DNA from: Couchioplanes caeruleus
GTDB taxonomy: Bacteria > Actinomycetota > Actinomycetes > Mycobacteriales > Micromonosporaceae
Reading direction: 5' to 3'
DNA: 64,000 nucleotides
Assembly: GCF_003751945.1 (NCBI RefSeq)
Contig: NZ_RJKL01000001.1
Span: 4,898,001-4,962,000 of the forward strand
Both the position numbers and the translations under genes were made by a program. The notes beneath the pieces are model-generated. The model saw only the letters and a program-made list of their open reading frames with translations, was not told the origin of the DNA and searched no databases. This document shows positions 1-64,000 of this stretch, piece after piece. The stretch's first letter is position 1, and every line of letters begins with the position of its first letter.

Positions 1-62
1 TCCCGCCCGTTTGTGGGGTTTTCATGACCTTTCTGCGGGCGAGGAATGTCGGAGGCGCGACG

Positions 63-75
63 TACTCTTGCTCGC
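63..75 (+). promoter_or_regulatory. Probable leaderless -10 box of nth
   Basis: TACTCT at 63-68 is followed by 7 nt and a GTG at 76. In actinobacteria a TANNNT hexamer 6-9 nt before a start codon usually marks a leaderless transcript. It favours GTG 76 over ATG 46, where GAGGA abuts the start with no spacer. Confidence 0.4.
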
Positions 76-912
76 GTGAGTCGTCCTCCTGTTGCCGCGT
101 CCACCGGTGCGGCCGTGCTCGACCGGTCGGCCAGGCGGTTCGCGGGAGAGACACCCGTCGGACGCAAGCGCCGAGCCCGTAAGACGGCCAGGCTGCTCGC
201 CGAGACCCATCCCGACGCCCACTGCGAGCTCGACTTCGAGACGCCTCTGCAGCTCGCCGTGGCGACCATCCTGTCGGCGCAGTGCACCGACAAGAAGGTC
301 AACGAGGTCACGCCCGTCGTCTTCAAGCGCTACCTGACGGCGGCCGACTACGCGGCGGCGGACCGCGCGCAGCTCGAGGAGATCCTCCGGCCGACCGGCT
401 TCTTCCGTGCCAAGACCGACTCGCTCATCAAGCTGGGCCAGGCGCTGGTCGAGCGCCACGGCGGCGAGCTGCCCGGCAAGCTGGACCTGCTGGTCGCGCT
501 GCCGGGCATCGGCCGTAAGACCGCCAACGTCATCCTGGGCAACGCCTTCGACGTCCCGGGCATCACCGTCGACACGCATTTCCGCCGCCTGGTCAACCGC
601 TTCGGGTGGGTCCAGGAAGAGGATCCGGTCAAGATCGAATTTCAGGTCGCCGAGCTGATCGAGAAGCGCGACTGGACCATGCTGTCGCACCGGATCATCT
701 TCCACGGTCGCCGCGTCTGCCACGCCCGCAAGCCGGCCTGCGGCGCCTGCACCCTGGCCGCGGTGTGCCCGTCGTACGGCACCGGCCCGACCGAGGCGGC
801 CCCGGCCGCCCGGCTGCTCAAGGGCCCCCGGGCACGCGAGCTGGCCGTGCAGGCGGGCATCGACCCCGGCCTCGTCCCCGCGGCGGCCGTGGCGACCCCG
901 GAGGCGCCGTGA
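76..912 (+). CDS. nth: Endonuclease III (DNA glycosylase/AP lyase)
   Basis: Base-excision repair enzyme that removes oxidised pyrimidines and cleaves the abasic site. From GTG 76 it is 278 aa; the alternative ATG at 46 adds ten residues. The helix-hairpin-helix reads [17 protein letters not shown] (about residues 141-158), with the catalytic Lys in GRKTA, followed by VDTHFRR carrying the catalytic Asp. The C-terminal [4Fe-4S] cluster motif is C-x6-C-x2-C-x5-C in [17 protein letters not shown]. The length is somewhat above E. coli Nth, which is usual for actinobacteria. The stop overlaps the start of the thioredoxin gene (GTGA), and the nth-tlpA-nudix-marP order is conserved in mycobacteria. 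Confidence 0.95.
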
Positions 913-1571
913 GCAGTGACTCCCTGGGCCCTGGGCGCCGCGTCCCGGGGGCTGTGCGGCGCTGTGACACCGCGGATGCACGTCGGGCCGGCCCTGCGAG
1001 GTGGTTCAACCCGTCGCTGTGGCTGGTCCCGTCGGTGGCGCTGCTCCTCGCCGCCTGCACGACCTCCGTCGGCACGCCGGACCCCGAGAGGCCGTCGCCC
1101 TTCGCCGACTGCGCGATCCTGGCCGCGGCCTCTTCCTCGCCCCCCGGCTCTTCGGATCTTCCGGATGTCTCGCTGCCCTGCTTCACCGGGGGTGCGCAGG
1201 TGCGGATCAGCGATCTGCGCGGTCCCGCCGTCATCAACCTCTGGGGTTCCTGGTGCGGCCCGTGCCGCCAGGAACTGCCGCTGATGCAGGAGCTGGCCGA
1301 CGCCACATCCGGCAGGCTGCGGGTGCTCGGCGTCGACACCAGGGACGACCGCGACGCCGGGGCGTCGTTCGCCGCCGACCACGGCGTCACGATGCCGACG
1401 CTGTTCGACCGCGATCAGGAGCTCCTGTCGGCGCTCGGACGTGCATCCCTGCCTGTGACCGTCTTCCTCGACGCTCAGGGCAAGCAGTTCGTCTACACCG
1501 GCAAGGCTCTCGACAAGCTGACGCTGGGGACGCTCGTGCGTACCCACACTGGCGTGACGGTGACCGGATGA
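909..1571 (+). CDS. TlpA/ResA-like thioredoxin-fold lipoprotein
   Basis: Membrane-tethered thiol-disulfide oxidoreductase of 220 aa acting outside the cytoplasmic membrane. I chose GTG 909 because it overlaps the nth stop (GTGA). A hydrophobic stretch ends in a lipobox-like LAAC (Cys about 50), so the mature protein is probably lipid anchored, although about 30 residues precede the hydrophobic core. The redox centre is [10 protein letters not shown] (CxxC about residues 117-120), followed by the LGVDTRD and cis-Pro (ASLPVTVF) elements of the TlpA family. By analogy with the family it may serve cytochrome c maturation or general reduction of exported proteins; no specific partner is visible. 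It is probably co-translated with nth and the Nudix gene. Confidence 0.88.
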
Positions 1572-2335
1572 GACCGGCGAGCGCACGGTCCGGCGGGCCG
1601 CCGAACGAGCGTCCCGGCGGGCTTCCGGGCTGGTGGGAGCCGTTGCTGACCCGCGCCACCGCCGCACGTGCCGAGGATTTCACCAGCCTGCGGCCACCCG
1701 CGTCCGGAGCCCGGCCGAGCGCCGTCCTCGTCCTGCTCGGCGAGGACCGGACCGGTCAGCCGGACCTGCTGGTGCTCCAGCGAGCCGCGACCATGCGCAA
1801 CCACGCCGGTCAGCCGGCGTTCCCCGGCGGCGCCGCCGATCCCGAGGACCACGACGCCGCGGCGACCGCGCTGCGGGAGGCCCAGGAGGAGGTCGGGCTC
1901 GATCCGGCGACGGCGACCGTCCTGACCACCCTGCCGGAGCTGTACATCCCGGTGAGCGGGTTCGTGGTCACGCCGGTGCTGGCCTGGTGGCACGCCCCGC
2001 ATCCGGTGCGCCCGTGCGACCCCGCCGAGGTCGCGCACGTCGCGCGGCTGCGGATCGCCGACCTGGTCGACCCCGACAACCGGATCCGGGTACGCCACCC
2101 GAGCGGCTGGATCGGCCCGGCCTTCCAGACCAGCGGCATGCTCGTCTGGGGCTTCACCGCCGCCGTCATCTCCGCGCTACTCGACATGGCCGGCTGGAGC
2201 CGACCCTGGCATCCGGGTCGCATCATGGAGCTACCAGATCCCGCACACCTGCCCGGCCCCGCGCCATTGCCCAACGGATCCGTTCCGGTCGCCGACGCGT
2301 CGGCCGCCGCCACCTCCGACGAGGTGGTCTCGTGA
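1568..2335 (+). CDS. Nudix hydrolase, CoA pyrophosphatase type (NudL-like)
   Basis: 255-aa Nudix hydrolase predicted to cleave CoA or related pyrophosphates. ATG 1568 overlaps the upstream stop (ATGA). The family signature LLVLQRAATMRNHAGQPAFPGG (about residues 62-84) is the extended motif of CoA-type Nudix enzymes, and it leads into the Nudix box with REAQEEVGL (about 100-108). Two Pro-rich stretches flank the domain. It sits in the nth-tlpA-nudix-marP operon. Substrate assignment rests on the CoAse signature and not on direct evidence. Confidence 0.9.
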   Translation: MRPASARSGGPPNERPGGLPGWWEPLLTRATAARAEDFTSLRPPASGARPSAVLVLLGEDRTGQPDLLVLQRAATMRNHAGQPAFPGGAADPEDHDAAATALREAQEEVGLDPATATVLTTLPELYIPVSGFVVTPVLAWWHAPHPVRPCDPAEVAHVARLRIADLVDPDNRIRVRHPSGWIGPAFQTSGMLVWGFTAAVISALLDMAGWSRPWHPGRIMELPDPAHLPGPAPLPNGSVPVADASAAATSDEVVS

Positions 2336-2357
2336 CCGTCACTTCTACCTGGAGCGA

Positions 2358-3536
2358 GTGCCCGTGGTCGATGGATTCCTGATCCTGCTCATGCTGGTCT
2401 TCGCGATCAGCGGATACCGGCAGGGTTTCGTCATCGGCGCGCTGTCCTTCGGCGGCTTCTTCAGCGGCGTGCTGATCGGCCTCCAGATCGGGCCGCTGAT
2501 CGCCAACCAGTTCGCCGACGGCACGGTCCGGCTCGTGGTGTCGCTCGTGACGATCTTCGCGCTGGCGGTGCTCGGGCAGACCCTGGCGGGCTGGCTCGGC
2601 ACCAAGGTGCGCCGCACCATCGAGAGCCGGCCGCTGCAGCGCGTCGACGACGCGGGTGGCGCCATGGTGTCGCTGGTCGCCGTGCTGCTGGTCGCGTGGC
2701 TGATCGCCGTACCGCTGGGATCGACGCCGTTCCCCGAGATCAACCGGCAGGTCCGCAGCAGCGCCGTGCTCAACGGCATCAACAAACTCATGCCCGAGCA
2801 GGCGCAGGCGCTGTCGGCGGGGCTGCAGCAGTCGCTGAACACCAACGGCTTCCCGGACGTCCTCGGCGGCCTGAGGCGCACCAACGCCCGCGAGGTGGCG
2901 GCCCCGGACCCGGCCCTGGCGAAGAGCCAGGTCGTGGTCAACTCCCGCAAGTCGGTCATCAAGGTCCTGGGTACGGCCCCGAGCTGCTCACGCCGCATCG
3001 AGGGCTCCGGATTCGTGTACGCCGACGAGCGCGTGATGACCAACGCCCACGTGGTGGCGGGCACCCGCAACGTCCAGGTGGAGACGCAGAACGACCGCCT
3101 CGACGGCAAAGTGGTCGTGTACGACCCCGACCGTGACCTCGCCGTCGTCTACGTCCCGGGCCTGAAGGCGCCGCTGATGCCGTTCGTGAGGAAGCCCGCG
3201 GGCACCGGTGCGAACGCGATCGTGCTGGGCTTCCCGCTCGACGGCCCGTACAACGCCCAGGGCGCCCGGGTCCGCGACGTCAGCAAGATCACCGGGCCGG
3301 ACATCTACGACTCGGGCAACGTGACCCGCGAGATCTACACGATCCGCGCCCTGGTCCAGAGCGGCAACTCCGGCGGCCCCCTGATCGCCCCCAACGGCGA
3401 CGTGCTCGGCGTCATCTTCGCGGCGGCCGCGGACGACCGCAACGTCGGCTTCGCCCTGACCGCGGCGGAGGCGGCCGGAACGGCCAAGCTCGGCATCGAA
3501 CGCACCCGAGGAGTGAAGACGGGCGACTGTGCCTGA
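2358..3536 (+). CDS. MarP-like CvpA-domain membrane serine protease
   Basis: 392-aa trypsin-fold protease on an N-terminal CvpA-type membrane domain with four predicted TM helices within the first about 120 residues. The catalytic triad is visible: His in TNAHVVAG (about 231), Asp in DPDRDLAVV (about 260) and Ser in VQSGNSGGPL (about 337). The homologous protease of M. tuberculosis (MarP, Rv3671c) supports acid resistance and sits in the same gene neighbourhood. Start GTG 2358 follows GGAGCGA. Two cysteines, one near the protease start (PSCSRR) and one at the very C-terminus (DCA), could pair as in MarP. The last codon and stop lie inside the first unit of the 40-bp tandem array that follows. 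Confidence 0.93.
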   Translation: MPVVDGFLILLMLVFAISGYRQGFVIGALSFGGFFSGVLIGLQIGPLIANQFADGTVRLVVSLVTIFALAVLGQTLAGWLGTKVRRTIESRPLQRVDDAGGAMVSLVAVLLVAWLIAVPLGSTPFPEINRQVRSSAVLNGINKLMPEQAQALSAGLQQSLNTNGFPDVLGGLRRTNAREVAAPDPALAKSQVVVNSRKSVIKVLGTAPSCSRRIEGSGFVYADERVMTNAHVVAGTRNVQVETQNDRLDGKVVVYDPDRDLAVVYVPGLKAPLMPFVRKPAGTGANAIVLGFPLDGPYNAQGARVRDVSKITGPDIYDSGNVTREIYTIRALVQSGNSGGPLIAPNGDVLGVIFAAAADDRNVGFALTAAEAAGTAKLGIERTRGVKTGDCA

Positions 3537-3810
3537 CTCCCGCTGCGCCGGACTGACCCTCGCTGCGCCGGCCTGACTCCCGCTGCGCCGGACTGACCCT
3601 CGCTGCGCCGGCCTGACTCCCGCTGCGCCGGACTGACCCTCGCTGCGCCGGCCTGACTCCCGCTGCGCCGGACTGACCCTCGCTGCGCCGGCCTGACTCC
3701 CGCTGCGCCGGACTGACCCTCGCTGCGCCGGCCTGACTCCCGCTGCGCCGGACTGACCCTCGCTGCGCCGGCCTGACTCCCGCTGCGCCGGACTGACCCT
3801 CGCTGCGCCG
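3531..3810 (+). repeat. Perfect 7 x 40 bp tandem array overlapping the marP stop codon
   Basis: Seven head-to-tail identical 40-bp units at 3531, 3571, 3611, 3651, 3691, 3731 and 3771. Each unit is two diverged 20-bp halves, GCCTGACTCC + CGCTGCGCCG and GACTGACCCT + CGCTGCGCCG, so the array is also 14 half-units. The first unit contains the marP stop codon (TGA 3534-3536). There are no spacers, so it is not CRISPR. Identity of all copies implies recent amplification or homogenisation. Confidence 0.97.
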
Positions 3811-4111
3811 GCCGGACGGCCGCGCGCGTAGGCGGACCTGGACACGCTGCCGCGAGGGCACTCCCACTGGGCGGCGGTGACGCTGTCCCGGGTGCCCGGT
3901 GCCCGGTGTGGGCTTCCCGTGCGCACTGTGCCGGTGGCGGGCGCCTTCCGGTGGCCGTGCAGCGACCGTGCTCGACGCCGGGGATTCGGGTTCGGACGGC
4001 GAGCGGGCGTGCTGGCCCGCGGGCGGGTGTGCCGGCGGAGAGCGGCCGGGAGGCGAGCGCGGCGGTGACCGAGCGCGGCGGTGGCCGCGCGGGCGAGCGG
4101 GTGGCGGGTCG
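3811..4111. other. Convergent intergenic region marP / mycosin
   Basis: About 300 bp between the 40-bp array and the mycosin stop. No convincing gene. It carries short imperfect repeats (GTGCCCGGTGCCCGGTG near 3890, and a doubled 16-mer GAGCGCGGCGGTG-type element near 4053-4083, just downstream of the mycosin stop). Confidence 0.5.
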
Positions 4112-5533
4112 TCAGGTGACGCCGGCGAAGCGGCGCATGGTCCAGGCCGCGGCGACGAGGGATGCCAGGAAGAGGGTTGCGGCCGCCCACCAGCCGCGGG
4201 ATTCCTCGGTCGTGCCGGTCTCGCTCATGGTGATCGCGGTGCCCGCGTTGGCGCCGGACGCGGGGGCGCCGGCCGAGCTTGACGTGGCGGCGTCCGGGGC
4301 CGACTGGGCCTCGCCCGAGGCCGGGGCGCTGCCGAATCGGGCGATGCCCGGGGAGGCCGTCGTGTCGAGGGGGTTGCTGGTCACCGCGGGGATATCCGCG
4401 GTGAGCGCCGCCGCCGGGTCGACCATGCCGTAGCCGTAATCGCTGTCGCGTCCCAGCGGGCCCCGGTCGTGGGCGGTCCTGATGATCCGGTTGACCACCT
4501 CGCCCGCGGACATGGCGGGCCAGCGGGCGCGGATCAGCGCCGCCGTGCCCGACACCATGGGCGCCGCGAAGCTGGTGCCCTGGACCCGCCAGTAGCCGTC
4601 CGGGCGGGCGCCGGTGAGCTGGGTTGCCGGGGCCGTCACCACGGTTTCCTTGCCGGTGATCGAGCCGCTCCAGAGGGTGTCGCCGCCCTTCTCCATGCCC
4701 GCCACCGCGATGACGCCGGGTTCACGGGCCGGATACCAGACGCCGGACGAGGTCGAGGTGCTGGCGTTGCCGGTGCACGCCACGACGACCACGTCCTTGG
4801 CGAAGGCGTAGTCGAGCGCCGCGGCCAGGGCCGGGCTGCTGCCGTTGCCGCCGAGGGAGAGGTTGACGACGCGGGCGCCGTTGTCGACCGCCCAGCGGAC
4901 GCCCTTGGCGACGATCATCGCGTCGTCGTACCGGTTGTCGCGGTCCAGGACGCGGACGGGCAGGATCTTGGCCTTGGGCGCGATGCCGACGACTCCGGAG
5001 CTGTCGTCGCCGCGGCCGGCGATGAGCGCCGAGACGGTGGTGCCGTGGCCGACCAGGTCGGTGTCGCCGTCGCCGTCCGGGTCCACCAGGTCGAGGCCCT
5101 TGAGCACCTGGCCCTGCAGGTCGACATGGCTCGCCTCGACGCCGGAGTCGATGACCGCGACGGTCACCCCCTCGCCGGCGGAGTGGCTCCAGGCGCCGGC
5201 GACGTTGAGCGTCTTCAGGTGCCACTGCTCGGCCCGGACCGTGTCGCCCTGGAGTGGCTCGGGCGCGGCCAGCGGACCCGCGATCCCACCTGCCCCCGCC
5301 GAAGAGAAGCCCGACGAGCCCGCGGAGAAGCTCGACGAGCCCGCGGAGAAGCTCGACGAGCCCGCGGAGTAGCTCGACGAGCCCCCGGGGAAGGCCGACG
5401 ACGAGGCCGCGGAGGAGCCCGGCGACGAGGCCGGTGAGAAGCCGGTGGGGAGGAAGGCGGGAGCGAGGACGGGAGCCGCGGTCAGGCCGGCGGCCAGGCA
5501 GGCCGCTGTGACCCGCGCGGGAAGGTATCTCAC
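4112..5533 (-). CDS. mycP: Type VII secretion mycosin (S8 subtilisin protease)
   Basis: 473-aa subtilisin-like protease of ESX/type VII systems, anchored with its catalytic domain outside the membrane. The triad is Asp in VAVIDSGVEASH (about 125), His in GHGTTVSALIAG (about 163) and Ser in GTSFAAPMVSG (about 320). An N-terminal signal segment is followed by a Ser-rich linker containing three 7-residue SSFSAG-type repeats. A single TM helix (AATLFLASLVAAAWTM) precedes a short basic tail, the standard mycosin topology. Start GTG 5533 is preferred over TTG 5536. It lies downstream of eccC on the same strand, separated by about 210 bp. Confidence 0.93.
   Translation of the reverse strand: MRYLPARVTAACLAAGLTAAPVLAPAFLPTGFSPASSPGSSAASSSAFPGGSSSYSAGSSSFSAGSSSFSAGSSGFSSAGAGGIAGPLAAPEPLQGDTVRAEQWHLKTLNVAGAWSHSAGEGVTVAVIDSGVEASHVDLQGQVLKGLDLVDPDGDGDTDLVGHGTTVSALIAGRGDDSSGVVGIAPKAKILPVRVLDRDNRYDDAMIVAKGVRWAVDNGARVVNLSLGGNGSSPALAAALDYAFAKDVVVVACTGNASTSTSSGVWYPAREPGVIAVAGMEKGGDTLWSGSITGKETVVTAPATQLTGARPDGYWRVQGTSFAAPMVSGTAALIRARWPAMSAGEVVNRIIRTAHDRGPLGRDSDYGYGMVDPAAALTADIPAVTSNPLDTTASPGIARFGSAPASGEAQSAPDAATSSSAGAPASGANAGTAITMSETGTTEESRGWWAAATLFLASLVAAAWTMRRFAGVT
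5319..5381 (-). repeat. Three 21-bp tandem repeats in the mycosin linker
   Basis: Units at 5319-5339, 5340-5360 and 5361-5381, the last differing at one base. They are in frame and encode the Ser-rich linker between signal segment and protease domain, so copy number would change linker length without a frameshift. Confidence 0.9.
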
Positions 5534-5745
5534 CAACGGGCACCGCCGCGGGGCGCGCGGGGCGCGGAAGCGTCAGGCCGGGCTGGACGGGACGCGATCG
5601 GTGCTTCGCTCACAGCGCTCACTGGACGGCGGGCCATTCTGAGGATGGACGGTCGATGGAGCGAGATTACTCCGAATCCGCGCGTTGTCGCGGTGGTCTG
5701 TCTATGCGGATCGCACCGGAGGTGCGTCCGGGCAAGGGCGACGGC

Positions 5746-8700
5746 TCAGTACGGGGGGAGATGCGATAACTGCACCAACCGCACCCCTTCACGCCGGGTC
5801 ACCAGGCGGCCACGTCCCGGTGGCATCAGGGCCGGGCGGACCGGGCCGATGAGCGCACCCTCGTCCGCGGGACCGCTCATCACGAGCCCCGGCGAGGACA
5901 GCTCGCGCAGGCGCTGGATGACCGGGTCGTACATGGCCCGGCTGGCGCCGCCGGCCCGGCGGGTGACGATCAGGTGCAGACCCACGTCCCGCGCCTGGGC
6001 CAGGTATTCCAGGATCGGCTGCAGGGGGTTCGTCGGGCCCGAGGCGACCAGGTCGTAGTCGTCGACCAGCACGAACAGCTCGGGGCCGTTCCACCAGGAG
6101 CGTTCGCGCAGTTGCTGGGCGGTCACGTCCGGCCCGGGAAGGCGGCGTTCCATGTAGCCCGCGACCGATTCCATCAGCTCGAGGGTCTTCTGGGCCTGCA
6201 TGCCGTACCCGATGCGGTGCTCGCTCTCCGGCAGGTCCATCAGGCTGCGCCGGTAGTCGACCAGGATGATGCGGGCCTCGGTCGGCTGGAAGCGCCGGGT
6301 GATGGTGGTGGCCAGCGCGCGCAGGAAGGACGACTTGCCGCACTCGGCGTCACCGAAGAGCAGGAAGTGCGGCTCGCCCGCGAAGTCGATCTCGACGGGT
6401 TGCAGGTCGGACTCCGCGATGCCGATCGGCAGGCGCAGGCCGGTCGAGCGGGTGAGGTCGATGTCCGCGTACGGCAGCGAGGGCGGCAGCAACCGTACGC
6501 GCGGCGCCACCGGCCCGGTCCACGACGCGGCGATCATCTTGACCAGCTCGGTGGACTCGGCGTTGCTCAGCTCCGGCCGTACGGTCAGGAAGTGCAGGGC
6601 CTTGTTCTTGTCGGTCGGGTGCTCGACGATGCCGCGGCCGGGCTTCTCCGGCACCGTGATCGCCTGGCGCCGGTTGACCGCGGAGTCGGTGGGATCGCCG
6701 AGGCGCAGCTCCACCTTCGAGCCGAAGAGGTCGCGGATCGCCGGGCGGTAGTCCATCCAGCGGGGAGCGCTGGTCACGACGTGGATGCCGTACGACAGGC
6801 CGCGGGTCGCGATGTCGGTGATGACGCCCTCGAGCTCGTCGTAGTCCTTGCGCAGCGTGGTCCAGCCGTCGACGACCAGGAAGACGTCGCCGAACGGGTC
6901 CGCGTCGGCGCCGGTGCCCAGCTCGGTGCGGGCCGCGCGGCGCCGCCGGTAGGAGGCCATCGAGTCGATGCCCAGTTCGCCGAAGCGGCGCTCCCGCTCG
7001 GTGAGCAGGGTGGAGACCTCGCCGACGGTACGCCGGACGCCGACCGCGTCGAGGCGCCCGTACACGCCGCCGACGTGGGGCAGGTCGCGCAGGGTGCCGA
7101 GCGAGCCGCCGCCGAAGTCGAGGCAGTAGACCTGCACCTCGGCGGGCGTGTGGGTGAGCGCCAGCCCGCAGACCAGCGAGCGCAGCGCCGTGGACTTGCC
7201 GGACTGCGCGCCGCCCACCACGGCCACGTGACCCGAGCCGCCGTCGAGCTGCAGCCACATCACGTCGCGCAACTGCTCGCGGGGTTTGTCGATGAGGGCG
7301 ATCGGCACCTGCAGGGCGCCGTGCAGCTCCGGGTTGGCGAAGGACAGGCCGCGCGCGGGGTCGGCGGCGACCGGGCCGAGCAACTCGTCGAGGGTCGCCG
7401 ACCGGGTCAGCGGGGGCAGCCAGACCTGGTGCGCGGGCGGCCCCTGGCCGTTGAGGCGCGCCACGATCACATCCAGCAGACTCTCGCCGGCCGGCACCTC
7501 CTCCGGCTTCGGCTCGGGGAGCCGCACCGGCTTCGGCGCCGGGACGTAGTGGGTGGAGTAGGACAGGATCTCGGGCGCGGCGCCGTCACGGGTCGCGCCG
7601 GGACGGCGGCTGCCGGCCTGCCGGAAGACCCCGGAGACGTACGCGGCCCTGAAGCGTACGAGCGGCTCGGTGCCGAACTTGAGGTAGCCGTGCCCGGGCG
7701 AGCGCGGAAGCTCGTAGGCGTCGGGCACGCCGAGCACGGCCCGGGACTCCAGCGCCGAGAAGGTCCGCAAACCGATCCGGTACGACAGATGGGTGTCGAG
7801 TCCCCGCAGCCGTCCCTCCTCCAGCCGCTGGCTGGCGAGCAGCAGGTGCACGCCCAGCGACCGGCCCAGGCGTCCGATCTGCACGAACAGGTCGATGAAG
7901 TCGGGCTTCGCCGACAGCAGCTCGGAGAACTCGTCGCAGATGATCAGCAGGGACGGCAGGGGCGGCAGGGCGGCGCCGCCGGCCCGCGCCTTCTCGTAGT
8001 CGCGCAGGCTGGCGTAGTTGCCGGCCTTGCGCAGCAGTTCCTGGCGCCGGATCAGCTCGCCGTCGATCGCGTCCACCATGCGGTCGACCAGGGGCAGTTC
8101 GTCGGCGAGGTTGGTGATGACGGCGGCGGTGTGCGGCAGCCGGTCCAGCGAGGAGAAGGTCGCGCCGCCCTTGAAGTCGACCAGGACGAAGTTGAGCGTC
8201 TCGGAGGAGTGGGTGGCGGCCAGCGCGAGCACCAGCGTGCGGAGCAGCTCCGACTTGCCGGAGCCCGTCGCGCCGATCAGCAGGCCGTGCGGGCCCATGC
8301 CGTCCTGGGCCGACTCCTTCAGGTCGAGCTCGATCGCGGAACCGTCGCCGCCGAGACCGATCGGCACGCGCAGCTTGTCGCGGTCGGGTCGCGGCAGCCA
8401 GGCCTGGGCCACGCTGAACGAGTCGGGGTCGCCGAGGTTGAGCAGCTCGGCGAGGCCCATCTCGGCGGCCAGCGGCGTGTCCGCCGACTTCGACAGGGCG
8501 GCGAGCCGCAGCGGTGCGAGACGGCGGGCGACGGCCTCGGCCTCCTCCTCGCTGAGCCGGTCGGGCGTGCCCACCTCGGCGGCGTGGTCCATCGCGTACG
8601 TGTGCAGCTCGCGCCGCTTGCCGTCGGCGCGGATCTCGAGCACGAGCAGGGACCGGTCGAGCAGCCGCGGCGGCACGTCGTCCAGGTCGAGCACGGTGAC

Positions 8701-9720
8701 GCCGTCGATGCCGTCGTCGAGCTGGGTGGCGCCCTTGAGGTCGGCGCCGTCGAGCACGATCACCACGTGGGGCGCGGAGGTGCCGGAACCGGCCGGGTTG
8801 AACCTCGGCCGGTTGCCGATGACGTCCTCGAGCAGACTCTCCAGGTCCGGACCGGCGCTGGCGACCAGGCGTACCTGGCCGAGGCGGTCGGTCCGCGTGG
8901 GGTGCAGGTTGTGCGGGAGCCACTTGACCCATTCCCACCGTTCCCGGCGTCCGGGCCCCGCGCACACCGCGATGATCAGGTCGTCGGGGGCGTGGAAGGT
9001 GGCGAGCTGGGTGAGCACGGCACGGGTCAGCGCCCGGGCGTCGGCCTCGGCGTCCGGGCCGTCGCCGCGCAGGAAGACCCGCGCGAAGCCGCGCAGCGAG
9101 ACCGCGACCGGGAGATCCGGGACGACCGAGTACGCGTCCAGGAACCGCCGCAGCGCCCCCGCGGTCATCGGCTCCAGGTCCTCCAGGGGCCGGGTCACCG
9201 GCGGGACGAGCGGGGTGGCGAGGGTCTGCGGTCCGACGGCGAGCCGGACGACGCCGAAGTCGGGGTCGGTGGCCCGGCGTTCCCAGACCCGGTGGCTGCC
9301 GACCGTCGACCACAGCCGGGCCGGGTCGGGATGCCGGTAGTAGAGGCCGACGCGCTGGCGGGTGGCCGTGTCGCGCACCCGGCGGCGCAGGCCGGCGAGG
9401 TGCCGCAGGTATTCGCGGCGGGCGGCCATCATCTCGGCCTTCTTGGGCGAGCCGCTGGAGCCGAACGAGGTGGCGAGCATCGCGAGGGACGAGATGCCGA
9501 AGAGTCCGCCGATCACGTACGCGAAGGCGCCGCCCTGGCCCCGGCCCATCATCATCGCCATGGCCACGGACCCGCCGAGCATGGGCAGCACCATGAACGC
9601 CTGCTGCCAGCGGCCGCCGACCGCCTGCGGGATCTCGGGCGGCGGATCCACGGCGAGCTCGCCGGTCGGGATCTCCGGTGCCGGCCGTCGTGCGGCCCGC
9701 TTGATCACCACCGTGCTCAT
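5746..9720 (-). CDS. eccC: Type VII secretion ATPase EccC (FtsK/SpoIIIE family)
   Basis: 1324-aa membrane ATPase, the motor of an ESX secretion system. Two TM helices lie near residues 40-87, followed by a DUF-type stalk and three ATPase modules with P-loops GATGSGKS (about 482), GGAQSGKS (about 836) and GDAECGKS (about 1121). All three keep the Lys-Ser pair. I chose ATG 9720 (MSTVVIKRAARR), matching the usual EccC N-terminus; the upstream in-frame extension lacks family character. EccC recognises C-terminal signals on WXG100 substrates. Mycosin lies downstream on the same strand and EccD is divergent, but no esxA/B, eccB or eccE is in the window. Confidence 0.95.
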   Translation of the reverse strand: MSTVVIKRAARRPAPEIPTGELAVDPPPEIPQAVGGRWQQAFMVLPMLGGSVAMAMMMGRGQGGAFAYVIGGLFGISSLAMLATSFGSSGSPKKAEMMAARREYLRHLAGLRRRVRDTATRQRVGLYYRHPDPARLWSTVGSHRVWERRATDPDFGVVRLAVGPQTLATPLVPPVTRPLEDLEPMTAGALRRFLDAYSVVPDLPVAVSLRGFARVFLRGDGPDAEADARALTRAVLTQLATFHAPDDLIIAVCAGPGRRERWEWVKWLPHNLHPTRTDRLGQVRLVASAGPDLESLLEDVIGNRPRFNPAGSGTSAPHVVIVLDGADLKGATQLDDGIDGVTVLDLDDVPPRLLDRSLLVLEIRADGKRRELHTYAMDHAAEVGTPDRLSEEEAEAVARRLAPLRLAALSKSADTPLAAEMGLAELLNLGDPDSFSVAQAWLPRPDRDKLRVPIGLGGDGSAIELDLKESAQDGMGPHGLLIGATGSGKSELLRTLVLALAATHSSETLNFVLVDFKGGATFSSLDRLPHTAAVITNLADELPLVDRMVDAIDGELIRRQELLRKAGNYASLRDYEKARAGGAALPPLPSLLIICDEFSELLSAKPDFIDLFVQIGRLGRSLGVHLLLASQRLEEGRLRGLDTHLSYRIGLRTFSALESRAVLGVPDAYELPRSPGHGYLKFGTEPLVRFRAAYVSGVFRQAGSRRPGATRDGAAPEILSYSTHYVPAPKPVRLPEPKPEEVPAGESLLDVIVARLNGQGPPAHQVWLPPLTRSATLDELLGPVAADPARGLSFANPELHGALQVPIALIDKPREQLRDVMWLQLDGGSGHVAVVGGAQSGKSTALRSLVCGLALTHTPAEVQVYCLDFGGGSLGTLRDLPHVGGVYGRLDAVGVRRTVGEVSTLLTERERRFGELGIDSMASYRRRRAARTELGTGADADPFGDVFLVVDGWTTLRKDYDELEGVITDIATRGLSYGIHVVTSAPRWMDYRPAIRDLFGSKVELRLGDPTDSAVNRRQAITVPEKPGRGIVEHPTDKNKALHFLTVRPELSNAESTELVKMIAASWTGPVAPRVRLLPPSLPYADIDLTRSTGLRLPIGIAESDLQPVEIDFAGEPHFLLFGDAECGKSSFLRALATTITRRFQPTEARIILVDYRRSLMDLPESEHRIGYGMQAQKTLELMESVAGYMERRLPGPDVTAQQLRERSWWNGPELFVLVDDYDLVASGPTNPLQPILEYLAQARDVGLHLIVTRRAGGASRAMYDPVIQRLRELSSPGLVMSGPADEGALIGPVRPALMPPGRGRLVTRREGVRLVQLSHLPPY

Positions 9721-9764
9721 ACCGTAGTTATCCCTTTCGTCCGCACTCTGGGCTTTCGTGGCAC

Positions 9765-9773
9765 TTGTCCACA
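9765..9773 (+). promoter_or_regulatory. Single consensus DnaA box in the eccC/eccD divergent region
   Basis: TTGTCCACA, the GC-rich actinobacterial DnaA-box consensus, lies 45 bp upstream of the eccC start. It stands alone, so its role is uncertain. Confidence 0.35.
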
Positions 9774-9890
9774 AAGGCCGATGGCGGCCTTCCCGTCCGC
9801 GGCGGCCGTCGCCGGATCACCGCGCCCGGCCCAGGATAGGTAAAGTTCCTGCAGTTCCGCAGCCTCGTCACCACCGATGGGAATTTGGCC

Positions 9891-9974
9891 ATGAGTGAGC
9901 CCAGCGTGCTCGTCATCGAGTTTCGCGTCATGACGGCTCGCCTCGACGCCGGGCGCGGCGGGGTGACGGCATGA
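9891..9974 (+). CDS. 27-codon micro-ORF overlapping the eccD start
   Basis: ATG 9891 opens a 27-codon frame (MSEPSVLVIEFRV...) whose TGA (9972-9974) overlaps the eccD ATG at 9971 as ATGA. The layout suggests translational coupling of eccD to this leader. No homology can be claimed and the peptide may be only a coupling device. Similar micro-ORFs occur at 20804-20836 and 32544-32594. Confidence 0.35.
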   Translation: MSEPSVLVIEFRVMTARLDAGRGGVTA

Positions 9975-11407
9975 GCATCGGCCTGGCCCGGATCACCATC
10001 AGCGCCCCCTCCCGCCGCGTCGACGTGGCGCTGCCCGAGCACGTACCGCTCGTGGAGCTCCTGCCGGAGGTCCTGCGCCACGCGGGCGAGGGCCTGGCCG
10101 ACGACGGCGAGAAGCACGGCGGGTGGGTGCTGCGGCGTACGGACGGTGTCGCGCTCGCCACCGCCCAGGGCCTGTTTCCCCAGGGCGTCCGCGACGGTGA
10201 GGTGCTGCACCTCGTCCCGGCGCGCGAGGAATGGCCCGAGCTCGAGTACGACGACGTGGTGGAGGCGATCGCCGAGGGCGCGCGCCGCCGAGGAACCGTG
10301 TGGTCCGCGGCCGCGACCCGGACGGCCACGCTCGCCGCGGCCGCGGTGCTGCTCTCGCTCGGCCTCTTCGCGGTGCTCACGGCCGGGCCGGGGTGGGGCG
10401 GCGCGGCGTTCGCGGGCCTCGGCGTGGCATTGCTGCTCACGCTCGCGGGCATCACCGCATCCCGGGCGTACGGGGACGCGCGCGCCGGCGCGGCCCTCGG
10501 CGGCCTGGCGCTGCCGTACGCGTTCGCCGGTGGCGCGGTGCTGGTCGGCCAGGGGGTGGTGGACCGGGCGGGCGTCTTCCCGCTGCTGCCGTGGCTCGGC
10601 GGCCCGGAGCTGCTCGCCGGCTCGGCGGCCGTGCTGCTGTTCGCGGCGCTGGGCGGGGTCGGCGTGGCCGCCTCGCTGCGGATCTTCGCCGCGGGCGTGA
10701 CGGTCGGCCTGCTCGGCGCCCTCACCGCGCTGACCGGCCTGCTGACGACGGCGGCGGGGGCGGCGGCGGTCCTCATGTCGCTGCTGGTCTGCGGCATCGG
10801 CACCCTGCCGCTGCTGGCGATCCGCTTCGGCAAGCTGCCCACGCCGCCGGTCACCCTGCCGACCGGCACGGACGCCGAGCAGGGTTTCACCGCCGCTCGG
10901 CCCGCGGGCGACGACGCCGCGCGGGAACTGCCCGACCGCAGGCGGGTGTTCGTCGCCGTGAGCCGCACGGAGGAACTGCTCACCGGCATGCTGATCGGCC
11001 ACGCCGTGCTCGCCGCGGGTGCCTTCGTGGTGCTCGCGTCGTCGGACGGGATGGCCGCGCGGATCCTGACGGGCCTCGCGGTCGCCGCCCTGCTGCTGCG
11101 GTCCCGGCTCTTCGTGACGTTGCGTCAGCGGGTGCCGCTGCTCGTCGGCGGCCTGTTCGGCGCCTTCGTGCTCGGCGTCGACCTGCTCGTGGGAGCGGGT
11201 GAGGTCATGCTGCTCGGCCTGAGTGTGGCCGGGCTGCTGCTGGCGGTGGCCACCGTGGCCGCGGGGGCTAGTTGGTCGCGTCGGGCACCGTCGCCGTACC
11301 TCGGACGCGCCGCCGACCTGCTCGACGGCCTGGCCGTGATCGCGGTGATCCCGGTGGCCTGCTCCGTGGTCGGCCTCTACGGCCTGGTCAGCACCATCAG
11401 CATCTGA
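9971..11407 (+). CDS. eccD: Type VII secretion integral membrane protein EccD
   Basis: 478-aa membrane component of the ESX translocon. Residues 1-80 form the ubiquitin-like (YukD) domain (LARITISAPSRRVDVALPEH), followed by a charged linker and about 11 TM helices from residue 115 to the C-terminus. This Ub-like plus 11-TM layout defines EccD, which lines the membrane pore around EccC and EccB. It is divergent from eccC. Its start overlaps the stop of a 27-codon micro-ORF. The gene ends at a run of degenerate 27-bp repeats and then a hairpin. Confidence 0.93.
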   Translation: MSIGLARITISAPSRRVDVALPEHVPLVELLPEVLRHAGEGLADDGEKHGGWVLRRTDGVALATAQGLFPQGVRDGEVLHLVPAREEWPELEYDDVVEAIAEGARRRGTVWSAAATRTATLAAAAVLLSLGLFAVLTAGPGWGGAAFAGLGVALLLTLAGITASRAYGDARAGAALGGLALPYAFAGGAVLVGQGVVDRAGVFPLLPWLGGPELLAGSAAVLLFAALGGVGVAASLRIFAAGVTVGLLGALTALTGLLTTAAGAAAVLMSLLVCGIGTLPLLAIRFGKLPTPPVTLPTGTDAEQGFTAARPAGDDAARELPDRRRVFVAVSRTEELLTGMLIGHAVLAAGAFVVLASSDGMAARILTGLAVAALLLRSRLFVTLRQRVPLLVGGLFGAFVLGVDLLVGAGEVMLLGLSVAGLLLAVATVAAGASWSRRAPSPYLGRAADLLDGLAVIAVIPVACSVVGLYGLVSTISI

Positions 11408-11452
11408 CGCCCGCCGCGGGCGGCTCCGCCGGAAAGCGCGACGGCCCCCCGA

Positions 11453-11506
11453 GAAAGCCGAAAAGCGCGATGGCGCGGCGAAAGCCGAAAGGCGCGATGG
11501 CTCTGC
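11453..11506 (+). repeat. 27-bp tandem repeat downstream of eccD
   Basis: Two near-identical 27-bp units (11453-11479 and 11480-11506) built on GAAAGCCGAAA + GCGCGATGGC, with decayed relatives on either side (about 11431-11450 and 11507-11540). It starts 45 bp after the eccD stop. Confidence 0.8.
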
Positions 11507-11532
11507 AAAAACACGATGACCCGTCAAAGCAT

Positions 11533-11558
11533 GATGGCCGGGCAGAAGCCCGGCCATC
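11533..11558. terminator. Bidirectional hairpin terminator between eccD and ppa
   Basis: Perfect 11-bp stem GATGGCCGGGC / GCCCGGCCATC with an AGAA loop, centred between the convergent eccD and ppa genes. There is no U-tract, as is common in actinobacteria. Confidence 0.8.
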
Positions 11559-11575
11559 GTCGACGCGTGCGCCGG

Positions 11576-12076
11576 TCAGTGGTCCTCGTCGTGCTCGGCA
11601 GCCTCGGCACGCTTGAAGGAGGCGCGGATCTCCTCCTCGGCCTCGACCCGGCCGGACCAGGTCGCGCCCTCGACCGACTTGCCCGGCTCCAGGTCCTTGT
11701 AGACCGTGAAGAAGTGCTGGATCTCCATCCGGTCGAACTCGCCCAGGTGGTGGATGTCGCGCAGGTGCTCCTGGCGCGGGTCCTCGAAGGGCACGCAGAG
11801 GACCTTGTCGTCGCGGCCCTTCTCGTCCGTCATGCGGTACATGCCGATCGCCCGGGCCCGCACGAGGCAACCGGGGAAGGTCGGCTCCTGGATCAGCACC
11901 AGGGCGTCGAGCGGGTCACCGTCCTGCCCGAGGGTCCCCTCGATGTATCCGTAGTCGGCCGGATACTGCGTCGCGGTGAAGAGCGTCCGGTCAAGACGGA
12001 TCCGGCCGGTCTTGTGGTCGACCTCGTACTTGTTCCGCTGGCCCTTGGGGATCTCAACCAGTACGTCGAAATCCAT
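11576..12076 (-). CDS. ppa: Inorganic pyrophosphatase, family I
   Basis: 166-aa soluble PPi hydrolase that pulls biosynthetic reactions forward. The start ATG 12076 ([18 protein letters not shown]) matches the family; the frame extends upstream but without family sequence, and GGGAGCGAACG gives a ribosome site. Metal-binding acidic motifs are ADYGYIEGT and DGDPLDALV, and VYKDLEPGK is conserved near the C-terminus. The last residues are acidic and His-rich (EHDEDH). It is divergent from the D,D-peptidase gene, as in mycobacteria. Confidence 0.96.
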
Positions 12077-12226
12077 CGTTCGCTCCCTTGTTCGCCCCGA
12101 CTTGGACCGGCCGTGGTTCCAGCGCCGGAGCAGGACAGTCATGAGCCCCGCAGGATCCGTGCGCGCCGGTGTGCCGGATGTTTGTAGTCTCCCCTAAGTC
12201 TGACGCTACGTACGGGGGAGGGGCGT

Positions 12227-13942
12227 GTGGGGAGGCAAGATTCACAGAATGGTCCTGACCACAACGGCGTGTCGAGGCCACAGGACGGCACTTCTGGGAT
12301 AGGGCGGGCCAGTGTGCCTCCTGGGGTGCCGGCCGTTCCCCGCCCTTCGGGTACGACGTATGGCCGAGCCGTGATTCCCCCGAACGTCGGCCAGGTCCCG
12401 CAGACGGCGCAAAACTTCCCACCCATCGACGGACCCCCCACTTCGCCCGGCACGTCCGTCACCGGCCCGGACCACCCGTCGCGCGGGGATGCGCCAGCGG
12501 CGAAGCCGGCAACCGGTCCGGCCCGGCGTCCGGTAGTGGTGTCCCTCGCGATCTTGATCTTGGTGGTGCTGACCGCGGGAACGGTCGTCCTGGTCCGGCC
12601 CGGACCGGTCGACGACTGGTTGTCGGGCGACCCGGCGAAGCCGTCGGTGGCCGCACGCGCCCCCGAGCCGGCCCCGTCGCCCGTGCTGGTCGCGGCCGGC
12701 ACCGGCGGCACCGCACCCACCGCCGCCGGCATCGAGGCGGCCATCGGCCCGCTGGTCGACGCCCCGGCCCTCGGCTCCCGGGTCAACGTCTCGATCGTGG
12801 ACGCGGCGACCGGCGAGGCGTTGTACGAGAAGAACGCCGAGACGAAGACGACCCCCGCCTCCACCACCAAGCTGCTCACCGCGGCGACCGTGCTGGCCAC
12901 CCGCGGCCCGGCCTACCGGCTGAGCACCCGCGCCGTGGCCGGCGCCGAGCCGGGCGAGGTCGTCCTGATCGGCGGCGGCGATCCCTCGCTCGCGGTCGAC
13001 GGCGACGATCTGTTCCCGGGCGCGGCCCGCCTCGACAAGCTCGCCGAGAAGGTCAAGAAGGCCCTCGGTGCCCGGAAGCCGACCCGGGTCGTGATCGATA
13101 CCTCGCTCTTCACCGGCCCGGAGACCGGGCCAGGCTGGGAGGACGGCCTCATCGAGGACGGCCAGGTGGCCCGGATCCAGGCGTTGATGACCAACGGCGG
13201 GCGCGTCGAGCCGGTGCACAACGAATTCGGCGGCGACGAGCGGTTCGCCGACCCGGCGCTCGCGGCCGGCCGGGCCTTCGCCGCGCAGCTCGGTCTGCCC
13301 GAGACGGCCGTGCGCGAGGGCGAGGCCCCGGCTGCCGCGGCGTCGTCCGCCCCCGCCGCTGGCGGCCCCGGCACCGAGCTGGGTGTGGTGCAGTCGCCGC
13401 CGCTCGTGCACGTGCTCGACTGGATGCTCGAGCAGAGCGACAACGTCCTCGCCGAGGCCCTGGCCCGGCAGGTCGCCCTGGCCACCGGCAAGGAGGCGTC
13501 CTTCGCGGGCGCGTCCGCCGCCATGCGCGCCGAACTGGCCGAGCTGGGGCTCCCCGCCGACCAGGCCGAGCTGTCCGACGCGAGCGGCCTGTCGCTGGAC
13601 AACCGCATCAGTCCCGGCCTGCTCACCGATCTGCTGTCCCTCGCCGCGAGCGGCAAGCACCCCGCGCTGGGCGGCATGTTCGGGGGCCTGCCGGTGGCCG
13701 GTTGGTCCGGCACCCTGAAGTCGCGTTTCACCGACCCCACGAGCAACCGGGTGGGCCAGGGTCTGGTCCGGGCCAAGACCGGCTCGCTCACCGGGGTGAA
13801 CGCCATCTCCGGCAACCTGATCACCAAGGACGGCCGGCTGCTGGTCTTCGCGGTCCTGGCGGACGCGACCGGCGAGACCGGCGCGGCGCGCCAGGCGCTC
13901 GACCGGATCGCCGCCAAGCTCGTGACCTGCGGCTGCCAGTAA
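12227..13942 (+). CDS. dacB: D-alanyl-D-alanine carboxypeptidase/endopeptidase (DacB, PBP4, family S13)
   Basis: 571-aa penicillin-binding protein that trims or cleaves peptidoglycan peptides outside the membrane. GTG 12227 follows a strong GGGGGAGGGG. A Pro-rich cytoplasmic tail of about 95 residues leads into one TM helix (VVVSLAILILVVLTAGTVVLV). The three active-site motifs are STTK (about 211-214), SDN (about 404-406) and KTG (about 515-517). A loop of about 20 residues rich in Ala/Pro/Gly interrupts the domain near residue 370. Its position between ppa and tilS is conserved in actinobacteria. Confidence 0.94.
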   Translation: MGRQDSQNGPDHNGVSRPQDGTSGIGRASVPPGVPAVPRPSGTTYGRAVIPPNVGQVPQTAQNFPPIDGPPTSPGTSVTGPDHPSRGDAPAAKPATGPARRPVVVSLAILILVVLTAGTVVLVRPGPVDDWLSGDPAKPSVAARAPEPAPSPVLVAAGTGGTAPTAAGIEAAIGPLVDAPALGSRVNVSIVDAATGEALYEKNAETKTTPASTTKLLTAATVLATRGPAYRLSTRAVAGAEPGEVVLIGGGDPSLAVDGDDLFPGAARLDKLAEKVKKALGARKPTRVVIDTSLFTGPETGPGWEDGLIEDGQVARIQALMTNGGRVEPVHNEFGGDERFADPALAAGRAFAAQLGLPETAVREGEAPAAAASSAPAAGGPGTELGVVQSPPLVHVLDWMLEQSDNVLAEALARQVALATGKEASFAGASAAMRAELAELGLPADQAELSDASGLSLDNRISPGLLTDLLSLAASGKHPALGGMFGGLPVAGWSGTLKSRFTDPTSNRVGQGLVRAKTGSLTGVNAISGNLITKDGRLLVFAVLADATGETGAARQALDRIAAKLVTCGCQ

Positions 13943-13978
13943 GGGATTTCTCAGGGTCTGGCGCTGGTCCCCCACGGG

Positions 13979-13991
13979 TACGGTGGTCAGC
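13979..13991 (+). promoter_or_regulatory. Probable leaderless promoter of the zincin gene
   Basis: TACGGT at 13979-13984, then 7 nt, then ATG 13992. No Shine-Dalgarno sequence is visible. Confidence 0.5.
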
Positions 13992-15050
13992 ATGGCGCAG
14001 TTCGTTGACTGGGATCTGGCCGCCGCCACCGCGGGCGCGCTGTCGAAATCCGGCCCCGCGGTGTCCTACGAGGAAGCCATGCAGGTGGTCACCCAGCTGC
14101 GCGAGCTGACCGACGAGGCGCGCGGTCACGTCGCCGCGTACACCGGGCTGACCCCGCAGGTGGAGGGTCCGCCGGTGCGGATCGTCGACCGCAAGGACTG
14201 GGCGGCGATCAACATCGCCGGCCTCAAGGAAGTGATCATCCCGCTGGTCAGCCGGCTGTCCGGCAACCGCCAGCCGGGTGCGCTGACCGACGCGATCGGC
14301 TCCCGGGTCACCGGCGTGCAGGCCGGCACCGTGCTGGCGTACCTGTCCGGGCGTGTGCTCGGCCAGTACGAGGTCTTCTCCGCCGAGCCGGGCCAGTTGC
14401 TGCTCAACGCGCCCAACATCGTCGAGGTGGAGCGCAAGCTCGACGCCGACCCGCGGGACTTCCGGCTGTGGGTCTGCCTGCACGAGGTCACCCACCTCAC
14501 CCAGTTCCAGGCCGTGCCCTGGATGCGCGGCTACTTCCTCGGCGAGGTGCAGGCCTTCGTGGACGCCTCGCAGAGCGGCGAGCACATCCTCGAGCGCCTG
14601 CGCCGCGGGGTCGCCACGCTGTCGGACGCGCTGCGCGACCCGGAGAGCCGCTCCTCGGTGCTCGACATCGTGCAGACCCCGGCGCAGAAGGCCGTCCTCG
14701 ATCGCCTGACGGCCCTGATGACGCTGCTGGAGGGACACGCCGAGTTCGTGATGGACGGCGTCGGCCCGGAGGTGATCGGCTCGGTCGAGTCCATCCGCGC
14801 CAAGTTCAACCAGCGCCGCGAGAGCGGCAACCCCCTGGAGAAGGCCATCCGGCGGCTGCTCGGCATCGAGGTCAAGATGCGTCAGTACGCCGAGGGCCGC
14901 AAGTTCGTGCACGGCGTCGTCGAGCGGATCGGCATGGCCGGCTTCAACAAGATCTTCAGCTCCCCGCTGACCCTGCCCCGGCTGGAGGAACTGAGCGACC
15001 CGGACGCGTGGGTGGCCCGGGTGCACGGACCGGTCGGGCTCGCCTCGTAA
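13992..15050 (+). CDS. Zinc-dependent metalloprotease-like protein (DUF2342, F420-associated zincin)
   Basis: 352-aa predicted zincin of the actinobacterial family often named coenzyme F420 biosynthesis-associated protein. The HExxH motif is LHEVTHLTQF (His about 163 and 167), with a downstream Glu-bearing helix (GYFLGEVQAFVDAS) and a second conserved Glu in EGHAEFVMDGV. The biological substrate is unknown and the F420 link is by phylogenetic profile only. I chose ATG 13992 over GTG 13983 because it sits 7 nt after a TANNNT box. It is followed after 10 nt by tilS, with which it is consistently linked. Confidence 0.88.
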   Translation: MAQFVDWDLAAATAGALSKSGPAVSYEEAMQVVTQLRELTDEARGHVAAYTGLTPQVEGPPVRIVDRKDWAAINIAGLKEVIIPLVSRLSGNRQPGALTDAIGSRVTGVQAGTVLAYLSGRVLGQYEVFSAEPGQLLLNAPNIVEVERKLDADPRDFRLWVCLHEVTHLTQFQAVPWMRGYFLGEVQAFVDASQSGEHILERLRRGVATLSDALRDPESRSSVLDIVQTPAQKAVLDRLTALMTLLEGHAEFVMDGVGPEVIGSVESIRAKFNQRRESGNPLEKAIRRLLGIEVKMRQYAEGRKFVHGVVERIGMAGFNKIFSSPLTLPRLEELSDPDAWVARVHGPVGLAS

Positions 15051-15060
15051 CCTCGTCCTC
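15048..15060 (+). promoter_or_regulatory. Probable leaderless promoter of tilS
   Basis: TAACCT at 15048-15053 (its first three bases are the upstream stop codon), a 7-nt gap, then GTG 15061. Confidence 0.45.
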
Positions 15061-16023
15061 GTGGCCCGCATCCCGCCACCGGTGGCGACCGTTCGTGCGG
15101 CGGTACGGCGAGAGCTGACCTCCGGGCCGGTCCTCGTCGCCTGCTCCGGCGGTGCCGATTCGCTGGCCCTCGCCGCGGCGGCGGCGTTCGTGGCACCCCG
15201 GCTCGGCATCGCCGCCGGCCTGGTCACGGTCGACCACGGGCTGCAGGACGGCTCGGCCGCGAGGGCGGCCTCCGTCGCGCAGTGGGGACGTGCGGCCGGG
15301 TTCGACCCCGTCGAGGTGGCCACCGTCGACGTGGCGGGACGCCCGGGCGGACCCGAGGCGGCCGCCCGCGACGCCCGCTACGAGGCGCTCTCCGCGGCCG
15401 CGCAACGCTCCGGCGCCACGGTGGTGCTGCTCGGGCACACCCGCGACGACCAGGCCGAGACCGTGCTGCTGGCGCTCGCCCGGGGTGCCGGCCCCCGCGG
15501 GCTGGCCGGGATGCCGCGCCGAAAGGGGCTCTTCGTCCGCCCGCTGCTGGACGTCTCGCGCGCCGACACCCGTGGCGCCTGCGCCGCTCTCGGCCTCGCG
15601 GCCTGGGAGGACCCGCACAACGCCGACCCCGCGTACGCCCGTGCCCGGGTCCGCGCGGACGCGTTGCCGGCACTGGCCGCCGCGCTCGGGCCCGCCGTCG
15701 TCGCCAACCTCGCCCGGACCGCCTCGCTGCTGGCCGCCGACGTCGCCTACCTGGACGAGGTCGCCGCGGAGGCGCTGGCTACCGCGCGCACGTCCGCGGG
15801 TCTTTCCGTCACGGCCCTGTCGCGGCTGCCGGAGGCGATCCGGGGTCGCGTGCTGCATGCCTGGGCCGCCGAGCTGGGCGCGCCGGGCGCCGCCCTCTCC
15901 CACCGGCACGTCGCCGCCCTCGACGCCCTGGTCACCGGGTGGCACGGCCAGGGTCCGGCCGCGCTGCCGGAGGGCATCCTGGTGGCCCGCCGAGCGGGTG
16001 ATCTCGTCCGCGCATCGCTGTGA
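15061..16023 (+). CDS. tilS: tRNA(Ile)-lysidine synthetase
   Basis: 320-aa N-type ATP pyrophosphatase that converts C34 of the CAU-anticodon tRNA-Ile to lysidine so that it reads AUA. The PP-loop is ACSGGADSLAL (about residues 28-38). Further family motifs are LGHTRDDQAETVLL and EDPHNADPAYARARVR. It is short, keeping the catalytic domain and TilS substrate-binding region but lacking a large C-terminal domain, as usual in actinobacteria. GTG 15061 is leaderless-like. It lies between the zincin and hpt, an order shared with mycobacteria. Confidence 0.95.
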   Translation: MARIPPPVATVRAAVRRELTSGPVLVACSGGADSLALAAAAAFVAPRLGIAAGLVTVDHGLQDGSAARAASVAQWGRAAGFDPVEVATVDVAGRPGGPEAAARDARYEALSAAAQRSGATVVLLGHTRDDQAETVLLALARGAGPRGLAGMPRRKGLFVRPLLDVSRADTRGACAALGLAAWEDPHNADPAYARARVRADALPALAAALGPAVVANLARTASLLAADVAYLDEVAAEALATARTSAGLSVTALSRLPEAIRGRVLHAWAAELGAPGAALSHRHVAALDALVTGWHGQGPAALPEGILVARRAGDLVRASL

Positions 16024-16150
16024 CAGTTGTCACCGAGAGTGGCGCGTCTCGGCACCGCTCGGGCGGATTCGCCCCATAACGTGCGCTTGTCCGGGCAACG
16101 ACCGCTGCCCCCGGCGGCGCGACGCCCTTCCCATACGGCAGGCTAGACGC

Positions 16151-16726
16151 ATGGCAGACGGCTCCTGGTACGACGCCGACATCGACCGCGTGATCATCTC
16201 CGAGGAGCAGATCCGCGAGAAGACCGAAGAGCTGGCGAAGCAGGTCGCCGCCGACTATGCGGATGCCGAGGGTGGCGTTCTGCTGGTCTGCGTGCTCAAG
16301 GGTGCGGTCATGTTCATGGCGGACTTCGCCCGCGCGCTGGGACGGCAGGGTCCCTACTCCGAGATGGAGTTCATGGCCGTCTCGTCGTACGGCTCCGGCA
16401 CCACCTCGTCCGGGGTGGTGCGCATCCTCAAGGACCTGGACCGCGACATCACCGGCCGGCACGTGGTGATCGTCGAGGACATCGTCGACTCCGGCCTGAC
16501 CCTGTCCTGGCTGATGAAGTACCTGCGGTCCCGCCAGCCGGAGAGCGTCGAGGTCGTGGCCCTGTTCCGCAAGCCCGACGCGATCAAGGTCCCGGTGCCG
16601 ACCAAGTACGTCGGCTTCGACATCCCGAACGAGTTCGTGGTCGGATACGGCCTGGACTTCGCTGAGCGTTACCGCGAGGTGCCATACGTGGGAGTGCTGA
16701 AGCCCGAGGTCTACGCCCGTAGCTGA
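16151..16726 (+). CDS. hpt: Hypoxanthine phosphoribosyltransferase
   Basis: 191-aa purine salvage enzyme converting hypoxanthine or guanine plus PRPP to IMP or GMP. The PRPP-binding signature is VVIVEDIVDSGLTLSWL (about residues 105-121), and the flexible-loop region SSYGSGTTSSGVV is present. ATG 16151 (MADGSWYDADIDRVIIS) matches the actinobacterial family start. The tilS-hpt-ftsH order is widely conserved in bacteria. Confidence 0.96.
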   Translation: MADGSWYDADIDRVIISEEQIREKTEELAKQVAADYADAEGGVLLVCVLKGAVMFMADFARALGRQGPYSEMEFMAVSSYGSGTTSSGVVRILKDLDRDITGRHVVIVEDIVDSGLTLSWLMKYLRSRQPESVEVVALFRKPDAIKVPVPTKYVGFDIPNEFVVGYGLDFAERYREVPYVGVLKPEVYARS

Positions 16727-17107
16727 ACGGTCTCCCAGGCGACTCTCAGAAATCGGCGGACCGGTGTGGGCGCGGGGGGTATTGTCCGTCTTTGTGCCGG
16801 TTCGCGGCTGCCGAGAACATGAACCGCGGTGGACGGGGACCTCTCCGTCAGCCGGGCTGACGGAGTCGTGAGCGGCACCCACGGTGTACCGTCGAGTGAC
16901 CGGTGGCGCAGTGTCACGTGCGCCGCTCGGGTCGGGTCGGAAGCGGACGGGCCGGTGGGGTTTGCCCTCATCGCCCGGAGGTAATCGATACCGGCAGCGT
17001 CTCCGCGGTTCGGACGCCGGCGTCGGTGCCGACGGCGGAGACCCGTCAACCCAGGTGACCAGGACGCCGATCAGGAGGGTCCGGGCGGATCGCCGCCCGA
17101 CAACAGT
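16727..17107 (+). other. Structured 381-bp leader region upstream of ftsH
   Basis: No gene. It contains a 10-bp hairpin (16843-16865) and, nearer ftsH, a nested structure: an 8-bp outer stem GTCTCCGC (16999-17006) with GCGGAGAC (17035-17042) enclosing CGTCGG/CCGACG (17021-17034). The second structure ends 65 nt before the ftsH start and could be a cis-acting mRNA element. I do not recognise a known riboswitch. Confidence 0.45.
16843..16865 (+). terminator. Hairpin downstream of hpt
   Basis: Perfect 10-bp stem CTCCGTCAGC / GCTGACGGAG with a CGG loop, 117 nt after the hpt stop. Probably terminates hpt transcription, though it could belong to the ftsH leader. Confidence 0.5.
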
Positions 17108-19144
17108 ATGGAACGTACGCGTTTCTTCCGCCGCCCGGTGGTCTGGATCATTCTGGTGATCTTCGGCGCCATCGCGCTGAGCTCATTCTTCACCAGTGGT
17201 CCGAGCTACCACCGAGTCAAGACTTCGGTCGTCCTCGATCGACTCAGTCAGCCCAACATCAAGAACGTCGTCCTGCAGGACAAGGAGCAGACGCTCCAGC
17301 TCGAGCTCGCCAGTCCGGAGCGCTTCGGCGAGAAGAACTCGGACAAGATCGAGACCCAGTATCCGTACGAGCTGTCCGAGCAGATCTGGAACCAGGTCAA
17401 GGAGGCGAAGGCGGCGGGTCGGATCACCGGCACCTTCGACGCCGAGGTCTCCGGTGACAGCATCCTGCTGACCCTGCTGGTCAACCTGCTGCCGATCGCG
17501 ATCCTGGTGATCCTGCTGCTGCTGTTCATGTCGCAGATGCAGGGTGGCGGCTCCCGCGTGCTCAACTTCGGCAAGTCCAAGGCCAAGATGCTGACCAAGG
17601 ACATGCCCAAGACGACGTTCGCCGACGTGGCGGGCGCCGACGAGGCCGTCGAGGAGCTCCAGGAGATCAAGGACTTCCTGCAGAACCCCGCGAAATACCA
17701 GGCGCTCGGTGCCAAGATCCCCAAGGGCGTCCTGCTCTTCGGCCAGCCCGGTACGGGTAAGACCCTGCTGGCGCGCGCCGTCGCGGGCGAGGCGGGCGTG
17801 CCGTTCTACTCGATCTCCGGCTCGGACTTCGTCGAAATGTTCGTGGGTGTCGGCGCGAGCCGCGTCCGCGACCTCTTCGAGCAGGCCAAGGCCAACGCCC
17901 CGGCGATCGTCTTCGTCGACGAGATCGACGCCGTCGGCCGCCACCGCGGCGCCGGCATGGGCGGCGGGCACGACGAGCGCGAGCAGACCCTCAACCAACT
18001 GCTGGTCGAGATGGACGGCTTCGACACCAAGGGCGGCGTCATCCTGATCGCCGCGACCAACCGGCCCGACATCCTCGACCCCGCGCTGCTGCGCCCGGGC
18101 CGCTTCGACCGCCAGATCCCGGTCGACAACCCCGACATGGAGGGCCGCAAGGCGATCCTGCGGGTGCACGCCAAGGGCAAGCCCTTCACGCCCGACGTCG
18201 ACCTCGACTCGGTCGCCCGGCGCACGCCCGGCTTCTCGGGTGCGGACCTGGCCAACGTCATCAACGAGGCGGCGCTGCTCACCGCCCGCAACGACAAGCG
18301 GGCCATCTCCAACGAGTTCCTCGAGGAGTCCATCGACCGGGTCATCGCCGGCCCCGAGCGGCGGACCCGGGCGATGAGCGACAACGAGAAGAAGATCACC
18401 GCGTACCACGAGGGTGGGCACGCGCTGGTCGCGTACGCGCTGCCGCACTCCGCGCCGGTGCACAAGGTGACGATCCTGCCTCGCGGCCGTTCCCTGGGCC
18501 ACACGCTGGTGCTGCCGACCGAGGACAAGTACACCCAGACCCGGGCCGAGATGATCGACACCCTGGCGTACGCGCTGGGCGGCCGTGCCGCGGAGGAGCT
18601 CGTCTTCCACGAGCCCACCACCGGCGCCGGCAACGACATCGAGAAGGCATCCGGCCTGGCCCGCGCCATGGTCACCCAGTACGGCATGAGCTCCAAGCTG
18701 GGCGCCGTCAAGTACGGCTCCAACAACGACGAACCGTTCCTGGGCCGCTCCATGGGCCACGAGCGGGACTACTCCGACGCCGTCGCCGCCGAGATCGACC
18801 AGGAGGTGCGCGCGCTCATCGAGCTGGCGCACGACGAGGCCTGGGAGATCCTGGTCGAATACCGCGACGTCCTCGACGCCATGGTGCTGGAGCTGATGGA
18901 GAAGGAGACCATCACCCAGCAGGACATGGACCGCATCTGCGCCCGGGTGCAGAAGCGCGCGCCGATGTCGCCGTTCAACGGCTTCGGCAAGCGGCTTCCC
19001 TCCGAGGCGCCGCCGGTCCTGACGCCGGCCGAGCGGGACAAGCTCAAGGCTCAGGCCGAGGCCGACGGCCAGGTCGCGGTCGGTGGCGGCAACGCGGGCC
19101 CCTCGGAACCGAACCCGAACGGCACATCGGAGGGCACCCACTGA
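17108..19144 (+). CDS. ftsH: ATP-dependent zinc metalloprotease FtsH
   Basis: 678-aa membrane-anchored AAA+ protease for quality control of membrane and regulatory proteins. Two TM helices (about 10-28 and 118-138) flank the extracytoplasmic domain. The AAA module has Walker [10 protein letters not shown] (about 212), Walker [12 protein letters not shown] (about 266) and the second-region-of-homology arginines (RPGRFDRQ). The protease site is [10 protein letters not shown] (about 433-442), with the third zinc ligand in AGNDIEKAS. The C-terminal about 60 residues are disordered and Asn/Gly/Pro-rich. The stop overlaps the proposed folE start. Confidence 0.97.
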
Positions 19145-19815
19145 GCACGATCGACTCGAGCTCGACGGAGCCCGACGACTCCGACGAGATCGACTACCTC
19201 GCCGCCCGGCTGGTCGACGGCAAGCTCACCGGGGCACCGGTGGAGCAGGCCGTCGACTTGGCGCGCATCGAGAAGGCGGTCCGGGAGATCCTCATCGCCC
19301 TCGGCGAGGACCCCGACCGCGACGGCCTCGAGCGCACCCCGGCCCGGGTCGCCCGGGCCTATGCGGAGCTCTTCGCGGGCCTGCGGGTCGACCCCGCCAA
19401 GGTGCTCACCACCTCGTTCGAGGCGAACCACGACGAGCTCGTGCTCGTGCGCGACATCGAGGTGATGAGCCTCTGCGAACACCACCTCCTGCCGTTCAAG
19501 GGCGTCGCGCACATCGGCTACATCCCGGGCGTCGACGGCCGCATCACCGGCCTGTCCAAGCTCGCCCGCCTCGTCGAGGTCTTCGCCCGCCGCGCCCAGG
19601 TGCAGGAGCGGCTCACCTCCCAGATCGCCGACCTGCTCATGGAGCGGCTCGACCCCCGCGGCGTCATCGTCGTGCTGGAATGCGAGCACCTCTGCATGGA
19701 GATGCGCGGCATCCGCAAGGTGGGCGCCCGCACGGTCACCTCGGCGGTCCGCGGCGCCTTCCAGCGCGACGGCAAGGTCCGCGCCGAGGCCATGGCCTTG
19801 ATCAACGCCCGCTGA
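19141..19815 (+). CDS. folE: GTP cyclohydrolase I
   Basis: First enzyme of folate synthesis, GTP to 7,8-dihydroneopterin triphosphate. The core carries the zinc/active-site motifs [10 protein letters not shown] and ECEHLCMEM, plus VGYIPG-like (HIGYIPG) and LSKLARLV. From GTG 19240 the protein is 191 aa and begins right at the conserved helix. I extend it to CTG 19141 (224 aa) because the 33 upstream codons are in frame, nearly all end in G or C, and a GGAGGG lies about 7 nt before the CTG, which overlaps the ftsH stop (CTGA). CTG starts are rare; GTG 19240 is the conservative choice. In mycobacteria folP follows directly; here a 13-kb block intervenes. Confidence 0.95.
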
Positions 19816-19885
19816 CCCCGCCTCCTCGGGACTTCCCGGTCCGGGGGCCGGCTAGGGTCGGCCTGCGCGGCCCGGCCGTGGCTCG

Positions 19886-20146
19886 CTATACGACGGTGCG
19901 GTAGGTGTCCGCGCTGTCCATGGCGGCGCGGGTCAGCGTCGCCGCCTCGTCCAATCGGGTACGGGCCTGCTCGAGCTGCGCGATGGCCGCGGCGACCGAC
20001 GGGTGCAGCGAACCGATCGCGGTGATCCGCAGCCGGGTCAACGCCTCGTCGAGCTGGTCGTTGACCTGCTGAATCCCGGTGACCGCGCGCTGGGCGCCGT
20101 CCACCGACGCCGCCACGTTCGCCTTGATCTCCTCGACGCTGGCCAT
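19886..20146 (-). CDS. Small helical protein of unknown function, FtsK-like locus
   Basis: 86 aa, entirely predicted helical with heptad-like spacing (VEEIKANVAASVDGAQRA; AAAIAQLEQARTRLDEAA), no Trp-x-Gly, no signal peptide and no TM helix. Its size and helicity resemble WXG100-type substrates, but the diagnostic WxG is missing, so this is only suggestive. A GGAAGGGG site precedes ATG 20146. It is the last gene after the FtsK/EccC-like ATPase and the 212-aa membrane protein, separated from the latter by 22 bp. It could be a substrate, chaperone or partner of that ATPase. Confidence 0.7.
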   Translation of the reverse strand: MASVEEIKANVAASVDGAQRAVTGIQQVNDQLDEALTRLRITAIGSLHPSVAAAIAQLEQARTRLDEAATLTRAAMDSADTYRTVV

Positions 20147-20168
20147 GCCGCACCCCTTCCGGGCTTTG

Positions 20169-20807
20169 CTATCGGATGAACGCCAGCAGGCCGACGCCCA
20201 TGCAGGTGAGCAGCACCGGCGTCAGGCACGTGACGGCACCGACGACGGGCGTGCGGTCCACCTTCTGCGGTCCGCCGCCGTAGACGAAGCCGATCGTCAG
20301 CCAGCCCAGCCCGTACGCGAGCAGCGGCAGGCTCAGGCCGCACAGCAGCGCGTACGTCGGCAGCGAGCCGGACGGTGCCACCAGGTAGAGGACTATCTGC
20401 ACGATGAGGACGGCCGCCGCGAACGGCCCGTACACGAGAAGGTTGCGAGCCCACGGTCGCAGCGGTCCCGCCGGGCCCGGGCCCAGCATGCCCGCGTCCG
20501 CGGCGTCGGCCGTCGCGCGGGCCTGTCGCAGCGCCGCGAGGACGGCCGTGGGGCCGCCCGCGACGGCCTGCGCGGCGAGGGCCTGCTCCGCCGGCTGCGG
20601 GATCAGCCGCGCCTCCGGCACGCCCAGGTCCTGCACCAGCCGCGCCCGCTGGGGCGCCAGCCGGGCCCGGACCGCCGTCAGCTCCTGCTGGGCGGCCTGC
20701 GCCGTCGCCGCCTGTTCCCCGGCCGCCGCGCTGGCGGCGCGGCGAACCGCGTCCAGGCGCTGCGCGGCGGCGAGATAGTCGTCCCAGGGGCCGGGTCCGT
20801 CACTCAT
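20169..20807 (-). CDS. Membrane protein of unknown function, FtsK-like locus
   Basis: 212 aa. The N-terminal half (residues 1-125) is Ala/Gln-rich and probably coiled coil; the C-terminal half has three to four TM helices (LLVYGPFAAAVLIVQIVLYLV; TYALLCGLSLPLLAYGLGWL; GAVTCLTPVLLTCMGVGLLAF). I recognise no family. Its ATG 20807 overlaps the stop of a 10-codon micro-ORF that itself starts on the ATPase stop, implying coupled translation. By position it is a candidate membrane partner of the FtsK-like ATPase. Confidence 0.75.
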   Translation of the reverse strand: MSDGPGPWDDYLAAAQRLDAVRRAASAAAGEQAATAQAAQQELTAVRARLAPQRARLVQDLGVPEARLIPQPAEQALAAQAVAGGPTAVLAALRQARATADAADAGMLGPGPAGPLRPWARNLLVYGPFAAAVLIVQIVLYLVAPSGSLPTYALLCGLSLPLLAYGLGWLTIGFVYGGGPQKVDRTPVVGAVTCLTPVLLTCMGVGLLAFIR

Positions 20808-20850
20808 CGCTCAGCCTCGGGTTTTTTGGTGCTCATCGCTCAGCCTCGGG
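20803..20850 (-). repeat. 19-bp duplication carrying the stop codon of the FtsK-like gene
   Basis: CTCATCGCTCAGCCTCGGG occurs at 20803-20821 and again at 20832-20850 (period 29). One copy holds the ATPase stop codon, the other the start of the 212-aa membrane protein, so the duplication has created the small junction between the two genes. Confidence 0.9.
20804..20836 (-). CDS. 10-codon micro-ORF relay between ATPase and membrane protein
   Basis: ATG 20836 overlaps the upstream TGA (ATGA); ten codons (MSTKKPEAER) later its own TGA overlaps the ATG of the 212-aa gene at 20807. The peptide's second half copies the ATPase C-terminus (PEAER), showing it arose by duplication of the 3' end. Likely a translational relay, not a functional peptide. 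Confidence 0.35.
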   Translation of the reverse strand: MSTKKPEAER

Positions 20851-23415
20851 TCGGGCGAAGGGCACGATCGTCACCGTACGGTCGGCGTGCCTGTCATGCA
20901 GCAGCGCCCTGTTCTCCCGGGGCTGCCAGTCCAGGCTCTGCCCCAGCATGAGGGACACGTCCTGCTGCGGGACGTTGAGGAAGACCAGGCCGGCCACGTC
21001 CTCGCGGCCCGCGCTGCCGCCGGTCTCCTCGCTGAACCGGCGCAGCCCGCGCCACCACGACAGCAGGTGCACGCCACGGCTCGGGCCCTCACGCAGCACC
21101 TTGCGGAGCGTCGGCAGCGTGCCCGGGCTCGCCGCGTCCATGCCGAAGACCACGCGGTATCCCGGCCGCTCGAGGTCCAGCTCGGCGGCCAGCCCGGCGG
21201 CGTCGACGACGACGACCTCCTGGCGGTGGCCGATCTCGGCGGCCAGCTCCCGGGCGAGCTCGTCACCCTCCGCGACGAGCGAGGAGATGACGAACCTCGC
21301 GGTCCGGGGAGCGTGGAAGGCGGCGACACCGCGGGCGGCCGCATCCAGCACCTCTGCGCCGGCCGCCTGCGAGCCCAGGATCGCGAGATGCCGTCCCGGC
21401 GAGGCGTCGAGCGGGAAGGCCGCAGTGGACAAGTTCACGTCGATGACCCTGCCGAGCAGGGCCGACGGACGGCCCGCCCGGCCCGCCAGCGCGGCCCGGT
21501 AGGTGGGGTCGTCGGCGAGATGCTGACGGGCGTACCCGGCGAAGATGCGCGGCGGCAGCGCCTCCGGATCCCGGGCGCCCCACAGCTTGTGCCGCAGGTC
21601 GCTGAGCACGTCCCGGTCGGCGTGCGGATCGGGAAAGCGCACGATGCGCTCGTGGCCGCGGGTCGCGCCCCGCGGGCCGCCCAGCCCGCCGGCGGTGTTG
21701 ACGACGGCGGTGCCGAGCGGCAGCCCGGCCGCCGAGTCGTTGGTGGGCTCCAGGACGTCGCCGCCACCGGGCAGCGCGATCCGGACCGGGAACTGACCGA
21801 AGATCGAGTCACGCTTCGCGTACAGCGCCTCGACACCGAGGACGGTCTGGCTCGCCAGCACCAGATGGATCCCGTACGAGCGGCCCTTGCGCGCGAGCGA
21901 CTCCAGCAACTGCACCGCCTCGCCGGCCATCGGATCGTTGCCGGCGAGCAGCACCTGGAACTCGTCGATGACACAGAGCACGCGCGGCATCGGCTTGCCG
22001 CGGCCCTCCTCGGCCGCCACCGCGCGCAGATCCGCGAACCGGGTCACCCCGGCCCGCTTGTACGCCACCGACCGCCGGGTCATCTCGGCGTCGAGCTCGC
22101 GCAGCACCGCCAGGCCGTATTGCCGGTCGGACTCGACACCGACGGCGCGCGCGTGCGGCAACCAGGTGCGGTCCCGGGCGGTCGGCACGAACTCGGCGAA
22201 CGAGACGCCTTCCTTGAAGTCCAGCAGGTACAGGCTGAGCTCGTCGGGGCTGTAACGGGTGCCCAGGCCGTACAGAACGTTGATGAGGAAGGCCGTCTTG
22301 CCCGCGCCGGACCGCCCGCCGACCATCCAGTGTGGAGTCAAGTCGTTGAACTGCAGGACCACGGGCGTGTCGCCGTCGTGGCCGACCGTGGTGCCGAGCC
22401 CGTCGGCGGCATCGCCGGGCCAGACCCCGTCGGCCGGCTCCGGCAACAGGTCCGCGAGCGTCACCCGCGAGGCGGCGGCGGAATGCGCGGCCAGCTCCCG
22501 GCACACGGCGTCGACGAGATGCGGCGGCGGATCCTCGTCGAGGAAGACCGGGGCGTTGAGCCAGACCGCCTCCGGGATCGACCCGAACGTCGCGCCGGGC
22601 GGGTTGCCGATCACCGCGTACGGATTACGCACCGACACCTGAGTGGTGCGCGGCAGCGGCGGCTGCGTGGTCTCGGCGGTCAGCGGCGGCGGCGGCCACC
22701 CGGCCACCACGAGATGCAAGCCGGACTCGGGCCCCTGCTGCGCCAACGCGGCGATCCGCACCAGGTCGGCGCCCTCGGTCAACTCCGGCAGGCTCGCGAC
22801 GACCAGCAACATCATCCGGTCGCGACGGCCGCGACGGACGGCACCACCGCGCACGGGACGCAGCCACTTCTCGGCCTCGGTGAGCACCTCCCGCAGCCCG
22901 GCGCGGTCGATGGCCGGCGGCGACATCAAACCCGCGTCGGCCAGGACGTCGAAGGGTGCGAAGACGGTGCCTCCCCCCGTGCCGTCGACGGCCCGCACGA
23001 GCAACGACCCGGCGGGCGCGGCAGCCAGCAGCCGCAGCAGCAGGCAGCGCAACAACCCGGCGACCCGGGGATCCCGGGCGTCGGCATCGATGGTCAGATG
23101 CCCGCTGCCGAGCAGCGGCACGACGGCGGGAAACCGCGCATCATCGAGCGGCTGCGCGACCCCCAGCCGGACGAACTGCGGAGGAGAAACGCCGCCGAGC
23201 GGAGCATTCGCCGACAACGCATCAAGCGGCGACCCGAGCCACCCGGGAGCCAGCTCCCCGGCAGCGGCCCGCAACTCCTCGGCAAGACGATGCTGCTCCA
23301 GCGAATCGGCGGTGGGCGCAACCTGCCCCTCCAGTGCGGCGGCAGCCGCCACGACGGTGGCCTCCGCCTGGCGGTGCAGGGCAGCGGCCTGCTCGATCCG
23401 CCCCGTCGAATCCAC
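20833..23415 (-). CDS. FtsK/SpoIIIE (EccC-like) ATPase, orphan
   Basis: 860-aa ATPase of the FtsK/SpoIIIE/EccC class. I chose GTG 23415 (VDSTGRIEQAAALHRQ) because a perfect GGAGGTGA precedes it; the frame extends upstream without coding character. There is no obvious TM helix. One canonical P-loop, GGRSGAGKTAFL (about 365), has a matching Walker B-like VLCVIDEFQVLL. A second ATPase-like module near residue 675 reads LGSQAAGAEVLD and has lost the P-loop Lys, so it is probably a non-hydrolysing, substrate-sensing domain as in EccC modules. It heads a three-gene set with a membrane protein and a small helical protein. DNA translocation is an alternative role. Confidence 0.85.
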   Translation of the reverse strand: MDSTGRIEQAAALHRQAEATVVAAAAALEGQVAPTADSLEQHRLAEELRAAAGELAPGWLGSPLDALSANAPLGGVSPPQFVRLGVAQPLDDARFPAVVPLLGSGHLTIDADARDPRVAGLLRCLLLRLLAAAPAGSLLVRAVDGTGGGTVFAPFDVLADAGLMSPPAIDRAGLREVLTEAEKWLRPVRGGAVRRGRRDRMMLLVVASLPELTEGADLVRIAALAQQGPESGLHLVVAGWPPPPLTAETTQPPLPRTTQVSVRNPYAVIGNPPGATFGSIPEAVWLNAPVFLDEDPPPHLVDAVCRELAAHSAAASRVTLADLLPEPADGVWPGDAADGLGTTVGHDGDTPVVLQFNDLTPHWMVGGRSGAGKTAFLINVLYGLGTRYSPDELSLYLLDFKEGVSFAEFVPTARDRTWLPHARAVGVESDRQYGLAVLRELDAEMTRRSVAYKRAGVTRFADLRAVAAEEGRGKPMPRVLCVIDEFQVLLAGNDPMAGEAVQLLESLARKGRSYGIHLVLASQTVLGVEALYAKRDSIFGQFPVRIALPGGGDVLEPTNDSAAGLPLGTAVVNTAGGLGGPRGATRGHERIVRFPDPHADRDVLSDLRHKLWGARDPEALPPRIFAGYARQHLADDPTYRAALAGRAGRPSALLGRVIDVNLSTAAFPLDASPGRHLAILGSQAAGAEVLDAAARGVAAFHAPRTARFVISSLVAEGDELARELAAEIGHRQEVVVVDAAGLAAELDLERPGYRVVFGMDAASPGTLPTLRKVLREGPSRGVHLLSWWRGLRRFSEETGGSAGREDVAGLVFLNVPQQDVSLMLGQSLDWQPRENRALLHDRHADRTVTIVPFARPEAER

Positions 23416-23718
23416 CGCCTCACCTCCGTGTGTGCGCACAAACCGTACCCCCGCTCGCTGTCCGCCGCGTCGCCGATGCCTGCCCGCCGAGCCCGGCGAC
23501 CCGCCGCCCTCAACCCGCCCGGCCACGCGTGCGACAGCCATCGATCCGAGGTCCGTAGCCGGGTCAATCTTCCCAGCCGGCGATGCACAGGGTGACGCGC
23601 GGGCTCCACCGAGCGGCAGCACCCACCAAGCCATCGAAGCCGCTCGTCACGCCGGCACTCTATCGACCGAACCCCGGCGGCTGCCGAGTATCGAGAGCTA
23701 GTCCACAGGGGAACCCAC

Positions 23719-23731
23719 TAATCTCGTAGGG
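23719..23731 (+). promoter_or_regulatory. Probable leaderless promoter of the 177-aa NTF2-like gene
   Basis: TAATCT at 23719-23724, a 7-nt gap, then GTG 23732. A DnaA-box-like TAGTCCACA lies just upstream at 23699-23707. Confidence 0.5.
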
Positions 23732-24265
23732 GTGCAGCCCACCAACCCGCCCAGCCAGCCGGCGGTCCCACCCCCGGCCCAGGCCGCTGCGCCTCCGAAA
23801 CCGAGAAACCGCCGCGCCAGGCTCATCCTGGCAATGGCGGCAGGCATCCTGTCCCTCATCTGCCTAGGCGGAGTCGGAGTCTTCATCTCCCTCTACGACG
23901 AAGCCACCCAAATCAAAAGAACCGCCCCCGACGCGGTGGTGTCCAGCTATCTCCGCGCTTTCTTGGTGAATCGCGATGACGGGGAAGCGGCGCTCTTCAT
24001 GTGTAAGACGACCTCCGACCTGAGCGGCATGACTGCTCTTCGCGCCGAGATGGTGGATCGCGAAAGGGTCTTTGATGTGACGGTCAGCGTCAATTGGGGA
24101 ACTTTGACGGTGTCAGGCGAGGGCGACCGGCGTGACGTCTCCACTGAGCTGACCATTGCTGGCTCCGCTGATGGTCAATCGATCAGTCAGCGCACGGAGT
24201 CCTGGCGATTCGGTGTAGTCGACCAAGATGGATGGCGGGTCTGTGGGGCGGCCAAGGTATCTTGA
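23732..24265 (+). CDS. Bitopic membrane protein with NTF2-like exterior domain (VirB8-like)
   Basis: 177 aa. A Pro-rich cytoplasmic tail of about 28 residues leads to one TM helix (LILAMAAGILSLICLGGVGVFISL, about 31-54). The exterior domain (DAVVSSYLRAFLVNRD... ending WRFGVVDQDGWRVCGAAKV) has the alpha-plus-beta layout of NTF2-like domains found in VirB8/TcpC-type proteins. It is convergent with the type IV secretion-like operon, with 2 bp between stops. Base composition is lower in GC than the neighbours, suggesting transfer. Assignment is by topology and context. Confidence 0.7.
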   Translation: MQPTNPPSQPAVPPPAQAAAPPKPRNRRARLILAMAAGILSLICLGGVGVFISLYDEATQIKRTAPDAVVSSYLRAFLVNRDDGEAALFMCKTTSDLSGMTALRAEMVDRERVFDVTVSVNWGTLTVSGEGDRRDVSTELTIAGSADGQSISQRTESWRFGVVDQDGWRVCGAAKVS

Positions 24266-24267
24266 GG

Positions 24268-24873
24268 TCATTCCAACCAAAGCAGGTGGACGGCCACTGT
24301 AAGTGTCCTTGGCGTTTTACCAGTCCAAGACCAGCGGTACCAGTCTAGTTCGGTGGTTACTCGGGCGCAGATGTCGCCTTCGTCGCTGGTGTGGAGTTCG
24401 GTTACCGCTCGCAGGTCTCGTCGTTCGCTGCCGTCCTCGAGGATCTGGACTACTCGGCGACCGGTCAGGCCGTCCGCGTCCAGTGCCGCCACAGGGTTGC
24501 GGCGCGGCGGTTCGTCCATCGACACCAGGCGGGACATGACGTCGGCGCGCTTGTTCGCCGTATCCGCCATGCCCAGTTCCTCCACCCACACCCGCTCCAC
24601 CGGAACGAGCGGCGCGAACACCTCCGTCTGCTCCGCCTCCGCGCGATACCACTCGCCCTCCGGCATCACCGGCACGTACGTCCGGCTGCCCTGCACCACC
24701 TTCTCGTCGGCGCGCAGATCGGCGCGCCACCCATGCCCCGGCAGGCCGATCAGGACGCGTCGGCCGCGCAGGCTGCCACCCATGGTGGCCGGGGTCGGTA
24801 CGACCGGCCGCGGCGGCCCGGGCGCCCACTCGGAACTGCCCGCGAACGGGTCCGGCAGGGGGCCGCCCATCAC
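24268..24873 (-). CDS. Unknown protein, last gene of the type IV secretion-like operon
   Basis: 201 aa, soluble, no signal or TM helix, no recognised family. The N-terminus is Pro-rich (GPPRPVVPTPATMGG). The middle is beta-rich (VVQGSRTYVPVMPEGEWYRAE) and the C-terminus is Trp-rich (LDWYRWSWTGKTP). Its ATG overlaps the stop of the wall-hydrolase gene (ATGA), so it is translationally coupled to the secretion operon and probably works with it, perhaps as an adaptor. No function should be inferred. Confidence 0.75.
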   Translation of the reverse strand: MMGGPLPDPFAGSSEWAPGPPRPVVPTPATMGGSLRGRRVLIGLPGHGWRADLRADEKVVQGSRTYVPVMPEGEWYRAEAEQTEVFAPLVPVERVWVEELGMADTANKRADVMSRLVSMDEPPRRNPVAALDADGLTGRRVVQILEDGSERRDLRAVTELHTSDEGDICARVTTELDWYRWSWTGKTPRTLTVAVHLLWLE

Positions 24874-26006
24874 TGTGAACCGGTCAGCGGGGCGCCACGC
24901 TGGGCCATGAACTCGACCGGGTCTTCCGCGCTGGCGCTGGAGGTGTCGTTGTTACGGTGCACCTCGAAGTGCAGGTGAGGACCGGACGAGTTCCCGCTCG
25001 AACCGCAGTACGCGATGACCTGGCCAGCAGCGACTCGCTGGCCGACCTTCAGATCCGGCCGTTTCACCAGGTGGCAGTAACGGGTCATGATGTTGCCGGC
25101 ATGCCGGATCTCGACCATCCAGCCGCACCCACCCTTGCCCGGATACCCCGCACGGTCGCAGTCTTTCACCCCACTGAACGTCTCGTCGCACATGACGCGC
25201 GAGACGACGCCGCTGGATACCGATCGAACCGGCGTATTGAGGCCGGCGATGATGTCGACCCCATGGTGGTCCGGGCGCTGTGCGGTGCGGAACCCGGACC
25301 CGACGCTCCACCTGTGCTCGTCTTTGGCCTTGACCGCGAACGGACTCGTCCACCCCGAGGCGGCGATATCCGCGCCCGAGGCACAGACCATTGACAACGA
25401 GTTCCCCACCGCGTTGGCCGCGCCGTCCGCGAGCAGATTAACGATCCGGGTGGCGACGGGTTCATGCTTTGCGTACGCATCCGGGTAGGCACTGATCTGC
25501 ACCCTTTGCGCGGCGCGTGTCAGTGGCATGGTCTCCCAGCCGTCGATCGTCTTGAGCTTTTCGTAGAACTTGGTCGCAGCGTACGTGGGATCGGTGACCT
25601 GCGCCGGAGTGCCCCACCCGGTTTCCGGCCGCTGTTGGAACAGCCCGAGCGAGTCGTGGTCGTTCTCTTTGCCCAGATGTCCGAGGTTCCTCAGACCGGA
25701 CTCCTGCATCGCGGTCGCGACAGCGATGACCCAGGCTCGCGGCGGCATCTTCAGCTTCGCGCCGACGTTGATGATGATCGCGGCGTTCTTCATGTGTGCT
25801 GGCCCGTACGGCGGCAGACGCGGCAGTTTGGAATCCGGATCGACCGGCCCTCCGGTGCCGCAGCCAGACGTGTACAGGCTCAGATCGTCGTCGCTGCCGA
25901 ACCCGCCCAGCAGGAGCGCGCTGATGCTGCCACCGCAGCACAGCAACGCCAGCGTGGCCACGAGGGCCACCAGCAGAGCGATCCGCCGTGGACGTGGCGC
26001 GGTCAT
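24870..26006 (-). CDS. Bifunctional peptidoglycan hydrolase: lytic transglycosylase + M23 endopeptidase
   Basis: 378-aa membrane-anchored wall hydrolase. ATG 26006 overlaps the VirB8-like stop (ATGA); the longer upstream frame is a shadow. A signal/TM segment (about 8-30) precedes an SLT-like domain with catalytic Glu in AMQESGLRNL (about 99) and DSLGLFQQRP. The C-terminal LytM/M23 domain has zinc motifs HHGVDIIAG (about 248) and HLHFEVH (about 343-349). Such two-domain enzymes open the wall in Gram-positive type IV/conjugation systems (VirB1-like; compare CwlT- and TcpG-type proteins), which fits the VirB4, VirB6 and VirB8 neighbours. Confidence 0.9.
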   Translation of the reverse strand: MTAPRPRRIALLVALVATLALLCCGGSISALLLGGFGSDDDLSLYTSGCGTGGPVDPDSKLPRLPPYGPAHMKNAAIIINVGAKLKMPPRAWVIAVATAMQESGLRNLGHLGKENDHDSLGLFQQRPETGWGTPAQVTDPTYAATKFYEKLKTIDGWETMPLTRAAQRVQISAYPDAYAKHEPVATRIVNLLADGAANAVGNSLSMVCASGADIAASGWTSPFAVKAKDEHRWSVGSGFRTAQRPDHHGVDIIAGLNTPVRSVSSGVVSRVMCDETFSGVKDCDRAGYPGKGGCGWMVEIRHAGNIMTRYCHLVKRPDLKVGQRVAAGQVIAYCGSSGNSSGPHLHFEVHRNNDTSSASAEDPVEFMAQRGAPLTGSQ

Positions 26007-26557
26007 GACCTGTCCCAGTCGACGCCGTCGACAAGCCACCGTCCGTCCGGCGCGACGAGTTGAAGCGTCAGCTTGCCGGAATCCACGGTGACAACGGCGT
26101 TGACCAGCCCGTCGCCGATGGGTACGAGCGCCGGCCGCCCGATCACCCGATCGGCGGGAACGTCGGCCGGGTCGACGCCGTTCAGCTCGTCGGAGAGGCT
26201 CTTGGTGGCATTGGGGACGATCCCATCGTGCCAGGCCTTTGCGGAAACGTTCTTGTGGTCGACCCACGCCGAGGCAAACGCGTACGCGACAGCCTCGGGC
26301 GCCGCGGTCCCCGGACTCGTCCGCGGCGACGGCGGCGGCTCGTCGTCCACGATCACGCCGTCGTCATTGAAACTGGGATCCACACTCACGGTCGGCGCCG
26401 GCGACACGGGGGCGAGCAGCCGCCCTTCGTTGCCGCTGCCGTCGGAGAAGAGCCGCCCGATACCGACCACCGCGAGTACGAGCACGGCGATCACCAGCGC
26501 CACACCCCACCGCGACCGGAACAACCCGGTGAGACCGCGTTCGAGCACCCTGCGCAT
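26003..26557 (-). CDS. Bitopic VirB8/TcpC-like protein
   Basis: 184 aa. One TM helix (WGVALVIAVLVLAVVGIGRLF, about 17-37), an acidic/Pro-rich linker, then a small exterior domain (EAVAYAFASAWVDHKN... ending RWLVDGVDWDRS) whose helix-then-beta pattern resembles the NTF2-like fold of VirB8/TcpC. It sits between the VirB6-like and wall-hydrolase genes, the place where a VirB8 homologue is expected. Sequence-level homology cannot be shown here. Overlaps the next gene by ATGA. Confidence 0.7.
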   Translation of the reverse strand: MRRVLERGLTGLFRSRWGVALVIAVLVLAVVGIGRLFSDGSGNEGRLLAPVSPAPTVSVDPSFNDDGVIVDDEPPPSPRTSPGTAAPEAVAYAFASAWVDHKNVSAKAWHDGIVPNATKSLSDELNGVDPADVPADRVIGRPALVPIGDGLVNAVVTVDSGKLTLQLVAPDGRWLVDGVDWDRS

Positions 26558-26563
26558 GATCGC

Positions 26564-28531
26564 TCACCGGGCCTCGGTACGCACCCGCGGCGGCGCCGGT
26601 TCCCGCGTGGTCGCGCCGGTCTCCGGACGATAGATCGCGTATGAAGCCGGCGGCTCGGCGACATCGGGCTCGGTCCACCCCGCCGCCCTCCGCTGCCGGT
26701 TCGGCGAAGCCGCGCCACCCACCGGACCTGGCCGAGGATCCCCCACCGCCGCGGCGTCCCCAGAAGACTCCTGACCATCCGGCCGCGGGGCGACCACGGT
26801 CGCATCCCGAACCGCCCCGGACGTCGTCTCGGTGCGAGCCGCAGCAGCATGCGCCGGATCCTCGAGGCGAGCCTCGGGCCGAAGATTGCCCTGCTCGACA
26901 AAGACGGTCCGCCCCTTGCCGATCCGCGGCTCGGTCGTCCCCCCGGCATCGGCGACGTCGAGCTTCGCAGCCTCCCGCATATCCCGGAAGAACCTCCGAT
27001 GCCACGACCCGGCCGACGTGATCGCCGCCGTGCTGTCCTTACCGCCCAACTGAGTGATCCGCCGGTACGGGCGGAGAAGCAACCAACCCACGACCCCGCA
27101 CAGCCACACCAGAACCACCTGCAGCCATCCAGGCAGGCTTGCAGTGTTCATGATGAGATCCACAGCGAAGAGATAGATCGCCGCCCCGGTCCCGAAGATC
27201 GCAATATTGAAGATCGCCGCAATGACGGCGTTGCCAAGCCGCCGAATTCCCGAACTAGCCGGCCGCAACAACCCAACCGTGCCAAGAATCGGCGCGGCAA
27301 TAACCGCCCACCGAAAGATCAGGAAGCCCAGCAACACCAGCAGAGAAGCAGTCAAATCAAACATCGCAAACATGATCGCCGCCAGCACCGCGATAAAACC
27401 GGCGCCAATCCGCTCCATCCCATTGATGCCCTGCAGGTACTCGTAAGCTTCCGGATCCTCAACCTTGATCTGTTCGGCCACCTTCTCCCACTGGGCATTC
27501 TTGGCCTTGATCGTCGCCTGGCGATCATTCGGGTTCGTCCTCAGTCGCTCCGCATCGCGCCAAGTCAGCGAGCGTGCGTCGTAGAGGGCGCGTCCATACT
27601 TCTTCGCGGTCTCGCTGTCGGCTGAGCCAAGTAGTCCTCGCAGCCAGTTGCGATAGAGCATCGTCTCGGTCGCGGTGTCGCTGGCCCGAACCGCCGGTGG
27701 GCGATTATCTGTACATGCTCCGGGCGTCTTGTCGTCACATTTCGACTCAGGTGTGTCCTGTGCCCGTGGTCCTACTGCATCGTGCACGACGCCCAACGTG
27801 GTGATGAGGCTCTGGTCGGCGATGTTTGCCGAGCGGACGGGCCACGCGGCGATGGCGGTCACAGCGACCATGATGAGGATCGCCCACCCTGCGGTCGTTG
27901 TGGCCGCGCCCATGTCGGCCTGGCGTGATCGCCACAGAAGATAGAGACCGACAACTGCTAGAGTGATGACTCCGAAAACGCTGAATACCTTCTCGTAGAC
28001 GGCCTTGGTTGCTTTATCAACAAGCGGATCAGCCCAACCCCACAATGCTTGGGGGTCCCATGCGCGCTCGCGGAGCGCGTTGGATGCGCCTATGACTGCC
28101 GTGGCGATCATGAATTCACCGTTGGCGACGGTCGTCTCGATCTTATATTCGGGGTCTATTAAAGTCGACGCGCAGCCACCCTCTAGGTCGTAGGTCGTAT
28201 AGCTGTAGCCCGCGTAGCCGTATTGGCTGTAGATCCCTTGTGGGCCGTTCAGCGTGGAGGACTTCGGCCGCTCGGCAAACCAGCCGGCCAACCCGGAATC
28301 GGGTGTACTGGGCGTCGGTGGCATAAGGCACTGCGCCCTGTCTTCGGTCACATCAGCCAGGCGATTGACGCAGGATCTGAAGTCTTGTTGCCACTCTTCT
28401 GTGCTGCATGCGCCGCCGGGGGCTTGGAGGGAGGCTGCTGTTGCCGGGGTCGGGACTACTACTGCCCAGGCAATGCTTGCCACGACCACTACCGCCATGG
28501 TTGTCAGCAGGGCGCATACCCGGCGGAGCAT
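26564..28531 (-). CDS. VirB6/TrbL-like polytopic membrane protein
   Basis: 655 aa. I start it at ATG 28531 (MLRRVCALLTTMAVVVV), which has GGAGG upstream and lies 2 bp after the VirB4 stop. A signal-like helix is followed by an exterior Cys-containing segment, then about seven TM helices between residues 190 and 490, including VFSVFGVITLAVVGLYLLW and LLVLLGFLIFRWAVIAAPIL. The C-terminal about 140 residues are cytoplasmic, basic/Pro-rich and disordered. This long polytopic protein directly after VirB4 is the channel component typical of Gram-positive type IV systems. The central part is visibly lower in GC than the flanks. Confidence 0.8.
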   Translation of the reverse strand: MLRRVCALLTTMAVVVVASIAWAVVVPTPATAASLQAPGGACSTEEWQQDFRSCVNRLADVTEDRAQCLMPPTPSTPDSGLAGWFAERPKSSTLNGPQGIYSQYGYAGYSYTTYDLEGGCASTLIDPEYKIETTVANGEFMIATAVIGASNALRERAWDPQALWGWADPLVDKATKAVYEKVFSVFGVITLAVVGLYLLWRSRQADMGAATTTAGWAILIMVAVTAIAAWPVRSANIADQSLITTLGVVHDAVGPRAQDTPESKCDDKTPGACTDNRPPAVRASDTATETMLYRNWLRGLLGSADSETAKKYGRALYDARSLTWRDAERLRTNPNDRQATIKAKNAQWEKVAEQIKVEDPEAYEYLQGINGMERIGAGFIAVLAAIMFAMFDLTASLLVLLGFLIFRWAVIAAPILGTVGLLRPASSGIRRLGNAVIAAIFNIAIFGTGAAIYLFAVDLIMNTASLPGWLQVVLVWLCGVVGWLLLRPYRRITQLGGKDSTAAITSAGSWHRRFFRDMREAAKLDVADAGGTTEPRIGKGRTVFVEQGNLRPEARLEDPAHAAAARTETTSGAVRDATVVAPRPDGQESSGDAAAVGDPRPGPVGGAASPNRQRRAAGWTEPDVAEPPASYAIYRPETGATTREPAPPRVRTEAR

Positions 28532-28533
28532 GG

Positions 28534-31500
28534 TCAGGCCTCCAGGTCGGAGAAGGTCGGGATGGCTGTTGGTGCCGCCTTCGCCGCTGCCGGGGTGGTG
28601 TCCAGGTGTTCCAGCAGGCCTTCGACGTACGAGACGTCGACTCTCACCTTCTGCACCCGGCCGTCCACGTCTCGCATGACGAACTCTCGGAAGCCGAGGC
28701 GGGACGATGACGACGTGTCCGCCTGCGACAGCGACGCCAGGGTCGCCTCGTAGCCGTCGTGGACCGGGACGCGGAGGAGGCGGAGGGCTTCCGAGGCGAT
28801 TTCCTGGTCTTCGGCGATGCGGCCCACGAACACGGTCGAGACCAGGTTCTGGACGTCGAGGCCGAGGATGTCGCGGGGGTTCTGGGAGGCGACCAGGGCC
28901 GCGAGGTTCCATTTGCGGGAGTCGCGGGCGAGGCGGACCAGGAATGAGCGGCCGGAGCGCCAGCCTTCCATGAAGTGGGCCTCGTCCAGGCCCACCATTT
29001 TCCTCGACGACATCGAGCCGCCGTAGCAGCGGCGTACCGCCAGGCGGTGGGCGGTGTGCAGCATCGGTAGGGCCAGGGATTCCTCGGCCGACCAGTATTC
29101 CCTCTCGATCTTCAGGTCGGGCAGGCGCAGGCCGGCCATCGTGATGACCGTCAGGGCCGCGTCCGCGCCGAGCAGGTGCTGCGGCGGGCGGCCGAAGAAG
29201 AGCAGGGCAAGCGGCATCTCCGCCGTGTCCAGCAGAAGGTTGGCCAGTTCCTTGCCTTCGTCGTCGTCCAGGCCCTGGAGGGTCGCCACGACGTCATCCA
29301 GGGTCGAGGTCTCCTCGGCCGGGACCCGGCGTACCGCGTGGCGCAGCAGCGTCGCCGTCGAGGCCTCCTTGGCGACCTGCGGCGGCACCAGCATGGAGCA
29401 GATGTCCTGGACCAGCATGCGACGTTCGGCGCGGGCGTTGGAGACCGCGATCTCGTACTCGCGGTCCCCGGTCGGCCCGGTCGCGAACTCGGTGCGGACC
29501 GGGGTCGGGATCAGCGCGTATGGCGCGAGGGTTCCCTGCTCGGAGCCGGTCAGATTCAGGACCCTCGAGTACGGCCGCAGCTCCGGCATCTGGCACAGCC
29601 GGGCGAGGGGGCCGGACGGGTCGAGCAGGGTCACCTGGACGCCTCGGCGGGCGTTGAGGTAGCCCAGCGCACCCATCAACGTGGACTTGCCGCCACCGGG
29701 CTCCGCGACGAAGACGCCGAGGCCCGAGCGTTCCCGGACCTCCATGGGGAAGTGCAGGTCGAGGAAGACCGGCCGGCGGCAGGTTCCCGCCGTACGCCCG
29801 ATGAGGTCTCCCCGGCGGTCACCGACCGTCGACGCGGCCTGGGGCAGCGCGGCGGCCAGCAGTTTCACCGGCATGCGGCGCACGTAGCCGGTGTTGGCGA
29901 TGGGTTCGCCCGGGATGAACTCGCGGGCGAGCTGGTCCTGGTTCTTCGGGTGCTGCAACGAGATGCGCAGCTCGCGGGAGTAAAGCTGGATGAGCCGGCG
30001 CGCGCGTTCGAGGCATTCCTCGCGGGTGCGGCCGCCGACCGCGATGCGGTGCCAGCCGTGGGCCCGGGCGGACTCGACGGGTAGGCCGGTGGTCATCTCG
30101 TCGCCGATGACCAGGGCGCGCTTGGCGAGGCGTTCCAGCTCCGGCGGGGCGTCGATGCCGTGCTCGGCGTAGTCGAGCTGCTGGGAGCGGATCATGCGGA
30201 GCCGGTGCTCGAGGTTCTTGAACGAGCTGTTCGATCCGAGGATGTCGAGGCGTGAGGAGAGCTCCATCGGCCACGGCAGGCGCTCGTGGAAGTGCATCCA
30301 CGGTTCGTGCTTTTCCGGGATCTCCAGCGGTTCCATGCGTCCGACGGAGAGGACCGCCACGTGCCGTTCCTCGCCGGTCATGCGGTTGACCAGCTTGACG
30401 GTGGAACCGTACGGGGTCCGGTAGCGCTCCACCTGCTCGGTGAGCGCGAGCAGGTCGCCGCGTTCCCAGTGCCCGTGCGAGACGGGGGAGAGCGGTCCCG
30501 GCGGTGCCATGCAGAGCGCGACCGAGCGGAACAGCAGCCATTCCAGCTCCTGCGGCGTGACCCGCCGTCCGCGCATGCCGAAGGCGTTGAGAACCTCGTC
30601 GAACTGCTCGACCGTCCGGCCCAGCTTGCGCCGCTCGCTGTCGGAGGTGCCCCGGCCGAACATGCGCAGGATGCGCTCGGAGAACGTGTCGCCGAGCGAG
30701 CGCCGCGCGAAGGTCACGCCGAGGTAGGTCTGTCCCTCGGCGTGGTTGACCGAGAGCAGGTGCCGCTGGGCGGCGACCAGATGGTCCGACCAGGACGTCC
30801 CGCCGGTGACGTCGGGCAGCGGCTTGGCGGTCAGGGAGTCGACCGTTCGGGCCCATTCGTCCGCGGGGAACGGCCGGTTGGTCCGGCGCAGGTGCAGGCG
30901 GAACCCGGCCAGGCCGGCGTACTGCTCGGAGATCGCGGAGAGCAGTGCCTCGCGCTCGGCGTCGGGGCGGAAGGCCCAGCGCACCTCGGGCAGGTAGTAC
31001 CACGCCGTGACGGTGCTCTGGGTGAACGTGAGGTGCCCGGCGATCTCACTGATCTCCAGCTCGATGGCCGGGTCGCGGTCGCTGAACTTGAGCTTGTGCG
31101 GGCGCAGCGGCGCCGGCTTGACGTCCTTGGCCGGCTTGCGGACGGCCGGCAGGTTGGCGGGCTCGTCCCGCTTCCGGCGACCCCTGCGCTTGGCGGGCGC
31201 CTTCTCGCGCCGCGGCGAGGGGGCCTTCTCCGGCATGGGCGCCAGCTCGGCGTGCCGCTCCGGCTCGGCCCCCGCATTCACCGGGTACGTCCCCGGCGCA
31301 CCGGCCGCATTCATCGGGTACGCCCCCACGGCGCCGACCGCGTCAGTCGGGTGAGGTTCTGGCGTGCCGGCCGAATTCATCGGATACGGCGTGGTGGCGG
31401 CTTCGGCCGGGTGCGGTCCGGGGGCGCCGACGGGGTGCACGCCGGGCATGGTCGTCGGCAGTGGACCATCGGGTTGGCCGACCGGGTACACGCCGGGAGC

Positions 31501-32547
31501 CGTGGTAGCTCCGGCGGCCTGCTGCCACAACGGCGGCGTCTGAGGTGCGGGCGTTGTCTGAGGTGCGGGCGTTTCGCCGGACCGGATGTCGTCCGGCCAG
31601 TCGCCCAGGCCGAGGTCGGATGGCTCGCGCTCGTCGAAGTAGTCGGCCTGCGGCCCGACCGGAGCCCGGGTGAAGGGCGGCACCGGCGGATCGGCCGGCC
31701 CCCCGGAGGTCGGCAGCGCCTCTGAAAGCGGCGCGGCAGACGGTGGCGCGGCAGACGGCGGCGCGATGGGCGGTGGCGCGACGGGCGGAGTCGCAGGCCC
31801 CGATACGGGCGCGGCCGAGGGTGAGCCCGACACAGGCCGGACCGGCGGCGGCCCCGACACCGGTCGGACGGTAGGTGGTCCGGACACCGGGTCGACAGCG
31901 GCGGGCGCCCCGGAGACCGGGACGGCAGCGGCAGGCGGCCCGGAGACGGGGCTGGTGTCGGCAGGCGGCCCCGAGACCGGCTCGGATATGACGGCAGGCG
32001 CTCCGGAGACCGGCCCGACGGCCGGTGGCGCCGAGGCCGGTGGAATCGGGGCCGGTGCGGCCGAGACCGGCTGGGCCGAGACCGGCTGGGCCGAGACCGG
32101 CTGGGCCGAGACCGGCTGGGCCGAGACCGGCTGGGCCGAGACCGGCTGTGTGGACATCGGCGGGGCGGAGGTCGGGTGGGCTGCGGGCGGCGGGGAGGAG
32201 GAACGGCGGGCGTCTTCGCCGTCGAAGTCGAAGCCGAAGTCGAAGTCGGCGTCCGGGTCGTCCGGCGGGGGCTCGACCGTCGGTGGCTGACGTGGCGTCG
32301 TGCCGCCGAACAGGTCGAGGAACGGAGAGTCGATGTCCATCGGGTCGACCGGCGGCGGGGTGCCGTTGGTGCGCGGGCGGATCGGTTGAGGGGCCTGGAA
32401 GACGGCTACCGCGCCGTGTCCCGGCCCCGGCACCTGCTCCGGCGCCGCGTCCTCCGAAGAGTAGTCCTTCGGTCGCGCACCGTTACTCGGCCTGCCCGCC
32501 GGAGACGACTCCGCACGGGGATGCCCGGGCGGTGGGGAAGCGGTCAT
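28534..32547 (-). CDS. VirB4-family type IV secretion ATPase with long disordered N-terminus
   Basis: 1337-aa ATPase. ATG 32547 overlaps the TGA of a 16-codon micro-ORF and has GGGGTCGG upstream; ATG 32568 is the alternative. Residues 1-480 are Pro/Ala-rich disorder, including six VSAQP-type pentapeptides and many VSGPP units. The folded part starts near PHKLKFSDRDPAIELEI and carries a VirB4/TraC core with Walker A AEPGGGKSTLMGAL (about 945) and Walker B KMVGLDEAHFMEGW (about 1180), followed by ASQNPRDI. VirB4 energises pilus or channel assembly. It forms an operon with PrgI-like, VirB2-like and VirB6-like genes. Confidence 0.9.
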   Translation of the reverse strand: MTASPPPGHPRAESSPAGRPSNGARPKDYSSEDAAPEQVPGPGHGAVAVFQAPQPIRPRTNGTPPPVDPMDIDSPFLDLFGGTTPRQPPTVEPPPDDPDADFDFGFDFDGEDARRSSSPPPAAHPTSAPPMSTQPVSAQPVSAQPVSAQPVSAQPVSAQPVSAAPAPIPPASAPPAVGPVSGAPAVISEPVSGPPADTSPVSGPPAAAVPVSGAPAAVDPVSGPPTVRPVSGPPPVRPVSGSPSAAPVSGPATPPVAPPPIAPPSAAPPSAAPLSEALPTSGGPADPPVPPFTRAPVGPQADYFDEREPSDLGLGDWPDDIRSGETPAPQTTPAPQTPPLWQQAAGATTAPGVYPVGQPDGPLPTTMPGVHPVGAPGPHPAEAATTPYPMNSAGTPEPHPTDAVGAVGAYPMNAAGAPGTYPVNAGAEPERHAELAPMPEKAPSPRREKAPAKRRGRRKRDEPANLPAVRKPAKDVKPAPLRPHKLKFSDRDPAIELEISEIAGHLTFTQSTVTAWYYLPEVRWAFRPDAEREALLSAISEQYAGLAGFRLHLRRTNRPFPADEWARTVDSLTAKPLPDVTGGTSWSDHLVAAQRHLLSVNHAEGQTYLGVTFARRSLGDTFSERILRMFGRGTSDSERRKLGRTVEQFDEVLNAFGMRGRRVTPQELEWLLFRSVALCMAPPGPLSPVSHGHWERGDLLALTEQVERYRTPYGSTVKLVNRMTGEERHVAVLSVGRMEPLEIPEKHEPWMHFHERLPWPMELSSRLDILGSNSSFKNLEHRLRMIRSQQLDYAEHGIDAPPELERLAKRALVIGDEMTTGLPVESARAHGWHRIAVGGRTREECLERARRLIQLYSRELRISLQHPKNQDQLAREFIPGEPIANTGYVRRMPVKLLAAALPQAASTVGDRRGDLIGRTAGTCRRPVFLDLHFPMEVRERSGLGVFVAEPGGGKSTLMGALGYLNARRGVQVTLLDPSGPLARLCQMPELRPYSRVLNLTGSEQGTLAPYALIPTPVRTEFATGPTGDREYEIAVSNARAERRMLVQDICSMLVPPQVAKEASTATLLRHAVRRVPAEETSTLDDVVATLQGLDDDEGKELANLLLDTAEMPLALLFFGRPPQHLLGADAALTVITMAGLRLPDLKIEREYWSAEESLALPMLHTAHRLAVRRCYGGSMSSRKMVGLDEAHFMEGWRSGRSFLVRLARDSRKWNLAALVASQNPRDILGLDVQNLVSTVFVGRIAEDQEIASEALRLLRVPVHDGYEATLASLSQADTSSSSRLGFREFVMRDVDGRVQKVRVDVSYVEGLLEHLDTTPAAAKAAPTAIPTFSDLEA
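32061..32150 (-). repeat. Six 15-bp tandem repeats in the VirB4 N-terminus
   Basis: CCGAGACCGGCTGGG repeated six times (32061 to 32150, last copy with one change). In frame, giving VSAQP pentapeptides. Copy-number change would lengthen the disordered tail without a frameshift. Confidence 0.95.
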
Positions 32548-32594
32548 GCGCCGACCCCGTTCGGGCATGCGGCAAGAGGGGCGAGACTGGTCAT
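32544..32594 (-). CDS. 16-codon micro-ORF relay between PrgI-like gene and virB4
   Basis: ATG 32594 overlaps the PrgI-like stop (ATGA) and has GGAGGAG upstream; after 16 codons (MTSLAPLAACPNGVGA) its TGA overlaps the virB4 ATG at 32547. This is a stop/start relay and probably couples translation. A functional peptide cannot be excluded. Confidence 0.4.
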   Translation of the reverse strand: MTSLAPLAACPNGVGA

Positions 32595-32953
32595 ACCAAC
32601 TCCTCCCGTACCCGGATGCGCGTGGCGACTAGTCGCGGGTCTCGCTGCTCGACGGCCGGTTCGCGGGTGCGCTTCCAGTCGGTGAGCGCGGTGCGGATGA
32701 CCATCCGGGCCGGCCGGTCGGGGTCGACGTGCCGGAAGACGTAGGACGTGGTCACCATGGCCAGCGCGATCTCCCACGCGGGAAACGCGTCGAACTCCCA
32801 CGTGATGAGGTAGTGCAGGAACACGAAGACCGGAACGAGGACGACGAACATCCCGTACTGCGCGTACGGAAGGTGCATGGGCAGCGTGTATCCGGGCGGA
32901 CCCAGGTAGACCAGGCGGGCCCGGTAGATGTCGTCGTCGGTGCGCAGCCGCAT
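32591..32953 (-). CDS. PrgI/VirB3-like small membrane protein
   Basis: 120 aa with two adjacent TM helices (GMFVVLVPVFVFLHYLITW; AWEIALAMVTTSYVFRHV) and a basic C-terminal tail (DWKRTREP... RVREELV). Position immediately before virB4, size and double-helix layout match the PrgI/VirB3 group of Gram-positive type IV systems, which anchor VirB4 at the membrane. Start ATG 32953 is 12 bp from the VirB2-like stop. The assignment is based on topology and order. Confidence 0.8.
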   Translation of the reverse strand: MRLRTDDDIYRARLVYLGPPGYTLPMHLPYAQYGMFVVLVPVFVFLHYLITWEFDAFPAWEIALAMVTTSYVFRHVDPDRPARMVIRTALTDWKRTREPAVEQRDPRLVATRIRVREELV

Positions 32954-32965
32954 GGGAGCTCGGCC

Positions 32966-33265
32966 TCAGCTGAAGATGAGGTTGATGAGGTAGTCGCCGA
33001 CGAAGAACAGGGTCGCGGCGCCGGCGATGAAGGCCAGGCCGACGATCGCGATCGCGCTGCTGGTCAGCACTTTGGAGATCTCGCCGCGGCTGGCCCGGCC
33101 GATGAAGATGACACCGAGCACGGCAAGCAGGATCGGGGCGATGTTGCTGGCGAAGAAGGAGACGACGCCTTCGGTGTTGATGCCCTTGGGCTGGTCGGGG
33201 GCAGCAAGGGTGGCGCCATGGTGCATTGCCGTCGCGACCCGCGCGGCGAGCTCTGTGGCGATCAT
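32966..33265 (-). CDS. VirB2/TrbC-like small membrane protein (pilin-like)
   Basis: 99 aa, first gene of the type IV-like operon. Two TM helices (FFASNIAPILLAVLGVIFIG; SSAIAIVGLAFIAGAATLFFVG) are joined by a short basic loop GRASRGEIS, the layout of VirB2/TrbC pilins and of the equivalent small proteins in Gram-positive systems. An N-terminal stretch of about 35 residues could be a leader, but no clear signal-peptidase site is evident. GGGAGG precedes ATG 33265. Confidence 0.75.
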   Translation of the reverse strand: MIATELAARVATAMHHGATLAAPDQPKGINTEGVVSFFASNIAPILLAVLGVIFIGRASRGEISKVLTSSAIAIVGLAFIAGAATLFFVGDYLINLIFS

Positions 33266-33568
33266 CGGTAAACCTCCCGGGTGCCCGACGTGAGGGTGCC
33301 GGACACGCTGCAGTTGTTAAGCCTGGTGGCAACGCCCATATGGTGCTACTTCCCGCTCACCACGTCGAGTGCGCGGAGTCGATGCTTAAGGGCCCTGCTG
33401 TCCTACCCACGCCCGTCTGCTCTCTTCGGTTCATTAATGATGCCTAGCTCCGAAGCGTACGGGCCGTACTTCCTACCTACAAGCTGACTGATTCGTTACC
33501 CAAGATGAAGGCGTGACTGAACGTGACTCATTCCCGATCGTACATGTGTTCGAAGGATGTCTGCCGGG
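33266..33568. promoter_or_regulatory. Divergent regulatory region, type IV-like operon / folP
   Basis: About 300 bp, clearly lower in GC than the surroundings, with no gene. It must carry the promoter of the secretion operon. A near-palindrome GTACGGGCCGTAC (33457-33469, arms GTACGG/CCGTAC) within GAAGC...TTC is a candidate operator, and GTGACTGA/GTGACTCA form a close direct repeat at about 33512-33530. No convincing -35/-10 pair could be fixed. Confidence 0.4.
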
Positions 33569-33580
33569 TACCGTCTTCCC
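33569..33580 (+). promoter_or_regulatory. Probable leaderless promoter of folP
   Basis: TACCGT at 33569-33574, a 6-nt gap, then GTG 33581. It supplies folP with its own promoter although the gene is normally transcribed from folE. Confidence 0.5.
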
Positions 33581-34474
33581 GTGAGTGAGCCGACCGGTAG
33601 CGCAACGACCCGGCACGTCGCGGGCGACCTGCTGCTTCATCAAGATCACCCGGTCGTGATGGGGGTTCTCAACGTGACGCCGGACTCGTTCTCCGACGGC
33701 GGGCGGTACGCCGGTCTCGAGGCTGCCGTCGCCCACGGGATCGCCCTGCACCGCGCGGGAGCCGACATCGTCGACATCGGTGGGGAATCCACCCGTCCGG
33801 GCGCCGATCGGGTCGATGCGCCGACCGAGATCGCCCGGGTGCTGCCGGTGATCCGGGAGTTGGTCGCGGCGGGCGTGCCGCTCAGCGTGGACACCACCCG
33901 GGCCGCTGTCGCCGCCGCCGCGCTCGAGGCGGGCGCCGCGATCGTGAACGACGTCTCCGGTGGACTCGCCGACCCCGGCATGGCCGCGGTCGTCGCCGAC
34001 GCCGGCTGTCCCTGGATCTTGATGCACTGGCGCGGCCACTCGCGCCGCATGCAGGACCTCGCCGTGTACGCCGACGTCGTCGCCGAGGTCCGTGACGAGC
34101 TCCGGCACCGCGTGGACGCCGCGGTCGACGCCGGAGTGGATCCGGGCCGGCTGATCCTCGACCCCGGCCTCGGCTTCGCCAAACGGCCGGAACACAACTG
34201 GGCCCTGAGTGCCCATCTCGATCGACTGATCGCCCTGGGCCATCCGGTGCTGTTCGCCGCGTCGCGCAAGACCTATCTCGGCCGGCTGCTCGCGGACGCC
34301 GGCGGCGAGCCGCGCCCCGTGGACGGCCGGGAGCCGGCGACGATCGCGACGTCCGTCCTCGCGGTGGCGGCGGGAGCGTGGGGCGTGCGGGTGCACGACG
34401 TCCGCGCCACCGTGGACGCGCTGGCCGTCTGGCGGGCCACCGGAAGCCCCCGCTTGGAAAGGACACACCCATGA
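33581..34474 (+). CDS. folP: Dihydropteroate synthase
   Basis: 297-aa folate enzyme joining 6-hydroxymethyl-dihydropterin pyrophosphate and p-aminobenzoate, the sulfonamide target. Motifs: VMGVLNVTPDSFSDGG (about 26-41), DIGGESTRPGA (about 68-78), SVDTTRA, INDVSGG-like VNDVSGG and the final HDVRATVDAL. GTG 33581 follows a leaderless -10; ATG 33557 is in frame but has AAGG directly abutting it. The stop overlaps folB (ATGA). folP-folB-folK-DUF3180 form one coupled operon. Confidence 0.96.
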   Translation: MSEPTGSATTRHVAGDLLLHQDHPVVMGVLNVTPDSFSDGGRYAGLEAAVAHGIALHRAGADIVDIGGESTRPGADRVDAPTEIARVLPVIRELVAAGVPLSVDTTRAAVAAAALEAGAAIVNDVSGGLADPGMAAVVADAGCPWILMHWRGHSRRMQDLAVYADVVAEVRDELRHRVDAAVDAGVDPGRLILDPGLGFAKRPEHNWALSAHLDRLIALGHPVLFAASRKTYLGRLLADAGGEPRPVDGREPATIATSVLAVAAGAWGVRVHDVRATVDALAVWRATGSPRLERTHP

Positions 34475-34830
34475 CAGACCGGATCTCGCTGCGCGGGCTT
34501 CGCGTACGCGGCAATCACGGCGTCTTCGACTTCGAACGCCGCGACGGCCAGGACTTCGTGATCGACGTGGAGCTGGAGCTCGACCTCGCCCCGGCGGCCG
34601 CCAGCGACCACGTCGACGACACCGTGCACTACGGGGAACTGGCCGAGCGCCTCGCCCAGGTGGTGGCCGGTGAACCGGTGAACCTGATCGAGACCCTGGC
34701 CGACCGGCTCGTCGCGGTGTGCCTCGACGACGAGCGGGTCGCCGCGGCCACGGTCACCGTGCACAAGCCCCAGGCGCCCATTCCACAGGAGTTCGCCGAC
34801 GTGGCCGTCACCCTGCGGCGTACCCGATGA
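34471..34830 (+). CDS. folB: Dihydroneopterin aldolase
   Basis: 119-aa enzyme splitting dihydroneopterin to 6-hydroxymethyl-dihydropterin and glycolaldehyde. Typical motifs are GLRVRGNHGVFDFERRDGQ, the VHYGELAERL segment and NLIETLADRL with the catalytic Lys in TVHKPQAPIP. ATG 34471 overlaps the folP stop, and its own stop overlaps folK (ATGA). Confidence 0.96.
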   Translation: MTDRISLRGLRVRGNHGVFDFERRDGQDFVIDVELELDLAPAAASDHVDDTVHYGELAERLAQVVAGEPVNLIETLADRLVAVCLDDERVAAATVTVHKPQAPIPQEFADVAVTLRRTR

Positions 34831-35354
34831 CCCGGGCCGTTCTGTCGATCGGCGCCAACCTCGGCGACCGGTACGCCCATCTCAAGGGCGCCGTCGAGGG
34901 ACTGGGCGAGAGCGTCGTGCTGGTCTCGGGGGTGTACGAGACACCACCCTGGGGTGACACCGCGCAGCCGGCGTACCTGAACGCGGTCCTGCTGGCCGTC
35001 GACCCGGCGGCCGACGCCCGGGCCTGGCTGGAGAAGGCCCGGAACCTGGAGGCCGGAGCCGGACGGGTCCGCGATCCCGGGCGCCGGTTCGGCCCGCGCA
35101 CGCTCGACGTGGACGTCATCGCGGTCTGGGCGGACGACGGCGATCCCGTGATCAGCGACGACCCGGAGCTGACGCTGCCGCACCCGCGTGTGCACGAGCG
35201 GGCCTTCGTGCTCAAGCCGTGGCTCGACATCCAGCCGTACGCCCAGCTTCCCGGCCATGGATGGGTGACCGATCTGCTGAACCTGCCGGCGCTCGCCGCC
35301 GACGCGAACGCGATGACCCCCCGGCCGGATCTGACGTTAGAGTCTGGAGGGTGA
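34827..35354 (+). CDS. folK: 6-hydroxymethyl-7,8-dihydropterin pyrophosphokinase (HPPK)
   Basis: 175-aa kinase transferring pyrophosphate from ATP to the pterin. Motifs: SIGANLGDRYAHL, YETPPWGDTAQPAYLNAV and the signature GPRTLDVDVIAVW followed by LPHPRVHERAFVLKPWLDI. ATG 34827 overlaps the folB stop. The stop overlaps the DUF3180 gene (GTGA). Confidence 0.96.
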   Translation: MTRAVLSIGANLGDRYAHLKGAVEGLGESVVLVSGVYETPPWGDTAQPAYLNAVLLAVDPAADARAWLEKARNLEAGAGRVRDPGRRFGPRTLDVDVIAVWADDGDPVISDDPELTLPHPRVHERAFVLKPWLDIQPYAQLPGHGWVTDLLNLPALAADANAMTPRPDLTLESGG

Positions 35355-35869
35355 GTAGCGTTCCCGGCGGCGCCGCGCCCGATCCGTCGATGCGGCCGAC
35401 CAGCCTCTCCGCGCTGGTGATCGCCGGGCTGGCGGCCGCCGCGGCCGGCTGGCTACTGCTCAGTTCCTTCTACGCGCGGATGCCCCGGCTGCCCTGGCTG
35501 CCGATCATCGTGCTGGCCACGCTGGCGATCGCGGAGGCGGTCCTGGCGCAGAACACCAGCGCCCGCATCGAGCGCAAGCCCGGCGCGCCGCGGGTCGACC
35601 CGCTCGCCGTCGCCCGCTACGCGGTCCTCGCCAAGGCGTCCTCGCTGGCCGGGGCGATCTTCGCCGGGTTCTCCGCGGGCCTGCTGGCCTGGCTCGCCCT
35701 CGAGCCGACAAAAGCCGCCACCGACGACGTGCCGGCCGCCATCGGAGGGGTCGTGGCGTCGCTCGCGCTCGTCGGCGCGGGGCTGTGGCTGGAACGCTCC
35801 TGCCGGGTGCCCGACGAGCCGGACCGCAAGGATGGGGACGATTCGGGCAGGCGCGCCGGACATCCGTGA
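35351..35869 (+). CDS. DUF3180 membrane protein, folate operon
   Basis: 172 aa with four TM helices (LSALVIAGLAAAAAGWLLL; LPWLPIIVLATLAIAEAVL; KASSLAGAIFAGFSAGLLAWL; AAIGGVVASLALVGAGLWL). It is a positional and topological match to the DUF3180 protein that follows folK in mycobacteria (Rv3605c). Function unknown. GTG 35351 overlaps the folK stop, so it is translated with the folate genes. Confidence 0.88.
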   Translation: MSSVPGGAAPDPSMRPTSLSALVIAGLAAAAAGWLLLSSFYARMPRLPWLPIIVLATLAIAEAVLAQNTSARIERKPGAPRVDPLAVARYAVLAKASSLAGAIFAGFSAGLLAWLALEPTKAATDDVPAAIGGVVASLALVGAGLWLERSCRVPDEPDRKDGDDSGRRAGHP

Positions 35870-35888
35870 GCTGACCTCGCCTCAAGGC

Positions 35889-35919
35889 TTGAACTCAGGC
35901 CCCCTCGCTTCCGTATGCT
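35889..35919 (+). promoter_or_regulatory. Candidate promoter of the orphan permease gene
   Basis: TTGAAC (35889-35894) and TATGCT (35914-35919) with a 19-bp spacer, 26 nt before ATG 35946 and upstream of a GGAGGAGG ribosome site. The spacer is longer than ideal. Confidence 0.4.
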
Positions 35920-35945
35920 GAGCCGCGCCGGAGGAGGTGGACGAG

Positions 35946-37205
35946 ATGGCCTACGACGAGACCCCGTACCGTCGCAACGTCGGCGACGCGCAGACGCCGG
36001 CCGACCCGGCGGCATACCGGACCGGCTCGGCGGCCACCGACCCCCGCTCCTGGCGCCGTGATCCGGAGGCGGACGACGCCGGGACCCGGATCACCGAGCC
36101 GTTGCCCGCCGCCGGCCGCCGTGCCGACCTCGGGCGCGACCGGCTCGGCGTCCACATCGGCTGGGAGATCGTGCTGCTGCTGGCCGTCGCGGCCGTCGCC
36201 TTCCTCCTCTACCGGCTCGATCCCGCCGCCCTGCGCCGGCCCGCGCTGGACACGCTGCTCACCTCGGGTGCCGCGATCGGGCTGCTCGCCCTCGGCGCCG
36301 GGCTCACGCTGCGCGCCGGCGTACCGAATCTCGCGGTCGGCCCGATCGCCCTCGCCGCGGCGCTGCACTTCGCCGAGAACGGCGACGACGGTCTGGTCCG
36401 GGCGGTGGTCCCGGCGCTGATCGTCGCCGCCGCCGGCGGCCTGGTGGCCGCGGTCCTCGTGCTCGTGCTGCACGTGCCGGGCTGGCTGACCTCGCTGGCC
36501 GCGGCCATGGGCGTCATCGTGTACGACCAGTTGCGCACCGCCCCGGCCCCGATCCAGCGCACCTATGACCTCTCCGACCAGGCGTTCTACCTCTTCGGCG
36601 GCTTCGCTCTGGTGGCCGTGATCGGCGGCGCGCTGGGCACGGTCCAGCCGATCCGCCGGATGATCGGCCGGATGCGCCCGGTCGGCGACCCGGCCGACCG
36701 GCGCGGCGGCCAGGCGGTGCTGCCGGTCGTGGCCGCACTCGTGCTGTCGTCGGTGTTCGCGGTCGGCGCCGGCACCCTTCTGGCGGCCCGGTCGACGGCG
36801 CCGATCGTGCCCGGCACCGGGCTGGAGTGGACCGGGGTCGCGTTCGGCGTGGCACTGCTGGCGGGCACGAGCGCGTACGGCCGCCGCGGCGGCATCTTCG
36901 GCACCCTGCTCGCGACGGCCGGGCTGACGCTGTTCCTCGACTACGCCGACCGCCGCGACTTCGACATCGCCCTGTTCGCGGTCGGCGCCGCCGCGATCGG
37001 CGCGGGCCTGCTGGTGACGCGGCTGGTGGAGACGTACGGACGGCCGCTGCCGCCGACCGGCGTCGACGAGGACTGGAACGGCGCTCCGGACACCGGCGAG
37101 TGGTCGCCGGCCGTGCCGGAGACCTGGTCGTCGTCGTCGGCCACCTCGGCGCAGAGCCGCTCGTCCGAGCAGTGGGACCTCGGACCCTGGGGCGGCGGAC
37201 GCTGA
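35946..37205 (+). CDS. Orphan ABC-type permease (RbsC/BPD_transp_2-like)
   Basis: 419 aa. ATG 35946 is favoured by GGAGG 8 nt upstream (GTG 35937 is the alternative). After a 70-residue polar N-terminus come about nine TM helices with the family's glycine-rich motif NLAVGPIALAAALHF and the helix pair VPGWLTSLAAAMGVIVYDQL, as in sugar/nucleoside permeases of the RbsC group. The C-terminal 60 residues are Ser/Trp-rich and disordered. No ATPase or binding protein lies beside it, so the transported substrate and even ABC function are open. The stop is inside a 24-bp tandem repeat. Confidence 0.8.
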   Translation: MAYDETPYRRNVGDAQTPADPAAYRTGSAATDPRSWRRDPEADDAGTRITEPLPAAGRRADLGRDRLGVHIGWEIVLLLAVAAVAFLLYRLDPAALRRPALDTLLTSGAAIGLLALGAGLTLRAGVPNLAVGPIALAAALHFAENGDDGLVRAVVPALIVAAAGGLVAAVLVLVLHVPGWLTSLAAAMGVIVYDQLRTAPAPIQRTYDLSDQAFYLFGGFALVAVIGGALGTVQPIRRMIGRMRPVGDPADRRGGQAVLPVVAALVLSSVFAVGAGTLLAARSTAPIVPGTGLEWTGVAFGVALLAGTSAYGRRGGIFGTLLATAGLTLFLDYADRRDFDIALFAVGAAAIGAGLLVTRLVETYGRPLPPTGVDEDWNGAPDTGEWSPAVPETWSSSSATSAQSRSSEQWDLGPWGGGR

Positions 37206-37256
37206 TGGTCGTGGAGCGGCGGAGGCTGATGGTCGTGGAGCGGCGGAGGCTGATGG
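37193..37256 (+). repeat. 24-bp tandem repeat carrying the permease stop codon
   Basis: Copies at 37193-37216, 37217-37240 and a partial third from 37241. Each repeats GGCGGA(C/G)GCTGATGG with an in-frame TGA (37203, 37227, 37251); the first TGA ends the permease gene. Confidence 0.92.
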
Positions 37257-37289
37257 CGTGACCGGCACGGTGGCGTCCGGTTGCGGCCC

Positions 37290-37301
37290 TATGCTGACGT
37301 C
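37290..37301 (+). promoter_or_regulatory. Probable leaderless promoter of the 94-aa gene
   Basis: TATGCT at 37290-37295, a 6-nt gap, then ATG 37302. Confidence 0.5.
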
Positions 37302-37586
37302 ATGACCGATGCCACCTTCGCCGAGCTGGACGCCCTGACCACCGAGGAGCTGCGCGAGCGGGCCTTCGCGCGGGCGCGCGAACGTCGCGACCTGGGCTTC
37401 TTCTGGTCGGTGTTCAAGCACCTGCCCGACTCGGACGACGCCGCCGCCCTCGACGGCGCGCCGCACACGGTGGGCCCCACGATCGACGAGGCCGTGGCGT
37501 TGTGGCGGGAGCTGACCGGTCACGGGTACGGCGAGCAGGAGCCGCTGCTGCGGGCCGCGTTCATCGACTATCTGCAGAAGCACTAG
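37302..37586 (+). CDS. Small conserved-type acidic protein of unknown function
   Basis: 94 aa, soluble and mostly helical (ELDALTTEELRERAFARARE; DEAVALWRELTGHGYG). I recognise no family. ATG 37302 is supported by a TANNNT box 6 nt upstream; an in-frame TTG at 37281 is less likely. It stands alone between the permease and a small membrane protein. Codon use is typical of the genome, so I take it as a real gene. Confidence 0.75.
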   Translation: MTDATFAELDALTTEELRERAFARARERRDLGFFWSVFKHLPDSDDAAALDGAPHTVGPTIDEAVALWRELTGHGYGEQEPLLRAAFIDYLQKH

Positions 37587-37638
37587 CGCATCCACGCGTG
37601 TCGTTTGAAACTGAGCGCCCGCTGGGAACTAGCGGGTC

Positions 37639-38130
37639 ATGGCTCTCACCAACCGCTACAGATCCGCGCCGGGTGCGGGCACGCTGGCCGCACTCATCCT
37701 GGTCTTGATCTTCGGCAGTCCCTGGTACGCCGACTGGGCCGCCGACAACACCGACCCCGACACGGCCGGAGGCTGGTGGCTGCGCCTGCTGGCGTGGCCG
37801 CACTGGCGCTTCGACTCCGACGACTCCCTGCGCTCGATCATTCTCGCCGACCTCAGAGCGATCCTGGTCGTGGTGCTGACCCTGCTCTTCCTCTACCTGC
37901 TGCCCGGCTCGCAGCTTGCCCGGGCCCGCGGGACGATCAGCCAGCTCTTCGCCGGCTGGGCGTCCTACGTCTTCGCGGGTGGCTTCGCCGCCCTGCTCAC
38001 CGCCCTGTTGCTGGCGAACCCGTCGCTGCTCGGCGCGTTCCGCGCGGCCGGCGAGGGCGCCGCCTACGGCCTCTTCGTCGGCTGGATCATCGGCCTGGCC
38101 ACCCTCGGCGGCCGCCGAGGCACCCGCTGA
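37639..38130 (+). CDS. Membrane protein of unknown function
   Basis: 163 aa with four TM helices (GTLAALILVLIFGSPWYADW; LRAILVVVLTLLFLYLL; YVFAGGFAALLTALLLA; GLFVGWIIGLATLGG). The segment between helices one and two is Trp/Asp-rich and probably exterior. I see no catalytic motif or recognised domain. The gene is convergent with opuCA and ends before a strong hairpin. Confidence 0.8.
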   Translation: MALTNRYRSAPGAGTLAALILVLIFGSPWYADWAADNTDPDTAGGWWLRLLAWPHWRFDSDDSLRSIILADLRAILVVVLTLLFLYLLPGSQLARARGTISQLFAGWASYVFAGGFAALLTALLLANPSLLGAFRAAGEGAAYGLFVGWIIGLATLGGRRGTR

Positions 38131-38242
38131 ACGACCGAGGCCACCCACCGCCAGGCCTATCGCCAGGCGGTCGAGACATCCCTAGGCGACCGACAATGTC
38201 CCAGGTCGCCGAAGCGCCCGCCGCTCCCCCGCCCGGTGGGCG

Positions 38243-38272
38243 GCAGCCCGGACCGTGCCGGGTCCGGGCTGC
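38243..38272. terminator. Strong bidirectional hairpin between convergent genes
   Basis: Perfect 12-bp stem GCAGCCCGGACC / GGTCCGGGCTGC with a 6-nt loop, placed between the 163-aa gene (+) and opuCA (-). Confidence 0.85.
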
Positions 38273-38314
38273 GGTGCCCGCTCAGGTCCGCGGTGCGGTG
38301 CCCGCTCAGGTCCG
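38271..38314 (-). repeat. 24-bp-period duplication carrying the opuCA stop codon
   Basis: GCGGTGCCCGCTCAGGTCCG at 38271-38290 and again at 38295-38314. On the minus strand both copies carry an in-frame TGA (38308 and 38284), the first being the opuCA stop. Confidence 0.9.
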
Positions 38315-39319
38315 GGCCGCGGCCTGACGATTCGGTACGTCGAAGAGCAGCGACCGCGAGATGGTCCCGACCGGCTTCCCGTCCTGCATGGCCACCACGT
38401 TCAGCGCATCGCTGGTCAGCATCACCGACAGGGCGTCGTAGAGCGTGCCGCCCGCGTCGACCGTCGGCAGCCGCTCGATGTCCTCGATCTGTCCCATCGG
38501 GCGCATCGCGTCGCGCACCTTGGTGACCGTGAGCCGGCGGACGCCCCGGTCGTTGCCGACGAACTCGCCGACCGCCGCCGACGCCGGCTCGCTCAGCAGG
38601 TCGGCCGGGGAGGCGTACTGCAGCAGCCGGCCGCCTTCGGCGAGGACCGCGATCCGGTCGCCGAGCCGTACGGCCTCGTCGATGTCGTGGGTGACCAGCA
38701 CGATGGTCTTGCGGACCGCGGCCTGGAGCCGGAGGAATTCCTCCTGGAGGCGGCCGCGGACGATCGGGTCGACCGCCGAGAACGGCTCGTCCATGAGCAG
38801 CACCAGCGGGTCCGCGGCGAGCGCCCGGGCCACACCGACCCGCTGACGCTGCCCGCCCGAGAGCTCGTGCGGGTAGCGGCCGCCGTACCGGGCGGGGTCC
38901 AGGCCGACGAGCTCGAGCAGTTCCTCCGCGCGTGCCCGGGTCTTCTTCCGGTTCCAGCCGAGCAGCCGGGGGACGGTGCCGACGTTGGCGCGGATCGTCT
39001 GGTGCGGGAAGAGTCCCACATTCTGAATCACGTACCCGATGTGCCGGCGCAGCTCGACGGGGTCCTGCGCCGCGATGTCCTCACCGTCGATGAGGATCCG
39101 GCCCTTCGACGGCTCGATCAGCCGGTTGAGCATGCGGAGCACGGTCGACTTGCCACAGCCGGACGGCCCGATGAGGACGGCCAGCTCGCCGGCCCGCACC
39201 TCCATGCTGATGTCGCCGACGGCCACGGTGCCGTCGGGATAGACCTTTCCCACGTTCTCGAGCGTGATAGACGCCGCGGTCCGGCCAGCACCGGAGTCGT
39301 TGATCGCGGTAGCGTCCAC
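38306..39319 (-). CDS. Osmoprotectant (glycine betaine/choline) ABC transporter ATPase
   Basis: 337-aa OpuCA/ProV-type ATPase. Walker A GPSGCGKST (about 51-59), Q-loop VIQNVGLFP, signature LSGGQRQRVG, Walker B LVLLMDEPFSAVD and switch His in VTHDIDEA. The C-terminal about 90 residues form CBS-like modules (VRDAMRPMG; SDALNVVAMQDGKPVG), which in this family sense ionic strength or nucleotides such as c-di-AMP. GTG 39319 has AGGAAGGA 5 nt upstream, located inside the divergent permease gene. Partners are the two permeases and binding protein on the other strand. Confidence 0.93.
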   Translation of the reverse strand: MDATAINDSGAGRTAASITLENVGKVYPDGTVAVGDISMEVRAGELAVLIGPSGCGKSTVLRMLNRLIEPSKGRILIDGEDIAAQDPVELRRHIGYVIQNVGLFPHQTIRANVGTVPRLLGWNRKKTRARAEELLELVGLDPARYGGRYPHELSGGQRQRVGVARALAADPLVLLMDEPFSAVDPIVRGRLQEEFLRLQAAVRKTIVLVTHDIDEAVRLGDRIAVLAEGGRLLQYASPADLLSEPASAAVGEFVGNDRGVRRLTVTKVRDAMRPMGQIEDIERLPTVDAGGTLYDALSVMLTSDALNVVAMQDGKPVGTISRSLLFDVPNRQAAART

Positions 39320-39321
39320 GT
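39310..39321 (+). promoter_or_regulatory. Leaderless -10 box of the first osmoprotectant permease, inside opuCA
   Basis: TAGCGT at 39310-39315, a 6-nt gap, then ATG 39322. The box overlaps the first codons of the divergent ATPase gene, whose start is only 2 bp away. Confidence 0.5.
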
Positions 39322-40044
39322 ATGTCCTTCCTGTCGAGGGCCCCGGCGCCCGCGTGGCCCCTGGCCGCCCCCGCTGACGAGGGTCCGGGCAATCCGTGGT
39401 TCTCCTGGCGCTATGTCCACGACAACGCGGACGACATCCTCTCCGCCGTGCAGTTCCACTCGAGTCTCACCGCGCGCGCGGTGATCATCGCGTTGGTCGT
39501 CGCCCTGCCGCTGGCGATCGTCGCCTACTGGTGGCGACCGCTGACCGGGCCGATTCTTGCACTCTCGGGCGTCCTCTACACGATTCCGTCGCTCGCGCTT
39601 CTCGCCATGGTCGCTCCGGCCGTGGGCACCACGAGCGATGCGTCGGTCCTGATCGCCCTGGTCCTGTACGCCCTGCTCGTGCTGGTCCGCAACACCCTCG
39701 CCGGGCTGACCCAGGTGCCGGCCGAGGTTCGCGACGCCGCCTCCGGCATGGGCTACGGCCGGCTCGGGCTCCTGCTGCGGATCGAGCTGCCCCTGGCCCT
39801 GCCGGGCATCCTCACCGGCCTGCGCCTGGCCACGGTCTCGACCGTGGCGCTGGTGACGGTCGGTGCGATGATCGGCAAGGGTGGCCTCGGCGATCTGATC
39901 CTCGGCGGCTTCGGGGACAACTTCTACAAGGCCAAGATCATGACCGGCGCGATCCTCTGCGTCGCCCTCGCCCTCGTCCTCGACCTCGCGCTGGCCGGGC
40001 TGGGTCGCTTGCTGACGCCCTGGAGCAGGGAGCGGCGCGCGTGA
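39322..40044 (+). CDS. Osmoprotectant ABC transporter permease (OpuCB/ProW type)
   Basis: 240 aa with five to six TM helices and the BPD_transp_1 coupling motif EVRDAASGMGYGRLGLLLRIELPLALPGIL (EAA-type loop, about 134-163). It handles betaine-type solutes with the divergent ATPase. ATG 39322 lies 2 bp from the ATPase start on the opposite strand and has no Shine-Dalgarno sequence. The stop overlaps the next permease (GTGA). Confidence 0.92.
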   Translation: MSFLSRAPAPAWPLAAPADEGPGNPWFSWRYVHDNADDILSAVQFHSSLTARAVIIALVVALPLAIVAYWWRPLTGPILALSGVLYTIPSLALLAMVAPAVGTTSDASVLIALVLYALLVLVRNTLAGLTQVPAEVRDAASGMGYGRLGLLLRIELPLALPGILTGLRLATVSTVALVTVGAMIGKGGLGDLILGGFGDNFYKAKIMTGAILCVALALVLDLALAGLGRLLTPWSRERRA

Positions 40045-40757
40045 ACTACTTCCGCGAGGGCTTCATCTGGCTCAACGACCCGCTGAACTGGACCAACCCC
40101 GGTGGCCTGCTGGAGCGGCTCGAGGAGCACCTGCTCATCAGCGGCTGGGCGGTGCTGCTGGGCTGCGTCGTCGGCTGGCCGCTCGGCATCTGGCTCGGCC
40201 ATCGCGGCCGCGGCGGGGGAGCGGTCGTCACCGTCGCCAACCTCACCCTGGCCATCCCGACGCTGGCCCTGCTGACCATCCTGCCGCTGACCCCGCTCGG
40301 CTTCGGCAAGCCGCCGGTGGTGGTGGCACTCGCCGTCTTCGCCGTGCCGCCGTTGCTGGCCAACGCGTACACCGGGCTGCGGCAGATCGACCCGGAGACC
40401 CGCGACGCGGCCCGGGGGATGGGCCTGTCCGGCGGTCAGTTGCTGCGGCGGGTGGAGTTGCCACTGGCCGTGCCCTATCTCGCGGCCGGATTGCGTACGG
40501 CGGCACTGCAGGTCGTCGCCACGGCCGCGCTGGCGGCGTTCGTCAACGGCGGCGGGCTGGGCCAGATCATCGCCGCGGGTTTCGGCGTCGGGATGAGCAA
40601 CGGCGGCGGTGGACAGATCGTCGCGGGCGGCATCGTCGTCGCGCTGCTGGCACTGCTCGTGGAGGCTCTGCTGGCGGGTGTGCAGCGTCTGGTCACCCCG
40701 CCGGCCCTGCGCGGGCAGCGGCGACGCCGGCCGACCGCCGCGGCTCCGGCCGGGTGA
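40041..40757 (+). CDS. Osmoprotectant ABC transporter permease, second subunit (OpuCD type)
   Basis: 238 aa with about six TM helices and the cytoplasmic coupling loop PETRDAARGMGLSGGQLLRRVELPLAVPYL. It would pair with the preceding permease as a heterodimer. GTG 40041 overlaps the upstream stop. The tail is basic (RGQRRRRP). Confidence 0.92.
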   Translation: MNYFREGFIWLNDPLNWTNPGGLLERLEEHLLISGWAVLLGCVVGWPLGIWLGHRGRGGGAVVTVANLTLAIPTLALLTILPLTPLGFGKPPVVVALAVFAVPPLLANAYTGLRQIDPETRDAARGMGLSGGQLLRRVELPLAVPYLAAGLRTAALQVVATAALAAFVNGGGLGQIIAAGFGVGMSNGGGGQIVAGGIVVALLALLVEALLAGVQRLVTPPALRGQRRRRPTAAAPAG

Positions 40758-40950
40758 TGGTCACAGGTAACGAATGGGCAACGTAGGACCGCGAGCGGCA
40801 TAGGTTGTCGTACCCCCAGGTTAGGAACGGAGGTGCCGTTCCTGCGCCAGGGCGGCGTGCACAACCGAAGATGCGGGCATCGGAACTTCGACTGCCCGTC
40901 GGACACGCGGCGCGGCCGACCGGTCGTGCCGGGACACAGAAGGCGGCAGT

Positions 40951-41949
40951 ATGCATCGACACCTGCTCCTGACGGCCGGCACCCTCATGACCGCCGCCGT
41001 CATCCTCACCGGCTGCGGCGAATCCGGCTCGTCGGGCACCGCGGCCCCGCCCAGTTCCGCCTCCGGCGCCGGGTGCGCCCCGGTCGCGGGTGACACGCTC
41101 GTCGTGCTCACCGACGACAAGAACCTGCAGAACACCGACAACATCGTCCCGGCGATCAACAAGAAGTCCTCCTCGCCGCAGCTCGTCGCGGCGCTGGACA
41201 AGGTTTCCGCGGCCCTCGACACCGCCAAGCTCATCGAGCTGAACAAGGCCGTCGACATCGACCGCAAGTCGTCCAAGGCGGTGGCGCAGGAGTTCGCCAC
41301 GGCCGGCAACCTCACGGCCGGCATCGCCAAGGGCCCCGGCGGCGACCTGACCGTCGGCGCCGCGAACTTCGCCGAGAGCAAGACGCTCGGCGAGCTCTAC
41401 AACATCGTGCTGACCGCCGCCGGCTACACCGTCGAGGTCCAGCAGATCGGCAACCGCGAGCTGTACGAGCCCGCCCTCGAGAAGGGCGAGATCGACGTGG
41501 TCCCGGAGTACGCGGCCACCCTGGCCACCTTCCTCGCCGGCAAGGTGGAGGGCAAGGACGCCAAGGACCCGTCCTCGCCGGACCTCACCACGACGATGAC
41601 CAACCTGACGGCGCTGGGCGAGAAGTCCGGCCTCGTCCTCGGCACGCCGTCGCCGGCACAGAACCAGAACGCCTTCGCCGTCACCGACGCCTTCGCGACC
41701 AAGTACGGCGTCAAGACCCTGTCCGACCTCGCCGCCAAGTGCTCGGGTGCGGCCACTGTCCTCGGTGGTCCGCCGGAGTGCCCGCAGCGGCCGAAGTGCC
41801 AGCAGGGCCTCGTCGAAAAGTACGGCTTCCAGGCGGGCAAGTTCAGCTCTCTGGACGCGGGCGGCCCGCTGACCAAGACCGGTCTCAAGCAGGGCACGAT
41901 CAGCGTCGGCCTGGTGTTCAGTTCGGACGGTGCCCTGGCGGCCGGCTGA
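40951..41949 (+). CDS. Osmoprotectant-binding lipoprotein, circularly permuted OpuAC domain
   Basis: 332-aa lipoprotein with lipobox LTGC (Cys 22) after a signal peptide, and GAAGGCGG before ATG 40951. The order of the OpuAC domain is unusual. Residues 48-125 (TLVVLTDDKNL... DNIVPAIN... DKVSAALDTAKLIELNKAVD) match the segment that normally ends the family. The usual N-terminal start (LTVGAANFAESKTLGELY) comes only at about 133. The protein stops at ISVGLVFSSDGALAAG, exactly where the canonical chain would continue into LVVL. This is a circular permutation, not a truncation. Confidence 0.9.
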   Translation: MHRHLLLTAGTLMTAAVILTGCGESGSSGTAAPPSSASGAGCAPVAGDTLVVLTDDKNLQNTDNIVPAINKKSSSPQLVAALDKVSAALDTAKLIELNKAVDIDRKSSKAVAQEFATAGNLTAGIAKGPGGDLTVGAANFAESKTLGELYNIVLTAAGYTVEVQQIGNRELYEPALEKGEIDVVPEYAATLATFLAGKVEGKDAKDPSSPDLTTTMTNLTALGEKSGLVLGTPSPAQNQNAFAVTDAFATKYGVKTLSDLAAKCSGAATVLGGPPECPQRPKCQQGLVEKYGFQAGKFSSLDAGGPLTKTGLKQGTISVGLVFSSDGALAAG

Positions 41950-41955
41950 TCTGTG

Positions 41956-41992
41956 GTCCCGCCCGCCGAGCCTTGCGCCCGGTGGGCGGGAC
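41956..41992 (+). terminator. Hairpin after the osmoprotectant operon
   Basis: GTCCCGCCCGCC pairs with GGTGGGCGGGAC (12 bp, one G-T) around a 13-nt loop, 7 bp after the stop. Confidence 0.7.
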
Positions 41993-42050
41993 GCCGCCAC
42001 TTTCGGTGCGGAGCGGCGCCTGCCCGTTCCGCGACGGACGCCGCTCTCGG

Positions 42051-42064
42051 TAGCATCTGCGACC
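42051..42064 (+). promoter_or_regulatory. Probable leaderless promoter of the Gly/Tyr-repeat gene
   Basis: TAGCAT at 42051-42056, an 8-nt gap, then ATG 42065. Confidence 0.45.
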
Positions 42065-43600
42065 ATGCCTGACCGGGATCCCGATATGCGGCACAGCGAC
42101 CATCTTCCTCGCGCGCTGATCTGGGCCGGCATCGGCCTGGCCCCGCTGGCGGCTGTCGTGGTGCTGACCGGCGGCGCCGGTGGCTCGGTGAAGTTCGCGG
42201 TCCTGCTGGTCGCGCTGTGCGTGCTGCTGATCGGCACGTCTCTCCTGGTCCGCCGCGAGCCGGCGACGGACGTCGACGAGCGGGTGACCACAAAGGTCGA
42301 AGCGTTGCGCCGTGAGCTGCGCGACGAGGTGCGCAAGGCCGGTCCGCGCCCGGCCGTCGCAGCCGGGACGGCCGAAGGACCCGGCGTGGAGGGTCGTGCA
42401 CCCGTCGGCGCGGCCATGGGGTCGGCACGACGCGTGACCGCCTCCGCCTCGGTGTCCCCGGCCGTCGCCGGCACCGCGCCTCCTCCGCCTTTCGCCACGG
42501 CCGCGGTGGCCGGTACTGCTTCTCGTTCGTCTGTCGCTTCGTCCGCGGTCGCTGGCGCTGCGCCTCGTCCGCCTCTCGCCGCGGCTGCCGTCCCCGGCGT
42601 GGCGCCTCTCCCGCCGAAGCCCGCCTCGGTGCCGGTCAGGGCGGCGGCGACCCGGCCTGCGGCATCTCCCCGGGAGCGGGGTGCGGCCTCGGTGCCGGCG
42701 CCTCGGGCGGGGTCGTACCGTGACCATCTTCTGCACGCCGCGGCTCCCGAACGGCGGCGAAGGCATGCGGCCCCGGACACCGGCACGGACATCGCCGGCT
42801 CCGGCTACGGGCCCGACGCCGAGCCGGACTGGTCCCACACCGCCGGAGACGGATTCGAGCCGGACCCGCTCTGGTCCCGTTCCGGACAGGTGTGGCCGGA
42901 CCATTCCACTCCGGAGCCGGGCGGCTTCTCGACTCCGGAGCCGGCCGGCTTCGAAGCGCAGGCTGCCTACGGCCTCACCACCGGTGCCCTCAGCGGCTCG
43001 GCAGACGACGCCGCCGGGGCGTCGAACGGTTACGACGGTGGCTACCCGGCCGGACGCTACGACGGCGGCGGCGTGGAATACGGCACGGGCTACGACGACC
43101 GCAGCGCGGGCCACAAGGACAGCACCGGCTACGACGGCGACGCGAGCTACGACGGTGGCGCGGGTTTCAACGGCGGCGCGAGCTACCGAGACGGTGGCGC
43201 GGGCTATGACGGTGGCGCGGGCTATGCCGGTGGCACGGGCTACGAGGGTGGCGCGGGCTATGACGGTGGCGCGGGCTACGAGGGTGGCGCGGGCTATGAC
43301 GGTGGCGCGGGCTATGACGGTGGCGCGGGCTATGACGGTGGCGCGGGCTATGACGGTGGCGCGGGCTACGAGGGTGGCGCGGGCTATGACGGTGGCGCGG
43401 GCTATGACGGTGGCGCGGGCTACCGGGGTGGTGGCGCGGGCTCCCGCGCGGCAGGCAACCGCGCGGCAGGCAACCGCGTGGCGGGCAACGGCGCGGCGGG
43501 CTACGGCTATGGGCGGGGGCAGGGTCGGGTGCGCGGTAGCGCCGACGGTCTCGACCGGCGCCCCGCTCCGGACCGGGATCGGCACCGCCGCGGCTGGTGA
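42065..43600 (+). CDS. Membrane protein with long Gly/Tyr hexapeptide-repeat tail
   Basis: 511 aa. Two TM helices (ALIWAGIGLAPLAAVVVL; FAVLLVALCVLLIGTSLLV) form an N-terminal hairpin. Then comes a charged, probably coiled segment (DERVTTKVEALRRELRDEVRK), a long Ala/Pro linker, and 13 consecutive hexapeptides of the type (D/E)GGAGY. The end is Arg-rich (RDRHRRGW). The first 90 residues recall the membrane protein that precedes DUF2520 in mycobacteria (Rv3604c position), but I cannot confirm homology. The tail looks disordered and multivalent, so a scaffold or condensate-forming role is possible. Confidence 0.75.
   Translation: MPDRDPDMRHSDHLPRALIWAGIGLAPLAAVVVLTGGAGGSVKFAVLLVALCVLLIGTSLLVRREPATDVDERVTTKVEALRRELRDEVRKAGPRPAVAAGTAEGPGVEGRAPVGAAMGSARRVTASASVSPAVAGTAPPPPFATAAVAGTASRSSVASSAVAGAAPRPPLAAAAVPGVAPLPPKPASVPVRAAATRPAASPRERGAASVPAPRAGSYRDHLLHAAAPERRRRHAAPDTGTDIAGSGYGPDAEPDWSHTAGDGFEPDPLWSRSGQVWPDHSTPEPGGFSTPEPAGFEAQAAYGLTTGALSGSADDAAGASNGYDGGYPAGRYDGGGVEYGTGYDDRSAGHKDSTGYDGDASYDGGAGFNGGASYRDGGAGYDGGAGYAGGTGYEGGAGYDGGAGYEGGAGYDGGAGYDGGAGYDGGAGYDGGAGYEGGAGYDGGAGYDGGAGYRGGGAGSRAAGNRAAGNRVAGNGAAGYGYGRGQGRVRGSADGLDRRPAPDRDRHRRGW
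43190..43423 (+). repeat. Thirteen 18-bp repeats encoding (D/E)GGAGY
   Basis: Thirteen consecutive 18-bp units based on GACGGTGGCGCGGGCTAT, with more degenerate copies from 43151. All in frame; variants change only the first residue (D/E/A) or one Gly/Ala. Confidence 0.95.
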
Positions 43601-43613
43601 CCCGCCGCGGGTC
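43599..43613. terminator. Palindrome between convergent stops
   Basis: GACCCGC-C-GCGGGTC fills the 13-bp space between the repeat-protein stop and the nuoD stop. It may act as a short bidirectional terminator. Confidence 0.45.
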
Positions 43614-44756
43614 CTACTTGTCGATGTCGCCGACCACGAAGAACATCGAGCCGAGAATGGCGATCAGGTCCGGCACGAGACAGCCGGGAATCAGCGTCGC
43701 CAGCGCCTGGACGTTCGCGTACGACGCCGTGCGCAGTTTGAGGCGCCACGGTGTCTTCTCGCCGCGGGACACCAGGTAGTACCCGTTGATGCCGAGCGGG
43801 TTCTCCGTCCAGGCGTACGTGTGGCCCTCGGGAGCCTTGACCACCTTGGGCAGTCGCACGTTGACCGGTCCGCCGATACCGTCCACCCGGTCCAGGCACT
43901 GCTCGGCCAGGTCCAGCGACACGTAGACCTGCTCCAGCAGCACCTCGAACCGGGCATGGCAGTCGCCCGCGCTCCGGGTCACCACGGGCACGTCGAGCTC
44001 GCCGTACGCCAGGTACGGCTCGTCGCGCCGCAGGTCGAGGTCCAGGCCGCTGGCTCGGGCGACGGGTCCCGAGGCGCCGTACGCCGCCGCCTGCTCGGCG
44101 GTCAGCACGCCGACGCCGACCGTACGCGCCAGAAAGATGTCGTTCCTGCGGATCAGGCGGTCGATGTCGGGCATCCGGCTGCGAACCAGCGCGATGGCCT
44201 CCCGGGCCCGGCGCGTCCAGCCGGCAGGCACCTCCTCCTTGAGGCCGCCGACCCGGTTGAACATGTAATGGATGCGCCCGCCGGACACCTCCTCCATGAC
44301 GGCCTGCAGCGTCTCCCGCTCGCGGAAGGCATAGAACATCGGGGTGATCGCCCCGATCTCCAGCGGGTAGGACCCGAGGAACATCAGGTGGTTCAGCACC
44401 CGGTTGAGCTCGGCGAGCGCCGTCCGCAGCCAGGTCGCCCGCTCCGGCACCTCGATGCCCATCAGCCGTTCCACGGCGAGGACGACGCCGAGCTCGCTGG
44501 AGAACGCCGACAGCCAGTCGTGCCGGTTGGCGAGCACGATGATCTGCCGGTAGTCACGGACCTCGAAAAGCTTTTCGGCGCCGCGGTGCATATAGCCGAC
44601 GATCGGCTCGCATTCGACGACCCGTTCGCCGTCGAGCTTCAGCCTGAGCCGGAGCACGCCGTGGGTGGACGGGTGCTGCGGACCGATGTTGAGCACCATG
44701 TCGGCGGTGTCGAGCCCGGCTCCGGTCCCGACCGTCATCTCCCGCAAGTCACTCAC
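43614..44756 (-). CDS. NADH-quinone oxidoreductase subunit D paralogue (orphan NuoD)
   Basis: 380-aa NuoD/49-kDa-type subunit, which in complex I contributes to the quinone pocket. Conserved stretches include [15 protein letters not shown] (about 23-37), [10 protein letters not shown] (Arg about 58), [26 protein letters not shown] and the C-terminal [23 protein letters not shown]. It stands outside any nuo operon, so it is probably a second copy that replaces or supplements the operon subunit, or serves a hydrogenase-like or alternative complex. GTG 44756 follows the midA gene by a 111-bp repeat-filled gap on the same strand. Confidence 0.9.
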
Positions 44757-44901
44757 GGCTCAGATCGTCCCACGAAGCTCGACGCCCGCCTCGTGCGGCG
44801 GCCGCCGAGCGGCTCACATCGCCCCACGAAGCTCATCGCCGGCCTCGTGCGGCGGCCGCCGAGCGGCTCACATCGCCCCACGAAGCTCGACGCCCACCTC
44901 G
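44757..44901 (-). repeat. Three 54-bp in-frame copies of the midA 3' end including its stop
   Basis: Units begin at 44757, 44811 and 44865 (period 54). On the minus strand the real gene ends [15 protein letters not shown]. Downstream copies read HEAGDELRGAM-stop and HEAGVELRGTI-stop in the same frame. They fill the whole space between the midA stop and the nuoD start. Confidence 0.95.
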
Positions 44902-45857
44902 TGCAGCAGCCACCAGTGACCGCCGAGCCCGCCCGGGTCGGTCAGCTCCGCCGCCGCACCCGCCGCGCCCAGTGCGCGCAGATAGCCCGTCGGGTCCGTG
45001 CGGGCAAGATCCAACGGTGGCCGGCCACCGTCCACACCCAGGGCGTGGAGCGCCGTCCGCTGCGTCATGATCCGGTACGGCGTCCCGCCGGCGGCCGCGG
45101 CCGAGTCGAGGGCCACGTGCGCGGTCACATCACAGCTCCCGTCCGGTACGGGATCGACCTGCCGCCCGCCCCGGTATCCGGTGAGCGTGCCGAACGCCGG
45201 TCGGGCGCCGCGCAGATGCCCGTAGTCGACCGCCAGGGCGCAGCCCCGGCGCACCGAGGCGACCGCGTCGGCCCAGGCCACGTCGCGGGGCCAGCCGATC
45301 TCGATCCGGTCGCCCAGCCCGGCCCGTGGCCACCACCGGGCGATCCAGAACCGGTCGGCGGGGTTCACGTCGGCGCCCAGCGACTCCGTGCCGGTGGCGA
45401 GGTCGACGAGCAGCCGGCGGGCGCGCCCGTCCGAGTCGATCTCGGCCACGTCGAGCGGGACGTTGTCCAGCCACTCGGTGGCGAGCAGCACGCCCACGAT
45501 GTCCGCCGGAATGTCGGATCGCCAGGCCGTCGTGGCGGGCAGTCCCCCGGGCCGGGGCGCCAGCTCGACGCCGGTGAACCGGAGGCGTCCCTCGAGTGCC
45601 GTCCCGGCGGCCGAGGCGGCCAGGGCGGCGAGCAGTTCCCCGCGTCCCGCGCCCACGTCCACCACCTGCAGGACCGGCGGCCGGCCGAGCCGGGCGTCCA
45701 CCGCCTCGATCAGCCGCAGCAGAGCGCCCGCGAAGAGCGGGGAGGCGTGCACGCTGGTCCGGAAGTGGTCGGCCGGGCCTGTGGCCGCGCTCGTGAAGAA
45801 CCCCTCGGCGCCGTACAGCGCGTGTTGCATGGCGAACCGCCAACCCACCCTCGTCAC
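44868..45857 (-). CDS. MidA/NDUFAF7-family SAM-dependent protein arginine methyltransferase
   Basis: 329 aa, DUF185/MidA family. N-terminal family block [24 protein letters not shown] (about 19-42), SAM motif [12 protein letters not shown] (about 65-76), [14 protein letters not shown], and the family signature [11 protein letters not shown] with GTLTGYRGG and [12 protein letters not shown]. In mitochondria NDUFAF7 dimethylates an Arg of NDUFS2, the NuoD homologue, during complex I assembly. Here the gene precedes nuoD on the same strand, so NuoD is the obvious substrate. GTG 45857 follows a TANNNT box by 7 nt; ATG 45830 is the alternative. Confidence 0.88.
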
Positions 45858-45870
45858 AGGAAGCAATCTA
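45858..45870 (-). promoter_or_regulatory. Probable leaderless promoter of midA
   Basis: On the minus strand TAGATT (45870-45865), a 7-nt gap, then GTG 45857. Confidence 0.5.
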
Positions 45871-45968
45871 CGGCGGTGCAGTTGTTCACACGCCCTTGTC
45901 ACGGGTGTGTTACGGGGGCGCATACTTTCCCTCGACCGGTACCCCCTTGTCGAGGACTGGATCTGCAT

Positions 45969-46862
45969 ATGAGCGCAGTGCCGCGTGCCGCCTCGCGCGC
46001 GTACCCGCTGGTCGTCGGCGTTGTCGGTGCGGGCCGGGTGGGTGCCGTTCTCGGGGCCGCCCTCGCCGCGGCCGGGCACGACGTGGTCGCCGCCGCGGCC
46101 GTCTCCGCCGCCTCCCGGGAACGAGCCCGCCGACTGCTGCCGCGGGCCGAGATCCTCCCCGCCGACGAGGTCGCCCGCGCCGCCACCGATCTGCTGCTCC
46201 TCGCCGTACCCGACGATGCGCTCGGCGGCGTCGTGTCCGGGCTGGCCGCGACCGGGGCGCTCGCCGACGGCGCGGTGGTCGCCCACACCTCCGGTGCCCA
46301 CGGCCTCGCGATCCTGGGGGACGTCGACGGCATCGCGCTGCACCCGGCGATGACCTTCACCGGCGCGGACGGCGACCTCGACCGCCTGCCCGGCATCGCG
46401 TGGGGCGTGACCGCCCGCGACCGGGCCTTTGCCGCCCGCCTGGTCACCGACCTCGGCGGCGTCCCGGAGTGGATCGCCGAGGATGCCCGGCCGCTGTACC
46501 ACGCGGCGCTGGCGCACGGGGCCAACCACCTGGTCACGCTCGTCAACGAGGCGGCCGACCTCCTGCGCGCCGCCGGTGTGCAGCGCCCGGCCACCGTGCT
46601 CTCGCCGCTGTTGCACGCGGCCCTCGGCAACGCCCTGGAGCTCGGCGACGCCGCGCTGACCGGGCCGGTGTCGCGGGGCGATGCGGGCACCGTACGCAAG
46701 CATCTCGACCGGCTGGCGCCGGAGTCTGCGCCGGCCTATCTCGCCCTGGCCCGGCGCACCGCCGACCGGGCCATCGCCGCCGGACGCCTGCGCCCGCAGG
46801 ACGCGGCGCTGTTGCTGGATGTCCTGGCCTCCGCCCACGCGACCGTTGGGAGCCCCTCATGA
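45969..46862 (+). CDS. Rossmann-fold protein DUF2520 upstream of panC
   Basis: 297 aa. N-terminal NAD(P)-binding motif [18 protein letters not shown] (about 14-31) and a C-terminal helical DUF2520 domain ([23 protein letters not shown]). The fold resembles ketopantoate reductase and 6-phosphogluconate dehydrogenase-like enzymes. Its constant linkage to panC suggests a role near pantothenate synthesis, possibly ketopantoate reduction; this is unproven. ATG 45969 ([14 protein letters not shown]) starts in a GC-poor spacer. The stop overlaps panC (ATGA). Confidence 0.88.
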
Positions 46863-47692
46863 CCGTTCTCGTCCACACCCGGGCCGAGCTCGCCGCCGCC
46901 CGCGCCGCCGCACCGGGTCGGGTCGCGGTGGTGATGACCATGGGCGCCCTGCACGAGGGGCACCGCCGGCTCATGCGGGAAGCCCGCGAGCGGGCCGACT
47001 TTGTGATCGTCACGGTCTTCGTGAACCCGCTGCAGTTCGGCCCGAACGAGGACTTCGACAAGTACCCGCGCACGCTGGCCGCGGACGTCGAGGCGTGCAC
47101 GGCCGAGCGGGCCGACCTGGTGTTCGCCCCGGACCGCGACGAGATGTACCCGGGCGGCACGCCGTCGGTGACCCTCGACGCGGGTGCCCTCGGGACGATC
47201 CTGGAGGGCGCCAGCCGGCCCGGCCACTTCTCCGGCATGCTGACCGTGGTCGCCAAGCTGCTCCAGCTCACCCGCGCCGACATCGCGTTCTTCGGCGAGA
47301 AGGACTACCAGCAGCTCGCGCTGATCAAGCGCATGGTCACCGACCTGGAGATCGGCGCCGAGATCGTGGGCGTGCCGACCGTACGCGAGCCCGACGGCCT
47401 GGCGATGTCGAGCCGCAACCGGTACCTCTCGGCCGAGCAGCGCGGGGCCGCTCTCGCGCTCTCGCAGGCGCTGCGCGAGGGGGCGTTGCAGGACGACGGC
47501 GCTCGCGTCCTGGAGGCGGCGAGGAAGATCCTCGACGACGAGCGGGGCGTCGCGGTCGACTATCTTGCGCTCACCGACCCGCTGCTCGGGCCCGCGCCCA
47601 CGACGGGCCCCGCCCGCCTGCTCGTGGCGGCGAAGGTCGGCACCACCCGCCTGATCGACAACGTTCCGCTGCTCCTGGGAGAGGTCGCCTGA
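46859..47692 (+). CDS. panC: Pantothenate synthetase
   Basis: 277-aa ligase joining pantoate and beta-alanine with ATP. Signature motifs: [15 protein letters not shown] (about 24-38), [29 protein letters not shown] with ATP-binding Lys, and [18 protein letters not shown] 46859 overlaps the DUF2520 stop; its own stop overlaps panD by one base (TGATG). Confidence 0.97.
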
Positions 47693-48120
47693 TGCTCCGC
47701 ACCATGCTCAAGTCCAAGATCCACCGGGCCACCGTGACGCAGGCCGACCTGCACTACGTGGGGTCGGTGACCGTCGACCTGGACCTGCTGGAGGCGGCGG
47801 ACCTGCTGCCGGGCGAGCAGGTCGCGATCGTGGACGTGACCAACGGCGCGCGCCTGGAGACGTACGTGATCCCGGGCGAGCGCGGCACCGGCGTGATCGG
47901 CATCAACGGCGCGGCGGCCCACCTGGTGCACCCCGGCGACCTGGTCATCCTGATCTCCTACGGGCAGATGGACTCGGCCGAGGCGCGCTCGTACCAGCCC
48001 CGGATCGTGCACGTGGACGCGGACAACAAGATCATTGAGCTGGGCGCGGACCCGGCGGCCGCCGTCGAGGGCATGGCCGACGATCTGGTACGGGGTGATC
48101 TCACGCTGTCCGCGCGCTGA
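47692..48120 (+). CDS. panD: Aspartate 1-decarboxylase proenzyme
   Basis: 142-aa pyruvoyl enzyme making beta-alanine for PanC. Self-cleavage occurs at Gly-Ser in [10 protein letters not shown] (about residues 24-25). Other motifs are [12 protein letters not shown] and [22 protein letters not shown] with the catalytic Tyr. Coupled to panC by TGATG. Followed by degenerate repeats. Confidence 0.97.
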
Positions 48121-48399
48121 GGCCGATGGATCTCATCTTTCTGGGAGTCAGCGAGTCCCTACTCTCTGCGGGGGCCAGTGGTCTCATCTCCCTGCGGGGC
48201 AGCGAGTCCTTACTCCCTGCGTGGGGGCAGGCGGTCTCATCCCGCTCTGGGGGCCGGCGGTCTTATCCCCCCTCTGGGGCCGGCGGTCCCAGTCTTCCTC
48301 CGGGGGACCGGCCGGTCTGACGAACGACGCCTGAGGTCCGGGTCGATTGCCATATCATCGGCAAATCGGACATCGCGCGGCGCTCGGGGGGCTCGGTTC
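48121..48399 (+). repeat. Degenerate tandem repeats downstream of panD
   Basis: From about 48128 to 48310, five decayed units begin GG(A/T)CTCATC or close variants (near 48128, 48180, 48233, 48259, 48285). The first two are about 53 bp with a shared GCAGCGAGTCC-type core; later ones are about 26 bp. No gene is supported; a short open frame (48126-48320) reads straight through the repeats. TATCAT at 48353 may be the -10 of the next gene. Confidence 0.7.
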
Positions 48400-49353
48400 A
48401 TGCGTCACTTCTCCCGGCGGCTCCTCCGGCGGCACTCCCGGCGGCTGAGCCGCTGTGGTGTCGCCGCCGCGCTGAGCGTGCTGGTCGCCGTATCCCTCGC
48501 CGGATGCGCCAAACCCGGTGGAGTTGACGGCGACCTCACCGACCAGTGGGCCGCGCTCGGCGTGCCGACCGGTTTCACCCCGACGGCCGGGACCTGCCAC
48601 CTCGCGAACTTCTCCCAGTTCGGTCCGCGGGCCTCGTACGAAGAGGTCGACTGCCAGCTCGTGCACCGCACCGAAACCGTCCACGTCGGCGAATACCCGA
48701 GCCCGGCGGCCGAGGCGCCCGAGCCTCCGGCGAACGCGTCCGCGGCGGCGCGCGCGGCGTACGCGACCTGCGACAAGAAGACCACCGAGTACGTCGGCGG
48801 ACCCTGGCGCACAGCCCGCCTGTGGATCGGGGTGACCCAGCCGACCCGGGCCGCCTGGGCCGGGGGTGCCCGCTGGTTCCGCTGCGAGGTCGTGGTCAGC
48901 AGCTCGGTCGAGGACGACGGCGGGCTCGTCCAGCGGGTCGGGACCCTGCGGGGGGCGTTGCAGGAGGCCGCGTCGCCGCTGCTGCTCACCTGCTACAGGG
49001 TGCTGCTCGACAAGGACGGCGAGATCGGCACGATGCCCGCCGCGCCGTGCTCCGCCCCGCACAACGCCGAGTTCGTCGGGGTCTGGGACGCCGGCGACCG
49101 GGCGTACCCGAAGACCACCAAGCAGTGGGACGCGTACCACGACGGGTGCCGCGGCCTGATCGCCTCGTACGTCGGCGTACCCGACGATGCCGACCTGCAG
49201 TACCGGGCCGGCGTGGTGTCGCTGCCGGGCGGAGATGACGTGTGGGAGCTCGGCGACCGGGGCGTGCGCTGCTACCTGTGGGTGGACACCAACAAGCTGA
49301 AGGGTTCGCTGAAGGGCAAGGGCCAGAAGGCGCTGCCGGTCCAGTACCAGTAA
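48400..49353 (+). CDS. Septum-formation-family lipoprotein
   Basis: 317 aa. An Arg-rich N-terminus and hydrophobic core end in lipobox LAGC (Cys about 37). Two similar exterior halves each carry a Cys pair and the pattern seen in actinobacterial septum-formation domain proteins: TCHL... YEEVDCQLVHRTETVHVGEYP, then PCSAPHNAEFVGVWDAGD... GVRCYLWVD. The phrase C-x-PHxxExVG is typical. Its role in division is only by family name. It stands alone between panD and nadB. Confidence 0.8.
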   Translation: MRHFSRRLLRRHSRRLSRCGVAAALSVLVAVSLAGCAKPGGVDGDLTDQWAALGVPTGFTPTAGTCHLANFSQFGPRASYEEVDCQLVHRTETVHVGEYPSPAAEAPEPPANASAAARAAYATCDKKTTEYVGGPWRTARLWIGVTQPTRAAWAGGARWFRCEVVVSSSVEDDGGLVQRVGTLRGALQEAASPLLLTCYRVLLDKDGEIGTMPAAPCSAPHNAEFVGVWDAGDRAYPKTTKQWDAYHDGCRGLIASYVGVPDDADLQYRAGVVSLPGGDDVWELGDRGVRCYLWVDTNKLKGSLKGKGQKALPVQYQ

Positions 49354-49415
49354 CGCTGAGCACTTCTTGGCGCCCCGGCCGTGATTTCGTCGTACCGGCG
49401 CGGTTGACTGATCAC

Positions 49416-51062
49416 ATGTCGCATCTCGCCGGCCTGCCGGCGCTACCCCGCCGCCTGGCCGCCCCCGAGCCGGGCTGGAGCGAATCCACCGACGTGCTGG
49501 TGGTCGGCTCGGGAATCGCGGGTCTGACCGCCGCGCTGCACCTGCGGGAGCAGGGCCTGCACGTCACGGTGGTCACGAAGGTCAACATCGACGACGGCTC
49601 GACCCGCTGGGCGCAGGGCGGCATCGCCGCCGTGCTGGACCCCCTCGACACCCCCGAGGCGCACGCCTTCGACACCGAGATCGCCGGCGTGGGCCTCTGC
49701 GACCCCGCGGCGGTGCGGGTGCTGGTCGAGGAGGGTCCCACCCGGATCAAGGAGCTGATGCGGCTGGGTGCGGAGTTCGACCGCAACGCCGACGGCTCGC
49801 TCATGCTGACCCGCGAGGGCGGCCACCGCGCCGACCGCATCGTGCACGCCGGCGGCGACGCGACCGGGGCCGAGGTCCAGCGGGCCCTGCACGCGGCCGT
49901 GCGCCGCGATCCGTGGATCCGCCTGGTCGAGCACGCCCTCGTGCTCGACCTGCTGCGCTCCGCCGACGGCCGGGCCTGCGGCCTCACCCTGCACGTGCTC
50001 GGCGAGGGCAGCGAGGACGGCGTCGGCGCGATCCTGGCGCGCGCGGTCGTGCTGGCCACCGGTGGCATGGGCCAGATCTTCGCGTCCACCACCAACCCGG
50101 CCGTCTCCACCGGCGACGGCGTCGCGCTCGCGCTGCGCGCCGGGGCGAGCGTCACCGACGTGGAGTTCGTCCAGTTCCACCCGACCTCCTTCGTCACCGC
50201 GAGCGTGACCTCGGTGCAGCGGCCGCTGATCTCCGAGGCCCTGCGGGGCGAGGGCGCCCACCTCGTCGACGACGCCGGCAAGCGGTTCATGGTCGGCCAG
50301 CACGAACTGGCCGAGCTCGCACCCCGCGACGTCGTCGCCAAGGGCATCCACCGCGTACTGCGCGCCACCGGCGACGACCACGTCTATCTGGACGCGCGCC
50401 ATCTCGGCAAGGACTTCCTCGAGCGGCGCTTCCCGACCATCGTGGCGTCGACCCGCGCGGCCGGCGTCGACCCGGCCACCGAGCTCATCCCGGTGGCGCC
50501 CGCGGCCCACTACGCCTCCGGCGGCGTCCGCACCGACCTCCACGGCCGCACCTCCATCCCGGGCCTGTACGCCTGCGGCGAGGTCGCCTGCACCGGCGTG
50601 CACGGTGCCAACCGGCTGGCCAGCAACTCCCTCCTCGAGGGGCTGGTCTTCTCCCGCCGCATCGCCGACGACATCGCCCGCGACCTGCCGGCGCAGGCCG
50701 ACCCGGCCCCGCGGACCGGCGAGCCGGGCTGGGTGGCCGCTCCGGAGATCCGCGCCCAGCTCCGGCGCGCGATGACCCGCGGTGCGGGCGTGCTGCGTTC
50801 GGCGGAGTCCCTGGAGAGCACGGCGCAAGAGCTCGGCCGCCTCGGTGAGCAGCGCGGCGAGCCCCGCAACGCCGCGTGGGAGTCGACCAACCTGCTGACC
50901 GTGGCCACCGCCCTGGTGGCCTCGGCGCACGCCCGTCGCGAGACCCGGGGCTGCCACTGGCGTGAGGACCACCCGAACGCCGCCGACGAGTGGCGCGGGC
51001 ACCTGCTGGACTCGATGGACCGGCACGGCATGCTGGCCCAGACCTTCGAGGAGATGGCATGA
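49416..51062 (+). CDS. nadB: L-aspartate oxidase
   Basis: 548-aa FAD enzyme, first step of NAD synthesis from aspartate (to iminoaspartate). FAD motif VLVVGSGIAGLTAALHL (about 28-44), SRWAQGG-like TRWAQGGIAAVL, active-site HPTSF with nearby RGEGAHLVD, and the C-terminal ASNSLLEGLVFSRR. ATG 49416 starts MSHLAGLPALPRR. The stop overlaps nadC (ATGA). nadA, the usual partner, is not in the window. Confidence 0.96.
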   Translation: MSHLAGLPALPRRLAAPEPGWSESTDVLVVGSGIAGLTAALHLREQGLHVTVVTKVNIDDGSTRWAQGGIAAVLDPLDTPEAHAFDTEIAGVGLCDPAAVRVLVEEGPTRIKELMRLGAEFDRNADGSLMLTREGGHRADRIVHAGGDATGAEVQRALHAAVRRDPWIRLVEHALVLDLLRSADGRACGLTLHVLGEGSEDGVGAILARAVVLATGGMGQIFASTTNPAVSTGDGVALALRAGASVTDVEFVQFHPTSFVTASVTSVQRPLISEALRGEGAHLVDDAGKRFMVGQHELAELAPRDVVAKGIHRVLRATGDDHVYLDARHLGKDFLERRFPTIVASTRAAGVDPATELIPVAPAAHYASGGVRTDLHGRTSIPGLYACGEVACTGVHGANRLASNSLLEGLVFSRRIADDIARDLPAQADPAPRTGEPGWVAAPEIRAQLRRAMTRGAGVLRSAESLESTAQELGRLGEQRGEPRNAAWESTNLLTVATALVASAHARRETRGCHWREDHPNAADEWRGHLLDSMDRHGMLAQTFEEMA

Positions 51063-51940
51063 CAGACGAAACCCCGCAGGTGCAGGCGATCGAGGGGCTC
51101 AACCTCGCCGAGGTGGAGCGCGTCGTCTACACGGCGCTCGCGGAGGACCTCGGCGATCCGCCGCGGGACGTGACCAGCGAGGCCACCATCGGCGCGGAGC
51201 AGACCAGCACGGCCGAGCTGGTGGCCCGCGCCGCCGGGGTCGTGGCCGGGCTGCCGGTCGCCGCCGAGGTCTTCGCGGTGACCTCGGGCGGCACGGCGAT
51301 CTTCGACCAGCGGGTGCCCGAGGGTGCCCGCGTCACCCGCGGCGACGTGCTCGCGGTGGTCACCGGGCCGACCCGCTCGCTGCTGACGGCGGAGCGTACG
51401 GCCCTGAACCTGCTGTGCCGCATGTCCGGCGTGGCCACGCACACCCGCCGGTGGGCCGACGCCCTCGCCGGGACGACGGCGACCGTCCTGGACACCCGCA
51501 AGACGACCCCGGGCCTGCGCGCCCTGGAGAAGTACGCGGTCCGGGTCGCCGGCGGCACCAACAAGCGCATGGGCCTCTACGACGTCGCGATGATCAAGGA
51601 CAACCACAAGCTGGCGGCGGGCAGCATCTCGGCGGCGTACCGGCTGGTCCGCGAGCGGTTCCCGGACGTCCCGGTGCAGGTCGAGGTGACGACCCTCGCC
51701 GAGGCGGAGGAGGCCGTCGAGGCCGGCGCCGACTTCCTGCTCTGCGACAATATGACGCCGGAGCTGCTCCGCTCGGTCGTGGACCGCGTCGGCGAACGCG
51801 CCGAGCTGGAGGCGACCGGCAACCTGACCCTCGAAACGGCGACCGCCTACGCGGCGACCGGGGTGGATTACCTCTCGGTGGGTGGTTTGACCCATTCCTC
51901 CCCGATCCTCGACATCGCGCTGGACCTGCGGGTGAACTGA
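51059..51940 (+). CDS. nadC: Nicotinate-nucleotide pyrophosphorylase (carboxylating)
   Basis: 293-aa quinolinate phosphoribosyltransferase producing NaMN. Typical motifs: LAEDLGDPPRDVTSEA, ERTALNLLCRMSGVAT, DTRKTTPGLRALEKYAVRVAGG (substrate-binding basic residues), MIKDNHK and SVGGLTHSSPILDIALDL. ATG 51059 overlaps the nadB stop. Two hairpins follow the stop. Confidence 0.97.
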   Translation: MTDETPQVQAIEGLNLAEVERVVYTALAEDLGDPPRDVTSEATIGAEQTSTAELVARAAGVVAGLPVAAEVFAVTSGGTAIFDQRVPEGARVTRGDVLAVVTGPTRSLLTAERTALNLLCRMSGVATHTRRWADALAGTTATVLDTRKTTPGLRALEKYAVRVAGGTNKRMGLYDVAMIKDNHKLAAGSISAAYRLVRERFPDVPVQVEVTTLAEAEEAVEAGADFLLCDNMTPELLRSVVDRVGERAELEATGNLTLETATAYAATGVDYLSVGGLTHSSPILDIALDLRVN

Positions 51941-51980
51941 CCGACCGCTCGGTCGGGTCGCCGGGCCGACGATGCCCGGC
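51941..51980 (+). terminator. Tandem hairpins after nadC
   Basis: CCGACCG-CT-CGGTCGG (51941-51956) starts right after the stop, followed by GCCGGGC / GCCCGGC (51960-51980) with a 7-nt loop. Likely terminator of nadBC. Confidence 0.65.
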
Positions 51981-52318
51981 TCGTGGCGCGGCGGCCACCG
52001 CGAGGGCGGCGGCGCCCATGTTCGCCGGCTGCCGGCGCCCGGCGCGGTCGCGGCCGGACGTCGGTCGAGCCTTGCGGCGGGCGCGTCGGGGCGGCTCGGG
52101 CTGGGGGCGGTTGTGCGGCCTCGGCGAGGCCTCGGCGGCGGGGTTTCTTCGGCAGTGGCACGGAGCTGGGGCCCGGCAGCGGGGTGGGTGGCTCGGGGGC
52201 TCGGTCCCGTGTGTTGCTGGGGCGGTGTTGCGGTTGTGGGCGCCAACGCCCGTACCCGGAAACGGTTTAAGGTTTTGATCGTCCCCGCATCGACTGATCG
52301 TCCCACCTAAGGTTGATC
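51981..52318. other. Intergenic region nadC / coaX
   Basis: About 340 bp of G-rich sequence with no supported gene. Frames open through it lack start signals and homology. TAAGGT at 52308-52313 lies 5 nt before the coaX GTG and may be a -10 box or, as AAGG, a ribosome site. Confidence 0.4.
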
Positions 52319-53080
52319 GTGCTTCTCTGCATCGACATCGGTAACACCAACACCGTCCTCGCCACCTTCGACGGCGACAAGCTGGTGCACAGTTGGCGGA
52401 TCAAGACCGACGCGCGGTCGACCGCCGACGAGCTCGGTCTGATGTTTCGCGGGCTGCTGGCCGGCGACGCGGTGGAGATCACCGGGGTGGCGGCCTGCTC
52501 GACCGTGCCCGCCGCGCTGCGGTCGTTGCGGACGATGCTGGCGCGCTACTACGGCGATCTGCCGAATGTGATCGTCGAGCCCGGCGTGAAGACCGGCGTG
52601 CAGCTCGCGATCGACAACCCCAAGGAGGTCGGCGCCGACCGGGTGGTGAACACCCTGGCCGCGCACGCCCTCTACGGCGGGCCCTCGATCGTCGTGGACT
52701 TCGGCACGACCACCAACTTCGACGTGATCAGCGCCAAGGGGGAGTTCCTCGGCGGTGCGTTCGCGCCCGGGATCGAGATCTCCTTCGACGCCCTCGCCGC
52801 GCGGGCGGCGCAGTTGCGCAAGGTGGAGCCGACCAAGCCGCGGTCGGTCATCGGCAAGAACACGGTCGAATGCCTGCAGTCCGGCCTCTACTACGGCGTC
52901 GCCGGGCAGGTCGACCGCATCGTCGAGCTGATGACGGCCGAACTGGGCACCGTGCGGTCGGTCATCGCCACCGGCGGACTGGCCTGGCTCGTCAAGGACG
53001 AGTGCCGGACCATCACCGCGCACGAACCGATGATCACACTCATCGGTCTGCGCATGGTCTATGAGCGCAATGTCGGTTGA
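52319..53080 (+). CDS. coaX: Type III pantothenate kinase
   Basis: 253-aa first enzyme of CoA synthesis, ASKHA fold. N-terminal phosphate loop LLCIDIGNTNTVLATF (about 2-17), GADRVVNTLAAHALYG, the second phosphate motif IVVDFGTTTNFDVIS and GGAFAPGIEIS. GTG 52319 gives the standard N-terminus; TTG 52313 is in frame but adds two residues. It completes a pantothenate/CoA set with panC and panD, here with the NAD genes in between. Confidence 0.96.
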   Translation: MLLCIDIGNTNTVLATFDGDKLVHSWRIKTDARSTADELGLMFRGLLAGDAVEITGVAACSTVPAALRSLRTMLARYYGDLPNVIVEPGVKTGVQLAIDNPKEVGADRVVNTLAAHALYGGPSIVVDFGTTTNFDVISAKGEFLGGAFAPGIEISFDALAARAAQLRKVEPTKPRSVIGKNTVECLQSGLYYGVAGQVDRIVELMTAELGTVRSVIATGGLAWLVKDECRTITAHEPMITLIGLRMVYERNVG

Positions 53081-53446
53081 TCGGCTGTTCCGCACGCGAT
53101 CGCGTTGATCGTCCCGATCGGCGGCCCCGGTCACCCGGCGGGGCCCGACCGCGCGGTGTATTAATTGCGGTCCGGAACAGATCCTCCAGCCTGCGTTTGT
53201 GACGCACAGCGACGCTTTGTTCACGGATCTCTATCTTTTCCGGGCTTGGCGGCCGCCCGGTTGATCATCGTTGCAATTCCGCTACCTGCGGCATGGCGGG
53301 CGCGGATCGCCGGTCGGCGACTTGCCGATTTCCCGGCGCGGGATCGGGCCTACGCCGGCCACCTGCTTTCGCCGGGGCCCGCGGGCAGCGCCGGTGACTT
53401 CGGCGGATTAGGACCAGGCCGTTTACCTCGGTCGCGGCCCGCTACT

Positions 53447-53494
53447 CGCCGCACGGTGGCTGGTCGGCAGCGCCGCACGGTGGCTGGTCGGCAG
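53447..53494. repeat. Perfect 24-bp tandem duplication
   Basis: The same 24 bp, beginning CGCCGCACGGTGGCTGGTCG, occurs at 53447-53470 and 53471-53494. Its period matches the gene-end repeats elsewhere in the window, but no gene end is recognised here. Confidence 0.9.
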
Positions 53495-53771
53495 CATCGC
53501 GCGGTCGTGAGCGGATGGTCGAAAGCAGTCTGCCGGTAGCGACGGCGCCGGGCCGAAAGCCGGTGGCAACGCGGTGGGATGGGCGGCGTGCGGCGCTCGC
53601 CGATGAGCCGGCCCGTCCGGGTCGCACTCGGCGCGATTTCCGTGGTTCCGCTTGGGAATCGGCGCTCCGGGCCCCGCCGGAATGGGGAAACGTGCCCGTC
53701 ACCGGGGCGGGCATTCCACGAAACACTCCGTTCGATGCCGGTACGCGTTCAAGTCGATATCGAGGCCCGCA

Positions 53772-53802
53772 TTGACGGAACACGCGGGCATAGCGTTATT
53801 GT
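53772..53802 (+). promoter_or_regulatory. Candidate lsr2 promoter
   Basis: TTGACG (53772-53777) and TATTGT (53797-53802), spacer 19 bp, about 50 nt before the lsr2 GTG in an AT-richer stretch. Confidence 0.35.
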
Positions 53803-53851
53803 TCTCCGCAGGGCTTTGTCTGAGAACCTGTGTTCGGAAGGATAACGGCGC

Positions 53852-54205
53852 GTGGCCAAGCAGATCATTCACAAGCTGGTCGACGATCTCGACGGCGGTG
53901 ATGCCGACGAGACCGTCAAGTTCGCCCTCGACGGCATTCAGTATGAGATCGACCTGTCCGACAAGAACGCGACGAAATTGCGGGAAGTCTTCGCGCAGTA
54001 CGTCGCCGCCGGATCGAAGGTCGCCCGTGGCGGGGTGGTCGTGGGCGGCCGGGCTGCCCGGGGCCGGGGCGGTGCCACCGCCGACCGGGAGCAGAACAAG
54101 GCCATCCGGGAGTGGGCCAAGAAGAACGGCAAGGAGATCTCCGACCGGGGCCGCATCCCCCAGGAGATCGTGGACGAGTTCCACGCCAAGGGGCCGGGCC
54201 GCTGA
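53852..54205 (+). CDS. lsr2: Lsr2 nucleoid-associated protein
   Basis: 117-aa H-NS-like xenogeneic silencer that bridges AT-rich DNA. The N-terminal oligomerisation domain (MAKQIIHKLVDDLDGGDADETVKFALDG region) and the C-terminal DNA-binding domain (NKAIREWAKKNGKEISDRGRIPQEIVDEFHAK) are both present. The minor-groove RGR of Lsr2 appears in SDRGRIP. GTG 53852 follows GGAAGGA. Lsr2 would be expected to act on the GC-poor secretion block at 23.7-28.5 kb. The lsr2-clpC order matches mycobacteria. Confidence 0.96.
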   Translation: MAKQIIHKLVDDLDGGDADETVKFALDGIQYEIDLSDKNATKLREVFAQYVAAGSKVARGGVVVGGRAARGRGGATADREQNKAIREWAKKNGKEISDRGRIPQEIVDEFHAKGPGR

Positions 54206-54669
54206 GGCTCGCCGCTCCGGGCCGGGTCCAGCTCGGCCGCCGGAACCCATCGGGGTGGGTCCGAGCGCATCGAGATAGGTCCGGCCGCCGGGGCTGTCGC
54301 CCGGCACACTGGGGTTTCCACAGGGTTCGTAGCGCTTCGGCGCTGCGGACCCTGCTGCTTTTCGCTCCTTCCGTGCTCGGCGTGCGTAAGTTATCCACAG
54401 GGGTGTACGGCGTTGTCCACAGGCTGTGGACGGCGTCGCCGCCGCTGATGATCGCGCCTTGGATTTCGCTGTGCGCGTACTCCGCAGGGGTGGGGAACAG
54501 CCGTTGAGCGTGCGAAGTTGGGGAAATCATCGGCGCAGGACGTCCCGAGAGGGCTCGAGGGCCCAGCAGAGTCACCCGGCGGCGATAGAGTTACAGCACG
54601 GGTATCACCGATGCCCGTGCGCTGGCCCCGCCAGTTCATTGGCGCACGGCACGTGAGGAGCACGAGGGC
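54206..54669. other. Intergenic region lsr2 / clpC with DnaA-box cluster
   Basis: 464 bp without a gene. It contains a cluster of DnaA-box-like 9-mers (see separate entry). A strong GAGGAGC/GAGGG site precedes clpC. I found no HAIR/CIRCE operator or convincing ClgR site by eye. Confidence 0.5.
54314..54431. promoter_or_regulatory. Cluster of DnaA-box-like sites upstream of clpC
   Basis: Perfect TTATCCACA (54391-54399) and TTGTCCACA (54413-54421), an inverted TGTGGAC (54425-54431) forming GTCCACA-GGC-TGTGGAC, and a weaker GTTTCCACA (54314-54322). The two perfect boxes are 22 bp apart, two helical turns, on the same face. Confidence 0.5.
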
Positions 54670-57192
54670 ATGTTCGAGCGGTTCACCGACCGAGCGCGAC
54701 GGGTTGTCGTCCTGGCCCAAGAAGAGGCCCGGATGCTCAACCACAACTACATCGGGACGGAGCACATCCTGCTCGGCCTGATCCACGAGGGCGAAGGCGT
54801 CGCCGCCAAGGCTCTGGAGAGCCTCGGCATCTCCCTCGAGGGTGTCCGCCAGCAGGTCGAGGAGATCATCGGCCAGGGCCAGCAGGCGCCGAGCGGGCAC
54901 ATCCCGTTCACGCCGCGGGCCAAGAAGGTGCTGGAGCTCTCGCTGCGCGAGGCGCTGCAGCTCGGCCACAACTACATCGGCACGGAGCACATCCTGCTCG
55001 GGCTGATCCGTGAGGGTGAGGGCGTCGCCGCCCAGGTGCTGGTCAAGCTCGGCGCCGACCTCAACCGGGTTCGCCAGCAGGTCATCCAACTGCTCTCGGG
55101 CTACCAGGGCAAGGAGCCGGCCGCGGCCGGTGCGGCGGCGGGCGAGGCCGCGCCGTCGACGTCGCTGGTGCTCGACCAGTTCGGTCGCAACCTGACCCAG
55201 GCCGCCCGGGAGGGCAAGCTCGACCCGGTCATCGGCCGGGAGAAGGAAATCGAGCGGGTCATGCAGGTGCTCTCGCGCCGGACCAAGAACAACCCGGTGC
55301 TCATCGGCGAGCCGGGTGTCGGCAAGACCGCGGTCGTGGAGGGGCTGTCGCAGTCCATCGTCAAGGGTGAGGTGCCCGAGACGTTGAAGGACAAGCAGCT
55401 CTACACCCTCGACCTCGGCGCGCTGGTCGCCGGTTCCCGTTACCGCGGTGACTTCGAGGAGCGCCTCAAGAAGGTGCTCAAGGAGATCCGCACCCGGGGC
55501 GACATCATCCTGTTCATCGACGAGATCCACACCCTGGTCGGTGCCGGTGCGGCCGAGGGCGCGATCGACGCCGCGTCCATCCTGAAGCCCATGCTGGCGC
55601 GTGGCGAGCTCCAGACCATCGGCGCGACCACCCTGGACGAGTACCGCAAGCACCTCGAGAAGGACGCCGCGCTCGAGCGCCGCTTCCAGCCGATTCAGGT
55701 GGGCGAGCCGTCGCTGGCGCACACCATCGAGATCCTCAAGGGCCTGCGCGACCGTTACGAGGCGCACCACCGGATCAGCATCACCGACGCCGCCCTGGTG
55801 GCGGCGGCGACGCTGGCCGACCGGTACATCTCGGATCGGTTCCTGCCGGACAAGGCGATCGATCTCATCGACGAGGCCGGTGCGCGGATGCGCATCCGCC
55901 GGATGACCGCGCCGCCGGACCTGCGGGACTTCGACGAGCGCATCGCCCAGGTCCGCCGGGACAAGGAGTCCGCGATCGACGCGCAGGACTTCGAGCGGGC
56001 CGCGCAGTTGCGCGACAAGGAGAAGCAGCTCCTGGGCCAGAAGGCGCAGCGGGAGAAGGAGTGGAAGGCCGGCGACCTCGACGTCGTGTCCGAGGTCGAC
56101 GACGAGCAGATCGCCGAGGTGCTGGGCAACTGGACCGGCATCCCGGTCTACAAGCTCACCGAGGAGGAGACCTCCCGGCTGCTGCGCATGGAGGACGAGC
56201 TCCACAAGCGGGTCATCGGCCAGGAGGACGCGGTCAAGGCGGTCTCGAAGGCGATCCGGCGTACCCGCGCCGGCCTGAAGGACCCGAAGCGGCCCTCGGG
56301 CTCGTTCATCTTCGCCGGCCCCTCGGGTGTCGGTAAGACCGAGCTGTCCAAGGCCCTCGCCGAGTTCCTGTTCGGCTCCGAGGACGCGCTGATCCAGCTC
56401 GACATGTCGGAGTTCCACGACCGGTACACGGTGTCGCGCCTGGTCGGTGCGCCTCCCGGATACGTCGGCTACGACGAGGGTGGCCAGTTGACCGAGAAGG
56501 TGCGCCGCAAGCCGTTCTCGGTGGTGCTGTTCGACGAGATCGAGAAGGCCCACCCGGACGTCTTCAACACGCTGCTGCAGATCCTCGAGGACGGCCGCCT
56601 CACCGACGGTCAGGGCCGCATCGTGGACTTCAAGAACACGGTGATCATCCTGACCACCAACCTGGGCACGCGTGACGTGGCCAAGGCGGTGTCGCTGGGC
56701 TTCCAGGCCTCCGAGGCCGAGGAGTCCAACTACGAGCGGATGAAGGTCAAGGTCAACGACGAGCTGAAGCAGCACTTCCGCCCGGAGTTCCTCAACCGTA
56801 TCGACGACACGATCGTCTTCCACCAACTGCGCCAGAACGAGATCCTCGAGATCGTCGACATCTTCACGGCGCGGATCGAGTCCCAGCTCAGGAACAAGGA
56901 CATGGGCCTCGAGCTGACCGACAACGCCAAGAAGTACCTGGCGAAGAAGGGCTTCGACCCGGTCCTGGGCGCCCGGCCGCTGCGCCGCACGATCCAGCGG
57001 GACCTGGAGGACACCCTCAGCGAGCAGATCCTGTTCAACGAACTGCGCCCCGGCCAGATCGTCGTCGTGGACTGCGAAGGCGACCCGGAGAACACCGACA
57101 AGTCCAAGCTGGTGTTCAAGGGAGCCGACCGCGGATCCGTGGTTCCGGACGCGGTGCCCGCCGACCTCGGTGCGGCCGCTGCCGACGAGTAA
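54670..57192 (+). CDS. clpC: ATP-dependent Clp protease ATPase subunit ClpC
   Basis: 840-aa Hsp100 unfoldase feeding ClpP. Two Clp_N repeats ([25 protein letters not shown] and the second [16 protein letters not shown]) at the N-terminus; first AAA module with GEPGVGKT (about 216), UVR/middle domain ([18 protein letters not shown], about 440), second AAA module with GPSGVGKT (about 552) and [13 protein letters not shown]. In the C-terminal module [15 protein letters not shown] is conserved. ATG 54670 follows GAGGGC. Essential in most actinobacteria and the target of cyclomarin-type antibiotics. Confidence 0.98.
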
Positions 57193-57217
57193 TCGAGCAC
57201 AAACACCACGGCCCGGC

Positions 57218-57246
57218 GCGGAAAGCGCCGGGCCGTTGTGCTGTTC
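57218..57246 (+). terminator. clpC terminator
   Basis: Perfect 12-bp stem ACGGCCCGGCGC / GCGCCGGGCCGT with a GGAAA loop, 25 bp after the clpC stop. Confidence 0.9.
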
Positions 57247-57296
57247 CGCGGGATAACTCGGTCGCGGCATTCCGCGCCACCCTCGATCATCGGCTC

Positions 57297-57845
57297 ATGG
57301 AAGTTCCCCAGCGGCAGATCCGAGCCGTGTACGACGAGCACACCATCACCGTCTACCAGGCGTACCCGGAGGCGATCGCCGGTCCTGCCGTGCGCGCCGG
57401 ACGGTTCGTGGACCCGTTCAAGCGCGAGCGGATGACCTGGATCAAGCCGTCCTTCCTGTGGATGATGTACCGCTGCGGATGGGCCACCAAGCCCGGCCAG
57501 GAACGCGTCCTCGCCGTGCGGATCACCCGTGCGGGCTTCGACTGGGCGCTCGCCCACGCCTGCTCGAGCCACCACGACCGGGCGAGCGGGGAAAGCCGGG
57601 AGGAGTGGGCGCGGCGGCTGCGCACCAGCCCCGTACGGGTGCAGTGGGACCCCGAACGGTCGCTGGCGCTGAACGCCCTGCCGTACCGGTCCTTGCAGCT
57701 CGGCATCGGCGCAGACGCGGTCCGGCGATACGTCGACGACTGGACGGTGTCGATCACGGACGTGACGCCGATGGTCAGGGAGATCGCCGCGAAGCGGGAC
57801 CCGGCCCTGCTGCCGGTGGAACGCCCCTATTCCAGCGCCGGATAG
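57297..57845 (+). CDS. DUF4291 family protein
   Basis: 182 aa, soluble. Family hallmarks are RQIRAVYDEHTITVYQAY near the N-terminus, RMTWIKPSFLWMMYRCGWA (about 44-62) and VQWDPERSL... LPYRSLQLGIG. Function is unknown; the fold is suspected to be related to nucleic-acid-acting proteins, but I would not assign a role. ATG 57297 has no clear ribosome site. Its last 19 bp overlap the 3' end of mutY on the other strand. Confidence 0.88.
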   Translation: MEVPQRQIRAVYDEHTITVYQAYPEAIAGPAVRAGRFVDPFKRERMTWIKPSFLWMMYRCGWATKPGQERVLAVRITRAGFDWALAHACSSHHDRASGESREEWARRLRTSPVRVQWDPERSLALNALPYRSLQLGIGADAVRRYVDDWTVSITDVTPMVREIAAKRDPALLPVERPYSSAG

Positions 57846-58729
57846 CGAGGCGGGTGGTCACCTGCCAGCACGAAGCGGTCCGCGTCGGAGTCCAGGGGCT
57901 CCACCAGACCGTCCGTGACCAGTCCGGCGAGGGCGCGGGCGCGCTGCACGTCGTCCGCCCAGACGACGTCGATGCGCTGCCGCGGCACCGGCCCGGTGGC
58001 GTGGCGCAGCACCTCGAGGATCAGGCCGCGGACCTGGCGGTCGGTGCCCGCGTACCGCTGCGGCCGGCGCGTCGGGCCGGACGGCGCCGGGGCACCGCTC
58101 AGGCGCCACGCGCAGACCTGCTCGAAGGGGCACTCGGTGCACCGCGGCGACCGGGCCGTGCAGACGATGGCACCGAGCTCCATGAAGGCGATGCTGGCCC
58201 GGGCGGCGCGGGCCGGCTCCTCGGGCAGCAACTCGGCCATGGCGGTGAGGTCGGCGGCCGTGGTGGCCGGGCCGGCGTCCGGGTCCCCGGCCACCGCCCG
58301 GGAGACGACGCGGCGCACGTTGGTGTCCACGACCGGGTGACGCTGCCCGTACGCGAAGGTGGCCACGGCCCGCGCGGTGTAGGTCCCGACGCCCGGTAGC
58401 GCGAGCAACTGGTCGAGGTCGTCCGGCACCCGCCCGTCATGCCGCTCGACGAGCGCGACCGCGCACGCGTGCAGCCGCATCGCCCGGCGCGGGTATCCCA
58501 GCCGGCCCCACATCCGGATCGCCTCGGACGGCGGGTCCTGGGCCAGGTCGGCGGGGGTGGGCCAGCGGTTCATCCAGGCGTGCCAGGCGGGCTCCACGCG
58601 GATGACCGGGGTCTGCTGCAGCATCACCTCGCTGACCAGCACCGCCCAGGCGCTGGTGCCGGGGACGCGCCAGGGCAGGTCGCGGGCGTTGCGGTCGTAC
58701 CACTGGATGGCTGAGTCGGCGAGCGTCAT
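57827..58729 (-). CDS. mutY: A/G-specific adenine glycosylase
   Basis: 300-aa repair glycosylase removing A opposite 8-oxoG. Catalytic Glu in VSEVMLQQTPV, HhH LPGVGTYTARAVATFAYG with Asp in VDTNVRRVVSR, and Fe-S motif C-x6-C-x2-C-x5-C (CTARSPRCTECPFEQVC). It is shorter than E. coli MutY: the C-terminal Nudix-like 8-oxoG-recognition domain is reduced to about 70 residues, as in mycobacteria. Divergent from the ACT gene with overlapping -10 boxes. Confidence 0.94.
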   Translation of the reverse strand: MTLADSAIQWYDRNARDLPWRVPGTSAWAVLVSEVMLQQTPVIRVEPAWHAWMNRWPTPADLAQDPPSEAIRMWGRLGYPRRAMRLHACAVALVERHDGRVPDDLDQLLALPGVGTYTARAVATFAYGQRHPVVDTNVRRVVSRAVAGDPDAGPATTAADLTAMAELLPEEPARAARASIAFMELGAIVCTARSPRCTECPFEQVCAWRLSGAPAPSGPTRRPQRYAGTDRQVRGLILEVLRHATGPVPRQRIDVVWADDVQRARALAGLVTDGLVEPLDSDADRFVLAGDHPPRYPALE

Positions 58730-58754
58730 AACCGGGCAAGCTTAAGATGCCGGG
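58730..58754. promoter_or_regulatory. Overlapping divergent -10 boxes of mutY and the ACT gene
   Basis: Plus strand: TAAGAT (58743-58748), 6 nt, ATG 58755. Minus strand: TAAGCT (58744-58739), 9 nt, ATG 58729. The two boxes share two base pairs, so the promoters cannot be occupied together. Confidence 0.5.
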
Positions 58755-59258
58755 ATGAACGAGCTCGCCATCACCGTCATAGGCCCGGACCGCACCGGCA
58801 TCATCGCCGACGTCTCCGAGGCCCTCGCCGGAGTCGGAGCCAACCTCTCCGACTCCACGATGACCCGGCTTCGCGGACACTTCGCCATGACGCTGATCTG
58901 CACAGGACCGTCCGCGGAGGACGTGGAGAAGGCGCTGGAGCCGCTCAGCGGGCTGCTGGCCACGGTACGGGCGGTCGAGCCGGAGGCGGAGGCGGACGCG
59001 GCCGGCGAGCCCTACCTGGTGAGCGTGCACGGCGCGGACCGGCTCGGCATCGTCGCCGCGGTCACCCGGGTGGTGGCGGCGGCAGGCGGCAACATCACCG
59101 ACCTGACGACCCGGCTCAGCGGCCCGCTGTATGTGCTGATCGCCGAGGTGGACCTGCCCCGGGGCAGCGCCGAGGACCTGGCCGTACGGCTCGCCACCGC
59201 GGCCGACGAGCTGGGCGTCGACGTGACCCTGCGCCGCGCCGAGACGGACGTCCTGTGA
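58755..59258 (+). CDS. Two-ACT-domain regulatory protein (GcvR-like)
   Basis: 167 aa made of two ACT domains: LAITVIGPDRTGIIADVSEALAGVGANL (about 4-31) and LVSVHGADRLGIVAAVTRVVAAAGGNI (about 86-112). The layout is that of GcvR-type amino-acid-binding regulators. The ligand is unknown. Leaderless start. Its stop overlaps def (GTGA), so it is co-translated with the deformylase. Confidence 0.9.
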   Translation: MNELAITVIGPDRTGIIADVSEALAGVGANLSDSTMTRLRGHFAMTLICTGPSAEDVEKALEPLSGLLATVRAVEPEAEADAAGEPYLVSVHGADRLGIVAAVTRVVAAAGGNITDLTTRLSGPLYVLIAEVDLPRGSAEDLAVRLATAADELGVDVTLRRAETDVL

Positions 59259-59806
59259 GCGACGCTCTGGCCGGCTGGAAGCCCGACCTGCTCGGCGTCG
59301 ACGGCCGGGTGTTGCCGGTCGTCACCGCCCCGGCCGAGGTGCTGAGCCGCCCGGGTGCCGAGGTGGACCCCGCGGACCCGGAGGTGGTCCAGCTCGCGGC
59401 GGACCTGGTCGCCACGATGCGGGTGTCGCCCGGCTGCGTGGGTCTCGCCGCGCCCCAGGTCGGGGTGGGTGCCCAGGTCTTCGTCGTGGACGTCACCGAG
59501 CATCCCAAGACCGCCACCTCGCACGGCACGTTCGTGCTGTGCAACGCCCGGGTGGTGGAGGCCAGCCGTTGGCGGCCCGGCCGGGAGGGCTGCATGTCCG
59601 TGCCGGACCTGACCGGCGACGTGAAACGCGCCGGCCGCGTCGTGGTCGAGGCCGTCCTTCCGGGTACGGGCGAAGCCGTCCGCCTGGCCACCGACGCCTT
59701 CGAGGCCCGCGCCCTGCAACACGAGATCGACCACTGCGCGGGAAAACTCTTTCTCGATCGGGTGGCCGGTGCGCACGCCGTCTACCAGCGCAAGGTGTAT
59801 CTCTAA
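59255..59806 (+). CDS. def: Peptide deformylase
   Basis: 183-aa metalloenzyme removing N-formyl from nascent proteins. Three motifs: GCVGLAAPQVGV (GxGLAAPQ, with Cys in place of the second Gly), EGCMSVPDL and QHEIDHCAGKLF with the HExxH metal site. GTG 59255 overlaps the ACT gene stop. Possibly one of several paralogues; the variant first motif is the only deviation. Confidence 0.94.
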   Translation: MSDALAGWKPDLLGVDGRVLPVVTAPAEVLSRPGAEVDPADPEVVQLAADLVATMRVSPGCVGLAAPQVGVGAQVFVVDVTEHPKTATSHGTFVLCNARVVEASRWRPGREGCMSVPDLTGDVKRAGRVVVEAVLPGTGEAVRLATDAFEARALQHEIDHCAGKLFLDRVAGAHAVYQRKVYL

Positions 59807-59872
59807 CGATCAGTAAACGAGTCGGTGTCGCATAACCGGCGCGTCGCGGCCCCGTCGGCGCGCGGACGACGA

Positions 59873-59887
59873 TACGGTGCTCCCATC
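59873..59887 (+). promoter_or_regulatory. Possible -10 box of the lipoprotein gene
   Basis: TACGGT at 59873-59878, 9 nt before ATG 59888; short leader or leaderless. Confidence 0.35.
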
Positions 59888-60628
59888 ATGCGTACGACGG
59901 TTGGTCCGCTTCCCGCCGCCGTGTACTGGCGGCGTCGAGCTGTGGTGCTGGGTGCACTGCTGCTCGGCGTCATCGTGCTCTTCGTCTCCTGCTTCGGCGG
60001 CGGCGACGACAGCGGCGGCAAGCAGGCCACCGGCGCCGCCCGGGGCCCCGCTTCGACGCCGGCCTCCGCGACGCCGGAGACCGAGCCGTCCTTCGAGGAC
60101 GCGCCTCCCGGCGCGGGCACCCCCTCCCGGCCGAGCCCGGAGGAGCTGCGGTCCGAAGCCCCGGCCGGTGAGCCGGATACGGGCGACGGCGCGCAGCCCG
60201 GGACGGACACGAACGTGACCGTGCCGGCCGACGGCTCCTGCACCGACCAGGAGATCTCGGTGACCCCGATCCCGGCCGGCACCACCGCACGCCGCGGCGT
60301 CCCGATCGAGATTCGCCTGAAGATCAAGAACGTGTCGGCCCGTACGTGCTCGCGCGATGTGGGCGCGGACCTCCAGGAGCTTTACATCGAGTCGGGCGCG
60401 CAGAAGGTCTGGTCGTCGGACACGTGCAGCAACGCGAAGGGCTCCGACGTCCGCGAGTTCCCGTCGAACGGCGAACGCGAATACAACGTGACCTGGAACG
60501 GCCGCCAGTCGAACAAGTGCGCGGCCGGCCTGGCCGCGGGTACGGCCCCTCCCGCGGGTCAGTACCAGGTCCGCGGCCGCCTCGGCGCCAAGGTCAGCGC
60601 CCCGGTCATCCTGACCCTCACCCCGTGA
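59888..60628 (+). CDS. Probable secreted lipoprotein/anchored protein, unknown function
   Basis: 246 aa. One hydrophobic helix (VVLGALLLGVIVLFVSCFGG) ends in FVSC, a possible lipobox. A Pro/Ala/Ser/Glu-rich linker of about 80 residues follows, then an immunoglobulin-like beta domain (SVTPIPAGTTARRGVPIEIRLKIKNVSARTC... QYQVRGRLGAKVSAPVILTL) with four Cys that could form two disulfides. Similar exterior domains occur in many actinobacterial lipoproteins; no function is known. Confidence 0.8.
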   Translation: MRTTVGPLPAAVYWRRRAVVLGALLLGVIVLFVSCFGGGDDSGGKQATGAARGPASTPASATPETEPSFEDAPPGAGTPSRPSPEELRSEAPAGEPDTGDGAQPGTDTNVTVPADGSCTDQEISVTPIPAGTTARRGVPIEIRLKIKNVSARTCSRDVGADLQELYIESGAQKVWSSDTCSNAKGSDVREFPSNGEREYNVTWNGRQSNKCAAGLAAGTAPPAGQYQVRGRLGAKVSAPVILTLTP

Positions 60629-60647
60629 CCCCGTGGGCCCGGTGCCC

Positions 60648-61535
60648 ATGATCCCGACCGACCCGCCTCCCGCGGCCTTACGGTGGGCCGCGGGAAACGC
60701 CGGCCCCGAGGCGTCGGCGCGTGTCGTCCAGCGCCTCGCCGGTGGCACGCACGCCGTCACCCACCTGCTGGAGACCGGGCAGCCGACAAGGCAGATCGTG
60801 CTGCGGCGATATCCGCCCGGCGACAACGCGGCCGAGCGGGAGGCAGCCGTCCTGAAGGCACTGGACGGCCTGGACGGGTGGGCGCCGCGCCTTGTGGACG
60901 TCGATGCCATCGGAAGGCGGTTCGGTGAGCCCGCAGTGCTGATCACTCGTCTTCCCGGTCGTGCCGACATCACCTCGGTGCCGCCGGACGACGCGGCGGA
61001 ACAGCTCGGACGAGTTCTGGCGCGCATTCATGCCGTGCCGCTCGCCCGGTTCGACGGGCTACGCGACGGCATGGCAGCGACATCGTCACCGGCCACGCGG
61101 TACGCCCCGGGAGCGGCGGTCCTGGCGGCCGACGGTCATCGTCTTCGCGCCGAGGAATCGGTCCTGACGCACTTCGACTACTGGTCCGGCAACGTGCTGT
61201 GGCAGCGGCGGTCGATCACCGGCATCGTCGACTGGTCCGGGGCGTCCCGGGCACCGCGTGGCCTCGACGTGAGCTGGTGTCGGCTGGATCTGGTTCTTCT
61301 GTACGGCCCGGCGACGGCAGACGTCTTTCTGGCCGCCTATCAGCGGGCGGCCGGAGAAGCGGTGCCGGACGTCGTCCTGTGGGACCTGTTCGCGTTGACG
61401 AATTCCCATCACACCGTCGAGAGCTGGCGGGACAACTACCACGGCCTCGGCCGCACCGACCTGACCGCCACCGACCTGCGTGCACGTCACACGGCGTGGA
61501 CCCGCGACCGTCTCGAGCAGCATCGAGAGCGGTGA
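60648..61535 (+). CDS. Aminoglycoside phosphotransferase (APH)-family kinase
   Basis: 295 aa. APH/choline-kinase fold with catalytic loop THFDYWSGNVLW (about 175-186; H-x-D-x4-N, Brenner motif) and the metal-binding IVDWSGASRAP. N-terminal lobe Lys/Arg is replaced by LRRYPPGDN. Substrate unknown: members phosphorylate antibiotics, choline or sugars. I use ATG 60648; GTG 60633 is in frame. The stop lies beside the MOSC gene. Confidence 0.85.
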   Translation: MIPTDPPPAALRWAAGNAGPEASARVVQRLAGGTHAVTHLLETGQPTRQIVLRRYPPGDNAAEREAAVLKALDGLDGWAPRLVDVDAIGRRFGEPAVLITRLPGRADITSVPPDDAAEQLGRVLARIHAVPLARFDGLRDGMAATSSPATRYAPGAAVLAADGHRLRAEESVLTHFDYWSGNVLWQRRSITGIVDWSGASRAPRGLDVSWCRLDLVLLYGPATADVFLAAYQRAAGEAVPDVVLWDLFALTNSHHTVESWRDNYHGLGRTDLTATDLRARHTAWTRDRLEQHRER

Positions 61536-61555
61536 TGGCGGCTGCGCCCACCTAC

Positions 61556-61567
61556 TACTGTCGGTTC
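61556..61567 (+). promoter_or_regulatory. Probable leaderless promoter of the MOSC gene, inside the preceding frame
   Basis: TACTGT at 61556-61561, a 6-nt gap, then GTG 61568, which gives the normal MOSC N-terminus. Confidence 0.45.
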
Positions 61568-62275
61568 GTGCAGATCGCCGAAGTCCGTCGTTTTCCGGTG
61601 AAATCCATGCTCGGCGACGCGGTGCCGGACGCCTGGGTCGATCACCGCGGCCTGGTGGGCGACCGGTTGTGGGCGGTGTGCGACGCGGACGGCAAGCTCG
61701 GCAGCGGCAAGAACACCCGGCGGTTCCGGCGGATGCCGGGCCTGTTCCGGCTCCGGGCCCACGCGGGCGAGCCGGTACCCATCGTGGAGTTGCCCGACGG
61801 CCGGTGCTTCGCCGCCGACGAGTCCGCGGGGCACCGGGCCGTCAGCGAGGTGCTGGGCCGCCCGGTGACGCTCGTCGCGGAGACGACGATTCCGCATCAC
61901 GACGAGGGGCCGGTCAGCCTGATCTCCACGGCCGCGCTCCGCGCGCTGACCGGGATGTGCGGCGGCGAGCCGGGCGGCGGGGACGTCGACCCGCTGCGGT
62001 TCCGGGCCAACTTTCTCGTCGACGTCCCCGGGAGCGGGTTTCCGGAGGACGACTGGTTCGGGCGCCGGCTGCGCGTCGGCCGCGATGTCGTGCTGCGGGT
62101 GGTCCGGCCGCTCACCCGGTGCGTGATGATCGATATGGCGCAGGCTCCCGCTGTCGGCCGGAACGACCTGCTCAAGGCACTGGCGGAGCGGCGAGAGATG
62201 ACTTTCGGCGTGTTCGCCACCGTGGAACGGCCCGGCCGGGTCGCCGTCGGATCAGACGTAGCGTTCGAGGATTGA
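61568..62275 (+). CDS. MOSC domain protein (YcbX/mARC-like)
   Basis: 235 aa. N-terminal beta-barrel motif [12 protein letters not shown] (about 6-17), then [17 protein letters not shown], and the C-terminal MOSC core [11 protein letters not shown]... [17 protein letters not shown]. The CVMIDM Cys is the likely molybdenum-cofactor ligand. Family members reduce N-hydroxylated compounds. ATG 61535 overlaps the APH stop and is in frame, but GTG 61568 fits both the promoter and the family start. The last 24 bp overlap the 3' end of disA. Confidence 0.87.
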
Positions 62276-63436
62276 CGCCTCGGCGAGGCGGGACAGGCCC
62301 TCGCGGACCCCGCGGGCCCGGGCGTCGCCCACGCCCTCGACCGCCTGCAGGTCCTCGACCGTGGCGCCCAACAGGCGTTGCAGGCTGCCGAAGTGGTCGA
62401 CGAGCCGCTCGACGATCTGGGCGGGAAGCCGGGGCACCTTGGCCAGCAGCCGGAAGCCGCGGGGGCTGACCGCCGCGTCCAGCGCGTCGGAGGCGCCGGC
62501 GTAGCCGATGGCCTTGGCGACGGCGACCAGGTCGATCATCTCGGTCGCGGTGAGCAGGTCGAGCTCGACCAGGGCCTCGTCGAGGGTGCGCGCCTTGCGG
62601 CCGGTGGGCAGGTAGTCGCGGATGACCAGGGTGCGGTCGGAGTCGACGCCGGCCATCAGCTCGTCGAGCTGCAGCGCCAGCAGCCGGCCGTCGGTGCCGA
62701 GCTCCACCACATATCCGGAGATCTCGTCGGCGATGCGGCGCACCATCTCGAGGCGCTGCACGACGGCCACCGCGTCACGGACGGTCACGAGATCTTCTAT
62801 CTCCAGCGCCGACAGCGTGCCCGACACCTCGTCGAGGCGCAGCTTGTAACGCTCGAGCGTGGCGAGGGCCTGGTTGGCGCGGGAGAGGATGGCGGCCGAG
62901 TCGTCGAGGACGTGACGCTGGCCGTTGACGTAGAGGCCGATGATCCGCATCGACTGGCTCACCGAGATCACCGGGAAGCCGGACTGCTTGGCGACCCGTT
63001 CCGCGGTGCGGTGCCGGGTGCCCGATTCCTCCGAGGGGATGCCGGGATCGGGCATGAGGTGCACGGCCGCGCGGACGATGCGGGTGCCGTCGCTGGAGAG
63101 GACCACGGCGCCGTCCATCTTGCACAGCTCGCGCAGACGGGTGGCCGAGAACTCGACGTCGAGCGGAAAGCCGCCGGTGCAGATGCGCTCCACGACCTCG
63201 TCGTGGCCCAGCACGATGAGGGCGCCGGTCCGGCCGCGCAGGATGCGCTCGAGGCCGTCGCGCAACGCGGTGCCCGGGGCCATCAGGGCGAGGTTGGCGC
63301 GGAGCGGGTCGCCGCTGAGCCCGCCGCCGGTCAGGCCGGGCGCGGTGGGGGTCATCGGACGGGCTGCCGATCCGTTGACGCCCGGGGCAGCCCCGTTGGC
63401 ATGACGGTTGGTGGAGGCATCGCGGTCGAGCGGCAC
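62252..63436 (-). CDS. disA: Diadenylate cyclase / DNA integrity scanning protein DisA
   Basis: 394-aa c-di-AMP synthase that pauses on branched DNA. DAC domain: [14 protein letters not shown] (DGA motif, about 106-119) and [15 protein letters not shown] (RHR motif, about 137-151). Linker helices follow, then C-terminal HhH domain ([26 protein letters not shown]). GTG 63436 is leaderless-like, with a Pro/Gly-rich N-terminal extension of about 40 residues beyond the Bacillus enzyme. Adjacent to radA, whose product inhibits DisA in other bacteria. The osmoprotectant ATPase with CBS domains in this window is a plausible c-di-AMP target. Confidence 0.96.
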
Positions 63437-63448
63437 CTGTACATTCTA
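63437..63448 (-). promoter_or_regulatory. Probable leaderless promoter of disA
   Basis: On the minus strand TAGAAT (63448-63443), a 6-nt gap, then GTG 63436. Confidence 0.55.
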
Positions 63449-63566
63449 CGGACCGTCATCCAGCTCAACGACCCGCGGTTCGGCCGATGCTCCATAGCGT
63501 GATCGGTGCTCACTCTCGGTGATTGATGCTGCGTCCCTGCCGTGGCGGCGCGGGGCCCGGGGATCG

Positions 63567-64000
63567 TCATTCCGCCGACGCCCGGGCCGCCCACTGCACC
63601 GCCGTCTGCAGGTCGCCCACCTCGACGACGCGCATTCCTTTGGGCGGGCTGTCGCCCTCGCCGGGACCGCAGCCGGGCGGGACCAGCGCGAAACGGAAGC
63701 CCAGCCGGGCCGCCTCGGCGAGCCGCCGACCGACCGCGCCGACCCGCCGCACCTCGCCGGTCAGGCCGACCTCGCCGATGGCGACGAGATGCGGTGCCAT
63801 CGCCAGGTTGAGCGCGCCGGAGGCCACCGCCAGGGCCATCGCCAGGTCGGCCGACGGCTCGGTGACGCGGATGCCGCCGACCGTCGCGGCGAAGACCTCG
63901 CGATCGTGGAGTTTGATCTTCTCCATCCTGCGCTGGAGCACGGCCAGCACCATGGCCAGCCGGGCGCTGTCGAGGCCGGAGACCGTGCGCCGCGGCGAGC
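63567..64000 (-). CDS. radA: DNA repair protein RadA, C-terminal part (gene runs off the window)
   Basis: The last about 144 codons of a RecA-like branch-migration protein; the N-terminal zinc finger and P-loop lie beyond 64000. Visible is the C-terminal Lon-protease-like domain: KIHDREVFAATVGGIRV-type block (KLHDREVFAATVGGIRVTEP), DLAMALAVASGALN, AIGEVGLTGEVRRVGAVGRRLAEAARLGF and LVPPG. It lies upstream of disA on the same strand with about 130 bp between. Confidence 0.95.
   Translation of the reverse strand, partial: SPRRTVSGLDSARLAMVLAVLQRRMEKIKLHDREVFAATVGGIRVTEPSADLAMALAVASGALNLAMAPHLVAIGEVGLTGEVRRVGAVGRRLAEAARLGFRFALVPPGCGPGEGDSPPKGMRVVEVGDLQTAVQWAARASAE

Follow-up and report, generated by a model that had tools for sequence, protein, structure and literature searches.

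Tandem arrays that carry the stop codon of a gene recur in the genome of the soil actinomycete Couchioplanes caeruleus and in its relatives, where gene tails are most likely a refuge for harmless duplications and not a new stop or terminator system. The DNA studied was a window of 64,000 nucleotides of contig NZ_RJKL01000001.1, the whole stretch analysed, together with samples of the same genome and of related genomes. We consider it probable that the arrays are locus-specific minisatellites, that is, local tandem duplications in a prone genome family sieved by purifying selection. The distribution, silence, independence and turnover between species of the arrays were observed directly.

The arrays of the window were located with Tandem Repeats Finder (TRF) and their coordinates were set against gene ends (Table 1). 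All eight repeats described in an earlier note on this DNA are present, with boundaries slightly amended by TRF and by reading by eye. In five cases (marP, permease, opuCA, FtsK-like and midA) the gene does end inside a duplication and the repeated unit includes its stop, the repeats of eccD and panD begin shortly 3' of theirs, and the 24-bp pair lies between called genes without a host gene. With respect to gene identity, the FtsK-like ATPase scored far under the cut-offs of the NCBIfam EccC/EssC models, the gene called permease matched neither Pfam nor NCBIfam at E <= 1e-5, the opuCA-like gene reached 321 bits against TIGR01186, slightly below the cut-off of 326.6, and the NCBIfam search gave no match for the midA-like gene. 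The FtsK-like pair is absent from the TRF listing of the window. Its duplicated part is an ATGA stop/start overlap with A-rich filler between the copies; the stop of the FtsK-like gene is kept by one copy (20832-20851) and the ATG of the next gene (20169-20807, minus strand) by the other (20803-20822).

Table 1. Genes and tandem repeats of the window, with positions on the 64,000-nucleotide stretch.
Feature	Position	Strand	Description
marP (MarP family serine protease)	2358..3536	+	NCBIfam NF033740, 480 bits (cut-off 250); Pfam Colicin_V and Trypsin_2
marP stop TGA	3534-3536	+	Within first repeat copy
marP tail array	3531..3817	+	20/40-bp unit GCCTGACTCCCGCTGCGCCGGACTGACCCTCGCTGCGCCG; 40 bp x 7.2, 99% (TRF)
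eccD downstream array	11428..11501	+	27 bp, 21 bp past stop 11405-11407 (TRF); EccD by PF19053
FtsK-like tail duplication	20803..20851	-	Two 20-bp copies, 20803-20822 and 20832-20851, spacing 29 (by eye)
FtsK/SpoIIIE-domain ATPase gene	20833..23415	-	Stop 20833-20835; Pfam FtsK_SpoIIIE
Gene named permease in the earlier note	35937..37205	+	Stop 37203-37205
Permease tail array	37188..37260	+	24 bp x 3.1, first copy holds stop (TRF)
opuCA tail array	38261..38322	-	24 bp x 2.6, spans stop (TRF)
opuCA/proV-like ABC ATPase	38306..39253	-	Stop 38306-38308; Pfam ABC_tran
nuoD	43614-44756	-	NF004739 and Complex1_49kDa; GTG start adjoins midA array end
midA tail array	44756..44911	-	54 bp x 2.9 (TRF); unit is midA tail, TGA and GCC
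midA-like methyltransferase gene	44868..45848	-	Stop 44868-44870; Pfam Methyltransf_28
panD downstream arrays	48131..48318	+	Decayed, 26/51 bp, 11 bp past stop 48118-48120 (TRF); PanD by PF02261
Orphan pair	53447..53495		Perfect 24-bp pair between called genes (TRF)

The own-genome sample comprised 2.064 Mb and was searched at a TRF score of >=60. Genes were called in own and related genomes with a purpose-written gene finder, without external annotation, and the rates exclude stops with a gap <20 bp and genes cut at piece ends. The sample held 321 arrays at score >=60 and 179 at >=90, against 6 and 0, respectively, in 1.0 Mb of a third-order Markov simulation, which ignores codon structure while 175 of the 321 real arrays sit within genes. 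A small E. coli contrast (150 kb) gave none at >=60 and one at 54. Arrays straddled 32 of 1073 stops (gap >=20 bp) but only 7 of 1264 starts (Fisher p = 5e-6). Two outcomes named in advance by the earlier note, that gene interiors and promoters are equally rich or that the pattern is confined to the window, were looked for in this sample, and the pattern stood. The window was somewhat richer (4/37 straddled stops vs 28/1036 elsewhere), with a p value of 0.02 that is post hoc because the window had been flagged for exactly such repeats.

Array density, expressed per 10 kb of available positions, was 8.7 across the stop (-30 to 0), 6.6, 9.1 and 7.1 in the intervals on to +120, and 3.7 and 2.1 further out, while on the start side it was 1.6, 2.9, 2.7 and 2.6 near starts and 4.0 and 3.4 further out. 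The density at the stop codon was no different from that 0-120 bp downstream (p = 0.49), and the stop codon itself is not the target of duplication. Convergent gaps of 150-600 bp were rich all through (11.5 near the stop, 8.3 in the middle) and divergent gaps of the same size were poor (1.8 near the start, 4.0 in the middle). The drop past 120 bp on the stop side requires an unseen constraint or uncalled genes. The genus sample of 775 kb, which is not independent of the window because 375 kb of it is syntenic with it, gave 7.6 across the stop and then 8.6, 4.1, 13.6, 5.7 and 9.0, with no fall past 120 bp; the difference there between straddled stops (10/395) and starts (4/456) was not significant (p = 0.10).

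Within genes the period was divisible by three in 163 of 175 arrays of the own-genome sample. The view that periods divisible by three, by which every TGA would stay in frame, are also the rule among the stop-carrying arrays was not borne out, given that 14/29 straddlers had such periods vs 54/107 other intergenic arrays (p = 1.0); the latter count is probably inflated by uncalled genes. An early excess (14/20 straddlers in the first 1.26 Mb) faded to these 14/29 in 2.06 Mb, and in the Actinoplanes-group loci the count, read from the listing, was 2/14.

What marks the stop-carrying arrays is their silence: the C-terminus and the stop lie in the first copy and the start of the next gene in the last. 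Of 41 straddling entries, 32 had the stop within the first copy, against 15.7 expected (p = 1e-7), a count in which one opuCA array was entered for both genomes that share it by descent, and in which TRF may end an array early if a coding copy further upstream is unable to carry the stop. In five of the 9 exceptions the stop was exactly at the end of the first copy, so that clear breaks of the rule amounted to 4 of 41 entries.

The arrays are locus-specific, young and recurrent, with turnover between species. In the collections of relatives, with one genome per species, the midA/nuoD junction measured -4 to +5 bp in 24 of 28 relatives (from the best 30 of 67 genus genomes); the repeat copies number two in the relative G006 and three in the window, where the last one matches the sequence that precedes the nuoD GTG in relatives. 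The FtsK-like ATGA junction is single in five relatives and doubled in the window, and G006 has one ATGA overlap there without filler. At the permease tail G006 carries a TGA-bearing array of ~22 bp at the matching place and at the opuCA tail a similar array of 25 bp, both of them found in 0/4 more distant relatives. Next to eccD, another relative (G049) has a different array, of 19 bp, that straddles the stop. No marP tail array was found at marP of the nearest relative, and in a tree that leaves out one locus (L095) because its contig ends near marP, arrays occur at 8 of 41 tips, all of them singletons, needing at least 8 changes. These features agree with bacterial minisatellites or VNTRs, since the units are head-to-tail and of ~10-100 bp, and copy number or presence differs between close relatives, here between species (midA, marP). 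The proposal of the earlier note that one ongoing process yields repeats from perfect to decayed is upheld on both strands, in genes of unrelated function, genome-wide and also in related genera; its suggestions that redundant stops are selected, or that terminators are the source or target, were not sustained.

In the mechanism that we propose, a local tandem duplication with a unit of about 12-100 bp would arise in a duplication-prone genome family, presumably by slippage or unequal exchange. A change from A-U-B to A-U-U-B with the stop in the first U would be silent, for the first copy would preserve the protein end and the stop, and the next gene would have its start and leader intact in the last one. 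Purifying selection would act as the sieve on arrays that probably have no function, such that within genes almost only multiples of three would survive and arrays would be scarcer near starts. Since duplications with the stop in the first copy are silent, their main refuge would be the 3' flank, taken to begin roughly one unit before the stop. Later, copies may expand, drift and vanish between closely related species.

A rather improbable explanation is that gene 3' ends are mutational hotspots, owing to termination, R-loops or replication conflicts, and that the stop is merely carried along. It agrees with the own-genome density peak, which does not extend further than 120 bp past stops, and with marP, whose stop was straddled in 7/41 loci against 7/266 for the other stops of the same loci (p = 0.0008; one array, in L230, was entered at two convergent stops and another, in L098, counted for marP and also for its neighbour) and whose arrays require the 8 tree changes given above. 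Given that the marP stop is straddled oftener than others, tolerance alone may not explain all sites. However, the density in the middle of convergent gaps is also high, the genus sample lacks a clear drop past 120 bp, and the first-copy rule favours selection over a hotspot. Straddlers were somewhat commoner on head-on genes (19/456 vs 13/617), but the difference was not significant (p = 0.07) and downstream arrays showed the reverse (p = 0.38). There is a small chance that some gene tails, with marP foremost, are true duplication hotspots in Micromonosporaceae through a 3'-end mutational mechanism, and that the process ratchets ATGA-joined pairs into separated genes, altering translational coupling while leaving the proteins untouched.

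That extra stops are kept to catch read-through or frameshifted ribosomes is very unlikely. An in-register stop triplet does occur in 58/99 later copies and some arrays, e.g., that of marP, supply stops in several frames. Nevertheless, stop columns were no better conserved than the others (215/278 vs 2067/2478 identical; paired p = 0.34, from a unit-alignment script that is weak on indel-rich arrays such as L080), straddlers were no oftener in frame than other intergenic arrays, arrays were equally dense directly past the stop and across it, and their presence is species-specific. Tandem backup stop codons, with later stops conserved and in frame, do not describe these arrays.

Amplified transcription terminators or RNA elements are equally hard to maintain as an account of the arrays. 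By eye, the opuCA array reaches into a GC-rich inverted repeat, entering its first arm, and relatives keep this inverted repeat directly 3' of the opuCA stop. Against this, the fold z was -1.10 in 45 array flanks and -1.11 in 131 array-free 3' flanks (p = 0.97), that is, without the excess of hairpin stability beyond base composition expected of intrinsic terminators; moreover, no Rfam element matched within the window at gathering cut-offs, and the units are mostly unrelated from locus to locus.

Insertion of a dispersed mobile repeat family, such as MIRU or REP elements, at stop/start junctions can practically be dismissed. In the part of PMC12548453 consulted, MIRUs are apparently mobile, have an inner ORF and, like the copies reported here, lie at junctions whose neighbouring genes still work, whereas each unit here is copied locally from the tail of the gene at which it lies. 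At the threshold used, 138/146 non-interior arrays had no second place in the sample, in a search that cannot detect single copies of units shorter than ~20 bp, and none of the listed stop-straddlers is among the eight that had one; within this scope no single sequence family recurred at many loci. One of these eight (L008) was a straddler under the first gene calls. The idea is contradicted already at marP, where a 19-base pattern matches the own genome only inside the array (7 matches) and a 27-base pattern with <=2 mismatches finds 0/59 other genomes of the class, and at midA, whose unit is its own tail. In the FtsK-like and midA repeats the stop and the start are in separate copies of duplicated local sequence.

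Among the literature matches listed (titles and abstract starts), none reports stop-carrying tandem arrays in Micromonosporaceae. The three reports that follow are compared as far as the excerpts consulted describe them. Borg tandem-repeat regions of archaeal extrachromosomal elements consist of A-rich perfect repeats (PMC9879509) and share with our arrays locus-unique units, recent and independent origin, rapid turnover and three-divisible periods inside genes, but the Borg tests include neither the stop codon nor the silence rule nor a 3' bias, and our units are mostly imperfect and, by look, GC-rich. The mycobacterial VNTR3239, between rnc and fpg1 in one clade and variable between strains, also moves apart two actinobacterial genes that otherwise lie within a few bases of each other, although it starts 40 bp past the rnc stop, which it does not carry; longer arrays accompanied higher mRNA of the next gene (PMC2734929). 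The TAACTGA direct repeats of Beggiatoaceae are likewise short and stop-holding, and some of them overlap the preceding ORF at its end, but they are a single fixed 7-bp sequence genome-wide, mostly directly before start codons (PMC4679880), whereas our units differ mostly by locus.

Read as tolerated minisatellites, the recurrent repeats at stops are accounted for without a new system, and they provide a simple rule, open to test, for the persistence of tandem duplications in densely packed bacterial genomes: a copy with the stop inside it goes unnoticed by either neighbouring gene. The FtsK-like and midA/nuoD junctions show concretely how genes that touch or overlap can become separated, and the frequent marP arrays make the share of mutation and selection directly testable. 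The 3' flanks of these actinomycetes are fast-evolving sites in this respect, and could serve for strain typing.

All the repeats named in the earlier note were found in the window by TRF and inspection of the sequence, and its claim that genes of the window end in a duplication holding the stop codon was borne out for marP, the so-called permease gene, opuCA, the FtsK/SpoIIIE ATPase gene and midA. Pfam and NCBIfam profile matches supported these identities, except that the so-called permease matched neither database at E ≤ 1e-5. MarP was 95% identical in the nearest named record, Couchioplanes caeruleus subsp. azureus JCM 3246. In addition, TRF revealed two long repeat tracts, which are probably low-complexity protein segments.

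Positions of the window and of repeat features described in the text
Feature	Position	Description
Window	4,898,001-4,962,000	Within the 8.43 Mb genome
FtsK-like gene junction	20803-20851 (window)	Doubled, 29 bp apart
Long repeat tract	31730-32181 (window)	15/30/45-bp units; adjoins a called gene
Long repeat tract	43086-43501 (window)	18-bp units; within a called gene
Convergent gene pair (L230)	near 2.8 kb of the stretch 5050001-5070000 (genome)	One 25-bp array spanning two convergent stops 26 bp apart

The own-genome sample comprised the window and 100 stretches of 20 kb (2.064 Mb; 1726 genes from our own gene-calling script). At a TRF score of ≥60, matches of ≥75% and a period of 12-120, it held 321 arrays (175 within genes), while simulated sequence gave 6 arrays per Mb and 150 kb of E. 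coli K-12 gave none. Arrays straddled 32 of 1073 stops vs. 7 of 1264 starts (p = 5e-6), and the pattern is therefore real outside the window as well. Similar rates were found in other Micromonosporaceae, in which non-marP stops were straddled in 7/266 (Actinoplanes-group loci) and 6/260 cases (other genera), vs. 21/676 in the own genome within that comparison. Arrays were likewise commoner at stops than at starts in a genus sample of 775 kb from relatives, although the difference in straddling was not significant there (10/395 vs. 4/456, p = 0.10). In the own genome, the origin-side half (dnaA at 4.38 Mb) was denser in arrays scoring ≥90 (99 and 119 per Mb vs. 64 and 64 terminus-side), and replication direction had no clear effect on arrays.

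Comparison with relatives allowed several junctions to be decoded. Among 28 relatives (the best 30 of 67 genus genomes, with the own genome and the related genome G006 set aside), 24 have midA and nuoD joined at a stop-to-start distance of −4 to +5 bp. The midA tail with TGA GCC is present in two copies in G006 and in three 54-bp copies in the window, where the last copy has the relatives' sequence ahead of GTG and the upstream copies have drifted. The stop of the FtsK-like gene stands in a single ATGA context in five relatives and overlaps the next ATG in G006, while in the window copy one provides the stop and copy two the start. A short A-rich filler, absent from the relatives, separates these copies, as if it came from end-joining or a templated event and not from simple slippage. 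The opuCA duplication is common to the window (24 bp) and G006 (25 bp) and, by eye, extends into the first arm of an inverted repeat kept by relatives. At the 3' end of eccD, the related genome G049 carries a different, 19-bp stop-carrying duplication, and the array of the window lies 21 bp downstream of the stop.

These duplications follow a rule of silence: the stop falls in the first copy, which keeps the C-terminus, and the start of the next gene is kept by the last copy. The stop was in the first copy in 32 of 41 straddlers vs. 15.7 expected under random placement (p = 1e-7; 23/30 in the own genome and 9/11 in the genus sample, with one opuCA array common to both by descent). Of the nine exceptions, five have a first copy that finishes exactly with the stop, leaving four clear breaches. 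The array between convergent genes (L230) is an exception to the rule, and one of its two C-termini is probably changed. The mirror rule at starts was obeyed by 9 of 12 arrays vs. 4.8 expected (p = 0.015), and inside genes of the own genome the period was divisible by three in 163 of 175 arrays.

With respect to function, terminators were rejected, as 45 flanks with an array showed no folding excess over 131 without, and an Rfam search of the window gave no match. Selection for redundant stops was also discarded: stop columns were identical in 215/278 cells vs. 2067/2478 for other columns (p = 0.34), and in-frame periods were no commoner than in other intergenic arrays (14/29 vs. 54/107, p = 1.0).

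Leading edges of arrays in the own genome had a density of 8.7 per 10 kb over the 30 bp up to the end of the stop, 6.6, 9.1 and 7.1 over the three following intervals (30, 30 and 60 bp), and 3.7 and 2.1 farther out. Straddling (−30 to 0) was not preferred over the 0-120 bp downstream (p = 0.49); the stop codon itself is not the target of the arrays. Around starts the density was 1.6 to 2.9 per 10 kb within 120 bp, and 4.0 and 3.4 farther out. For gaps measuring 150-600 bp in the own genome, it was high all along convergent gaps (11.5 near stops, 8.3 in the middle), fell from 7.5 at the stop side to 2.7 at the start side of tandem gaps, and was low in divergent gaps (1.8 near starts, 4.0 in the middle), as expected if selection were to eliminate duplications close to promoters and leaders and to spare those in other places. 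In the genus sample, densities were 7.6 across the stop and then 8.6, 4.1, 13.6, 5.7 and 9.0. Given that this sample lacks the fall beyond 120 bp, our confidence that the arrays are minisatellites sieved by purifying selection and surviving in 3' flanks was lowered slightly, and we still consider it quite probable.

The arrays arise independently and turn over. Of 41 Actinoplanes-group loci, 7 have an array across the marP stop; their TRF units measure 17 to 64 bp and are dissimilar past the coding tail. On a MarP tree of 41 tips, including the window and leaving out locus L095, the eight carriers need at least eight changes. Few arrays at genes of the window recurred in the five syntenic relatives at the same place with the same period. 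Most units are unique: of the 146 non-interior arrays, 138 had no counterpart at a second place in the sample when ≥80% of the unit was required to match at ≥80% identity with E ≤ 1e-4; the shortest units escape this search when present as single copies. The marP stop carries arrays more often than other stops of the same loci (7/41 vs. 7/266, p = 0.0008), which may come from a long, free flank or from a mutational hotspot.

The silence rule was not found in the titles and abstract openings among the literature matches listed. According to the portions of the reports considered, a near-zero gap was widened in one clade by the mycobacterial rnc-fpg1 array (PMC2734929), and MIRUs appear to be mobile, each unit being coupled to the gene where it has inserted (PMC12548453). 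The minisatellites described here have some features in common with each of these and with Borg repeats (PMC9879509), but differ from all three, as far as those portions describe them, in being local copies of gene tails that obey the silence rule.
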